A stretch of DNA of 64,000 nucleotides from Owenia fusiformis (Eukaryota > Annelida > Polychaeta > Sabellida > Oweniidae), in assembly GCA_903813345.2 (NCBI GenBank), contig CAIIXF020000011.1, positions 12,374,842 through 12,438,841 of the forward strand, given 5' to 3'. The position numbers and the translations under genes are program-made. Of the stretch, positions 1 through 64,000 are shown in pieces; position 1 is the first letter of the stretch; the number at the start of each line of letters is the position of its first letter. The notes under the pieces are model-generated. The model was given only the letters and a program-made list of their open reading frames with translations, made no database searches and was not told the DNA's origin.

Positions 1-235
1 GGGCCCAAAAATTTTTTTGGGCCAAACAAGGCCTTCAGGCCCCAAAAAGTCGGCCTTTTTGGTCATTACTGGGCCTTTTAAGGCCTTATTTTTTAATTAC
101 AGGCCAAATTTTGAAGAAAATGGGCCTCAAAATTTCAAAATTTGGGCCCACTTTTGGATTTTAGGGGCCCAAAATGTTTTCTCTGACCTGGAATTTGGCC
201 CCCCCCCCCTTGTTGGTTCCTGGATCCGCCCCTGC
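1..235. repeat. Interspersed repeat, GGCC-rich, inverted relative at 48927-49226
   Basis: The segment is built of short GGGCCC, AAAATTT and GGCCTT words and ends in a C-tract near 199-208 followed by GTTGGTTCCTGGATCCGCC. The reverse complement of 48927-49226 matches nearly its whole length, including the C-tract and the GATCC end, so it is an interspersed family. It abuts the start of the 4.55 kb tandem array. The short ORFs through it look incidental. No transposase or terminal repeat is visible and its class is unknown. Confidence 0.7.
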
Positions 236-1080
236 AGCTGATGGGTCATCTTTCAGGGAGTAGCTTGTCTTCAGATGAGTGGCTTGACTTTCAGCAGATG
301 GCTTGTAATCTGGTAGAATGCTCGTATTCCAGGAGCTGGTTAATATTCTAGTGGGTGCCTCATCTTCCAGTGGATGGCTGGTCTTATAATGATTTTTTAT
401 CTTTTTGAGGGTGGTTCCTCTTCCAGAGGATGGATAATCCTCCAGACGGCATTTTCTGTTCCAGTTGGTTACTTGGCTTCCAGTTTGTGGCTTAGATTCT
501 AGTGGGCTGATCACCCCCATGCTAAAGGCAAATCTAAAATACTCTAAATTTGGAAATAAAACTTCTGTACTTACTTGAGCAGGATCCTAGAGACTTTTCT
601 CATCTTGAACAAAGCTACTGCAGTCGCACAATGACATCACCAGAATAACAACATTTTATGTAGGTACAGGTGCTACAGACACAAGGTCCTTATTGTAGTT
701 ACGCTTTGAACCATCTCAGAAAGGGTAGACGTTTCTACCTCCAGGGTAAGAGAAGTGCATCTGTAAGTACCTGTAAAATATGAAGTCAGCAATGATTTAA
801 ATTTTGATTTGTAGTTACAATGCCAAAATGATCGAGCAACTTAACAGGCGGAGGAGGGAATGCAGGGCATTCCTTTTATTGATCCTAGTAAATATCTCTT
901 GGCCTTGTACCCCTCCCGGCTCAAGATTTACATCATCAAATCAACTAACTGACTGAGCAGAAGTATCTCTGTAGAACATGAATTAAAATTATGTTTTTGA
1001 ATATTGAATTGCCCCCACCCCCAAGACCAATATAATGAATAGTTTTATTTATCTTTTGATAGGTAAAGCCAACATACACA

Positions 1081-3127
1081 TTATCTCCACATTTGCTCTA
1101 CACTATAGCTACCCTCGTCCACGTGGGTGTAACGTTCCTGTTGTTTCTTTAGTTGCAGACACCTATTAGTACAAGCAATAGCAACATGCTTTGTAGATAC
1201 AAACACTGCAAACAGCTGACCCAAATCATTGATCCACTCCAAAACATCACAACCAGGGTAGAAATTGTTATGACCTGAAAGTACTAAAAAAAGGGAAAAA
1301 GTCAGCAATGATTTGACTTTTTTCCTTAAAAGAAATGAGTAAATATATCTCACTGAAATGGCCATTTTCAGATATGAGTACATTTACATATTACTTTTAA
1401 GAGAATGCATGAACATGCAAAATGTCACCACTGGCCATGTGTTAAAGATGCATTTAGTTCCAGTAAGCCGAACACTAACTGATTACTGCCATCAAGAAGT
1501 TTCGTCCACTCACCAGTTTGAGAATATAACAATATGTCAACACTCTGTAGTGACATAAAAGTCAAATCATTGCCCAGTAAGTACAGTTGATTAAAAACTA
1601 TAAACAAAAATCATAGCATTACTGAATTAATGGTCAAATTGTTGCTTTAAAAGCTAGCATTATAATATTCAAATGATCAAGACCAAATTGATAGAATTAG
1701 AAATATTTTGTTGGTATAAGTCTCAGAATGAAAATTACCAAACACATGCAAACAGAACCATTGTTCCCTGTGTTGCACCCAAGAACCTGATTTGCTGGAA
1801 ATACAAAAAATATGCTGTAATACTTGTTAAACTTAATATAACAATTTACATAAATTGCCCAAAATTAAAATCGAACAGAATTGGAGGGATGGAGTAAGGT
1901 AGTAATATATCTTAACTAAGTAATAAAATATTGCTTCCAGCTGTTCCCTGTGTGGCTGCTACCAAGGTCATTCTTCTGGTGGACGTGTGATTCTGTGCAA
2001 GGAGAAAATTCATTTATGAGTAACTTCTGCATGAAACAGTAGTAGTTGTAGTCCAGAACATTAGTAGTCTTTTATCTTCTTCACAACACCTACATTGAGA
2101 AAATGATTTAATTGACTACCTTAACTCCAAAGCATGCAAGGGATTATCATTTATTGCAAAAAATAACCTTAAAAATCTGAACAAGTCACCTTTGTCAATC
2201 AGAGTCTAGATCATAAATACCTAGACGGTTGATTGCTTTTTGGACCAAAACATGGTCGCATTTACACTGACCTCAAAACAAGAAAAAAACAAGTTAAATT
2301 GAAAAATTGATGAAAGTTAATATCATCTACCAACTCGCACCAAAAAGAGAATGGAAGTCGAAAACTGAGATTAACATACTAAGGTATGTTAAGTCTCAGG
2401 TGAAAATGAGTTTACAAAAAAAAATATGAAGACAATATTTTCCAAATATGGCACACGTCTCTTCCATTTTGATATAAACCAGGTGGATTCAATTATTCTT
2501 TCATTTCAGAACATAGAATCTGTTAGGAAGCTTTCAGGCCAACACACCTCAACAAAGGATCAAACAATGGGTGACCATCCCTTCGCTCATGTCGTATGCT
2601 GTCTAGAGAGATTAAGAAGAATAACAAGAATGACATCCTCGGCCATGCATAATTAGGATACATCACATTAAAAAGATGAAATACAAGACCATACCACTAT
2701 CAATTCCCAATAGTATCTTTACTGTAACACTGATAAGCAATGTCTACCTACCTAAAGAGTGCAAGGTAACATGTATCAACCCCGAGGCCATTCCGTACAG
2801 ATCCAAGTGGAATCTTGCTGCGTCCTCACAAGATCTCTGGATCACACTATATCCGTCATAGCCAACTACTAACATTACAATACCAGCAAGTAAAAATGAG
2901 TGGACCTTCACCAGAGATCGACAATACCCCTCCAGAACGACCCAATGCATGCCGGCACCACAGAATGCATTGAAGAAAGAAAATTCAGAATACCTCCTCC
3001 TGGTGGGTGCAAGACCCATCATTTTCACTCGCAAGTAAAGAATGTTTTCGCCAGCCATCAGAATATATGCGAAACAAAGAACCAAGCTCAACAATAAGAA
3101 TCCAACATGGAAACTGTTGGTCGGGAC
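1081..3127 (-). CDS. Exons of a six-helix membrane protein resembling Frag1/DRAM/Sfk1, array copy 1
   Basis: Not securely identified. On the minus strand a large open segment (2752-3127) encodes three hydrophobic stretches: LLLSLVLCFAYIL, then FNAFCGAGMHWVV, then VHSFLLAGIVMLVVGY ending in SVIQRSC. It ends at a donor (CTTTAG/GTAGGT). Downstream acceptor/donor pairs define exon 1739-1794 (56 nt), microexon 1514-1544 (31 nt) and last exon 1081-1274, which holds CDVLEWINDLGQLFAVF and ends MWR-stop. These four pieces join in one open frame (phases 1, 0, 1). Helix order, the N..G..G-to-VH..G spacing and the C-terminal EW helix resemble the DRAM/TMEM150 group; this is recall without a search. An in-frame TAA at 3128-3130 separates an upstream stretch ending AWVSGIDSL, so the copy may be a pseudogene. 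Confidence 0.4.
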
Positions 3128-3649
3128 TTACAAGGAATCGATACCTGAAACCCATGCATCCAGAGATTGATAGACACTGATCATCAGAATCACAGTGGAG
3201 GTACTACGAGGAACATCAAACGGTATGACCGAGTAAACCAGAGCTCTCAATGCAATGGATCAGAATGACCCATGCTCAACAATGCCATTCTTAGATATTC
3301 CTCAAAATCAATCGGGACAACATAAAACATGAACAATGGAAGGTCTCCCAACACTTGATCCAGTGTTAAGACATGTTCAGCAATCCAGCCTCATAGCAGA
3401 TTCCAGGTTCCTTCACTCCAGAATAATGGGTTGGCCAACAAAATCCACTGGTTCAATCAAAATGGAAGGTGTCCCACTAAACCAGAAGAATCGGCCGCTC
3501 CTAAATATCATAGAAAACCATAGATGGAAAACATGTCTAGCTGGCAGATGACCACATATGGAATGACTAATAGGATAACTCAACAAATTTACTTAACTTA
3601 AGTGACAGGATCATCGCGATGAAGCTCATCTTTATGTAGTGGATTCAAG

Positions 3650-4230
3650 GAGGCGACTCCTCTTCCAGTGGATGGCTCCTCTTCCAGTGGGTGGCTCATC
3701 TTCCATGGGATTGCTCATCTTCCAGCGCCCAACGGGTGGCTTATCTTGCTGCGAGTTGCTCCTCTTCCAGCGAGTTGCTCCTCTTCCAGCGAGTTGCTCC
3801 TCTTCCAGCGAGTTGCTCCTCTTCCAGCGAGTTGCTCCTCTTCCAGCGAGTTGCTCCTCTTCCAGCGAGTTGCTCCTCTTCCAGCGAGTTGCTCCTCTTC
3901 CAGCGAGTTGCTCCTCTTCCAGCGAGTTGCTCCTCTTCCAGCGAGTTGCTCCTCTTCCAGTGAGTTGCTTCTCTTCCAGTGAGTTGCTCATCTTCCAGTG
4001 AGTTGCTCATCTTCCAGTGGGTTGCTCCTCTTCCAGTGTGTTGTTCATCTTCCAGTGGGTTGTTCATCTTCCAGTGGGTTGCTCATCTTCCAGTGGGTTG
4101 CTCATCTTACAGTGAGTTGCTCATCTTCCAGTGAGTTGCTCATCTTCCAGTGAGTTGCTCATCTTCCAGATAGTTGCTCATCTTCCAGTGGGTTGCTCAT
4201 CTTCCAGCGGATGAATTATCTTCCAGCGGG
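3650..4230. repeat. 19-bp minisatellite, unit 1
   Basis: About 30 copies of a 19-bp unit, consensus GAGTTGCTCCTCTTCCAGC, perfect over 3755-3960 and with variants (GTGAGTTGCTCATC) to the right. Because 19 leaves remainder 1 when divided by 3, every forward frame gives the same 19-residue peptide repeat, and the minus strand gives another (RSNSLEEEQLAGRGATRWK). Both strands are stop-free, so the ORFs are a by-product of the repeat. Each unit carries a pyrimidine tract followed by CAG, like a 3' splice site. Confidence 0.95.
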
Positions 4231-5654
4231 TGGATCATCTTCTAGAAGTTTGATCATCTTCAAGGTTGCCATCTTCCACCAGATAGAACATCTTCAACTG
4301 GGAACTTGGCTTTCCAATGGGTGACTTGTCTTGCAGTGTGTGGCTTGCAGTGTGTGGCTTCTAGTGTGTGGCTCAGGTGCTAGTGGGCTGATCACCTCCA
4401 AGCTAAAGGTAAATCTGGAAGAAATATTGTACATTAGGAAATAAAAATACCGTACTTACTTGAACCCAACATCCTGGAGATATATCTTCCATCACACACA
4501 GTGCTTCTTCAGCAACACACAGATATCACCAGAATAACAATATCCTATGAAGATACAGACGCTGCAGGCAGATGGTGTATATTGTAGTAACTCTCATAAA
4601 CTCCTCGGAAAAACAGAAGCTTATCTTCAGGGGAAGAGGAGTGCATCTGAAAGTACATACAAAATAGGAAAAGCTTAGCAGTGGTTTCAATTTTCAACAA
4701 GGTTTCAGTGATCAAGACACTATAATAACAGGTGGAGGAGGAAATACAAATCTCCAGTGAGATCATCTTTCAGCAGGTTGATCATCTTCCACCAGGTGTA
4801 TCATCTTCCAGCTGATGGGTCATCTTTCAGGGAGTAGCTTGTCTTCAGATGAGTGGCTTGACTTTCAGCAGATGGCTTGTAATCTGGTAGAATGCTCGTA
4901 TTCCAGGAGCTGGCTTATATTCTAGTGGGTGCCTCATCTTCCAGTGGATGGCTGGTCTTCAAATGATTTTTTATCTTTTTGAGGGTGGTTCCTCTTCCAG
5001 AGGATGGATAATCTTCCAGACGGCATTTTCTGTTCCAGTTGGTTACTTGGCTTCCAGTTTGTGGCTTAGATTCTAGTGGGCTGATCACCCCCATGCTGAA
5101 GGCAAATCTGAAATACTCTAAATTTGGAAATAAAACTTCTGTACTTACTTGAGCAGGATCCTAGAGACTTTTCTCATCTTGAACAAAGCTACTGCAGTCG
5201 CACAATGACATCACCAGAATAACAACATTTTATGTAGGTACAGGTGCTAAAGACACAAGGTCCTTATTGTAGTTACGCTTCGAACCATCTCAGAAAGGGT
5301 AGACGTTTCTACCTCCAGGGTAAGAGAAGTGCATCTGTAAGTACCTGTAAAATATGAAGTCAGCAATGATTTAAATTTTGATTTGTAGTTACAATGCCAA
5401 AATGATCGAGCCACTTAACAGGCGGAGGAGGGAATGCAAGGCATTCCTTTTATTGATCCTAGTAAATATCTCTTGGCCTTGTACCCCTCCCGGCTCAAGA
5501 TTTACATCATCAAATCAACTAACTGCCCGAACAGAAGTATCTCTGTAGAACATGAATTAAAATTATGTTTTTGAATATTGAATTGCCCCCACCCCCAAGA
5601 CCAATATAATGAATAGTTTTATTTATCTTTTGATATGTAAAGCCAACATACACA

Positions 5655-7704
5655 TTATCTCCACATTTGCTCTACACTATAGCTACCCTCGTCCACGTGG
5701 GTGTAACGTTCCTGTTGTTTCTTTAGTTGCAGACACCTATTAGTACAAGCAATAGCAACATGCTTTGTAGATACAAACACTGCAAACAGCTGACCCAAAT
5801 CATTGATCCACTCCAAAACATCACAACCAGGGTAGAAATTGTTATTACCTGAAAGTACTAAAAAAAGGAAAAAAGTCAGCAATGATTTGACTTTTTTCCT
5901 TAAAAGAAATGAGTAAATATACCCATCTCACTGAAATGGCCATTTTCAGATATGAGTACATTTACATATTACTTTTAAGAGAATGCATGAACATGCAAAA
6001 TGTCACCACTGGCCATGTGTTAAAGATGCATTTAGTTCCAGTAAGCCGAACACTAACTGATTACTGCCATCAAGAAGTTTCGTCCACTCACCAGTTTGAG
6101 AATATAACTATATGTCAACACTCTGTAGTGACATAAAAGTCAAATCATTGCCCAGTAAGTACAGTTGATTAAAAACTATAAACAAAAATCATAGCATTAC
6201 TGAATTAATGGTCAAATTGTTGCTTTAAAAGCTAGCATTATAATATTCAAATGATCAAGACCAAATTGATAGAACTAGAAATATTTTGTTGGTATAAGTC
6301 TCAGAATAAAAATTACCAAACACATGCAAACAGAACCATTGTTCCCTGTGTTGCACCCAAGAACCTGCTTTGCTGGAAATACAAAAAATATGCTGTAATA
6401 CTTGTTAAACTTAATATAACAATTAACATAAATTGCCCAAAATTAAAATCGAACAGAATGGGAGGGATGGAGTAAGGTAGTAATATATCTTAACTAAGTA
6501 ATACAATATTGCTTCCAGCTGTTCCCTGTGTGGCTGCTACCAAGGTCATTCTTCTGGTGGACGTGTGATTCTGTGCAAGGAGAAAATTCATTTATGAGTA
6601 ACTTCTGCATGAAACAGTAGTAGTTGTAGTCCAGAACATTAGTAGTCTTTTATCTTCTTCACAACACCTACATTGAGAAAATGATTTAATTGACTACCTT
6701 AACTCCAAAGCATGCAAGGGATTATCATTTATTGCAAAAAATAACCGTAAAAATCTGAACAAGTCACCTTTGTCAATCAGAGTCTAGATCATAAATACCT
6801 AGACGGTTGATTGCTTTTTGGACCAAAACATGGTCGCATTTACACTGACCTCAAAACAAGAAAAAAACAAGTTAAATTGAAAAATTGATGAAAGTTAAGA
6901 TCATCTACCAACTCGCACCAAAAAGAGAATGGAAGTCGAAAACTGAGATTAACATACTAAGGTATGTTAAGTCTCAGGTGAAAATGAGTTTACAAAAAAA
7001 ATATGAAGACAATATTTTCCAAATATGGCACACGTCTCTTCCATTTTGATATAAACCAGGTGGATTCCATTATTCTTTCATTTCAGAACATAGAATCTGT
7101 TAGGAAGCTTTCAGGCCAACACACCTTAACAAAGGATCAAACAATGGGTGACCATCCCTTCGCTCATGTCGTATGCTGTCTAGAGAGATTAAGAAGAATA
7201 ACAAGAATGACATCCTCGGCCATGCATAATTAGGATACATCACATTAAAAAGATGAAATACAAGACCATACCACTATCAATTCCCAATAGTATCTTTACT
7301 GTAACACTGATAAGCAATGTCTACCTACCTAAAGAGTGCAAGGTAACATGTATCAACCCCGAGGCCATTCCGTACAGATCCAAGTGGAATCTTGCTGCGT
7401 CCTCACAAGATCTCTGGATCACACTATATCCGTCATAGCCAACTACTAACATTACAATACCAGCAAGTAAAAATGAGTGGACCTTCACCAGAGATCGACA
7501 ATACCCCTCCAGAACGACCCAATGCATGCCGGCACCACAGAATGCATTGAAGAAAGAAAATTCAGAATACCTCCTCCTGGTGGGTGCAAGACCCATCATT
7601 TTCACTCGCAAGTAAAGAATGTTTTCGCCAGCCATCAGAATATAGGCGAAACAAAGAACCAAGCTCAACAATAAGAATCCAACATGGAAACTGTTGGTCG
7701 GGAC
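5655..7704 (-). CDS. Same membrane-protein exons, array copy 2
   Basis: Exons by homology with copy 1: main exon 7329-7704, then the 56-nt exon, the 31-nt microexon, and last exon 5655-5848. The main exon encodes the same protein as the other copies with only a synonymous difference (Ala codon in CFAYIL) from copy 1. The last exon carries H-to-N before NNFYPG. The same in-frame TAA lies just upstream at 7705-7707. Confidence 0.38.
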
Positions 7705-8227
7705 TTACAAGGAATCGATACCTGAAACCCATGCATCCAGAGATTGATAGACACTGATCATCAGAATCACAGTGGAGGTACTACGAGGAACATCAAACGG
7801 TATGACCGAGTAAACCAGAGCTCTCAATACAATGGATCAGAATGACCCATGCTCAACAATGCCATTCTTAGATATTCCTCAAAATCAATCGGGACAACAT
7901 AAAACATGAACAATGGAAGGCCTCCCAACACTTGATCCAGTGTTAAGACATGTTTAGCAATCCAGCCTCATAGCAGATTCCAGGTTCCTTCACTCCAGAA
8001 TAATGGGTTGGCCAACAAAATCCACTGGTTCAATCAAAATGGAAGGTGTCCCACTAAACCAGAAGAATCGGCCGCTCCTAAATATCATAGAAAACCATAT
8101 TTGGGAAACATGTCTAGCTGGCAGATGACCCCATATGGAATGACTAATAGGATAACTCAACAAATTTACTTAACTTAGGTGACAGGATCATCGCGATGAA
8201 GCTCATCTTTAGGTAGTGGATTCAAGG

Positions 8228-8730
8228 AGGTGACTCCTCTTCCAGTGGGTGGCTCCTCTTCCATGGGATTGCTCATCTTCCAGCGCCCAACGGGTGGCTT
8301 ATCTTGCAGCGGGTGGCTTATCTTCCAGCGAGTTGCTCCTCTTCCAGCGAGTTGCTCCTTTTCCAGCGAGTTGCTCCTTTTCCAGCGAGTTGCTCCTCTT
8401 CCAGCGAATTGCTCCTTCTCCAGCGAGTTGCTCCTCTTCCAGCGGGTTGTTCCTCTTCCAGTGAGTTGCTCCTCTTCCAGTGAGTTGCTTCTCTTCCAGT
8501 GAGTTGCTCATCTTCCAGTGAGTTGCTCATCTTCCAGTGGGTTGCTCCTCTTCCAGTGGGTTGTTATCTTCCAGTGGGTTGCTCATCTTCCAGTGGGTTG
8601 CACATCTTCCAGTGAGTTGCTCATCTTCCAGTGAGTTGCTCATCTTCCAGTGAGTTGCTCGTCTTCCAGATAGTTGCTCATCTTCCAGTGGGTTGCTCAT
8701 CTTCCAGCGGATGAATTATCTTCCAGCGGT
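8228..8730. repeat. 19-bp minisatellite, unit 2
   Basis: Shorter, more variable version of the 19-bp array, with CTTTTCCAG and CTTCTCCAG variants and one 17-bp unit (GTTGTTATCTTCCAG) near 8560 that shifts the phase. Confidence 0.93.
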
Positions 8731-10166
8731 TGGATCATCTTCTAGAAGTTTGATCATCTTCAAGGTTGCCATCTTCCACCAGATAGAACATCTTCAACTG
8801 GGAACTTGGCTTTCCAATGGGTGACTTGTCTTGCAGTGTGTGGCTTGCAGTGTGTGGCTTCCAGTGTATGGCTCAGGTGCTAGTGGGCTGATCACCTCCA
8901 AGCTAAAGGTAAATCTGGAAGAAATATAATACATTAGGAAATAAAAATACTGTACTTACTTGAACCCCACATCCTAGAGATATATCTTCCATCACAGACA
9001 GTGCTTCTTCAGCAACACACAGATATCACCAGAATAACAATATCCTATGAAGATACAGACGCTGCAGGCAGATGGTGTATATTGTAGTTACTCTCATAAA
9101 CTCGGAAAAACAGAAGCTTATCTTCAGGGGAAGAGGAGTGCATCTGAAAGTACATACAAAATAGGAAAAGCTTAGCAGTGGTTTCAATTTTCAACAAGGT
9201 TTCAGTGATCAAGACACTATAATAACAGGTGGAGGAGGGAATACGAATCTCCAGTGAGATCATCTTTCAGCAGGTTGATCATCTTCCACCAGGTGGATCA
9301 TCTTCCACCAGGTGGATCATCTTCCAGCTGATGGGTCATCTTTCAGGGAGTAGCTTGTCTTCAGATGAGTGGCTTGACTTTCAGCAGATGGCTTGTAATC
9401 TGGTAGAATGCTCGTATTCCAGGAGCTGGCTAATATTCTAGTGGGTGCCTCATCTTCCAGTGGATGGCTGGTCTTCAAATGATTTTTTATCTTTTTGAGG
9501 GAGGTTCCTCTTCCAGAGGATGGATAATCTTCCAGACGGCATTTTCTGTTCCAGTTGGTTACTTGGCTTCCAGTTTGTGGCTTAGATTCTAGTGGGCTGA
9601 TCACCCCCATGCTAAAGGCAAATCTGAAATACTCTAAATTTGGAAATAAAACTTCTGTACTTACTTGAGCAGGATCCTAGAGACTTTTCTCATCTTGAAC
9701 AAAGCTACTGCAGTCGCACAATGACATCACCAGAATAACAACATTTTATGTAGGTACAGGTGCTAAAGACACAAGGTCCTTATTGTAGTTACGCTTCGAA
9801 CCATCTCAGAAAGGGTAGACGTTTCTACCTCCAGGGTAAGAGAAGTGCATCTGTAAGTACCTGTAAAATATGAAGTCAGCAATGATTTAAATTTTGATTT
9901 GTAGTTACAATGCCAAAATGATCGAGCCACTTAACAGGCGGAGGAGGGAATTGCATTCCTTTTATTGATCCTAGTAAATATCTCTTGGCCTTGTACCCCT
10001 CCCGGCTCAAGATTTACATCATCAAATCAACTAACTGCCTGAACAGAAGTATCTCTGTAGAACATGAATTAAAATTATGTTTTTGAATATTGAATTGCCC
10101 CCACCCCCAAGACCAATATAATGAATAGTTTTATTTATCTTTTGATATGTAAAGCCAACATACACA

Positions 10167-12216
10167 TTATCTCCACATTTGCTCTACACTATAGCTACCC
10201 TCGTCCACGTGGGTGTAACGTTCCTGTTGTTTCTTTAGTTGCAGACACCTATTAGTACAAGCAATAGCAACATGCTTTGTAGATACAAACACTGCAAACA
10301 GCTGACCCAAATCATTGATCCACTCCAAAACATCACAACCAGGGTAGAAATTGTTATGACCTGAAAGTACTAAAAAAGGAAAAAAGTCAGCAATGATTTG
10401 ACTTTTTTCCTTAAAAGAAATGAGTAAATATACCCATCTCACTGAAATGGCCATTTTCAGATATGAGTACATTTACATATTACTTTTAAGAGAATGCATG
10501 AACATGCAAAATGTCACCACTGGCCATGTGTTAAAGATGCATTTAGTTCCAGTAAGCCGAACACTAACTGATTACTGCCATCAAGAAGTTTCGTCCACTC
10601 ACCAGTTTGAGAATATAACAATATGTCAACACTCTGTAGTGACATAAAAGTCAAATCATTGCCCAGTAAGTACAGTTGATTAAAAACTATAAACAAAAAT
10701 CATAGCATTACTGAATTAATGGTCAAATTGTTGCTTTAAAAGCTAGCATTATAATATTCAAATGATCAAGACCAAATTGATAGAACTAGAAATATTTTGT
10801 TGGTATAAGTCTCAGAATGAAAATTACCAAACACATGCAAACAGAACCATTGTTCCCTGTGTTGCACCCAAGAACCTGCTTTGCTGGAAATACAAAAAAT
10901 ATGCTGTAATACTTGTTAAACTTAATATAACAATTTACATAAATTGCCCAAAATTAAAATCGAACAGAATGGGAGGGATGGAGTAAGGTAGTAATATATC
11001 TTAACTAAGTAATACAATATTGCTTCCAGCTGTTCCCTGTGTGGCTGCTACCAAGGTCATTCTTCTGGTGGACGTGTGATTCTGTGCAAGGAGAAAATTC
11101 ATTTATGAGTAACTTCTGCATGAAACAGTAGTAGTTGTAGTCCAGAACATTAGTAGTCTTTTATCTTCTTCACAACACCTACATTGAGAAAATGATTTAA
11201 TTGACTACCTTAACTCCAAAGCATGCAAGGGATTATCATTTATTGCAAAAAATAACCGTAAAAATCTGAACAAGTCACCTTTGTCAATCAGAGTCTAGAT
11301 CATAAATACCTAGACGGTTGATTGCTTTTTGGACCAAAACATGGTCGCATTTACACTGACCTCAAAACAAGAAAAAAACAAGTTAAATTGAAAAATTGAT
11401 GAAAGTTAAGATCATCTACCAACTCGCACCAAAAAGAGAATGGAAGTCGAAAACTGAGATTAACATACTAAGGTATGTTAAGTCTCAGGTGGAAATGAGT
11501 TTACAAAAAAAAATATGAAGACAATATTTTCCAAATATGGCACACGTCTCTTCCATTTTGATATAAACCAGGTGGATTCCATTATTCTTTCATTTCAGAA
11601 CATAGAATCTGTTAGGAAGCTTTCAGGCCAACACACCTTAACAAAGGATCAAACAATGGGTGACCATCCCTTCGCTCATGTCGTATGCTGTCTAGAGAGA
11701 TTAAGAAGAATAACAAGAATGACATCCTCGGCCATGCATAATTAGGATACATCACATTAAAAAGATGAAATACAAGACCATACCACTATCAATTCCCAAT
11801 AGTATCTTTACTGTAACACTGATAAGCAATGTCTACCTACCTAAAGAGTGCAAGGTAACATGTATCAACCCCGAGGCCATTCCGTACAGATCCAAGTGGA
11901 ATCTTGCTGCGTCCTCACAAGATCTCTGGATCACACTATATCCGTCATAGCCAACTACTAACATTACAATACCAGCAAGTAAAAATGAGTGGACCTTCAC
12001 CAGAGATCGACAATACCCCTCCAGAACGACCCAATGCATGCCGGCACCACAGAATGCATTGAAGAAAGAAAATTCAGAATACCTCCTCCTGGTGGGTGCA
12101 AGACCCATCATTTTCACTCGCAAGTAAAGAATGTTTTCGCCAGCCATCAGAATATAGGCGAAACAAAGAACCAAGCTCAACAATAAGAATCCAACATGGA
12201 AACTGTTGGTCGGGAC
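10167..12216 (-). CDS. Same membrane-protein exons, array copy 3
   Basis: Reference copy for the exon model: main exon 11841-12216 (donor CTTTAG/GTAGGT), exon 10828-10883 (acceptor TTTGTATTTCCAG, donor GTAATT), microexon 10603-10633 (acceptor CACTACAG, donor GTGAGT), last exon 10167-10360 (acceptor ACTTTCAG). A further acceptor (CTCCTTGCACAG) near 11100 opens a segment that reads in the same frame and resembles exon 10828-10883 (LG..TGN in both), so it may be a duplicated or alternative exon. A 55-nt exon-like piece at 11637-11691 has good splice sites but breaks the frame. Confidence 0.42.
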
Positions 12217-12739
12217 TTACAAGGAATCGATACCTGAAACCCATGCATCCAGAGATTGATAGACACTGATCATCAGAATCACAGTGGAGGTACTACGAGG
12301 AACATCAAACGGTATGACCGAGTAAACCAGAGCTCTCAATACAATGGATCAGAATGACCCATGCTCAACAATGCCATTCTTAGATATTCCTCAAAATCAA
12401 TCGGGACAACATAAAACATGAACAATGGAAGGCCTCCCAACACTTGATCCAGTGTTAAGACATGTTTAGCAATCCAGCCTCATAGCAGATTCCAGGTTCC
12501 TTCACTCCAGAATAATGGGTTGGCCAACAAAATCCACTGGTTCAATCAAAATGGAAGGTGTCCCACTAAACCAGAAGAATCGGCCGCTCCTAAATATCAT
12601 AGAAAACCATATTTGGGAAACATGTCTAGCTGGCAGATGACCCCATATGGAATGACTAATAGGATAACTCAACAAATTTACTTAACTTAGGTGACAGGAT
12701 CATCGCGATGAAGCTCATCTTTAGGTAGTGGATTCAAGG

Positions 12740-13293
12740 AGGTGACTCCTCTTCCAGTGGATGGCTCCTCTTCCAGTGGGTGGCTCCTCTTCCATGGGAT
12801 TGCTCATCTTCCAGCGCCCAACGGGTGGCTTATCTTGCAGCGGGTGGCTTATCTTCCAGCGAGTTGCTCCTCTTCCAGCGAGTTGCTCCTTTTCCAGCGA
12901 GTTGCTCCTTTTCCAGCGAGTTGCTCCTTTTCCAGCGAGTTGCTCCTCTTCCAGCGAATTGCTCCTCCTCCAGCGAGTTGCTCCTCTTCCAGCGGGTTGT
13001 TCCTCTTCCAGTGAGTTGCTCCTCTTCCAGTGAGTTGCTTCTCTTCCAGTGAGTTGCTCATCTTCCAGTGAGTTGCTCATCTTCCAGTGGGTTGCTCCTC
13101 TTCCAGTGGGTTGTTATCTTCCAGTGGGTTGCTCATCTTCCAGTGGGTTGCACATCTTCCAGTGAGTTGCTCATCTTCCAGTGAGTTGCTCATCTTCCAG
13201 TGAGTTGCTCATCTTCCAGATAGTTGCTCATCTTCCAGATAGTTGCTCATCTTCCAGTGGGTTGCTCATCTTCCAGCGGATGAATTATCTTCC
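12740..13293. repeat. 19-bp minisatellite, unit 3
   Basis: About 29 units. The variant order is the same as in unit 4, showing that they were copied together as part of the 4.55-kb unit. Confidence 0.93.
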
Positions 13294-14753
13294 AGCGGTT
13301 GGATCATCTTCTAGAAGTTTGATCATCTTCAAGGTTGCCATCTTCCACAAGATAGAACATCTTCAACTGGGAACTTGGCTTTCCAATGGGTGACTTGTCT
13401 TGCAGTGTGTGGCTTGCAGTGTGTGGCTTGCAGTGTGTGGCTTCCAGTGTATGGCTCAGGTGCTAGTGGGCTGATCACCTCCAAGCTAAAGGTAAATCTG
13501 GAAGAAATATTGTACATTAGGAAATAAAAATACTATACTTACTTGAACCCCACATCCTAGAGATATATCTTCCATCACAGACAGTGCTTCTTCAGCAACA
13601 CACAGATATCACCAGAATAACAATATCCTATGAAGATACAGACGCTGCAGGCAGATGGTGTATATTGTAGTTACTCTCATAAACTCGGAAAAACAGAAGC
13701 TTATCTTCAGGGGAAGAGGAGTGCATCTGAAAGTACATACAAAATAGGAAAAGCTTAGCAGTGGTTTCAATTTTCAACAAGGTTTCAGTGATCAAGACAC
13801 TATAATAACGGGTGGAGGAGGGAATACGAATCTCCAGTGAGATCATCTTTCAGCAGGTTGATCATCTTCCACCAGGTGGATCATCTTCCACCAGGTGGAT
13901 CATCTTCCAGCTGATGGGTCATCTTTCAGGGAGTAGCTTGTCTTCAGATGAGTGGCTTGACTTTCAGCAGATGGCTTGTAATCTGGTAGAATGCTCGTAT
14001 TCCAAGAGCTGGCTAATATTCTAGTGGGTGCCTCATCTTCCAGTGGATGGCTGGTCTTCAAATGATTTTTTATCTTTTTGAGGGTGGTTCCTCTTCCAGA
14101 GGATGGATAATCTTCCAGACGGCATTTTCTGTTCCAGTTGGTTACTTGGCTTCCAGTTTGTGGCTTAGATTCTAGTGGGCTGATCACCCCCATGCTAAAG
14201 GCAAATCTGAAATACTCTAAATTTGGAAATAAAACTTCTGTACTTACTTGAGCAGGATCCTAGAGAATTTTCTCATCTTGAACAAAGCTACTGCAGTCGC
14301 ACAATGACATCACCAGAATAACAACATTTTATGTAGGTACAGGTGCTAAAGACACAAGTTCCTTATTGTAGTTACGCTTTGAACCATCTCAGAAAGGGTA
14401 GACGTTTCTACCTCCAGGGTAAGAGAAGTGCATCTGTAAGTACCTGTAAAATATGAAGTCAGCAATGATTTAAATTTTGATTTGTAGTTACAATGCCAAA
14501 ATGATCGAGCCACTTAACAGGCGGAGGAGGGAATGCAAGGCATTCCTTTTATTGATCCTAGTAAATATCTCTTGGCCTTGTACCCCTCCCGGCTCAAGAT
14601 TTACATCATCAAATCAACTAACTGCCTGAACAGAAGTATCTCTGTAGAACATGAATTAAAATTATGTTTTTGAATATTGAATTGCCCCCACCCCCAAGAC
14701 CAATATAATGAATAGTTTTATTTATCTTTTGATATGTAAAGCCAACATACACA

Positions 14754-16804
14754 TTATCTCCACATTTGCTCTACACTATAGCTACCCTCGTCCACGTGGG
14801 TGTAACGTTCCTGTTGTTTCTTTAGTTGCAGACACCTATTAGTACAAGCAATAGCAACATGCTTTGTAGATACAAACACTGCAAACAGCTGACCCAAATC
14901 ATTGATCCACTCCAAAACATCACAACCAGGGTAGAAATTGTTATGACCTGAAAGTACTAAAAAAAGGAAAAAAGTCAGCAATGATTTGACTTTTTTCCTT
15001 AAAAGAAATGAGTAAATATACCCATCTCACTGAAATGGCCATTTTCAGATATGAGTACATTTACATATTACTTTTAAGAGAATGCATGAACATGCAAAAT
15101 GTCACCACTGGCCATGTGTTAAAGATGCATTTAGTTCCAGTAAGCCGAACACTAACTGATTACTGCCATCAAGAAGTTTCGTCCACTCACCAGTTTGAGA
15201 ATATAACAATATGTCAACACTCTGTAGTGACATAAAAGTCAAATCATTGCCCAGTAAGTACAGTTGATTAAAAACTATAAACAAAAATCATAGCATTACT
15301 GAATTAATGGTCAAATTGTTGCTTTAAAAGCTAGCATTATAATATTCAAATGATCAAGACCAAATTGATAGAACTAGAAATATTTTGTTGGTATAAGTCT
15401 CAGAATGAAAATTACCAAACACATGCAAACAGAACCATTGTTCCCTGTGTTGCACCCAAGAACCTGCTTTGCTGGAAATACAAAAAATATGCTGTAATAC
15501 TTGTTAAACTTAATATAACAATTTACATAAATTGCCCAAAATTAAAATCGAACAGAATGGGAGGGATGGAGTAAGGTAGTAATATATCTTAACTAAGTAA
15601 TACAATATTGCTTCCAGCTGTTCCCTGTGTGGCTGCTACCAAGGTCATTCTTCTGGTGGACGTGTGATTCTGTGCAAGGAGAAAATTCATTTATGAGTAA
15701 CTTCTGCATGAAACAGTAGTAGTTGTAGTCCAGAACATTAGTAGTCTTTTATCTTCTTCACAACACCTACATTGAGAAAATGATTTAATTGACTACCTTA
15801 ACTCCAAAGCATGCAAGGGATTATCATTTATTGCAAAAAATAACCGTAAAAATCTGAACAAGTCACCTTTGTCAATCAGAGTCTAGATCATAAATACCTA
15901 GACGGTTGATTGCTTTTTGGACCAAAACATGGTCGCATTTACACTGACCTCAAAACAAGAAAAAAACAAGTTAAATTGAAAAATTGATGAAAGTTAAGAT
16001 CATCTACCAACTCGCACCAAAAAGAGAATGGAAGTCGAAAACTGAGATTAACATACTAAGGTATGTTAAGTCTCAGGTGGAAATGAGTTTACAAAAAAAA
16101 ATATGAAGACAATATTTTCCAAATATGGCACACGTCTCTTCCATTTTGATATAAACCAGGTGGATTCCATTATTCTTTCATTTCAGAACATAGAATCTGT
16201 TAGGAAGCTTTCAGGCCAACACACCTTAACAAAGGATCAAACAATGGGTGACCATCCCTTCGCTCATGTCGTATGCTGTCTAGAGAGATTAAGAAGAATA
16301 ACAAGAATGACATCCTCGGCCATGCATAATTAGGATACATCACATTAAAAAGATGAAATACAAGACCATACCACTATCAATTCCCAATAGTATCTTTACT
16401 GTAACACTGATAAGCAATGTCTACCTACCTAAAGAGTGCAAGGTAACATGTATCAACCCCGAGGCCATTCCGTACAGATCCAAGTGGAATCTTGCTGCGT
16501 CCTCACAAGATCTCTGGATCACACTATATCCGTCATAGCCAACTACTAACATTACAATACCAGCAAGTAAAAATGAGTGGACCTTCACCAGAGATCGACA
16601 ATACCCCTCCAGAACGACCCAATGCATGCCGGCACCACAGAATGCATTGAAGAAAGAAAATTCAGAATACCTCCTCCTGGTGGGTGCAAGACCCATCATT
16701 TTCACTCGCAAGTAAAGAATGTTTTCGCCAGCCATCAGAATATAGGCGAAACAAAGAACCAAGCTCAACAATAAGAATCCAACATGGAAACTGTTGGTCG
16801 GGAC
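14754..16804 (-). CDS. Same membrane-protein exons, array copy 4
   Basis: Main exon 16429-16804 and last exon 14754-14947; the two small exons lie between them as in copy 3. The predicted protein is identical to copy 3. Nearly identical noncoding flanks show very recent duplication, so identity here says nothing about selection. Confidence 0.4.
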
Positions 16805-17327
16805 TTACAAGGAATCGATACCTGAAACCCATGCATCCAGAGATTGATAGACACTGATCATCAGAATCACAGTGGAGGTACTACGAGGAACATCAAACGG
16901 TATGACCGAGTAAACCAGAGCTCTCAATACAATGGATCAGAATGACCCATGCTCAACAATGCCATTCTTAGATATTCCTCAAAATCAATCGGGACAACAT
17001 AAAACATGAACAATGGAAGGCCTCCCAACACTTGATCCAGTGTTAAGACATGTTTAGCAATCCAGCCTCATAGCAGATTCCAGGTTCCTTCACTCCAGAA
17101 TAATGGGTTGGCCAACAAAATCCACTGGTTCAATCAAAATGGAAGGTGTCCCACTAAACCAGAAGAATCGGCCGCTCCTAAATATCATAGAAAACCATAT
17201 TTGGGAAACATGTCTAGCTGGCAGATGACCCCATATGGAATGACTAATAGGATAACTCAACAAATTTACTTAACTTAGGTGACAGGATCATCGCGATGAA
17301 GCTCATCTTTAGGTAGTGGATTCAAGG

Positions 17328-17881
17328 AGGTGACTCCTCTTCCAGTGGATGGCTCCTCTTCCAGTGGGTGGCTCCTCTTCCATGGGATTGCTCATCTTCC
17401 AGCGCCCAACGGGTGGCTTATCTTGCAGCGGGTGGCTTATCTTCCAGCGAGTTGCTCCTCTTCCAGCGAGTTGCTCCTTTTCCAGCGAGTTGCTCCTTTT
17501 CCAGCGAGTTGCTCCTTTTCCAGCGAGTTGCTCCTCTTCCAGCGAATTGCTCCTCCTCCAGCGAGTTGCTCCTCTTCCAGCGGGTTGTTCCTCTTCCAGT
17601 GAGTTGCTCCTCTTCCAGTGAGTTGCTTCTCTTCCAGTGAGTTGCTCATCTTCCAGTGAGTTGCTCATCTTCCAGTGGGTTGCTCCTCTTCCAGTGGGTT
17701 GTTATCTTCCAGTGGGTTGCTCATCTTCCAGTGGGTTGCACATCTTCCAGTGAGTTGCTCATCTTCCAGTGAGTTGCTCATCTTCCAGTGAGTTGCTCAT
17801 CTTCCAGATAGTTGCTCATCTTCCAGATAGTTGCTCATCTTCCAGTGGGTTGCTCATCTTCCAGCGGATGAATTATCTTCC
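17328..17881. repeat. 19-bp minisatellite, unit 4
   Basis: About 29 units, variant by variant the same as 12740-13293. Confidence 0.93.
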
Positions 17882-19341
17882 AGCGGTTGGATCATCTTCT
17901 AGAAGTTTGATCATCTTCAAGGTTGCCATCTTCCACAAGATAGAACATCTTCAACTGGGAACTTGGCTTTCCAATGGGTGACTTGTCTTGCAGTGTGTGG
18001 CTTGCAGTGTGTGGCTTGCAGTGTGTGGCTTCCAGTGTATGGCTCAGGTGCTAGTGGGCTGATCACCTCCAAGCTAAAGGTAAATCTGGAAGAAATATTG
18101 TACATTAGGAAATAAAAATACTATACTTACTTGAACCCCACATCCTAGAGATATATCTTCCATCACAGACAGTGCTTCTTCAGCAACACACAGATATCAC
18201 CAGAATAACAATATCCTATGAAGATACAGACGCTGCAGGCAGATGGTGTATATTGTAGTTACTCTCATAAACTCGGAAAAACAGAAGCTTATCTTCAGGG
18301 GAAGAGGAGTGCATCTGAAAGTACATACAAAATAGGAAAAGCTTAGCAGTGGTTTCAATTTTCAACAAGGTTTCAGTGATCAAGACACTATAATAACGGG
18401 TGGAGGAGGGAATACGAATCTCCAGTGAGATCATCTTTCAGCAGGTTGATCATCTTCCACCAGGTGGATCATCTTCCACCAGGTGGATCATCTTCCAGCT
18501 GATGGGTCATCTTTCAGGGAGTAGCTTGTCTTCAGATGAGTGGCTTGACTTTCAGCAGATGGCTTGTAATCTGGTAGAATGCTCGTATTCCAAGAGCTGG
18601 CTAATATTCTAGTGGGTGCCTCATCTTCCAGTGGATGGCTGGTCTTCAAATGATTTTTTATCTTTTTGAGGGTGGTTCCTCTTCCAGAGGATGGATAATC
18701 TTCCAGACGGCATTTTCTGTTCCAGTTGGTTACTTGGCTTCCAGTTTGTGGCTTAGATTCTAGTGGGCTGATCACCCCCATGCTAAAGGCAAATCTGAAA
18801 TACTCTAAATTTGGAAATAAAACTTCTGTACTTACTTGAGCAGGATCCTAGAGAATTTTCTCATCTTGAACAAAGCTACTGCAGTCGCACAATGACATCA
18901 CCAGAATAACAACATTTTATGTAGGTACAGGTGCTAAAGACACAAGTTCCTTATTGTAGTTACGCTTTGAACCATCTCAGAAAGGGTAGACGTTTCTACC
19001 TCCAGGGTAAGAGAAGTGCATCTGTAAGTACCTGTAAAATATGAAGTCAGCAATGATTTAAATTTTGATTTGTAGTTACAATGCCAAAATGATCGAGCCA
19101 CTTAACAGGCGGAGGAGGGAATGCAAGGCATTCCTTTTATTGATCCTAGTAAATATCTCTTGGCCTTGTACCCCTCCCGGCTCAAGATTTACATCATCAA
19201 ATCAACTAACTGCCTGAACAGAAGTATCTCTGTAGAACATGAATTAAAATTATGTTTTTGAATATTGAATTGCCCCCACCCCCAAGACCAATATAATGAA
19301 TAGTTTTATTTATCTTTTGATATGTAAAGCCAACATACACA

Positions 19342-21394
19342 TTATCTCCACATTTGCTCTACACTATAGCTACCCTCGTCCACGTGGGTGTAACGTTCCT
19401 GTTGTTTCTTTAGTTGCAGACACCTATTAGTACAAGCAATAGCAACATGCTTTGTAGATACAAACACTGCAAACAGCTGACCCAAATCATTGATCCACTC
19501 CAAAACATCACAACCAGGGTAGAAATTGTTATGACCTGAAAGTACTAAAAAAAAGGAAAAAAGTCAGCAATGATTTGACTTTTTTCCGTAAAAGAAATGA
19601 GTAAATATACCCATCTCACTGAAATGGCCATTTTCAGATATGAGAACATTTACATATTACTTTTAAGAGAATGCATGAACATGCAAAATGGCACCACTGG
19701 CCATGTGTTAAAGATGCATTTAGTTCCAGTAAGCCGAACACTAACTGATTACTGCCATCAAGAAGTTTCGTCCACTCACCAGTTTGAGAATATAACAATA
19801 TGTCAACACTCTGTAGTGACATAAAAGTCAAATCATTGCCCAGTAAGTACAGTTGATTAAAAACTATAAACAAAAATCATAGCATTACTGAATTAATGGT
19901 CAAATTGTTGCTTTAAAAGCTAGCATTATAATATTCAAATGATCAAGACCAAATTGATAGAACTAGAAATGTTTTGTTGGTATAAGTCTCAGAATGAAAA
20001 TTACCAAACACACGCAAACAGAACCATTGTTCCCTGTGTTGCACCCAAGAACCTGGTTTGCTGGAAATACAAAAAATATGCTGTAATACTTGTTAAACTT
20101 AATATAACAATTTACATAAATTGCCCAAAATTAAAATCGAACAGAATGGGAGGGATGGAGTAAGGTAGTAATATATCTTAACTAAGTAATACAATATTGC
20201 TTCCAGCTGTTCCCTGTGTGGCTGCTACCAAGGTCATTCTTCTGGTGGACGTGTGATTCTGTGCAAGGAGAAAATTCATTTATGAGTAACTTCTGCATGA
20301 AACAGTAGTAGTTGTAGTCCAGAACATTAGTAGTCTTTTATCTTCTTCACAACACCTACATTGAGAAAATGATTTAATTGACTACCTTAACTCCAAAGCA
20401 TGCAAGGGATTATCATTTATTGCAAAAAATAACCTTAAAAATCTGAACAAGTCACCTTTGTCAATCAGAGTCTAGATCATAAATACCTAGACGGTTGATT
20501 GCTTTTTGGACCAAAACATGGTCGCATTTACACTGACCTCAAAACAAGAAAAAAACAAGTTAAATTGAAAAATTGATGAAAGTTAAGATCATCTACCAAC
20601 TCGCACCAAAAAAGAGAATGGAAGTCGAAAACTTAGATTAACATACTAAGGTATGTTAAGTCTCAGGTGAAAATGATTTTACAAAAAAAAATATGAAGAC
20701 AATATTTTCCAAATATGGCACACGTCTCTTCCATTTTGATATAAACCAGGTGGATTCCATTATTCTTTCATTTCAGAACATAGAATCTGTTAGGAAGCTT
20801 TCAGGCCAACACACCTTAACAAAGGATCAAACAATGGGTGACCATCCCTTCGCTCATGTCGTATGCTGTCTAGAGAGATTAAGAAGAATAACAAGAATGA
20901 CATCCTCGGCCATGCATAATTAGGATACATCACATTAAAAAGATGAAATACAAGACCATACCACTATCAATTCCCAATAGTATCTTTACTGTAACACTGA
21001 TAAGCAATGTCTACCTACCTAAAGAGTGCAAGGTAACATGTATCAACCCCGAGGCCATTCCGTACAGATCCAAGTGGAATCTTGCTGCGTCCTCACAAGA
21101 TCTCTGGATCACACTATATCCGTCATAGCCAACTACTAACATTACAATACCAGCAAGTAAAAATGAGTGGACCTTCACCAGAGATCGACAATACCCCTCC
21201 AGAACGACCCAATGCATGCCGGCACCACAGAATGCATTGAAGAAAGAAAATTCAGAATACCTCCTCCTGGTGGGTGCAAGACCCATCATTTTCACTCGCA
21301 AGTAAAGAATGTTTTCGCCAGCCATCAGAATATAGGCGAAACAAAGAACCAAGCTCAACAATAAGAATCCAACATGGAAACTGTTGGTCGGGAC
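19342..21394 (-). CDS. Same membrane-protein exons, array copy 5
   Basis: Main exon 21019-21394 and last exon 19342-19535 encode the same residues as the other copies, although the noncoding parts of this unit differ noticeably (for example near 19620, 19690, 20590 and 20632). This is the copy nearest the unduplicated flank and so perhaps closest to the founder gene. It shares the in-frame TAA upstream of the main exon. Confidence 0.4.
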
Positions 21395-21916
21395 TTACAA
21401 GGAATCGATACCTGAAACCCATGCATCCAGAGATTGATAGACACTGATCATCAGAATCACAGTGGAGGTACTACGAGGGACATCAAACGGTATGACCGAG
21501 TAAACCAGAGCTCTCAATGCAATGGATCAGAATGACCCATGCTCAACAATGCCATTCTTAGATATTCCTCAAAATCAATCGGGACAACATAAAACATGAA
21601 CAATGGAAGGTCTCCCAACACTTGATCCAGTGTTAAGACATGTTTAGCAATCCAGCCTCATAGCAGATTCCAGGTTCCTTCACTCCAGAATAATGGGTTG
21701 GCCAACAAAATCCACTGGTTCAATCAAAATGGAAGGTGTCCCACTAAACCAGAAGAATCGGCCGCTCCTAAATATCATAGAAAACCATAGATGGAAAACA
21801 TGTCTAGCTGGCAGATGACCCCATATGGAATGACTAATAGGATAACTCAATAAATTTACTTAACTTAGGTGACAGGATCATCGCGATGAAGCTCATCTTT
21901 AGGTAGTGGATTCAAG

Positions 21917-22420
21917 GAGGTGACTCATCTTCCAGTGGATGGCTCCTCTTCCAGTGGGTGGCTCCTCTTCCATGGGTTTGCTGATCTTCCAGCGCCCAAC
22001 GGGTGGCTTATCTTGCAGCGGGTGGCTTATCTTCCAGCGACTTGCTCCTTTTCCAGCGAGTTGCTCCTTTTCCAGCGAGTTGCTCCTCTTCCAGCGAGTT
22101 GCTCCTCTTCCAGTGAGTTGCTCCTCTTCAAGCGAGTTGCTCCTCTTCAAGCGGGTTGTTCATCTTCCAGTGAGTTGCTCCTCTTCCAGTGAGTTGCTCC
22201 TCTTCCAGTGAGTTGCTCCTCTTCCAGTGAGTTGCTCCTCTTCCAGTGAGTTGCTCCTCTTCCAGTGAGTTGCTCCTCTTGCAGTGAGTTGCTCCTCTTC
22301 CAGTGAGTAGCTCATCTTCCAGTGAGTTGCTCATCTTCCAGTGAGTTGCTCATCTTCCAGTGGGTTGCTCATCTTCCAGATAGTTGCTCATCTTCCAGGG
22401 GATGAATTATCTTCCAGCGG
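21917..22420. repeat. 19-bp minisatellite, unit 5
   Basis: About 26 units with its own variant map: a run of GTGAGTTGCTCCTCTTCCA units at 22180-22300 and CTTCAAGC variants near 22130. It was homogenised separately from units 3 and 4. Confidence 0.93.
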
Positions 22421-22650
22421 GTGGATCATCTTCTAGAAGTTTGATCATCTTCAAGGTTGCCATCTTCCACCAGATAGAACATCTTCAACTGGGAACTTGG
22501 CTTTCCAATGGATGACTTGTCTTGCAGTGTGTGGCTTGCAGTGTGTGGCTTCCAGTGTGTGGCTCAGGTGCTAGTGGGCTGATCACCCCCAAGCTAAATG
22601 TAAATCTGGAAGAAATATAGTACATTAGGAAATAAAAATACTGTACTTAC

Positions 22651-22829
22651 TTGAACCCCACATCCTAGAAATATATCTTCCATCCCGGGCAATCCTGCTT
22701 CAGTAACACACAGATATCACCTGATCATATGCAGATACAGACGCTGCAGGCAGATGGTGCACATTGTAATAACGCTCCGAAACTCCTCGGAAAGGATAGA
22801 AACGTAACTTCGGGGGAAGAGAAGTGCAT
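22651..22829 (-). CDS. Exon-like block, single-copy form at the array end
   Basis: The minus strand shows an acceptor (GTATGTACTTTCAG) before ATGCAC and a strong donor (GGTTCAA/GTAAGT), giving a 179-nt exon-like block. One frame reads RFYPFRG, then YYNVHHLPAASVSAYDQ, but stops before the donor. Within the array the same block occurs in two diverged versions per unit (for example near 4450-4650 and 5150-5340), both with premature stops. It lies 5' of the membrane-protein exons in transcript direction and could be a 5' untranslated or leader exon. Function unknown. Confidence 0.3.
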
Positions 22830-23040
22830 CTGAAAGTACATACAAAATAGGAAAAAGTTAGCAATGGTTTAAATTTTCAATTTTTCAGCAAAGCTTCAAT
22901 GATCAAGACACTTCCATAACAGGCAAGACATTCCTTCTATTGATTCTAGGAAATCTTTCCTTGCACCCCTCCCCGCCCCAGATTTACATCATCAAGTCAA
23001 CCGCCTGAAGTGATGTATTTCTGTAAAGGTGAATCATGAA

Positions 23041-24110
23041 TTATAATAGGGTGCCCGATCTTGCACGGTGCAGGGTACACGGGCACATTCTTTTTGTGCT
23101 ATATGTACAATTTCGGAGTAGTTTTATTCACTTTTCATTGATGCTATTTTTGGAAAGATTTAATTTGATCTAAAATATATTCTTTATATTATAGAAAACA
23201 TTTTTGTAGAAATTGCCATACCTGCACATGCTATTTTCTGGTACAAAATAAAATATGAAAGTCATGTGACCCCTTGCTTTTTTCAGGAAAGTATATTACA
23301 TTGTCTCTCTTAGTAAAAAGATCAATGGTAACTCCAGAAAATGTTGATATCTCACGTGGAAGTTGTTTGTCAAATGAATTGAGGGATTTTTTCATGTATG
23401 TCGCTTATGTTTTCCATCCAAAAAACATCAATAAACTTTAAAACATTTTATTGACTACACGATTACACGATATAATCCCAATTTTTAAGTCATTTTTAAT
23501 GTTGATCTATGGTGAAAATTCTAGGGATTAAGGAATGTGATAGTTTACACAATATGAGAAATTATTGATACACATAAAGCCTATTTAAGACAGCATTTAT
23601 ATTGTTCAAAAGCGTTGATTATCAATGATTCCCAGCCCTCTGAAATTTGAAAAATTGAAATACCTGGGTGTTAATCCATTGATAATTCTTTGAAAATGAG
23701 AAACATTTTTTGAGGAATATATGGTACAATCTTATAGTCAATAATTTGTATGTAGTCAAATTTTAAATGTTTGGAACTACTTTGAATGTAAAAATAAGCA
23801 ATCAAAAGACCATATTGAAGCAGAAATATGTAACAATAGAAACATTTAGACTGACATGTCCTAACTTTTGTATAGTTAGTTTGTTTTGTAGTTTAACTAT
23901 CATATCTGTGACCTCTTATATTTTGACGCTTCAATGCCATAATTTTTCCGAAAAAATTAACATGGCTTAACCTCCGTAAATTACAAGAGGCCACAACTTT
24001 GCTGCACATAATACATAACTATCTGAAATAAACAAAAGTAAGGACTTGTACATATGTTTCCATTTTCTCACATCCTGTTGCAACATTAGACTATATCCTA
24101 GACGATATCA
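23041..24110. other. AT-rich stretch with no recognised gene
   Basis: No splice-bounded ORF or known motif seen. 23760-23830 (AAATGTTTGGAACTACTTTG) recurs inverted at 24850-24900 and 25410-25460, so part of it belongs to a local repeat family. Confidence 0.5.
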
Positions 24111-24114
24111 TCTT

Positions 24115-24800
24115 AGTCTGAATTTTTTTTTGAAATTTGGAATAAAAATATTCAGACTATAGCCCACATATGTTAACATTTGGGATTGAAAATGATTTGT
24201 TTACATAGGAAGTGCCATTCAAAATGGCCGATTGGTAAATTGATTTGCATATTTTTTACTTCCCCTATCTTTATTTCCATTTGACAATATGCTGTGTTAA
24301 TTTTTATAGCATTTAATTGTACCTTACTACTTAATTGAATTGTTATAATGCTTATTTTGGGAAGTGAAGTTTCCTAAAATTGATAATTGTGTGCAGGAGG
24401 GACATAATGATCAATAGACTGAATTAGGAAAATCAGTCTGTTGGATATAGACTAGACTACATGTATATCCTCTAGTCTGATTTATTTTGAAATTTGGAAT
24501 GAAAATATTCAGACTATAGCCCACGTATGTTAAAATTTGGAAGTGAACTATTTGTTTACATAGGAAGTGCATTTCAAAATGGCCGATTGGTAAATTTATT
24601 TGCATATTTGTTACTTCCCCTAGCTTTATTTCCATTTGACAATATGCTGTGTTACTTTTTATAGCATTTAATTGAACCTTACTACCTAATTGAATTATTA
24701 TAATGCTTATTTTTTTGGAAGTGAAGTTTTCTAATATTGATAATTGTGTGCAGGAAATTTCCTGTTTTTCCCACAGGATGGATATAATGATCAATAGACC
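24115..24800. repeat. Direct tandem duplication of about 340 bp
   Basis: 24115-24415 and 24474-24800 are diverged direct copies sharing TTTGAAATTTGGAAT, TTCAGACTATAGCCCAC, AAATGGCCGATTGGTAAAT and TTTCCATTTGACAATATGCT. The 127-residue minus-strand ORF over the second copy (24411-24794) is probably incidental. Confidence 0.8.
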
Positions 24801-25074
24801 GAATTATCAGGAAATTCAGTCTATTGGATATAGACTAGTTGCAATATAGTCATTTCATTGCTTATTTTTAAATTCAAAGTAGCTCCAAACATTTAAAATT
24901 TTACTGTAGTTGTGGAACAGTGATAATGTGCAACAAAGCTATGGCCTTTTGTAATTTAAGGTGCATTTTCTGAAAAATTCAAAAGATTCTGTTCAGTGAC
25001 TATCCCTACGCTCCTACTTTTAGCTTTTTTTCAGTCACACTTTCAAAGGGCTAAAAAGGTTATTTCATCATGTT

Positions 25075-26460
25075 TAGGGTCATTCTGACCATGCACATTG
25101 TGATCCTGGTCATGTAAATGATATGTGGAAATAGTTAAATTGACTGGAGGTCAAACCAGAACTCTGTTATCTTTATTCAAAAAATATCTAAAAATGCAAA
25201 AAAAATTATCACTTCCTGTTTTGTCATTTCCTGTTAACTTCCATAGCACCTTAAGGAGTTTCAGCCATGTTATTTTTTTCGAAAATAACATCAAAATATA
25301 AGAGGCCACACACATTATAGCCAAACTACAAAACAAATTAAAATATACAAAACTGTATGTATAAATGTTTATATTTTTACATATACTGTTTCAATATGGT
25401 TCTTTGATTACTTATTTTCTAGATTCAAAGAAGTTTCAAATGTTTAAAATTTTACTGTAAAATTCCAACTTCAAATTGATACTACCATAGTCTACTTCTA
25501 CAGTTATAAAATATCTATATAGTGTATGTAGATGAAGCTTATATTATCTACTTCATGAACATGAAGGTTATCAATCGTTAGGATTATTATATCAATGAGA
25601 AATATTACAAAAGTTGGGATAAATTCTTACCAAGTGTTCCTCCATTATGACCTTGTCCAATCTACAATCTGATTGGTTAATCTAAGAAATGGCGGGAAAT
25701 GATAAGGAGCATATATTGTTGCATATTAAATTAGAGTAATTGATCACGATGGATAACGTTAACGCACCACCACGGGTGCACCGCTTGTCTATATCCAATA
25801 GACTGAATATCTTGAAAATTCAGTCCATTAATGTGGGAAAAAAGGAAATTTTCTTCACAAAATTATCAATTTTAGGAAGCTTCTTTTCTCAAAAGGTTCG
25901 ATTAAATGCTATAAAAAGTAACACAGCGTATTGTAAAATGGGAATAAAGCTAGGGGAAGTAACAAATATGCATATTAAGGTGCAGTGGTACTTAGCACGA
26001 AATGACAAAACAGGAAGTGAAAAATGTGTCATTTTTGAACAAAGATAACAGTGTTCTGTTTTGACCTTCAGTCAATTCAAATAGTTCCACATATCATTTG
26101 CATGACCAGGACTAATACCATCTTCGAAAATTTAGAAAATTGTCTCAAATAAAATGGCGGTCATAAAAAGGAAAAATAGATACCCTTTCAATTCAGTTGA
26201 TTTTTGAACCAAGATAACAGAGTTGGTTTTTCTAGTTAAACTGACTGGAGGTCCAAACAGAACTCCGTTATCTTGGTTCTGTTCATTGACCTTTCCTGAC
26301 CTTTTAGTCATGTTTCAGTCACATTGAAAAGGTTATTTCATCATGTTTATGGTCATTCTGGCCATTTTCATTGTGTTCCTGGTCATGTAAATGATTTGTT
26401 GAACTAGTTAAACTGACTGGAGGTCCAAAGAGAACTCTGTTATCTTGGTTCAAAAAATTT
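25075..26460. repeat. Dispersed copies of a short repeat (ACTGGAGGTC family)
   Basis: A block holding GGTCATTCT, CCTGGTCATGTAAATGAT, GACTGGAGGTC and CTCTGTTATCTT occurs at about 25075-25180 and 26340-26455 (direct), 26225-26290 (partial direct) and 26040-26110 (inverted). No coding capacity recognised. Confidence 0.7.
25780..25985. repeat. Inverted third copy of the 24115-24800 repeat
   Basis: The reverse complement of this segment matches the right part of the tandem pair (ATATGCA, TTACTTCCCCTAGCTTTATT, ATAGCATTTAAT). It starts beside CCAATAGACTGAATATCTTG, which is complementary to CAGTCTATTGG near 24825. The three copies could be ends of one foldback element. Confidence 0.7.
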
Positions 26461-26593
26461 CAAAGTCCAGCATGGTTTTCACATTTTTTGTTTTGTCATT
26501 TCCTGTTATACTTCCATAGCACCTTAATACATATCATAAAACTCCACTCTTTTCTAGGTACATTTGTACACTCTTTGACCTAGTTCAACGTCG

Positions 26594-26660
26594 TTAAACT
26601 CAATAACGGCGTTATTTATTATTAAGAATTTTCTTGGGGCCATTATTGAGTTTAACCTCC
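26594..26660. repeat. Short palindrome
   Basis: GTTAAACTCAATAACGG on the left pairs with CCATTATTGAGTTTAAC on the right around a 33-bp loop. It could be a solo hairpin or a tiny MITE. Confidence 0.6.
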
Positions 26661-27580
26661 TTACTATTCTTTCCATTGATGCAAGTTTTGGATCCACCGA
26701 AACCATTTTTCCGCGATAACATGCAACTGATACTTGACAACAATATAAAAACACATAACATCAAGCGATTAAACACAATATTATTGTATTAAATGGTCAT
26801 TTATACAAGTAAAATGAGGTTAAACTTACCAATCTCTAAAATGACATTTCCGCATGTCCGCCATTGTGTCTGTTCGTCCCGGGTTAAAATGTAAACTATT
26901 GAAACGAAATTGTTGTCAAATAGATTGATAATTATCACGCGATTACTCGGGATAAAATAACTATTTTTGAGGATAGCAGGTATCTTTGATTGATTTATAT
27001 AGCGCTTGTATACACACAAAATAGTTATTAATTGCAAACCTACTGTTCGTTGATGCAGTGTCGCAATGACGGTTAATTCCTGATACGATTTGCAATTTCG
27101 ATGTTACCGGAGTTGACCGATATTTTCGTAAAATTCCAAACCTGTCTCCAATATTTTCGTAATTATGCATCAATATGGTCTAAGGGGGGTACGGGATGGT
27201 GTGTATGTATTTATAAGGTATGTATGCATGCTTGAATCACATTCTTTATGTAATATTACCATGTTTTCGGAGTTTAATTAGTTCCGCATGTCGGAACCTG
27301 CTGAACGACTAAATTAACACATCAAGGGCAAAATGGTCATGGAGGTTAGACCTAGCAGGGGCCATAAGACATGTCAGATAAGAAACGAGGCCCAGGCTAG
27401 GTCTAATGTTGTTGGACTATCTTTGACCAAAACTGAAAGATTTAGACAATGTGCAGAAGGTTGATATATTTGTAACATGCGACTTTATTAGGATTGCATC
27501 AAAATAGCGGAAAGCACACATAGACTTTATCGAATTTGTTTATATATATACGTTTATGTTATAAACCATACATATAGTAC

Positions 27581-27782
27581 CTTCAGTATCCAAGCGCTTG
27601 ACATCCTCTAAACACTGCTGTTGCTTGTCGAAATCTGTGGCTTTTTCAACATTTCTTGAGATATTCAGTTGCTTGTTCAAAAATGTTCGCAATTTGTACA
27701 TTGAGCTCATGTCCATGTCTCGTGTCTTCACGTCTATGTTATCGTTAGGTACTGTCACTGTTGCCACGGAATTTCTTGACAT
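27581..27782 (-). CDS. Possible first coding exon, unknown protein
   Basis: The minus strand opens with ATG at 27782 and stays open for 67 codons to a usable donor (GATACTGAAG/GTACTA). The peptide starts MSRNSVATVTV, is rich in charged residues and glutamine, and holds a helix-prone stretch (YKLRTFLNKQL through KATDFDKQQQCLEDVKRL), like a short coiled coil. Its composition is more protein-like than neighbouring ORFs, but no family is recognised and no second exon was found downstream. An overlapping plus-strand ORF is probably incidental. Confidence 0.3.
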
Positions 27783-27984
27783 TTTTGTGGACTGTATCTC
27801 TGTTTTTCCCTTTCAGATCTCGTTTGAACGAAATAAAAGAGTCTCTCGGCAATTTCTTTATTTGAAGACAGAATCCCCCCACGATACGCGTCCAGTTTCA
27901 ATTTGCGATCAAATAAAAAACTATGTATACCTGCACGTGTCAAAACTCAGAATGAAGTTACATGTATTCATCATCACTTAGGAT

Positions 27985-29105
27985 CAACTGGATACGAAGA
28001 CATTATGTCTCGTTTCAACATGGCCGGACTTCCGGAAACAAATTTTGCTTTTGTTTTCTCGATTCATCTAAGTTGCTTTCCTGCTCCAAATTTCATTTGG
28101 ATATTTTAAATCATAAAATGCAATTGTTTGGATATTCTACAAATCTATTTTCTCGATTAGGAAGCGAAGAAAGTTTTCCGCTTTGTGTCAATGAAGCAAA
28201 GACATGTTTGACTTGGAACAGGGACAATTATCTTTACTGTATTTATCAACGTTGCTATTTGTATTTGGAGTTACATTTGCACTTTAAAGCACAGTAGTTC
28301 TTTTTAGAGTTCAACTCCCTTGGGATTTACCGTGACCACTTAACTCAATGAATTCGGCGAACAATTTACTGTGACGATAATTGCTGGCCAAATTTAGGAT
28401 ATGACCTTCATCTTTAGAATTATATACAAGAAGGGGTAACTGAAATGGTACATTGAATTAGTACAAAGTACTTTTTGTAAATCATACTACCATATAGATC
28501 AGTCAGTACAACTAGGTGCGTAGGGAAGTGAACATTCAACACTATGAAAATATATATAGGGAGATATGTCAAATCTTATGTGCTAGACCACTAGATATAC
28601 GCTGGCGAAACGTCATTAATCAACAATGGTGTCCTTAAAGAAAGTGTATTCTAGCGAATATTCCTGTATAGCCGCCAAAATTCTATACCATGACAATCTT
28701 ATACGACTTCGGTCTGTCGTAATATAACCCTCGCAAGCTCGGCCTTTATTGATGACCGACAGAATCATGAAAATGAACAAAAGTAAAAACGTTGTCAATT
28801 GTGTAGCGCCACCTTCCATGTTTTGTAAAAAGCAACAAACTGTATACATATAAATACGATGTCTTCTTTTCATCCTCCAGAAAGCTATGTAGATAAAATT
28901 GTTTAAATATCCAATCAGTTAAGTTTTGTATACTAGTATCTGAGATATATTTTGAAACCTGGATTTCCGTACTAAATACGTGCCAAATATTAAGTTTAAA
29001 TTTAAAGTGATTGAATCGGGAAAACAGAATTTCTTATCCGAAATTCAGATTCCGGAAGTCCGGCCATATTGAAACGAAGACCGTCTTCGTCTACGTTTCG
29101 AGTTC
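27985..29105. mobile_element. 1.1-kb element with inverted ends
   Basis: The left end (ACGAAGAC, then CTCGTTTCAACATGG, CCGGACTTCCGGAA, 27985-28037) matches the reverse complement of the right end (29051-29105). Arms are about 50 bp with small gaps. No transposase ORF is visible inside; a signal-peptide-like ORF lies within on the minus strand. Family unassigned. Confidence 0.6.
28616..28819 (-). CDS. Small ORF with N-terminal signal-peptide-like segment
   Basis: From ATG at 28819 the minus strand encodes MEGGATQLTTFLLLFIFMIL, then NKGRACEG: a short polar start, a 12-residue hydrophobic core and small residues at a plausible cleavage site. After ITTDRSR there is a possible donor (AAGTC/GTATAAG, exon edge 28705); without splicing it ends at 28616. 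It sits inside an inverted-repeat element. It could be a leader exon of a secreted protein or chance. Confidence 0.2.
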   Translation of the reverse strand: MEGGATQLTTFLLLFIFMILSVINKGRACEGYITTDRSRIRLSWYRILAAIQEYSLEYTFFKDTIVD

Positions 29106-29359
29106 CAAGGATTCGTGCAACGACAATTAACTCGGCAACCACTCATGTGCATATCGCCCGTTCCATTTACACGACGCATAAAGAAATCATTCGCGAGCTT
29201 ATATTCCTACACTCAAATATCAAAAGCACATAAATATAAAGTGATCCGAACATGAACAATAATTATAAATAGATGGCGCATAGATACAAATCGCTTTCAA
29301 AACATGTTAAATTCCACTTTTACATACCACAGATATATGAATGACATCAGGCTCGAAGA

Positions 29360-29530
29360 TTTTCCAAGGGGGTTCACTTTTTAAACATTTTTCCAGGGCA
29401 AATTTTGACAACTTTGCCCCAGAAGTGGCCAAAATCACTTGAAAAGAGCTCAGAATGCTTCAGCACTGCATGATTTTGAAATAATTTTTGGCCAGGGGAA
29501 GGGTGCTTCTCTCGAACCCCCCTAACCGGA
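29360..29530. repeat. Dispersed repeat, copy a
   Basis: Shares GGCCAAAATCAC, AGCTCAGAA, GCACTG/ACACTG, then ATGATTTTGAAATAATTTTT and GGCC with 32125-32265. It is bounded by runs of G or C. The same A-to-T-rich word order suggests a short interspersed family. Confidence 0.65.
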
Positions 29531-31828
29531 TGGAATCTACGTAAAATGGAAGTGAGACACGACTGAGAGCAAAATCAACGATATGTCCTGAATTAACAAA
29601 CGATTTCGAGGATGGCAGATGAAGCTTTAAATTAACACTCGCTTGAAAAGTTAAAGTCTATTATGTATGAATCCTCGTTTGCATATTAACTTATAATTCT
29701 GTGAGTAAAACAGAAAAATATATTTTTCAAATATTACTTTATATTAGAGGTCAACGTCCATTTTTGTAAGCATTTAAAATTGTGAATCGCGCACAAGAAT
29801 GTAATTATTTGCCAAGGCGTGGCAAATTCCATCATATGGCCTTGGCTGTCCTCTTTACAAAATTGCTTCACTACGATTTTAGTAACAGCAAACTTCATAA
29901 AACAACATTTTTTCAAAATGGCCCTTTTTAGCAAAATTGTCAATAAACAGTGGGCACCTAACAGTGTACCATGATTGGTTAACATGGAAACGACGATTTT
30001 CAAAGATTCATCAAATTTGTCATCAATTTTCGACCTATTGTCATTGAGGAAAAAATTGAGAAAATTTGGAGGTATTGGAAATAAAGTAAAGGCGCTCTCT
30101 TTATCCCTCCAAACTTCGTTTGACGAGATAAATATTCTGAATAAATAGAGCGCTTTCGATATGAGTTATTTGATCAACTTGTACGTAAATAACGAAGGCT
30201 ATTAGTAAAAAATCTCCAGATGTCGGATGTAATATAACGTTCAAATGAATAGTTTAGCAAACCATTTGTAACATTCAAACTGTATTTAATTTCACATGTG
30301 CGAGATCTCTTGGTCTAAAATAAAATATGAATTCCTTATATCATTATATACATATTTTAACTCTATCTTATCTCAAATTGACTTTGGATCGGAGATGAAC
30401 ATTATGAAACACCCTGTAATTCCGGAGAGAGTTTATAATGCAACCAAATGGCTCGCTCCAAGAATCGCTAGTACAAATTGGATTGATAAGTGTATCAAAA
30501 TGGTAGTCAAAGTGTTTGATTGGATACTTAACATATTCAGCTTATTATTTTTTAAATAGGGATCACGGTTCATTAGTCGACGCACATGATTATGCTATGC
30601 CTCACATTTGCCTCGATTTTCACTACGGCGCCCGGCCGATAAGTATTTTGTTTAATGCCTGGATCATGTTATTTTACAAACAGGAATCACTCCTTCCCCA
30701 CATTGTCTACATCTTCCAGTTTTGCACAAAGAGTGCACTTATGTGCCTAGAAAAGACTGGTGAGAAGATTTGTTTTTCAAAATGTATAAAACACGAGAAA
30801 ATTCAGTGAAATTTTTTTCTGAATTTCTTCACTGAATTTTCTTCTTTTTTTAAACATTTTATCAAAACATTCTTGACCTTAACGAATTTAAAACCTGCGT
30901 TCCATTGACTAACTCTATGCGTATGACGTTTCTCTGTGGTGGATCCAGTCTAAGAGATATCCGTGTACGTAGGGTTACACCAAACACAAAAATCATACTT
31001 TTAAGTTGGATAATAACGCACCTAATTTTAACATTCTATTAATTAATTGTTGAATTAACATTTACGTTGAACGTTGATTAGAATTGAATGTTCTTTAAGT
31101 ATGAGTTTTACAAGTAAATGAGTCCATTTTCATTGGTCTTTCCATGAACCTAAATCGAGTTTTCAAACACTGTCTTCAAATCATATAAAGCTATGTGATG
31201 TTTCTTGTTATCATGGTAAGTTAGACATTGAAGTTCATAGGAAAATATCTTAAAGAAGATTGGAATGTTTAGATCCTTGTAAAAATAAATTATAACGCAT
31301 ATTTGTACTGAATCCTTAATGATGGTGATGTTGTTCCAAAACGATCCATCGGTGTGCAAGCAGGAGAAAACTCTTTGTCACCAAGTTTTGGAGTTTTTAT
31401 AAAATCAAACGCATGGCATTGCAACTCATGAGATGTAAATTGCATGTCATTTGCATCATACCTTGATGTAAAAAAATATAATCTATATTATTATTGTAAA
31501 ATAGGAGTTTAAGCGTGCATATTAAACCGAAACGCTATGACCAATCGCCCATTCAAATGCATCGCTTAATTAACTTACGTTCGCGTTTAGGTTGTGAAAA
31601 CATGTACAGTGCAAGCTGAAACTTCCCAATGTTGAGAAAATTATGGCTGTTTAAAATTCAAATATAACCATTATTCCTAATCGATCCAGCTTTTGCGTCC
31701 ATACCGATCCATTATCGTTAGCTGCGTATACCAAGGGTGGACCAGTATGATGAAATATCCACAATTTTCTAAAGTCTTATCATCATCCACAATTCAAGAA
31801 TTCAAATTTTTATTTCTGATTATTGCAG
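29531..31828. other. Intergenic stretch without recognised gene
   Basis: Several ORFs of 70-97 codons occur here (for example 29734-30003 minus, 30296-30559 plus, 30516-30809 plus), but none shows family motifs or consistent splice borders. A small hairpin at 30797-30843 pairs GAAAATTCAGTGAA with TTCACTGAATTTTC. Confidence 0.5.
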
Positions 31829-32098
31829 ATATCATGCAGTACAGTGAAAATGCGTGAAATTCTTGACGAAGTGGGCTGTTGCATTGTCGGACAGACAGAG
31901 ACACTTGTACCGGCCGATAGAATCCTGTACGCCATCCGAGATGTAACAGGAACTGTCGAGAGCGTACCCCTGATATCCTCATCCATTGTGTCAAAGAAGG
32001 TGGCGGAGACTTTATCAGCACTCGTTCTGGATGTTAAGTGTGGAAAGGCGGCTTATATGAAGACAGAGAAACAAGCAAGAGATCTTGCTGAAAGTATG
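31829..32098 (+). CDS. TYMP: TYMP copy 1 exon (glycosidic-site exon)
   Basis: 270 nt, acceptor TGATTATTGCAG, donor AGTATG/GTAAGA, phase 0 at both ends. It reads [12 protein letters not shown], then [39 protein letters not shown] and ALVLDVKCG. About 76 percent identical in nucleotides to 60292-60561 by my count (64 differences). Confidence 0.92.
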
Positions 32099-35000
32099 GT
32101 AAGAGAGGAAACATGACTCGTGGCTATCTTGGACCAAGGGGGAGGGGGTCAGTTTTAAGAAGAATTCCGGGGGGGGGGGCACTTTGACTTTGGCCCAAAA
32201 TCACATGAGAAATGCTCAGAACCATGAAACACTGGATGATTTTGAAATAATTTTTGGCCGGGTTTAAAAGCGAAAATATGTTATCAACTTTGTATTGGGT
32301 GACATGTAAATATCGCTTAAACCTGGAATAAACGACAATTATCAAAAATGCATGTTTACATATTTCTGTTTTTACAAGAATGATTCATACCAATCAAATA
32401 TTCTTTTTTATCAATGCACGCCGATAAAAAGATGGGCAGAATGGTAGTATTCTTTCTATTCAATTCACCAATGAGAAGCTCAAGAAGGATTGGAAGCCAG
32501 GGTTCCAACTCGATATTCTTTAATCTTCAATCGATGCTGTAATTTCTGATCCTGCCTGTATCACTGGTGATCGCTCGATTACGCTGGTTTCGGTAACAAA
32601 ATGTCGGAACGTCGAAGGTACGCTTTTTCCCTTATTTCACGCGTTGTAGGCAGAGTCCCAACGACGTTTTTTCTCACAAACGTGTATCAGTATCATATGT
32701 TTTAGAAAATGTACGTTTGCGAAAAAATAGCTCAGCAGACAACAGTATCGTCGATTTAATTCCTCACTTAAGTTACATAAACGGTTTGGGTTAAAAGTGC
32801 AGATCTTAATTGTTTTTCGAAATACCGTTTATGTAACTTAAGTGAGGAATTTAATCGACGATTCTGTTGTCTTCTGAACTATTTGTTCGCAAATATGTAC
32901 ATTTTCGTAAACATATAATGAAACCTTTTATGGTTTTATTGTTTTATTGTTTATGGGTTTTGAATTATTAATTGCTGAAGTGCTATTACTTTTTTGTGGA
33001 ATTGTCCTTCAGTTCAGCTGTTGGTGTTTACTAATTATAATGTTCGGTGTTCAAAAACCAAACTCCATCACATCAAGTGTAACATAACAAGTCAGTTATT
33101 CAGTTCAATCCAAGTATATTGTATAAGAATATTTCTTCCTTTTTAAATCACTAAGTACAAGTTTATTCAATAGTCTGCTTCAGTTACTTGGCTTCAATCT
33201 CTATTCATAGAACCAACTCTTTTTACAGCATCAATACTTTGCACAGAACCTGGAACCTGGGCCGAGAGATCTTCAGACTTCAGACCTCTCGACCCAGTCT
33301 CAGACTCCCACAGAACTGTCCTTCAGAACCCACTCACAGAGCTAAAACATCTGTATTTATATCATATTCTAGGCTGTGCTAAATATAGCCCCAGCTTCAA
33401 GTTTAACCAATGAAGGCATTAGGGTTTGGAGCCAAGTTAAAGATACAGACTTACATCAAAGTTACATACAAGATTATATAGCATGCTACATGCAATAACA
33501 CAAGTAATATATCATAATTCCTCAAAGGGTAACATATAATACTGATACACGTTTGTAATAAAGTGTCATGTGAATTCTGACTACAACGTGTGAAATGAGG
33601 AAAAAAGAGAAATCGTACCTTCGATGTTCCGACATTTTGTTTACCGTTTCGGTAACCAGCGTAATCGAGTGGATCACCAGGGGGTCGTTTCCAAAAATGT
33701 CGTTGACTTACGATATCGTAACTCCACGACAGTCGTAGGAATGGGGAAAGTTACGACAAAATTACGACTGTCGTAGACTTACGACAGATCCGTTTCCATA
33801 AAAATCGTAAGTCTGTCGTACAAATTCGCAACTCACGACAAGTTCCACGATAAGTGATTCGAACGTCACGTGACATTCTTATTTAAAATTTTAGTTGTAT
33901 AATATGGTGTTCTAGTCCTGTAGTGTTGTATTTATTGAAAGTTATTGATTTGTTTAAAAATGAAATCACAGGCCCGGGATCATAGGCCCGTCTCCGAGGG
34001 CCCGTCTTAGTAAACGGTCAACATTAATAATTTTTACATCAAATAACGCAAGAAGGAAGACAGCTTTGGTACAGTTCCATGATCATCATGATCATACACC
34101 AGGAATTCTATGACTAAGAAATAATTATGAACCAAATTAACTTAACTTATTCTGAATGAACAAAATCAACTTAAAAGCCCCATATAAAGTTTAAACCACT
34201 TTGGCTTACATCTTACCCAATGTTATCAAAGTGTGAAACGTTTTTTTTAATTCAAAAAGTGGTTTTTGAAGGACTTTTTGTTAAAAATAGTGAATTTATT
34301 TAAGACTAACTTTGAGAGGTCACACGTACATGTATCTTTTAATAAGCGATAATTTATACCAATACTTAGTATTCATCCTCACATGTTTTTTTGCCAAAAT
34401 CTTTTTAAAGGAATATTGAACTATGGCAATGCAATTATCGTTAAGTTTCTGGAATTAAATGCCAAAAAGACCTTGACATATTCATTAAACCCACATGTAC
34501 ATACTCTTGTTTATGTTACAACCAACACAAATATATCGGGTGTTCCAAAAATGAGACATTTTTTGACAAATATTTCCTCCGCAATAAGATTACTCGAATT
34601 CATGAGAAATTTCTCTCCAGTAGCCCAAATAATATCCTTATTTAGTGGTACAAATATGGACGAGATTGGTTACATATTATGTGAGTAATTTGACAAGTTC
34701 AAAATGCGTGTCAAAAATCCAATATAAGTGCTGCGCAATGAGACCGGTACCTTCATAGCGTTTGTGCCAGCTATCAAGTGATGGCATCCCGAGATGGCAT
34801 CCTGACACTGGCATCAGTTTTTGTCTCAAAAAAGGTTGTCTCTGGGTCAGGTATATTGATTTGTTTCATTGTTAACTGTATCCAAATTCCGTTCTGTCCA
34901 AAGTTTTAGTTTGGAAGGATTAACGTTAACGATGTCTTTCAGTGAAAGCGATACGGCTACTATTGAAAATTGTTTCGACAAGGTGAAAGGATGGAGTGGA

Positions 35001-38000
35001 AGATGAATCCCAGAATCGTAAAGGAATTAAGGGAAAGAGTTGGAGTCATGTCACTGTAAATAGACTACATCCAACATGCATTAAAGGACGGCATAAGTAT
35101 GTCATGGGAAACGATATCATTGGGAGAAACACACAAAAGCATTTTTGATTGGAAAAATTTCTTCTTTCAGACTCCGTTGATATTGGATATTTTTGCATGC
35201 TGTTTCTAATTTGACAACACTCCTCATATTCATAGCACTAGCTAATGATACCACCCCATGCAGACAGATCGCCTAAAACTACATTCGTATGATGCGAGAC
35301 TCGACTTTCACCGGGAAATTAGAAACATTTTGCCACCCTTAAAGAAACTTATTTTTACTGCTTAATAAATGGTGAATGACAGTCAAATTGCGTTCTACGA
35401 GTATAAGTATGAGAATAGCACGACGTATTGATATTTCAAGGTAACTCGTTTGAATAATGATGGCGGTGATTGAAATTACGATGTAAAGATAAAACCGCAA
35501 CGGAATATTTGTAGATTTCATTAAAAAACTAAGAAATATACATCACATATCGAATTTTTCAAAGAAAAAAACATGTATAGATAGTTAGGCCTGCAGGTTC
35601 GATTCCCCCTGGTACATTGGTCTCGGGTATGTCATTCAGTTAATATTTGAAACACAACTATTATTCGAACTTATGATCAGACATAAGTATGATGTGTACT
35701 TCGAGGTTATAAAGTAATACTAGTATCATACTGATGTTCGATCAAAAGTTCGAATTACAGTAATGTTGTGTTTCAAATATTAATTGTCATGTTTTTTTCT
35801 GACGTGTCGCAAAAAGCTCGCGCACGCATTGTTACACATTTTGTGGCGTAATCCAGAGGATCCTCGCTTTTAACATGATAGAATGTGACGTTTTTGAGAA
35901 AAATGTACACACATGAAAATCCTTTCGTCCTCCACATTTACCTCTATATCTCAAAACATTTTAGACGAATAACTCTGATATCATATATATTGTTAATGAG
36001 CTAGGAGCATCATAAAACACGAATCAATTGATATTTTAGGTGAAATATATACGTGTTGCTGTGCTTGAAAATAGGCGAATGGCGTAAATTAGCCCTATTT
36101 TAATGAATTTTGAAAACCTTTCGTCCTCCACTTTTCCACATACAACAGAAAACACATACTTTTGTGAACAAAATCAACTATTTATTAATAAACTAGAGTT
36201 TAGGAGCAAAATAATCATGTATGATTTATTAAAAATTGATCTCGTATTTTTTGTTTAATGTACACCTGAAAAGTTGAAGGTCGCTGTCAACAGATTCTAT
36301 TTTTCAGACTCTATGACGTCACAATATGGGACGCTTGCTAAAATTCATCCTTTGAAATAAAACTTCCATCTTCCTTTATCAAGACGAAAATTAAGTATAA
36401 TAGTCATATATTGTTTGAGTTATGAGCGTTTAAAGACGAAAAATAATTCAAAATGTAACGTGTCAACATGGGATATTTGCCAGATGTTTTGGTAAAAAAC
36501 TCTTTCTTAAAAACGAACGCGCAAAAAATGTGAACGGAGTGTAGTTGATCTAAAATCTTCATCGAAACAGCTTTAAAATGATATATAACTTTAATTAGAA
36601 TATTATCTTATAATCCGGGGAATCAAAGTTACATTCACGCGATACCCTTAAAAAACAAATGCGCCACCTTTTTGCGACACGTCTCTGTTTCGGAAAATTC
36701 GGTATGTGACGTATGTTTTTTAGTTCTTCAAAGAAATCTACAAATGTTTCGTTGCGGTTTTATCTTTACATCGTTTTTTCAATCACCGCCATCACTTTTC
36801 AAACGACGTTACCTTGAAATATCAAGACATCATGCTATTCTCATACTTATAAAACGCAATTTGGCTGTCATTCATCATTTATTAAGCAGTAAAAAATTAA
36901 TTTTCTCCTTGGGTGACAAATTATTTCAAGTTTCCTGGTGAATGTCGAGTCTCACATCATACGAATGTAACTTTAGTCGATTTGTCTGCATGGGGTGGAT
37001 ACCCTATACTTCCTCAGTAATTTTTTTAAAGAATTTAACTTGTCTATTGCTGAGAAAATACTTGTCAATAGTGTCTGAGACTAATATGTCAGAAAAATAA
37101 ATGTTTACTTCTTTGAATCAAACACTGCCAAATTTTATTATTTGATTGCACGTATTTCACAATTGTAGCCATTTGTGTCCTATGATGGAAATATTGTTCT
37201 TGATATTCAATTCACTCATTTTATCACCAAGTTTTCACAGTAAATATTATTTATTTATATTGTGAGTGATATTTTTACTTGCTGTCTTTAGTCTAATTAC
37301 AGCATAAAAAAGTAAGAACTTTTTAGTATGAGTTTCCTAGCGTTCAGAACTTAAATGCATCACGTGCATTGAATCACTGGACTAGGCAATATTCAAAATT
37401 CTCTGATTTATATAATAAATTAGGAATCATTTTGATAATGTATTCCAATCAGATAGTTTATACTCGGAAAGTATGCTTATGTATAATTGAATTCCTTTTG
37501 CTAGATCAGTCGTATTTCAGGCATAAAACGCGAAGTGAAAACCTCTTATCACCCATCTCAAAATAGATCTTTTCTGTATTCTCAGTCTTTTTTACTCAAG
37601 ATTAAGTATACATCTCACATATTTCCATCTTTACATATATCTCAAATATCTTAGATATTCAAAAAACGAAATACTGCAAAAAATAACTAAAAATTTGGGG
37701 GGTTCGCATAATTGCTGGAAAGGGTGGGTTCGAATTTTTTAAGGCAAGATTTGGGGTGGGTTCGCACGAACCCTCCGAACCCCCTCTCCCTACGGCCCTG
37801 TGACTCACTTTTTGGGACACCAGGAGTGTGTTGACTGACGTCCGCACATAACCGATTAACTTATGTCAAAGTTTGAACACCCTGACAACGGTAAAGTTAG
37901 ATACCTGTATTACAAATGGCAGTAGGTTCGTATTCGATTCAATTTTCATCATAGGTCTATTGAAAGGGAAAGCCCATGATATCCTTAAACTAGATTTAAT

Positions 38001-41000
38001 TCCTTTGGTGCAACAATCAATCAAAGTCTTTTCCTACTTATTGTTTATTATGCTCTACCATCGAAATGAATCCTTAATTTTACCGATCAAAATATGACAC
38101 AGGACAACGGATACTGTAAATGACAACGGTAAATGTGGGTCAAATGTGCTTTAAAATCGGGATGGGAACGGTAACATTTAATGATTGTAATGTAACGCTA
38201 GAAGCATTGGCTCTTTATGGTATGACTCCATTATAAACATATAAAATACATTTATAAACTATGGCTGTAATAGTTATGATTATGGTCCCCCATGGGTTAT
38301 GGTCTCCCCTTCTAAAGACCCTTCAGGAAAGAGGTCACCATATAAATCAATGGAGAGTAGGACCATAAATTGATAGGACCTCCTACCCTTTTACACCTGT
38401 TCCAAACTGCATTGGAGTACTCTAGTTTCGGTCTTTAGTACGAACGAAAAAATTCAAAAAGGCCTTAGTCAAGCTTTAATGTCCTGTTTAAGAACCCATG
38501 TTCTTTCTTTTGAACATGGATTCAAGCAATACTATCCCACATGATGTACTTAACTTGTTGAGATTCGATCAACTTAAGTTTTCCGAGAAAAAGAGAATTT
38601 TTTATCTTTTCCCATAGTGACATACATGATAGGGTTGTAATAATAATATACATGGTGGGCCAAAAAAAATTGCAACCTTTTTAGAAGGCAAAAAAAGTAT
38701 CATAACATTATAGTATTGACATGAAATTTTTTACAGAAACTTAAGGATAGGCATATTTTACCATTTAAATACTTAAGCTAATACTGACTTCAAGTTTTTT
38801 GTCAGATGTTTGAATATTAATTGCAAATTGTTCACTTGTCCGTCCGGGATATACCATTTTCCTTGAAAATCATTGCGTAAGTCAATTGCGGAAAGTTAAA
38901 CGTAGATCTCCAATTTCCGCATATGTTTATTAATACGACGGAGAGATGTTTTTATGTCCAGCGTACAATTGAGTTACGTGGACGTAAATGGAAATATTTA
39001 CGTTGGCTTTATGAATAAGGCTTCTGTACTGCCCGGCTGTAAAGAATATCTGGGAGCCCCGCTCCCGTTTCTTCTTCCTGTTTCTCCCGTTTGTGTTTCA
39101 GGGCACTACTAACACCCACGTCACATTTCCTACGGCCGCCGTGCGGTCTATCATTTCTGCGGTCAGTAGCTTTTCTATGCTCGCCGTAGAATTACTGCGC
39201 TCTCATACTTTTGCAGTAACATTTCCCACGGCAGCCGCACGGCGAATTTTAAATTTCTGTTGATAAATAATACTTATTTTCATTTTATTCACATCAAGAC
39301 AATTTATAAAAGTTATTCATAGTGCTAGGATGTAATATCAAATGAAAAGTGTTCGTGAAACATTGACAAATAATGATTTAATCTTGTTGAGCCAGTTGAT
39401 TTCTACAGGCACCGCAGAAATGAACAAATATTATAACTCCGAGTTATAATTTCTACGGCGACTCTGCGGCCTGTAAAAAACTGGATACGCCGAACGGAGA
39501 CCGCAAGGCGAGCGTAGTTTTCCCACGCTCGCCGTAGAAATACACTGATTTAATTGATCTGCGGTCGACGTACGGCCGGCGTAAGACAAATGTGACTGGG
39601 GTGTAGAGAATCATAATTTTTTCATTGTTGTTATTTGCACTCACCTCATCATACGTCTAGTTCCCATTGTCATTTCTCAATTTCAATTCAATTCTAATTG
39701 ACGATATGGAAGGCGGTATAGTGGCTATAGTGGGAGATGTGGTCTTTAACTTTAACGGATTTCAATACACATCCCCTTTTCAGGAATTGTTAATACAGTG
39801 TAGAAGAATATTTTGATATGTTTAAATCGAGAAAAACAAGATCCTCTTTTTAGAAAATGAGCCTAACATTTTTAAAAAGTGCGAAGGTGGGGGTCCTAAT
39901 TTTTCAGAGAGTTTGAATGATATTTTACTATCATGGGGACTTCACTTGAAAGAAAACATATTGTTTTAATAATAACCACTGTACTGATGGCCAGAAAGTG
40001 CCCATGGTGAAAAATATGACCGTCTAAAATCACTTGCCATACGACAAATGGACCTTTGGATTTTCATATAATATACCATCACAAGTTCACAGAATAAGCG
40101 ACGATAAGGTCCCGTGAAATGAAAAAGTGATTAAAGAGTAGATGCGATGGTTAAGTCCGTCATCTGTGACAACGGTAGCTGCCTTTACCGTTGTCAGGGT
40201 GTTCCGGTGTAGGTAGCAAGACAGTTTACCGGAGACAAATATACATGATTTCAGAATAAAGTGAATGTAGATAGTTTGTCGATATGCAACTCAAGAAAGG
40301 AAATAATGCAATAAATAATTGATGGTGAACTGACTTTTGGTAAAACAATAATATTTCTCACCTTGCTTCATTCGTTAAAAAGACAAGCCAAAGAGGCGAG
40401 AAACGTTAATGTTTTAAATTATAATTATTCAATACACCATGAAGAGAAAACATGTTTATTTTTGATTTACACAATTTTAAAATTGTTATGTCTCTTTAAA
40501 TTAACCCAACTCAATCAACCTTCATGAGAAATAATATGAAGAGAAAACCATGTGAACGATGATGCGCTATATAACGAACTTCAGTTTCTCTATTTTTCAA
40601 TGCATAGAAATGGCCATTTACCTTATGTTTCGGAGGGCATGAAACCGCAATTTCTTCAGCTTTCTGTCAAGTGCTCGCGTTGCATAAGCCAACGTAAATT
40701 GTGACATAATCTATGAGATAATTAAAACCCCACAAATAACTCAAATATTGCTCTACGACAACCTTGCGACACCCCCTTGGGGTGTCGTGGGTTTCACACG
40801 ATAGCTATTGTCTTTCTACGACAGGTGCACGACATGGTAGTTTGTCGTAGGTTTACGACAAATTTCTGGAAACGGAAATTTTTTACTTGTCTTGAAAACA
40901 CAATTGAAGTTACGATATCGTAAGTCTACGACATTTTTGGAAACGACCCCCTGTGCATATTTCTACTGCTGCAAGGCAATTAGACGATATTCCAGCAAAT

Positions 41001-44000
41001 TGCGATGCCGATAATGTCTTTAAAGCCTGACATGATAACTTACTGCAAATCTATCATAACTATCCAAACGATTTGATCACTTCTTGTGAGTTTTGAATTT
41101 TTGTTTGTTTGAAGATAAGACCAAAACTTGCGAAAATGGCTATCGTCGAATTCAATTTTTGTAATCACGACATCTCCATAGGGTGGTTCATAAAATAAGG
41201 TGCACTTTGATCTCATTTGAAAACTATACATTCAATCAATGTTAAATTTTCAGAGTTGATTATTTATGGATGTGGCAACATTTCTATGAGGTCTGATTAC
41301 AATAGCTTCTTGTTTGGTAAAATTATGGTTGCTATGGCAACCAAAATTAGGGTACCACGGGTCAGGTTGGATTTTTCATACATGCAGATTATTCGCATGT
41401 ATCGTTTAATGCTTCAAAGTATATACAACTTTATTTATAATATGCAAATATGATGACAGTTATTTCTAGTTGTGTTTTCAATGTTTCTAAAGTATCTGCT
41501 ATGTGCTATCACGATGTCATATGGTGCTTTGTGTATGGAATATCATTTTGATAGACAGACGCCAAATTAGCCACCTGGCCCAGAAAATCAGCCATTTGGC
41601 TCAAAATGGAAGGCCAACAAAAAAGAAGACAAAGATGATTGACCCACCCTCTTTATCTAAAACATATTTCTATCGCATTTTCAAGGTGTCATCAAGCTGT
41701 GGTGTGGGTGTAGAGACGGTTGCTATATTAACTCGAATGGACAACCCAATCGGCAATTACGTGGGACACTCTCTTGAAATCATAGATGCCATTGAAACAA
41801 TGCAAGGAAACGGACCTTCAGATCTCGTGGAGCTCGTGTGCACTCTAGGTATATTCAATTCTTCATTGTATTTAGGTTTATGTATTGTACAGGGTGGACC
41901 CAAGAAACCAATACCCAAGTTTAAAGAAGAATATCATATGATATATGTTGAACCATCCCATATATTATATATCATCTTAAAGATAAATCATTTCCTATTA
42001 TATTATTTAGCCCACCTGTATATACAGGGTGGGCCAAAACGCCACTTTTTCGTGACACTACAACTTTTTTATATTCCAACCTACATACCCCAAATGTTGC
42101 TGTTATACAGTATAGTGCCAGGGGTTCTTAGTAATAATATAATGCAACACGTCGTTCAACTTGGATTATATTTAATCTAAAACAGGAGTTCAGTGACGTG
42201 GCGCATTTGTTTTTTAAGGGTATCGCCTGAATGTAACTTTGATTCCCCGGATTATAAGATAATATTCTAAGTTATATATCATTTTAAAGCTGTTTCGATG
42301 GCGTTTTTAGATCAACTACACTCCGTTTACGATTCTTGCGCGTTCAAAATAGTTTTTTACCAAAACATCTGGCAAATATCCCCTGTTGACACGTTCCATT
42401 TTTAATTATTTTTTATTTAAACGCTCATAACTCAAACAATATATGACTATTATACTTATTTTTCGTCTTGATAAAGGTAGATGGAAGTTTTATTTCAAAG
42501 GATGAATTTTAGTAAGCGTCCCATATTGTGACGTCATAGAGTTTGAAAAATAGAATCTGTCGACAGCGACCTTTTTTGCTCATTTTTTGTTACCTTCAAC
42601 TTTTCAGGTGTACATTAAACAAAAAATACGAGATAAATTATTAATAAATCACACATGATTATTTTGCTCTTAAACTTTAGTTTATTAATAGATAGTTGAT
42701 TTTGTTTGCAAAAGTATGTGTTTTCTGTTGTATGTGGAAAAGTGGAGGACGAAAGGTTTTCAAAATTCATTAAAATAGGGCTAATTTACGCCATTCGCCT
42801 ATTTTCAAGCACAGTAACACGTATATTTATTTCACCTAAAATATCAATTGATTCGTGATTTATGATGCTCCTATCCCATTGTTAATACATATACAATATC
42901 AGAGTTATTCGCCTTAAATATTTGGAGATATAGATGCAAATGTGGAGGACGAAAGGATTTCCATATTTGTACTTTTTGCGACACGTCAGTTGAGTTGGTC
43001 CGCCACCCTATTTGATGATATATTTCCGTTTTAGTCGCCTTGCTGATATAGCAGTATCAATGAAATGTTAGCTAAGTTTTTTCAACAGGTCTTAATTGCC
43101 AGCTTTAGTTGAGCAATTTTCTAAATTGGGTGCCTTCATACAATCTCTTGAAGACCTTGTCATACCCTATACTCACTGCATCAGGGCTATTAGCTTGGCG
43201 ATCATAAGGCCGTATCTGTTCAGGAACATTTTGCAAATTTTGCTTATTTCTCATGGCACACCACATGTTTAAGTAAGACACTGGTGACATATTTTATTCA
43301 AGTAAAAGTGTATAATTCATGATCCATGGGTAGATCACAACCTCAAATTTCATTTGGTATGCAAATTATGATTTTGTATCAAAAATTAAAAAAAAGTTAT
43401 AGCATTTTGAAAAAAGTGGCGTTTTTTGGCCCACTCTGTATATATATTGGAATAGTGAGTGTTGGATTGTAAATAAGCTTCGATACGCATATCACGCATT
43501 TAATTTAATTAAGAAATTCATGGCTGTATAGAAGATGTAATATTGGACTCTCAGGTATGGTTCAATGTTCTCGTGGAGACTGTTTCATGTGTTAAAAAGT
43601 TAGATCTTGTATACGAGATAGAATTCTTTGGGTAAACTATATTTTGCCAGAAATCTTATTCCATATATGAATTCCTTGTAGGCGGACATCTTTTAAAAAA
43701 TGCTGGGAAGGTTTCAACACCAATGAAAGGATATCAACTTATTGAAGAAACCATCGCCAATGGTTCGGCCCTGGAGAAATTCCGCCTAATGATGCAAGCT
43801 CAGGAGGTCGATGAGACAACCGCTAATTCTTTATGCAAGAAAGATGTTGACTTTTTCAGTATCTTCAGACCGTCCAAGCTAAAAACCGATGTAAAAGCAG
43901 ACAGCGAAGGTAGTCCCATGATATACAAAAATGATTTCTCTAAAATAATTACAATAAATCAATATTAAGAATCTGAGGTCATTGGAAGACACTGCCACAA

Positions 44001-45561
44001 TTACGATATGGTGGTTTAAGTTGTGTAACGGATAACAGCTTAAATTCCTATTATTTTTATGAACAGTTCCTTAGACGTGTCGTAAAAAGGTGGCGCATTT
44101 GTTTTTTAAGGGTATCGCGTGAATGTAACTTTGATTCCCCGGATTATCAGATAATATTCTAATTAAAGTTATATATCATTTTAAAGCTGTTTCGATGAAG
44201 ATTTTAGATCAACTACACTCCGTTCACATTTTTTGCGCGTTCGTTTTTAAAAAAGAGTTTTTTACCAAAACATCTGGCAAATATCCCATGTTGACACGTT
44301 ACATTTTGAATTATTTTTCGTCTTTAAACGCTCATAACTCAAACAATATATGACTATTATACTTATTTTTCGTCTTGATAAAGGTGGACGGAAGTTTTAT
44401 TTCAAAGGATGAATTTTAGTAAGCGTCCCATATTGTGACGTCATAGAGTCTGAAAAATAGAATCTGTTGACAGCGACCTTTTTTGCTCATTTTTTGGTAC
44501 CTTCAACTTTTCAGGTGGACATAAAACAAAAAATACGAGATCAATTTTTAATAAATCATACATGATTATTTTGCTCCTAAACTCTAGTTTATTAATAAAT
44601 AGTTGATTTTGTTCACAAAAGTATGTGTTTTGTGTTGTATGTGGAAAAGTGGAGGACGAAAGGTTTTCAAAATTCATTAAAATAGGGCTAATTTACGCCA
44701 TTCGCCTATTTTCAAGCACAGCAACACGTATATTTATTTCACCTAAAATATCAATTGATTCGTGTTTTATGATGCTCCTAACCCATTGTTAATACATATA
44801 CAATATCAGATTTATTCGCCTTAAATATTTTGAGATATAGAGGCAAATGTGGAGGACGAAAGGATTTCCATAAGTGCTCATTTTTCTCAAAAACGTCACA
44901 TTCTATCATGTTAAAAGCGAGGATCCTCTGGATTACGCCACAAAATGTGTAACAATGCGTGCGCGAGCTTTTTGCGACACGTCTTAACAATTATATAACG
45001 TATGTGGTTGGAATGATCCGTTGCACTCCACCATTGATTTTCCCTCGTATGTATTATGCACTTTTTCAGGATATATTAGTTCAGTTGATGCGTTTGCTTT
45101 AGCAAATGTGATCAACTCTCTTGGCGCCGGACGTGCAAAGGCGGGGGACCAAATCAACCACAGTGTTGGGCTCCATTTGAGAAAACACATTGGGGAACGC
45201 GTAGAGAAAGGTGTGTCAATGATGATTATTATCTAAAAAAAGAGAAATCAAAACATCATTAGAGGTGTATCGCAAACCATTGAACCCCAGTTTTTTCCAG
45301 CGTTTATTAAAATATTTCGTGATTGTTTTGTTTCTAAAATATGATAATAATTTTTCAGGTGAAGTTTGGTTGACAGTTCATCACGAGTCTCCTCTTAGTG
45401 GCGACCATTTGAAAACAATTAGAAATACTCTTGAGCTGCAAGACAAAGAGCTGCCTGCCGGTTGTGCAAGTCGTATAATTGATATCATTACTAATGAGAC
45501 TATCCAAGGCAAAAGAGACACACCCAGGGCTAATGATATGCAGAACGGTTCCTGTGATTAA
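31829..45561 (+). CDS. TYMP: Thymidine phosphorylase copy 1, lacking 5' exons (partial or pseudogene)
   Basis: Exons 31829-32098, 41686-41848, 43682-43909, 45070-45210 and 45359-45561 join in frame to 334 codons plus TAA. They match the middle and C-terminal parts of thymidine phosphorylase (pyrimidine-nucleoside phosphorylase family: thymidine + phosphate to thymine + deoxyribose-1-phosphate). The substrate-site residues R (YAIRDVT), S and K (SSSIVSKK) are present. The exons that in copy 2 carry KHxTGGVGDK and SGRG are not seen in the 8.8 kb upstream, and no start codon exon was found, so the phosphate site is missing. The 9.6 kb first intron is filled with transposons. AATAAA lies 80 bp past the stop. 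Either a truncated duplicate or one using an unseen 5' end. Confidence 0.85.
32125..32265. repeat. Dispersed repeat, copy b
   Basis: Lies just past the first TYMP copy 1 exon. It starts at a G-rich run (32171-32180) and shares GGCCCAAAATCACATGAGAA, ATGATTTTGAAATAATTTTT and GGCC words with 29360-29530. Confidence 0.65.
32567..33680. mobile_element. 1.1-kb element with about 65-bp inverted ends
   Basis: Left end CTGGTGATC, CTCGATTACGCTGG, AAAATGTCGGAACGTCGAAG matches the reverse complement of 33610-33680 with a few gaps. Inside, 32690-32785 and 32825-32915 form a second nested hairpin. No transposase seen; the 64-codon ORF at 33188 lacks any motif. Non-autonomous, family unassigned. Confidence 0.7.
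32690..32915. repeat. Long near-perfect hairpin
   Basis: The core arms 32749-32785 and 32825-32862 are complementary without visible mismatch (CGTCGATTTAATTCC, CTTAAGTTACATAAACGGT), with a 39-bp loop. Weaker pairing extends outward through GTACGTTTGCGAA and TTCGCAAATATGTAC. RNA from it would fold into a stem of about 90 bp. Confidence 0.8.
35639..35786. repeat. Short inverted-repeat hairpin
   Basis: TTAATATTTGAAACACAAC at 35640 pairs with GTTGTGTTTCAAATATTAA at 35764, and ATTCGAACTT pairs with AAGTTCGAAT further in. A compact hairpin of about 145 bp within the foldback element, just left of the 883-bp insertion. Confidence 0.75.
35801..36683 (-). mobile_element. GACGTGTCGC element, copy A
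   Basis: 883 bp bounded by inverted ends GACGTGTCGCAAAAAG and CTTTTTGCGACACGTC. TCT flanks both sides (35798-35800; 36684-36686). The internal sequence matches copies B and C but in reverse orientation. No ORF of transposase size. Non-autonomous; 3-bp target sites differ between copies (TCT, AGT, TTA), so insertion is not restricted to TWA. Confidence 0.88.
37002..38640. other. Intron stretch of TYMP copy 1 with no recognised gene
   Basis: ORFs at 37369-37566 and 37873-38097 show no motif. 37695-37800 is a G/C-rich repeat-like patch (GGGTTCGCA words on one side, CGAACCC on the other). Nothing else seen. Confidence 0.5.
39110..39605. mobile_element. 500-bp MITE, copy 1 (ACACCCC ends)
   Basis: Ends TAACACCCACGTCACATTT and AAATGTGACTGGGGTGTA are inverted. 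The interior is rich in CTACGGC/GCCGTAG words and contains TATAACTCCGAGTTATA. It matches 47583-48084 along its length, about nine bases in ten. The many CG-containing words make it stand out from the AT-rich intron. Confidence 0.88.
41686..41848 (+). CDS. TYMP: TYMP copy 1 exon
   Basis: 163 nt, acceptor TTTTCAAG, donor CTCTAG/GTATAT, phase 0 to 1. Encodes [21 protein letters not shown], then [13 protein letters not shown] and LVCTLG. 13 differences from 60906-61068. Confidence 0.92.
42021..43443. mobile_element. Mariner-like MITE, with copy B nested
   Basis: TATACAGGGTGGGCCAAAAC and GCCACTTTTT at the left mirror AAAAAGTGGC, GTTTTTTGGCCCACTCTGTA at the right, with TATA on the outside as for TA-targeting Tc1/mariner elements. 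Without the nested insertion it is about 630 bp and too short for a transposase. Similar single ends occur at 38652 (GGTGGGCCAAAAAAAATTG) and 41889 (TACAGGGTGGACCCAAG). Confidence 0.65.
42195..42987 (+). mobile_element. GACGTGTCGC element, copy B (left end deleted)
   Basis: 793 bp; about a dozen bases are missing from the left terminal repeat (GACGTG runs straight into GCGCATTTG), while the right end is CTTTTTGCGACACGTC. AGT flanks both sides (42192-42194; 42988-42990). It sits inside the mariner-like element 42021-43443. Confidence 0.85.
43682..43909 (+). CDS. TYMP: TYMP copy 1 exon
   Basis: 228 nt, acceptor CTTGTAG, donor GCGAAG/GTAGTC, phase 1 to 1. Encodes [10 protein letters not shown] through [12 protein letters not shown]. 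Only 8 differences from 61180-61407, five of them in the last 12 bases. Confidence 0.92.
44074..44983 (+). mobile_element. GACGTGTCGC element, copy C
   Basis: 910 bp with inverted ends GACGTGTCGTAAAAAG and CTTTTTGCGACACGTC. TTA flanks both sides (44071-44073; 44984-44986). Longest copy. It lies in the intron between TYMP copy 1 exons 43682-43909 and 45070-45210, only about 85 bp from the latter. Confidence 0.9.
45070..45210 (+). CDS. TYMP: TYMP copy 1 exon
   Basis: 141 nt, acceptor CTTTTTCAG, donor GAGAAAG/GTGTGT. Encodes [20 protein letters not shown], then [15 protein letters not shown]. The GAGR..AGD..N..VGL pattern is typical of the C-terminal domain. 16 differences from 61678-61818. Confidence 0.92.
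45359..45561 (+). CDS. TYMP: TYMP copy 1 last exon
   Basis: 203 nt, acceptor ATTTTTCAG, ending at TAA 45559-45561. Encodes [20 protein letters not shown] through [13 protein letters not shown] and a unique C-terminal tail not shared with copy 2. About 82 percent identical to copy 2 over the shared part. Confidence 0.9.
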
Positions 45562-45640
45562 CAATATAGTAACCTACATGTACATTACACGTAATCGCAG
45601 ACCTTAAAACAGGAATCATCCGTGATTTCTAACGTAAAGT

Positions 45641-45646
45641 AATAAA
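45641..45646 (+). promoter_or_regulatory. Polyadenylation signal of TYMP copy 1
   Basis: AATAAA 80 bp after the TAA stop, in a position typical for a short 3' untranslated region. No clear downstream GT-rich element checked. Confidence 0.5.
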
Positions 45647-45818
45647 AGCATCTTGCGATAAAAAGGCTGCTGTTTGATAACATCACTCTATTTTGATTAT
45701 ATGAGGGTCCATAATTACAATCTCTTCATTGTACGTGTGTGCATCATAAATAAAACTACTTGTGTAGGAAATGGAAATCCATTTTTTATGTCCCGACCAC
45801 ATATTGAGGGGCCATATT

Positions 45819-45849
45819 GTCTGTCTGTCTGTCCGTCCGTCTGTCCGTC
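45819..45849. repeat. (GTCT/GTCC)n microsatellite
   Basis: GTCTGTCTGTCTGTCCGTCC continued by GTCTGTCCGTC, just after TTGAGGGGCCATATT. Short tetranucleotide repeat 3' of TYMP copy 1. Confidence 0.85.
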
Positions 45850-47224
45850 GACAGTTTTCTCAAGCACCGCTACCGTAGCCTACGGGTATCCCCTTCAAAT
45901 TTTGAGGTATAACTTATGAGTATATACAGATCCGGCAGAAAAAATTTCGACTCGATACCTACTCCCTGTCGGCTATTTTGAAGTCAAATGTTAAATTCCT
46001 CGTCTGCGAACTTTAACAAAAATGGCTTCAGAGTTACTTTTATAACATCTTCTTTATCTCTCTTCATTTTAATAGTCTTATAAGGTTTTAGACATGTTGG
46101 CTCAGTCATGGCAGTCATTTTAAATGTCTTTAAAGGCCCACAATACTTAATTTAGAAGAAAAAAATCATTGAAATATATTACTTAAACACTCGCTCAAAT
46201 ATGACACAAAGTTTGATTTGCTTTAATATTGAACCAAGAAAAAAAAACTCGCATAGAAAAAAAATCATTTGAAGTTCAGAGATCATTATACGTGCATGTA
46301 CGTACATGTTAAACAAAGTGCATGTTTTAAATTACTGTACGTTGCGACACTTCTATAAAAAGTAATGTATGATGTAATATAAACAACTTTTCCATCTTTC
46401 AATGACATTGATAAAAACTTGATATATTAAGCTTAACAGATCTTTACTTTTTGTCTATGTGTTTCAGGCAAATTGTTATAGTGGGATCAATTTCAATTTT
46501 TCAAGTAAGATTCTTAGTATGATAAACGTCAACTAATTAGGGTTTGGGTGTTTTGGGTAAATGTTGAGGCGTCTCTGTAAAGTCTAGTCTTGTCTACCCG
46601 TTTCCGGCTTATGGTTTAACATAATGAGGATCGACTGCCGTTGTGCAACATCGAAATTCTGTCCCATGTATGGAAATGTAGTGATTCAAAATTTGAATTT
46701 TTTTCTCAAGATCCAGAGGGTGAATTTTCTCAAATATTTTTATAAATACATTTGTTGTTCTATAGAAATGTTCCCTATTTTTTTTAAAGAAAATATCTGT
46801 ATTGTGGGATTTTTTTGAAACATAAAAAAAATTCCCATTGAGAGCAATCTTTCATTTTTAGAGATAACTAAACGGCCAATTATCTTTCTAATTTTCACAT
46901 ATTTTGTTATACATCAGTATATCTTTTACCAAGATTTTTTTCAAGAAAAGCTGAATGGTAGAAAAAAGTGATACACTGTGTCGCGTATTTTAGATTGGGC
47001 AAGAAACGTTGTATTGTGCGAAACCTCTCAAATGTATTAGGGTTACGTATGGACGTCTTCTGACTGACTACCATATCTCTTGGCTTTGCCGAGTTGGTTC
47101 TCTTAGACCTCTTGGGTTATGGTACATTTGTTTAGCATCCTAATCTGCAATTTCACGCGTCTTACATAAAAAGTTATAAAATATATAAAATCGATGGAAT
47201 ATTACCAATATAGGACTTATTATA
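45850..47224. other. Gap between TYMP copies, no gene recognised
   Basis: AT-rich, no splice-bounded ORF, no inverted-end element identified. Holds homopolymer runs only. Confidence 0.5.
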
Positions 47225-47539
47225 ATGAAAATGGTACTTGAAATAAGTGTAACATGCCCTCTAAATGAAAAGTTATCTTCATTTGATCAATCTTTAACAA
47301 CCAGTACATTCGATATAAAGAGAGTTGAAGTGACCTCGGCCATCGATATTAAAAACATTGACTGTTTACGAGAGCCCAGTCACAGTGACAATGATATTGT
47401 GCTTATGCCAAACTACACATTTCGGATAAATGAATACTATTTGATTGTTGTAGAATTTAAAATCTATGTTGATCCCAATGTGCCCTACACCTTGTCTTAT
47501 GAAGAGGTAATTGACAAACGTTTCCATCAAACCGACTGA
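47225..47539 (+). CDS. Isolated 104-codon ORF, unknown
   Basis: ATG at 47225 opens a 104-residue ORF starting MKMVLEISVTCPLNEKLSSF and holding DIVLMPNYTFRINEYYLIVV. Its composition (few low-complexity runs, regular hydrophobic spacing) is more protein-like than most ORFs here. No family recognised, no obvious splice borders, and it ends just before the MITE at 47583. It could be a transposon remnant. Confidence 0.2.
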   Translation: MKMVLEISVTCPLNEKLSSFDQSLTTSTFDIKRVEVTSAIDIKNIDCLREPSHSDNDIVLMPNYTFRINEYYLIVVEFKIYVDPNVPYTLSYEEVIDKRFHQTD

Positions 47540-47582
47540 GCAAAATCCATCTTGCCTTGTGTCGATCTATGAGATCAGGGTA

Positions 47583-48084
47583 CTAACACCCCTGTCACAT
47601 TTCCTACGGCGACCTTGCGGTCTATCATTTCTGCGGCCAGTAACATTTCTACGCTCGCCGTGGAATTTCTGCGCTCTCATACTTTTGCAGTCACATTTCC
47701 CACGGCAACCGCACGATGAGTTTTAAATTTCGATCTGTTGATAAATAATACTTTTTTTTCATTTTATCTACATCAGGACAATTTATAAATGTTATTCACA
47801 GTGCTAGGATGTAATATCAAATGAAAAGTGATCGTGAAACATTGACAAATAATGATTCAATCTTGTTGAGCCAGTTGATTTCTACGGGGACCTCAGAAAT
47901 GAACAAATATTATAACTCCGAGTTATAATTTCTACGGCGACCCTGCGGCCTATAAAAAACTGGATACGCCGCACGGAGGCCGCAAGGCGAGCGTAGTTTT
48001 CCTACGCTCGCCGCAGAAATACACTGATTTAATTGATCTGCGGTCGACTTACGGCCGCCGTGCGACAAATGTGACTGGGGTGTA
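47583..48084. mobile_element. 500-bp MITE, copy 2 (ACACCCC ends)
   Basis: Second copy of the 39110-39605 element in the same orientation, in the gap between the two TYMP copies. Both copies are preceded by TACTA, so the true end may lie a few bases further left. No target duplication could be fixed. Confidence 0.88.
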
Positions 48085-48379
48085 AAAGTGCATGTACTCA
48101 AGCATCGTATCGGTCTGCATTCTTATTTACATCAGGTCAGGCAGCCAACAAATAATTAATGTCGTAAAATAAAACAAGATAACTTGAAAAATAAGACTCA
48201 GTATCCAAACCAATAAGAGCAACAACACCAAAAAGATAAGCTGAAGTAAAACCAAATATAAGCGTATCAATATGCAAAGATACTAGAAACTAAGCACTGA
48301 AAAAGAAGGACAATAAGGAAGAAAATTTGCTCATATTCTTGTTGACAAATCTGCATTGCTGAGCTCTAGATCTGATACA

Positions 48380-48503
48380 ATGTCTGCACGCACTCCTGCA
48401 GATCTTATTGCTAAAGTACGAGACAAGATCCCATTAACTCAAGATGAAGTTGAGGGATTTGTGGATGCTGTAACAAAAAATGAAATTGAACAAGCACAGA
48501 TTG
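48380..48503 (+). CDS. TYMP: TYMP copy 2 exon 1
   Basis: 124 nt from ATG to donor CAGATTG/GTAAGT. Encodes [20 protein letters not shown], then [20 protein letters not shown], matching the N-terminal helices and the AQIGA.LMA motif completed by exon 2 at 59351. It lies 2.8 kb after the end of copy 1. Confidence 0.9.
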
Positions 48504-51500
48504 GTAAGTACAAGATGATCAAAGATGTTGAAAATTCTGTCGTTTTGCGATTCTTATTTATTACAGTCTCAAACTTCGAATGTTATTTTTTAGACAATTG
48601 ATCATTCATAAGAATCATGTAATTTCTAGTCATCTGGAATATGTTGATTGTAGACTGCCGCCCAGTACACTATATTGAAACTATTGTAGAATAAAACTGA
48701 TCAACTCTATGTGTTTGATTTGAGAGTAAACAAACATAAGAGACATAGGGAAAGTTGTCTAAACTGGATTATTTCGATGATAGATAGTCAGAAAATAAAA
48801 TTGACCCGACATACCCCGCGAGATTTACGAGAATGTGTCGACTACTGAAATCTTTAAACATATAAGTGATGACAAATTGCAGATAATTTCTCAATAGCAT
48901 TACTAATAAGCGTACACAATTATTTTAGTCAGGGGTGGATCTGGGAACCAACAAGGTGAGGGGGGGGGGAAATTTCAGGTAAGAGAAAAAACCACGAAAA
49001 AAATTTGCTCCCCAAAAATCCCAAAGTGGGCCCAAATTTTGAGGCCAATTTTCTTCAAAATTTGGCCTGAAATTAAAAAGTAAGGCCTTAAAAGGCCCAG
49101 TAATGACCAAAAATGACAAAAAAAGTAATGACCAAAAAAATGTTTGGGGCTTGAAAGCCTTTTTTCGCCCAATTTTTTTTCTGGGCTCACCCAAGGGGGG
49201 GGGCAGGCCCCCCAGATCCGCCAGTGTTATTTATTGGTTGTAGATCGAAATATACTAATCTGTACTTTGTAAACCACCTTCGTACAATAACATGAATATT
49301 ATATGGGAATATATAACACCTCAGTTTTGAATCTATTCTGATAAAATTAGAAAACAATTTTACATGTCTTATCTTGGCAACGTGGCTTTACCTTGGCAGA
49401 TTTTGTTATTTATTTCGACCAATTTTAAGTATCACAATTATTTTAGAATTAAAAAACATTAATATATAATTATTGTCGAATGGACATAAGTGAATAAAAA
49501 TGATATGCGTGGGGTTATTATAAAATCTACCTATCTGAAGATATTTGAAGTTATGTTGTTAAATGTTTGAGAGTCAAAAGTAAAAATTTGTGATTGCTTC
49601 AGCAAATGTTGATTCGATACGTAACAGGGGTCTAATTCTCTAAAATTAGTAAAGTTACTAATTAGTAACTTTACTAATTTAGTAAGTTTCAAAAGGTTAC
49701 GGAATCGCAAATTGTATTTCTTGAAAGTTTGTAACGTTTTAGTAAATTTTTTTAGACTTACGAAATTAGTAAGTTTCGATTAAGCTTTGTGACGTCCAGT
49801 TTCAAAGAAACTATATTAATGCGAGGACATCTATTAAAGCATGTGAGGAAATATAGTCCCTAATTATATCAACAATTAATCGCTGTAAATGTATTTTAAT
49901 TCATCTGGATATCGGACCTAAATGGATTTCTTGCATACTTAATCTATCTGAAAAGTTAGTAAAGTTACGAATTAGTAAGTCTATTGTTGTTGCTTGGCCT
50001 TACTAACAACTTGCATTTCTCGAAAATTAGTAAATTCACGAAGATTAGTAACTTTCTCGTAAAGTTACCAAATGATGACGTCATTTGCGATTTTTATCGT
50101 AACTTTAATATAGTACCTCCAGAGATCTTGAAAGTCTTTCGTAAGTCACCCTTTACCCCTTTACTTTTTTTCCAGATATTATATAAAGCAAATAGATTAA
50201 GTATGCAAGAAATTATTAAGGACTATATCCCCTCACATGCTAAGATGTCCTCGAATTAGTATTAGTTTCTCTGGAACTGCAATCTCTGTATTCATTAATG
50301 ACAATAAATATTTCAATATGTTTAAGAACTTGTAGTCCATGCAGTTCCATGCAGTTCAGTTATCATCTTAATTGTTGGCAATGCTTTGCTACAATGTAGA
50401 AAAACAGTGTGACATTGTACATACACATGTTGACATATGTATAATGAGGTGATAAGAAAGGTTATCTTAACTGACTGTCAATATTCACATTGAAAATTAA
50501 TTGAAAGATAAAGGTACTTTCAAAGTCAAATTTACAGAAAATTATGTACATATTCAAAAATCTTGAAAACCTATGTTTCTGTAGATGTAGAGGCATCTGC
50601 ACTTTTTATGCGCGAGGTAAAGTTCTCGCAGCGCCCATACGATGTCTAAGAATCAACTAATTGTTGTCGATGTCCGTACAATTTTGAAAAATACTAATCT
50701 TTAAGCAGATTTTAATTGAATCTGACACGGCCTTGGGTGGGTTATATAGTGGAGAGTTGTTGGTTATAGAATGTAATGCAGTTATATGAAATACTGTGTT
50801 TTGATTGGCTAGACTAAGTTTGTCAAATTACACTATGCCTACACTACCCTCCATTAGTTTGGAATTCACACATAGCTAGACAAGGTGTGTCCGATTTCAG
50901 CCAATCCGAACACAGTATTTCACATAACGCATTATGCGTGAAATAACCAATAACGCATCCAAGGTCATTCCTTAGGTGGTTGCAAAGGTGACAAGTTCAC
51001 TCAACAGATAAAAATCGGTGGTTTGCCAACTTGACCCTTGCAAAAAGTTTCATTTAAAATATGTCATTTTAGTGATTTCGTATCTTTTAGGTAACATGGT
51101 AAAAATATTTTGCAATGTGTGAAAAGAATTTAAACCCTAGACTCATTCCACATTGCACTCAGTCAAGGGCTTAAACCCTTAAACCTTTTCCCCATGTGTC
51201 AGAGCCACTCAATGTTTTATTTTTAATTTTCATAACTTTCAGCGACAAAAAACCATGTAAATCAATAATTTTTCTGGCTGTGATGTAATTTGACTGCATT
51301 GGCTATACCTCCAAATATTTTCAAATACTATTAAAATAGGCCGAAAATTTAAGACTAATTACAAACATTTTTATATAATTATTCGATTTTAATTTTTTGA
51401 ATTTATCCATATAGCAATTTCTATACGGACAAACTTAATTTTTGAGCACCAAAGGTTTTCGACTACTCCCGCATAGAAATCTCTATATAGGCATTCAATT

Positions 51501-54500
51501 TATATTTTTGACCATATAGAAATTTCTGTACAGCAGGCAATCTAGGAAAATAATTTTTCTGGGCCACATAGAAATATCTACACAGCGTTTCAATTTTTAT
51601 TTTTCTAATCTATCCTTTTAGAAATTTCTATACCAGCAAACATAATTTAAATATGCACCCATATATATAGAAATTTCTATGAAGCGTTTCAATTTTTATT
51701 TTTGACTTTATCAATATAGAAATTTCTATACGAGGAGAAATGTTTTACCAGTAACATAATTATTATTTTCCGACGGCCTTCACATAGAAATTTCTATACC
51801 GATAACCAATTAAAATGACAAAAATTGATATTTCCAGAGTTATCTGCATAGAAATTTCTATACGGAAAGACAATGGAATATTTTGTATAGAAATTTCTAT
51901 CTGAGAATAGTTTATTTGTAAGTCTAGTTAGAAGCTACATAGAAAATTCTATACGATAAGAAGAAACACAATTTTACTAGACATTAACATGAATATGTAT
52001 TGATAAAATGATTTTACCTTTATCTGGTTTGATGAAATATTCATATACTTTGTATAAATATTGTAAATCTAATATGATAATAAAACATTGACGGTTGAAA
52101 TTTATGAAATTCACTGCTGTTTTTACGTTTTTGGGTTTTCAAAAAGGGACTAAACGGTTCATTCTCTTTTTAAATGGTCACGACTTATATGTGTTGGATG
52201 AACATTGTGTCAATGATACATCACACTGATATTTTACATTTTCTTATGCTGTATTTTAAACTTGACTCTATAACTTATATTTTTGCATTTGTCTTGTTGT
52301 TTACATTATGTATTTTGTAGTTAGTTTAGTCTAAGTTATTTTTGTATATTGTACATTGTACTGACTAATATGTCATTGTGATGACATCTGAGTCAATAAA
52401 AGATGTTCATGAACGCTGCTCCTGCCAAGTGGACACTTTATCATTAGGGTCTGGTACGTTATCGCGCTCCTCGGTCAAGCCAAGTAACTTAGTCAACATT
52501 CGATATTTGTATGTTCATCAATATTTACTAAGAATGGTGCCACAATTGAAGTAAACCTCCGGTTAATTATTTTCAATAAACCTATCAGCAAACGTGTAAA
52601 TGATAATTTTGATGTTCTGTTACATATTGGTGAAGCAATCTTGGGGAAATGGCCTAAATTTCTGATTTTCCACTGTGTCCCTGTACACCCCTACTTCAAA
52701 AGATGTATGTTATTTGTCGTTTTTCATTATGATATGGAGCAAACAAATACGTGTCAATATACACTGTAATATCCTACATACTTATATTTCAATGGTAGTT
52801 TTGAAGAATAATCAAGAAAATCCATGTTTCCAAATGGATTCATTCTTGTCAAAGAACGTAAATGAGGATACGCGGTTTGAAGAACTGACAACATGTTTCA
52901 AGTTCTTACAATTCTTGGTTAAAACATATATTTTTTCATTCTTAATGCACATTGCTGGATCACAGAACCTTGCCTTGTTCGCGATGCACGAAAAGTGTAT
53001 TGTTAATTCTTGACGTCGTTCGGATATTTGGATGTGATTGACGTTTTCGTTAATCTCCTACCACTGTAACTTCCAACTTAATTTTTGAAAGCCAAATATG
53101 ATAGTCACGAATTGATATTTAAGTCACAGGTTGATGCATACATCATGCGTGTACATTAACTGTCGAATACATGCCGACTAACAGTTTATATAAATATCCA
53201 CAGTTAACTGATATCATCAATTCTCGAAACAGTTTATCACATAACCTGGTGAGTTTAATGATACATTTTAATTCATAATTATGGTATCGGATTTGAGTAT
53301 GATATTAGTCGAGACTTAAACAAAGCAATAAAACTTAATGAAACTTTTTGTGAAAATTCGAACGATTTTTCAAGAATCCCACTTCAAAGTGTTAAAAAAG
53401 TGCTCCCCGGGAGTGAAAATTTCGTCTTGTGTAATCAAAATAATAGCGGGTGGTTTGAATTTTTGTTTGAGTTTAGAGCTTACATCTATATATAAATTTA
53501 AAAACATATCGCCTCATTGAGAGGTACATCATTATAAAAGGCTAAACATTGTGCAAAAACAGGAGTTGACACGCTTACATTTGGAAATGAAATTTCCTAC
53601 ATAATTGCCGATTCATGTTAAAAAGTCATGAAAACAAGGTTGAACACAAAGCATTGACCCAGTTACTGTCTATTTGGCATGGGATCACTAAGGGAAATAT
53701 TATTAATGACTTAAATCGTCAACAGTTAAGTTGTATTCCAAGGAACTTATTAATTTAGAAATGCAAAATGTTCAATTTTGTTTTTCAATTATACAAAATC
53801 GCACCTGTAGAGAAGAACGTTCACAAAATTATTTAAAACGGAGATATTTACTTATGTAACATTCATTGGCATGTGTCAGGGAGTAAATAAGAAGAATATG
53901 CATTTGATTCTATATCTTGTTCCCAAAGGAGTTTGTTAAGGAGCGGTATATCTTAACGTACTTTTATCATCCCGAACTCAAACATTTCGAATACTTATTT
54001 TAAGAACGCTTTGTTAAGAATGGATTCGAGATGTACCCAAAATTAATACGTTAAAATGTGTATTATCATCTTGATAACTACCTCATAAATTATTTTGGAA
54101 ATCAAAGATGTACGATTTTTGAGATTTTTATTTTCGAATGTTGACTTAGTTACTTGGCTTGACTGTCCTGCCAATTGGACCCTGTATCATTAGGGTCTGG
54201 TACGCGATCCCCGCTCCTACCAAGTGGACCTTGTATCATTAGGGTCTGGTACGCGAATTCCGCACCTGCCAAGTGGACCCTGTATCTGGTTCACGATCGC
54301 CGCACCTGCCAAGTGGACCCTGTATCATTAGGGTCTGGTACACGATCGCCGCTCCTGCCAAGTGGACCCTGTATCATTAGGCTCTAGTACGCGAACGCCG
54401 CTTCTGCCAAGTGGACCCTGTATCATTAGGGTCTGGTACACGATCGCCGCTTCTGCCAAGTGGACCCTGTATCATTAGGGTCTGGTACGCGAATTTCGCC

Positions 54501-57500
54501 CTGCGAAGTGGACCCTGTATCATTAGGGTCTGGTACACGATCGCCGCTCCTGCCAAGTGAACCCTGTATCATTAGGGTCTGGTACGCGAATTCCGCACCT
54601 ACCAAGTGGACCCTGTATCATAAGGGTCTGGTACACGATCGCCGCTCCTGCCAAGTGGACCCTGTATCATTAGGGTCTGGTACACGATCGCCGCTCCTGC
54701 CAAGTGGACCCTGTATCATTAGGGTCTGGTATGCGTCCTCAGTGGGTTGGTCAGGGTTAGGTAATCATTTAAAACCCCATCTGGTTTAATAGGGATGGGG
54801 TTGGTAATTAGGGTTAGGGTTAAGGTTACGGTTAACTCATTTCACTTTGCAGGAGCGGCGTTCATGTGCCAGACCCTTCTTATAGCGATCGCTGCTCCTG
54901 CCAAGTAGACCCTGTATCATTAGGGTCTGGTATGCAAACGCCGCTCCTGCCAAGTGGACCCTGTATCATTAGGGTCTGGTACGCAAACGCCGCTCCTGCC
55001 AAGTGGATCTTGTATCATTAGGGTCTGGTACGCAAACGCTGCTCCTGCCAAGTGGACCCTGTATTATTAGGGTCTGGTACACGATTGCCGCTCCTGCCAA
55101 TTTGACTCTGTATCATTAGGGTCTAGTATGCGTCCTGTGTCCTCAGTTGGTAGGTCAGGGTTAGGTAATCATTTAAAACCCCATCTGGTTTGATAGGGTT
55201 GGGGTTGGTAATTAGGGTTAGGGTTAAGGTTAGAATTACATTTTTTTTATCTATTGACACAGAAGTTTATTGTATTTATGTAAATCATTTTTTTATTTAT
55301 TTTATATTTTTGACACACATATTCATGATCTTAGGGTTACGTTACAGTTAAGGTTAGGGTTAAATTCATTTTTGGGTTAGTGTCAAATTCATTTTTTGGA
55401 TTTTTTTTACTCCCAAGTTTATTGTATTTATGGAATTCATTTCTTTATTTTTTTGACACACATATTCATGGTCTTTTTGGGATGTTTTGACACAGTTTCG
55501 TGGTCTTGATGGAATTCATCTTTTTAATTTTTTGATTGTTTTGATATTGCACAAGTTCGGGATATACCTCGTTGAGAAAACATGCAGTCTTCACTATTTT
55601 CCTTATTTTAAAGTCCCCATGTTAAGTTTGAAAATATATTTTTATCATTCATTTACTATTTGTCGTGACTTTAAAAGTTATTTTAGAGATTTTTTGAAAA
55701 AAGTTGTAAGCTTTTCTTTTCTCACTTCAATGTTTTAGCATATCAATAATATTTTGCAACCTAAGTCAGATCTGCCAACCTGAAATTGGTTTTGAACGAG
55801 GTCATGGTGATTTATACTTGATTCTGTGATATGAAGAATAGGTTTTAATTAAATGAAGAATATGACAAAAATTAATGAGTAATAAGGCTGATTATTTGAC
55901 AAGTTGGCCCTGAACAAGTATTATGAGGGTTCCTTTGCTCGCTCAGTTTTTACAGAAAAATACCTATATTTCCTTAAAAGAAAGAAGTCCAATAATCAAG
56001 GTTACAAACTTGTCAAATTTACTGTAGATTTAGCTCAAACACGGTAGATTAAGGGAGATTTCAGTCAAAAATACGGGAGGTTGTTACGGCCATTGTCACG
56101 GGAAAAAATGGATTAAAAAAATTAAGGTACATTTTAGTAGAAGTACGGTGCGGGAGTTAACAGTAGTTTTACGGGTTAAAACGGGATAGGAGCTTTGTTA
56201 TATTTTCTCGCCTATTTTTGAACCAATTTTCTTAATTTTTCCCCAAAATCATGTTTGGATGAATGCTAGCTATGCATTGGTGTGAATTATCGCTTATTAG
56301 AATGTACATGCATATGTTGCTAACTGTAATATCTAAATATACAGATTTTCAATTCTACATGAATACAGTTATATTCTTATTTCTACTTATTCAAGAATTC
56401 AAGATGGTTTTGAGCAGGGAGCCTTCATAATGAACTAATTGACACTCAGATTGGAACATTAGTACAAGGATACTATTATGTTCACATGTGTTTAGAATTG
56501 TGTTAGAATTGTATATGATACAGTGATATGCTGTCCATAGCTTTGTAACATTAACAAGTTTATTACTTCACAATTATTCCATAATAAAATCATCTCTACA
56601 TAATAAATTATTCTCTGCAATCTATTTTTGTTTTATGAGAACATAGTAAGTAATCTATTATTATCATATTGAAAAATTTTACATGTTTTAAGTCGCAGTG
56701 AATTCTAAGAAATAATGCAAAGGCAAAGTCAGATCCCTCATGGAATTCTTTAAAAACAGCCCCCCCGCTTCCCCTCCCTGGCAAAAGCTGACTACTGGCC
56801 TGAGAGTGGCAGAATACTAATGTAGCCAGTGTAGTTAGTGTAGTTAGTGGTCAGCTAACCTAGAATATTGTAGAGGATGATTTCTTCATATGCTTACTAC
56901 AAAGCTCAAATTTACATGTATATATTGTTTATTGTTTCTTTTATTCCCGAAAATTAATCGGAGCAACAAACATAATAATTACAATACAGTTACTTTATAC
57001 AATAGAGATGTATAGTTTAAACTTTGCAAGATGCTACTCGAACATGCAACATGGCAGCATGTCACTTGCTAACTTGTTCCACATGTTGCACATGTGAGAT
57101 GTATAGTTTAAACTTGGCAAGATGCTATTCGAACATGCAACATGGTAGCATGTCACTTGCTAACTTCGTCCACATGCTGCACGTGCGAGTTGTATAGTTT
57201 AAACTTGGCAAGATGCTATTCGAACATGCAACATGGCAGCATGTCACTTGCTAACTTGGTCCACATGCTGCACATGTGAGATGTATAGTTGAAACTTGGC
57301 AAGATGCTACTCGGACATGCAACATGGCAGCATGTCACTTGCTAACTTGGTCCACATGTTGCACATGCAAGTTGTATCGTTTAAACTTGGCAAGATGCTA
57401 TTCGAACATGCAACATGGTAGCATGTCACTTGCTAACTTGGTCCACATGCTGCACATGTGAGTTGTATAGTTTAAACTTGGCAATATGCTATCTGTACAT

Positions 57501-60500
57501 GCAACATGGTACCATGTCACTTGGCAACTTGGTCCACATGCTGCACATGCGAGTTGTATAGTTTAAACCTGGCAAGATGCTATCTGTACATGCAACATGG
57601 TACCATGTCACTTGGCAACTTGGTCCACATGCTGCACATGCGAGTTGTATAGTTTAAACTTGGCAAGATGCTATTTGAACATGCAACATGGTAGCATGTC
57701 ACTTGCTAACTTGGTCCACATGCTGCACATGCGAGTTGTATAGTTTAAACTTGGCAAGATGCTATTTGAACATGCAACATGGTAGCATGTCACTTGCTAA
57801 CTTGGTCCACATGCTGCACATGCGAGTTGTATAGTTTAAACTTGGCAAGATGCTATCTGTACATGCAACATGGTACCATGTCACTTGGCAACTTGGTCCA
57901 CATGCTGCACATGCAAGTTGTATAGTTTAAACCTGGCAAGATGCTATCTGTACATGCAACATGGTACCATGTCACTTGCTAACTTGGTCCACATGCTGCA
58001 CATGCGACTTGTATAGTTTAAACTTGGCAAGATGCTATCTGTACATGCAACATGGTACCATGTCACTTGGCAACTTGGTCCACATGCTGCACATGCAAGT
58101 TGTATAGTTTAAACCTGGTAAGATGCTATCTGTACATGCAACATGGTACCATGTCACTTGCTAACTTGGTCCACATGCTGCACATGCGACTTGTATAGTT
58201 TAAACTTGGCAAGATGCTATCTGTACATGCAACATGATACCATGTCACTTGGCAACTTGGTCCACATGCTGCACATGCAAGTTGTATAGTTTAAACCTGG
58301 CAAGATGCTATCTGTACATGCAACATGGTACCATGTCACTTGCTAACTTGGTCCACATGCTGCACATGCGACTTGTATAGTTTAAACTTGGCAAGATGCT
58401 ATCTGTACATGCAACATGGTACCATGTCACTTGGCAACTTGGTCCACATGCTGCACATGCAAGTTGTATAGTTTAAACCTGGCAAGATGCTATCTGTACA
58501 TGCAACATGGTACCATGTCACTTGGCAACTTGGGTCCACATGCTGCACATGCGACTTGTATAGTTTAAACTTGGCAAGATGCTATCTGTACATGCAACAT
58601 GGTACCATGTCACTTGCTAACTTGGTCCACATGCTGCACATGCGACTTGTATAGTTTAAACTTGGCAAGATGCTATTTGAACATGCAACATGGTACCATG
58701 TCACTTGCTAACTTGGTCCACATGCTGCACATGCGAGGTTTATCATTGAGACTTTGAAAAATTTAAATATGGGACATGGCAGCATGTGACTTGTAACTTG
58801 GTCCACATGCTGGGCAACGTGTATACTTCGTACTTGGCAAGATGCTAATTGTACTTGGTGCACATGGCATGTAGTACCCCGGTGGCCTTAGCTGAAATGT
58901 TTTGCCCGGACATCCTAGGAAGTGTATTCTAGCTCTCCCTTTTTGGAAGGGGGATACCTGGGATCTCAATGTGTCCTTTTTCATAAAAACTATGGTAAAC
59001 ACGTACATTTTATAAATTAGGGAAAGCTGGGTACATTTCATAGAGGACTGGGTCAACATAATAATTATGTATATACACGTTTTTTATACCACCATATTCA
59101 ATTGGAATCCAGTAAGTCAGCACAGAATAGACATCTATGAATCAGAATAGATAATCATTAAAATAATACACTTGATCTTGAAGATTTATCCCGGAAAGTT
59201 GAAATCATATGGAATCATTTTATGGACCGATATACTGAAATTCCAGATGGGATTGGTGTTGGGAGACGATATCATACTTACTACATTGGAAAACTCCTGA
59301 CACCCTTCATAATGTTTTTCAATATTCTTTTCGCATTTTACTGTTCTTAGGTGCTCTGTTAATGGCTATACGACTAAACGGACTAAGCACAGAGGAAACC
59401 ATTGGTCTGACCCGGGCTATGATGCGGTCGGGCGAGGTTCTACAATGGCCTGAAGAGTGGACCCGAGATAAGCTGGTGGTGGATAAGCATTGCACCGGGG
59501 GAGTAGGGGATAAAGTCAGCATTGTTCTCGCTCCTGCTCTTGCAGCATGTGGCATGAAGGCAAGTATCAGTACAAATATTACTCCTTTGCAAGAAGAAAC
59601 ACCTTTCCAATAAATCCCGAGCCCTACTGGTATACCAAGGAAACAATAGGCTAGATTACTGACGAAAGAAAACAATTGTAAGAAGTAAATCCAAATTCTG
59701 ACCTGAAACTGTAAAATTGACATCTTAACCATTAGATGGCATGATTTATTACCTCCCTCATAAAATAAGGTAGCTCTGAAAATGTCTTGTTGATGACATA
59801 CAGTTAAGCTCTGTCAATCTGAGCAAGAGTAATATCAGCTCAAATGTTTGTCCCGCCTTTATTCGTGATTTTTGATGATATTAGGATTTTAAGTTTAAAG
59901 CTTATTTTTTAGGTTCCGATGATATCTGGCAGGGGGTTGGCGTACACGCATGGGACTTTAGACAAACTGGAAGCTATACCAGGATTCCAAGTTGGTTATT
60001 CGATTTAAATGATCATGACGTGATTATACGTTATTTGTCCAGACAAATTAAGATTAAGCCAGTATAGTACATCTTTGTAGAGTTCATTTAGAAATAAAAA
60101 CGTCTGAAAATGTATTTCTGTAAACGTTTAGCGAGAGGCACTTGTCTCATTAGCCTCTCGCCTGGCTACACCCATGTACATCTAATACAATTTAGTAGAA
60201 GCCCATCAGAGGTGTACATTCGGATATGAAACTTAAACTTCTCTCCCAAAGTTAAACTTATGATCACTCTTTTACGATGTTCACATTTCAGATCTCGTGC
60301 AGTGCAGAGAAAATGCGCCAGGTTCTTGAAGAGGTTGGATGTTGCATCGTTGGTCAAACAAAAACACTCGTGCCGGCTGATAAAGTCCTCTACGTCATAC
60401 GAGATGTGACGGGAACGATCGACAGTCTGCCGCTCATAACCTCATCTATTGTATCCAAGAAGACGGCAGAGAGTTTATCAGCGCTTGTGTTGGACGTGAA

Positions 60501-62149
60501 GTGTGGCAAAGGGACCTTTATGAAGACCGAACAAGAGGCGAGAGGTCTTGCTAAAAGTATGGTAAGAATTATACAAGATAAAGAAATATAAAATGACATT
60601 TCTCACAACCCAATAACAAGCAAACGATCAGTGTTTATTATTGTATACCTTAGCATATTGCAAGATCCCTTGCAATTTGTCGTTCAATTTCAAAAATGAT
60701 TATTCGTTAATTATTACAACTGAGAACTCTTCAAATGATTTCGAATGAAAATATAGTGAAAAGACTATATTCACTAAAATGTTCTTGAATATTGCTTAAA
60801 ATCTTTGCAATCAAACCGGTAACTAGCTAGCTTATTCATCCATTGCATACGCATTAGTTTTCATGTGACATCGATGTTTTTATGTTAAATGCAGAACGTT
60901 TCCAGGTGTCAGCAAGCTGTGGCGTTGGCGTAGAGACGGTTGCTATAATGACTCGTATGGACAACCCAATCGGCAATTACGTGGGACACTCTCTTGAGAT
61001 CATAGACGCAATTGAAACAATGCAAGGAAACGGACCTTCAGATCTGTTGGAGCTCGTGTGCACTTTAGGTATACGGAATGCTTCAAAGATATATTATAAG
61101 GGGTTTGAAATTACTCTGTTCTGTCACCGTCTTATATCATGATTTAAGGACGACCTTTTAAGTGTTTCGTATTTTCTAGGTGGACATCTTTTAAAAAATG
61201 CTGGGAAGGTTTCAACACCAATGAAAGGCTATCAACTTATTGAAGAAACCATCGCCAATGGTTCGGCCCTGGAGAAATTCCGCCTAATGATGCAAGCTCA
61301 GGGGGTCGATGAGACAACCGCTAATTCTTTATGCAAGAAAGATGTTGACTTTTTCAGTATCTTCAGACCGTCCAAGCTAAAAACCGATGTAAAAGTACAC
61401 ACTGGAGGTAGTCTGTCTAAATAAAATATCTCATATCACAATGTTTTCTATAAATTAAGAGTAAGCTAGTTGAAGTAAGTACAGTTTTCATTTGCGAGAG
61501 AAGAGCATCTGACTCCAACCCGTTCTTCATTTCAAAAAATAAATTGTCTGCGTTAGGGTTATTCATGAGATGATTTAACGAGGTGCTATTAATGCTTGGG
61601 TTTGGGTAATGTGATAACTCACTATTGTTTTTTAATGAATGTCTAGTAGAACGTACATTTTAATTGTTTCTTTTCAGGATATATCAGTGCAGTTGATGCA
61701 TTAGCTTTATCAAATCTGATCAACTCTCTTGGTGCTGGACGTGCAAAGGCGGGGGACCAAATCAACCTCAGTGTTGGGCTACATTTTCGTAAACACCTTG
61801 GTGAACGCGTGGAGAAAGGTGAGCGAAGAATTATATTTGATATTTGAAATACAAAATGATAAAAGTGATAAAAGTGTCTTATATTCATGTGTGACTTTAT
61901 TTGTCATATTATATCATCTTTAATATGCCCAGATATGTACTTAAAAGACAAACTGTTTCAGGGGATGTTTGGTTAACGGTTCATCACGATTCACCACTTA
62001 GTGACAACCATTTGAAAACAATCAGAAATACGCTCGAGCTGCAAGAACAGGAATTGCCTGCCGGAAGTATAGGTCGCATAATTGAAATCATTACTAATGA
62101 AACTGTTCGATGCAATGGTAACGGATATAGTAGTAGGCAGAATTCGTAA
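48380..62149 (+). CDS. TYMP: Thymidine phosphorylase copy 2, complete eight-exon gene
   Basis: Exons 48380-48503, 59351-59559, 59913-59990, 60292-60561, 60906-61068, 61180-61407, 61678-61818 and 61962-62149 sum to 1401 nt and join in frame to 466 residues plus TAA, close to vertebrate family length. It catalyses reversible phosphorolysis of thymidine and acts in cytosolic pyrimidine salvage and catabolism (family knowledge). Order: N-terminal helical domain, phosphate motif [10 protein letters not shown] (residues about 90-99), signature [16 protein letters not shown], substrate residues R, S and K in YVIRDVT and TSSIVSKK, then [10 protein letters not shown] and the C-terminal [17 protein letters not shown] domain. 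Two oddities: Cys replaces the Ser usual after KH, and His replaces the second-last Gly before GT in the signature. Intron 2 uses a GC donor. Start chosen as the first ATG of the frame (MSARTPADL). Confidence 0.92.
48927..49226. repeat. Interspersed repeat, inverted relative of 1-235
   Basis: Starts GGGGTGGATCTGGGAACCAA, G-run at 48961-48969, then GGGCCCAAATTTTGAGGCC and AAGGCCTTAAAAGGCCCAGT, ending in a second G-run and CCAGATCCGCC. The ends (GGTGGATCTGG and CCAGATCCGCC) are themselves inverted, so this looks like a complete 300-bp MITE-like element, of which 1-235 is a fragment. Confidence 0.72.
49630..50265. repeat. Long imperfect inverted repeat with TTAGTAA words
   Basis: The arms contain CGAGGACATCT, GCATGTGAGG and ATAGTCCCTAATTA at 49822-49866, mirrored at 50208-50257, and TTCTTGCATACTTAATCTAT near 49929 mirrored by ATAGATTAAGTATGCAAGAA near 50190. 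Many AATTAGTAA/TTACTAATT words cluster at both ends. Probably a MITE of about 640 bp. Confidence 0.7.
50729..50976. repeat. MITE-like inverted repeat of about 250 bp
   Basis: TTATATGAAATACTGTGTTT and TGATTGGCT at 50782 mirror AGCCAATCCGAACACAGTAT at 50898, and GGCCTTGG at 50731 mirrors CCAAGGTC near 50970. Central loop about 85 bp. Confidence 0.7.
50977..51405. other. Intron stretch of TYMP copy 2, nothing recognised
   Basis: AT-rich sequence without ORF, inverted ends or tandem repeat. Confidence 0.5.
51410..51960. repeat. Cluster of ATAGAAATTTCTAT palindromes
   Basis: About eleven copies of the self-complementary word ATAGAAATTTCTAT, some with one or two changes, spaced 28-70 bp apart (near 51413, 51473, 51525, 51566, 51618, 51668, 51715, 51783, 51848, 51878, 51938) in otherwise unlike DNA. 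Each copy is a perfect or near-perfect dyad, often flanked by C on the left and AC or CGG on the right. Confidence 0.85.
51961..52410. other. AT-rich stretch resembling a transcript 3' end
   Basis: T-rich sequence ending GAGTCAATAAAAGATG just before the satellite, like a polyadenylation context. No matching ORF upstream, so it may be a fossil retrotransposon tail or chance. Confidence 0.25.
52475..54162. mobile_element. 1.69-kb inverted-end element inserted in the satellite
   Basis: Left end TCAAGCCAAGTAACTTAGTC, AACATTCGA is mirrored by TCGAATGTTGACTTAGTTAC, TTGGCTTGA on the right (about 30 bp, one mismatch). Satellite sequence lies on both outer sides. Inside are ORFs at 52675-53013 (112 codons) and 53338-53520 without recognisable transposase motifs. 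Non-autonomous; family unassigned. Confidence 0.8.
54750..54840. repeat. Telomere-like spacer 1 in the satellite
   Basis: GGTTAGGTAATCATTTAAAA, then GGGGTTGGTAATTAGGGTTA and GGGTTAAGG. Contains TTAGGG words like the metazoan telomere repeat, but degenerate and only a few units. Confidence 0.8.
55155..55235. repeat. Telomere-like spacer 2 in the satellite
   Basis: Second copy of the TTAGGG-containing spacer, nearly identical to 54750-54840, followed to about 55380 by scattered GGTTAGGGTTA words. Confidence 0.8.
55390..57000. other. Intron stretch of TYMP copy 2, no gene recognised
   Basis: Low-complexity T-rich DNA at 55390-55740 with TTTATTGTATTTATG and TTTTTTGACACACATATTCATG words repeated two or three times, then unremarkable AT-rich sequence with no inverted ends found. 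Confidence 0.5.
57005..58745. repeat. 91-bp satellite with emerging 182-bp higher-order form
   Basis: About 19 copies of a 91-bp unit: TGTATAGTTTAAACTTGGCA, AGATGCTATCTGTACATGCA, ACATGGTACCATGTCACTTG, CTAACTTGGTCCACATGCTG, CACATGCGACT. Each holds the dyad ACATGGTACCATGT. From about 57840 two variants alternate (AACTTGG ... GCAAGTTG and AACCTGG ... GCGACTTG), giving a 182-bp period. A decayed tail continues to about 58870. Confidence 0.95.
58871..59350. other. End of TYMP copy 2 intron 1
   Basis: No repeat or ORF of note. It ends in the pyrimidine-rich acceptor CATTTTACTGTTCTTAG. Confidence 0.5.
59351..59559 (+). CDS. TYMP: TYMP copy 2 exon 2 (phosphate-binding exon)
   Basis: 209 nt, acceptor CTGTTCTTAG, donor ATGAAG/GCAAGT (a GC donor). 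Encodes [16 protein letters not shown] through [39 protein letters not shown]. Confidence 0.93.
59913..59990 (+). CDS. TYMP: TYMP copy 2 exon 3 (family signature exon)
   Basis: 78 nt, acceptor CTTATTTTTTAG, donor TTCCAA/GTTGGT, phase 0 at both ends. Encodes [20 protein letters not shown] then AIPGFQ. The donor was chosen because it joins exon 4 in phase 0 and gives the family's usual spacing to the next motif. Confidence 0.88.
60292..60561 (+). CDS. TYMP: TYMP copy 2 exon 4
   Basis: 270 nt, acceptor CACATTTCAG, donor AGTATG/GTAAGA. Encodes [20 protein letters not shown], then [29 protein letters not shown]. Confidence 0.95.
60906..61068 (+). CDS. TYMP: TYMP copy 2 exon 5
   Basis: 163 nt, acceptor GTTTCCAG, donor CTTTAG/GTATAC. 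Encodes [20 protein letters not shown], then [18 protein letters not shown]. Confidence 0.95.
61180..61407 (+). CDS. TYMP: TYMP copy 2 exon 6
   Basis: 228 nt, acceptor TTTTCTAG, donor CTGGAG/GTAGTC. Near-identical to 43682-43909 of copy 1. Confidence 0.95.
61678..61818 (+). CDS. TYMP: TYMP copy 2 exon 7
   Basis: 141 nt, acceptor CTTTTCAG, donor GAGAAAG/GTGAGC. Encodes [20 protein letters not shown] then [17 protein letters not shown]. Confidence 0.95.
61962..62149 (+). CDS. TYMP: TYMP copy 2 exon 8
   Basis: 188 nt, acceptor ACTGTTTCAG, TAA at 62147-62149. Encodes [20 protein letters not shown] through [15 protein letters not shown] and a short tail. No AATAAA close by; the nearest I noticed is near 62931. 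Confidence 0.92.
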
Positions 62150-62230
62150 TTTCAAATTGAACTGAAACAATCAGCATCAAATACAGGAAACACGAATTAC
62201 GAAATGAGGGATCAAGTTTTTCTCACTTTA

Positions 62231-62472
62231 GGCCCCCCTCACATAAGAACGAATCCACTAAACGCAGTCTTGCGAATAGGAATTGAGTAAAATCCGTTCC
62301 CATTAGTATGTACGTTGTACATCGTTGGGATGTTCGTATGTGTAAGTTTCCCCTCGGAAAGCTTCGGAAGCATGCGCAAAGATGTGCTTCAGTAAACATG
62401 TTGACGTTGCCAATCGCTAGAATTGTAATCGCAAGACTGCGTTTGGTTGATTCGTTCATATGGGAGGGGGCC
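62231..62472. mobile_element. 242-bp MITE with 47-bp inverted ends and TTTA target duplication
   Basis: GGCCCCCCTCACATAAGAAC, GAATCCACTAAACGCAGTCT, TGCGA at the left is mirrored by TCGCAAGACTGCGTTTGGTT, GATTCGTTCATATGGGAGGG, GGCC at the right with few mismatches. TTTA lies on both sides (62227-62230; 62473-62476). The overlapping ORFs on both strands are mirror images of the arms and not genes. It sits 80 bp after the TYMP copy 2 stop. Confidence 0.9.
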
Positions 62473-62476
62473 TTTA

Positions 62477-64000
62477 GTTCCAAACATTGCAAACGCTTCA
62501 ATTGCTGAAGAGAATCTATATGCAAGATGTCCACTCCCTACGGACATATAGGACACTAGGAATTAGAATTCATAAAGCGACATCTATTTTTGAATACTTT
62601 AGTTAAATAACCATTTATGAGGTTACATACAATATGTACGTATTTATAATGGTTGCATTATATTATGATATTTTACACGGTGTAGATATACGTACATTTT
62701 CTCAAATTACTCAGATTGAGCCATCTATAGCCCATAGGGTACTGCCCATAGCTATATATAATACAGCAATATTTCACCATAAAAGATCAAACTTGGAAGA
62801 TGATAAAATATTCCATATGAGATACCTCTAGTTATTTACATAACATATGGACACTGTTGCTATGAGTAACCACGATCGTACGTTTTTTGCAAGGAAATTC
62901 GATTCATCAAACCTACAAGATTCATGATGAAAAATAAATCTTTAAATGAATAAGCCCATGATATGGTAAATTGGCACGCAATCGTTCCCGATAGTTCAAT
63001 TACTCCATACCATACTATTGGACATACTTAAAACCGTTTGGGGTATATTTACTAACTTTGTGAACTTACTCGAACGGATAGGTCCTCCAGAACTTAGAGC
63101 ATGCCAAAAACTTTCTGAACGAGTTGAATTTTCTGGGGACGTATTGAGAACGAAGTAATGTAATCTGTGATTACGAACTTCATGGACGTGCTCGGACGGG
63201 AAGGTGATATAGAAGAATTTCAAATCATTTCAAAATTCGATGCATGGCGATCGAAAGAACGGCTGAGAACTAGTTTGGTGTGATAGGAGAGGGGGGGGGG
63301 GGGTTAGAATTCTCACCTTAAACAAAACGTCCCTTGAAAAATGATCATCTTCATTTTTGCTGATCCATGATCGTTCTTGCATATCTCTTATGTATGCCCA
63401 AAACCTTGTCATTCGGTTCCTTCTTTTTAACCATCTTTTTAGGACATATTTATTTCAACAAGATGTATTTTTAAGTAACAAAAAGAAACTGGAGAAGGGA
63501 TAGCCATTTTGCTTTAGTGACATAACCGTCCTTCCTTCAGTCGATGATTGTTTTAATTTTTCATGTGGACCTTTACCTACAACCAAGACATCTGAGGAAA
63601 ACAATGGTAGGCTCACAGATATCATATACGAAGTTTTTTAAATAGTAACGTAAACTCCCCTGAGTTTTTGTATTTTTGTGTAGAGCGTAAATAGAGATAA
63701 TACATCCAAACATCCTCCAGCTAGTTCTTTGAATACAAATCTCGTTCATATCTTGTAGCTTTGTTGACGTTTCTTGCAAATATCGTGATTCCCTCTCCAC
63801 GCATTCTGTACGTTTTACGCCGTTTAAATGATGTGTTCGACTTGATAAACTTGATAAAGAATTATTGAAGCTCATCAATGATGGACTATCTTGATATTAA
63901 TCTTTAAGATTAAGAATAGAGAAGCATTAATGAGTAAGAGGGTTTTTGGGAGGATATTAACAATATATTGACAATCCCATGCACATGCAAGTTTTTTTTT
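62477..64000. other. Downstream flank, no gene recognised
   Basis: Short ORFs only (longest 101 codons, 63573-63878 minus), none with motifs or clear splice sites. A 13-base G run lies at 63291-63303. Confidence 0.5.

Follow-up and report, generated by a model that had tools for sequence, protein, structure and literature searches.

Some 214 bp of exon 6 have very probably been transferred between two neighbouring genes, TYMP A and TYMP B, by DNA-level interlocus gene conversion. The genes lie head-to-tail on the same strand, and the window analysed, a 64,000-nucleotide piece of a 498-Mb eukaryotic assembly, contains most of TYMP A and the whole of TYMP B. A conversion tract at 43682-43909 and 61180-61407 had been proposed in the first-pass annotation from the letters of the sequence; the proposal was supported, and a scan with permutations refined the tract to exon 6 positions 3-216, corresponding to 43684..43897 (+) in A and 61182..61395 (+) in B.

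For both genes, splice-checked models gave a complete set of eight exons, encoding proteins of 471 (A) and 466 (B) residues with no internal stop in either; exons 1-7 are equal in length between the two. Exons 1-3 of TYMP A, modelled from open frame and splice sites, precede the window (-18227..-18104, -15189..-14981 and -13465..-13388 on the window scale, + strand) and are followed by an intron 3 of ~45 kb. Exon 4, likewise placed by open frame and splice sites, occupies 31829..32098 (270 bp), followed by exon 5 at 41686..41848 (163 bp), exon 6 at 43682..43909 (228 bp), exon 7 at 45070..45210 (141 bp), and exon 8, with the stop codon, at 45359..45561, all on the + strand. TYMP B, also on the + strand, starts with exon 1 and its start codon at 48380..48503 and continues with exon 2 at 59351..59559, exon 3 at 59913..59990 (78 bp), exon 4 at 60292..60561, exon 5 at 60906..61068, exon 6 at 61180..61407, exon 7 at 61678..61818, and exon 8, with the stop codon, at 61962..62149. 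Exon 2 of B has a GC donor at its 3′ end, so that intron 2 starts with GC (59560-59561), the counterpart in A being GT. The five exons described in the first-pass annotation are exons 4-8 in this numbering.

Three pyrimidine nucleoside phosphorylase domains (PF02885, PF00591, and PF07831) scored above cut-off, in that order, in both A and B, and the closest solved structure was 2j0f, a thymidine phosphorylase (E 3e-94), which we take to be human TYMP; this match and the spliced genes point to a probable animal source. The maximum-likelihood codon model gave an overall omega of 0.19 between A and B; both genes therefore look maintained, and the pair is best explained as old tandem duplicates, each retained full-length under purifying selection. 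Two loops, the motifs of which were taken from the outgroup rows, showed substitutions. The KHSTGG loop reads KHCTGG in TYMP B, with Cys in place of the Ser found in A and in all four outgroup sequences, and in the GHTGGT loop both A and B read HGT, with His for Gly, where all three prokaryotic sequences read GGT. Judged from sequence, a changed activity is a possible outcome of the Cys in B and the His in A and B (59351-59559 and 59913-59990).

Several repeats were noted in the introns of the pair. Within the long intron 3 of TYMP A, 235-22880 consists of about five tandem units of ~4.6 kb, 95–98% identical, each of which contains 19-bp repeat arrays. A 91-bp satellite unit occurs 19 times at 57005-58737 in intron 1 of TYMP B, and arrays of a 49-bp unit were seen at 54166-54731 and 54890-55128. 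One interspersed repeat of 0.8-0.9 kb is present at 35801-36684, 42198-42977, and 44073-44983, and two of its copies flank exon 6 of TYMP A in the same orientation.

Differences between A and B were counted over the splice-checked exons. Exons 1-3 differed at 23/124, 34/209, and 13/78 positions and exons 4-7 at 64/270, 13/163, 8/228, and 16/141, the latter four reproducing exactly the counts made by eye in the first-pass annotation; its estimate of about 28/153 for the last exon agreed in the 28 differences, which here fall in 149 alignable bases of exon 8. The 3′ tail of exon 8, past the ITNET motif, was dropped from the codon tests because it could not be aligned. In exon 6, the differences sit at positions 2, 50, 124, 217, 219, 223, 224, and 226, which matches the uneven spread reported earlier: three in the first 216 bases and five in the last 12.

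Maximum-likelihood dS values for exons 1-8 were 0.33, 0.62, 0.77, 1.1, 0.27, 0.055, 0.28, and 0.63, respectively (0.35, 0.69, 0.85, 1.43, 0.29, 0.06, 0.29, and 0.68 by the Nei-Gojobori method), exon 4 having the highest value of the eight. The claim of uneven silent divergence along the gene was thus borne out, with exon 6 at 0.055 against 0.27-1.1 elsewhere. Allowing exon 6 its own dS in the codon model raised lnL by 15 (likelihood ratio 30.1, 1 df, p = 4e-8). Further gains in lnL were obtained when exons 5 and 7 together (p = 4e-4), or exon 4 alone (p = 7e-4), formed a separate dS group; because these groupings were made post hoc and the dS of exon 1 is hardly above those of exons 5 and 7, only the result for exon 6 is considered secure.

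Counts of silent changes led to the same exon. There were 364 codons informative for silent change, of which 102 differ between A and B, and the changes were distributed unevenly over the eight exons (chi-square p = 6e-9): 2/68 in exon 6 versus 100/296 in the remaining exons (p = 1e-8). When exon 6 was set against exons 5 and 7 only, the difference was still apparent (p = 0.0023). The longest run free of silent change spans 54 codons, of which 52 belong to exon 6 and two are the first of exon 7, and no run of that length was reached in 100,000 permutations. Sliding silent-site windows, as suggested with the original observation, gave a consistent picture, whereby change-free windows of 40 and of 50 informative codons occurred in none of 20,000 permutations each, and those of 30 codons in 66 of 20,000; windows of 20 codons, at 2258 of 20,000, were unremarkable.

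Over the tract itself, A and B differ at 2 of 214 bases, one difference being silent and the other changing an amino acid. The scan score was 27.4, compared with maxima of 13.4 and 12.7 under two permutation schemes of 5000 replicates each, none of which reached it. The dS of the tract was 0.018, with a 95% range of ~0.001-0.085, the lower end of which lies at the edge of the grid. Third-position differences numbered 1 in the 71 tract codons versus 121 in the 378 codons of the other exons, and 70 of 71 residues are common to A and B within the tract (71 of 76 over exon 6). A 3′ boundary was clearly seen, with 5/12 differences in the last 12 bases of exon 6 versus 2/214 in the tract (p = 3e-6). 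The tract thus ends 2 bp inside the 5′ exon edge and 12 bp short of the 3′ exon end, and this proximity to the exon edges fits a DNA-level conversion whose extent was set by the loss of homology. The segmentation with the lowest BIC (three segments, 1103.7) joined exon 5:52-163 and exon 6:1-216 into one stretch with 9/328 differences; a four-segment model isolating exon 6:3-216 had a BIC of 1110.0.

Alignment of introns 4-7 between A and B was no better than that of shuffled sequence, indicating that the exchange was confined to an isolated exon, and a conversion that carried introns along was rejected for introns 4-7. For introns 1-3, the comparison covered the 100 bases beside each exon, ungapped.

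A third locus that might account for the similarity of the middle exons had been named as an alternative at the outset. The only further TYMP sequence found was copy C, a tandem duplicate of exons 2-8 of B that lies beyond the window. The 8.08-kb unit runs from 59342 to ~67420 in B (+ strand; 59342..64000 in the window) and is repeated at 67425-75501 on the window scale. Exons 2-8 of C are identical to those of B, and a third-locus origin of the pattern was rejected for this reason; two base differences near the junction and one G-run of unequal length set B apart from C in the aligned unit. No exon 1 for C was found in the 134-kb stretch. At the junction, a 10-bp stretch is written twice beside an AG which, from its sequence, could serve as a splice acceptor. 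Copy C is either a fresh copy of B, very young or polymorphic, or an effect of the assembly. Two genome searches gave 15 matches each, all of them in A, B, or C, the queries being without exons 1 and 3 and masked stretches and gaps being possible.

Constraint at the protein level was examined with four outgroup sequences, namely pieces of 2j0f and three prokaryotic relatives (L010, L011, and L012) from a scan of prokaryotes; the per-exon counts of L010 and L011 are almost the same, so that these two are hardly independent. Exon 6 was 27-30% identical to the four outgroups (20-22 of 69-76 residues), the lowest identity among exons 2-7 in seven of eight comparisons of A or B with each outgroup. 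In the eighth, B against L012, exon 7 was marginally lower (14/47, with exon 6 at 21/69). Exon 4 reached 47-60% identity, and exons 1 and 8 were also low or barely alignable. Between A and B, the order was reversed, with 93% protein identity in exon 6 and 76% in exon 4. As exon 6 is poorly conserved against the outgroups yet nearly identical between A and B, protein constraint is not the explanation.

Constraint on silent sites is known in principle, and splicing signals, RNA structure, an overlapping gene, or codon bias might slow silent change in exon 6 with no exchange at all. Several results tell against such a reading, which is very improbable. An overlapping reading frame was rejected, as each of the other five frames is interrupted by 2-6 stops over the tract in A and in B alike; no Rfam family matched at gathering thresholds in 30000-64000; and the GC3 of exon 6 (0.42 and 0.41) is not raised but falls among the values of the remaining exons, the signature of GC-biased conversion being absent. 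Splicing constraint would be expected at the exon edges, yet it is the edges that have diverged (position 2 and five of the last 12 bases), and the low protein conservation of exon 6 against the outgroups likewise tells against constraint. Chance, or ordinary variation in silent rate from exon to exon, could draw on the roughly fourfold spread of dS among the other exons (0.27-1.1), but exon 6 stays an outlier even if this scatter is taken as real (one-sided p = 0.0045; p = 0.0006 for the tract alone); together with the likelihood ratio for its own dS, this leaves chance extremely improbable.

The lowest-BIC segment, continuous in the mRNA but broken by unrelated introns in the DNA, would suit a cDNA- or mRNA-templated conversion, in which exons 5-6 of one gene took on the sequence of a spliced copy of its sister, the introns being retained. 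The spliced junction itself is diverged, however, with 4/26 differences from exon 5:141 to exon 6:2 versus 2/214 in the tract (p = 0.0014, for a stretch picked post hoc), and divergence in exon 5:52-163 (6/112) exceeds that in the exon 6 tract (2/214; p = 0.022). Recombination with cDNA would also be expected to remove introns. In the portion of PMC2614967 considered here, it is named as a model for intron removal. We regard this single event as very unlikely. An extended form, in which exons 5-6, and perhaps 7, have been overwritten repeatedly from the spliced transcripts of the sister gene, as a concerted evolution of exons templated by RNA, is also highly unlikely; if true, it would mean that homogenisation tracks the mRNA regardless of unrelated, repeat-filled introns.

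Under the preferred reading, DNA-level conversion, the introns would have diverged past recognition first and conversion would have come afterwards. A break in one exon 6 may have been repaired from the sister exon ~17.5 kb away, copying then ending where homology stopped, at the 5′ exon edge, or inside the exon, 12 bp short of its 3′ edge. The same compact ~4-kb block of A also contains exons 5 and 7, which may represent earlier conversions that have partly re-diverged; the dS of exon 1, hardly higher than theirs, counts against such older events. Other observations weigh against the preferred reading as given: the extension of the lowest-BIC segmentation into exon 5; the unraised GC3 of exon 6, where GC-biased conversion would predict a rise; and the shortness of the homology island (228 bp), which was presumably already diverged and so unfavourable for recombination.

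Mosaic concerted evolution is described for the mammalian pairs BMP8A/B, DDX19A/B, and TUBG1/2 in the parts of PMC2720389 consulted, and TYMP A/B resembles these as linked duplicates in which some exons are concerted and others diverged. According to the same parts of that paper, the mammalian pairs were chosen because two successive exons, together with their intron, were >97% identical, and they were followed across species, whereas for TYMP a single exon is involved, introns 4-7 are unalignable, and one genome was used. In Capitella teleta, gene conversion of the homeobox is reported for Dlxa/Dlxb in the sections of PMC3199776 drawn on here; as with TYMP, the paralogues are closely linked and otherwise diverged, and the Dlx tract, ~150 bp, has conserved silent sites. 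In those sections, the Dlx tract is located in the gene's most conserved region and extends into an intron, and the genes are tail-to-tail, whereas the TYMP tract falls in an exon that is among the least conserved, and stops at the exon edge, and A and B are head-to-tail. The Caenorhabditis review, in the excerpt of PMC3966223 used, describes exonic tracts between adjacent paralogues, as in TYMP, and states that diverged introns impede conversion; in the same excerpt, introns are included in some conversions, unlike introns 4-7 of TYMP A/B. At 53.5% similarity, intergenic conversion was not seen, as stated in the portion of PMC3142176 at hand.

A search of the open-access literature, with subscription papers outside its scope, found no report of gene conversion between TYMP paralogues. 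TYMP A/B is a new instance of mosaic interlocus gene conversion, a phenomenon that is itself well documented, and is unusual only in the confinement of the exchange to one isolated, weakly conserved exon. The pair thereby offers a clean example of conversion within an isolated exon of ~230 bp without alignable flanks, and since the protein is weakly conserved where the tract lies, selection at the protein level can hardly mimic it. With dS ranging from 0.055 to 1.1 along one pair, a dS taken from a single exon, or averaged, would misdate the TYMP duplication.
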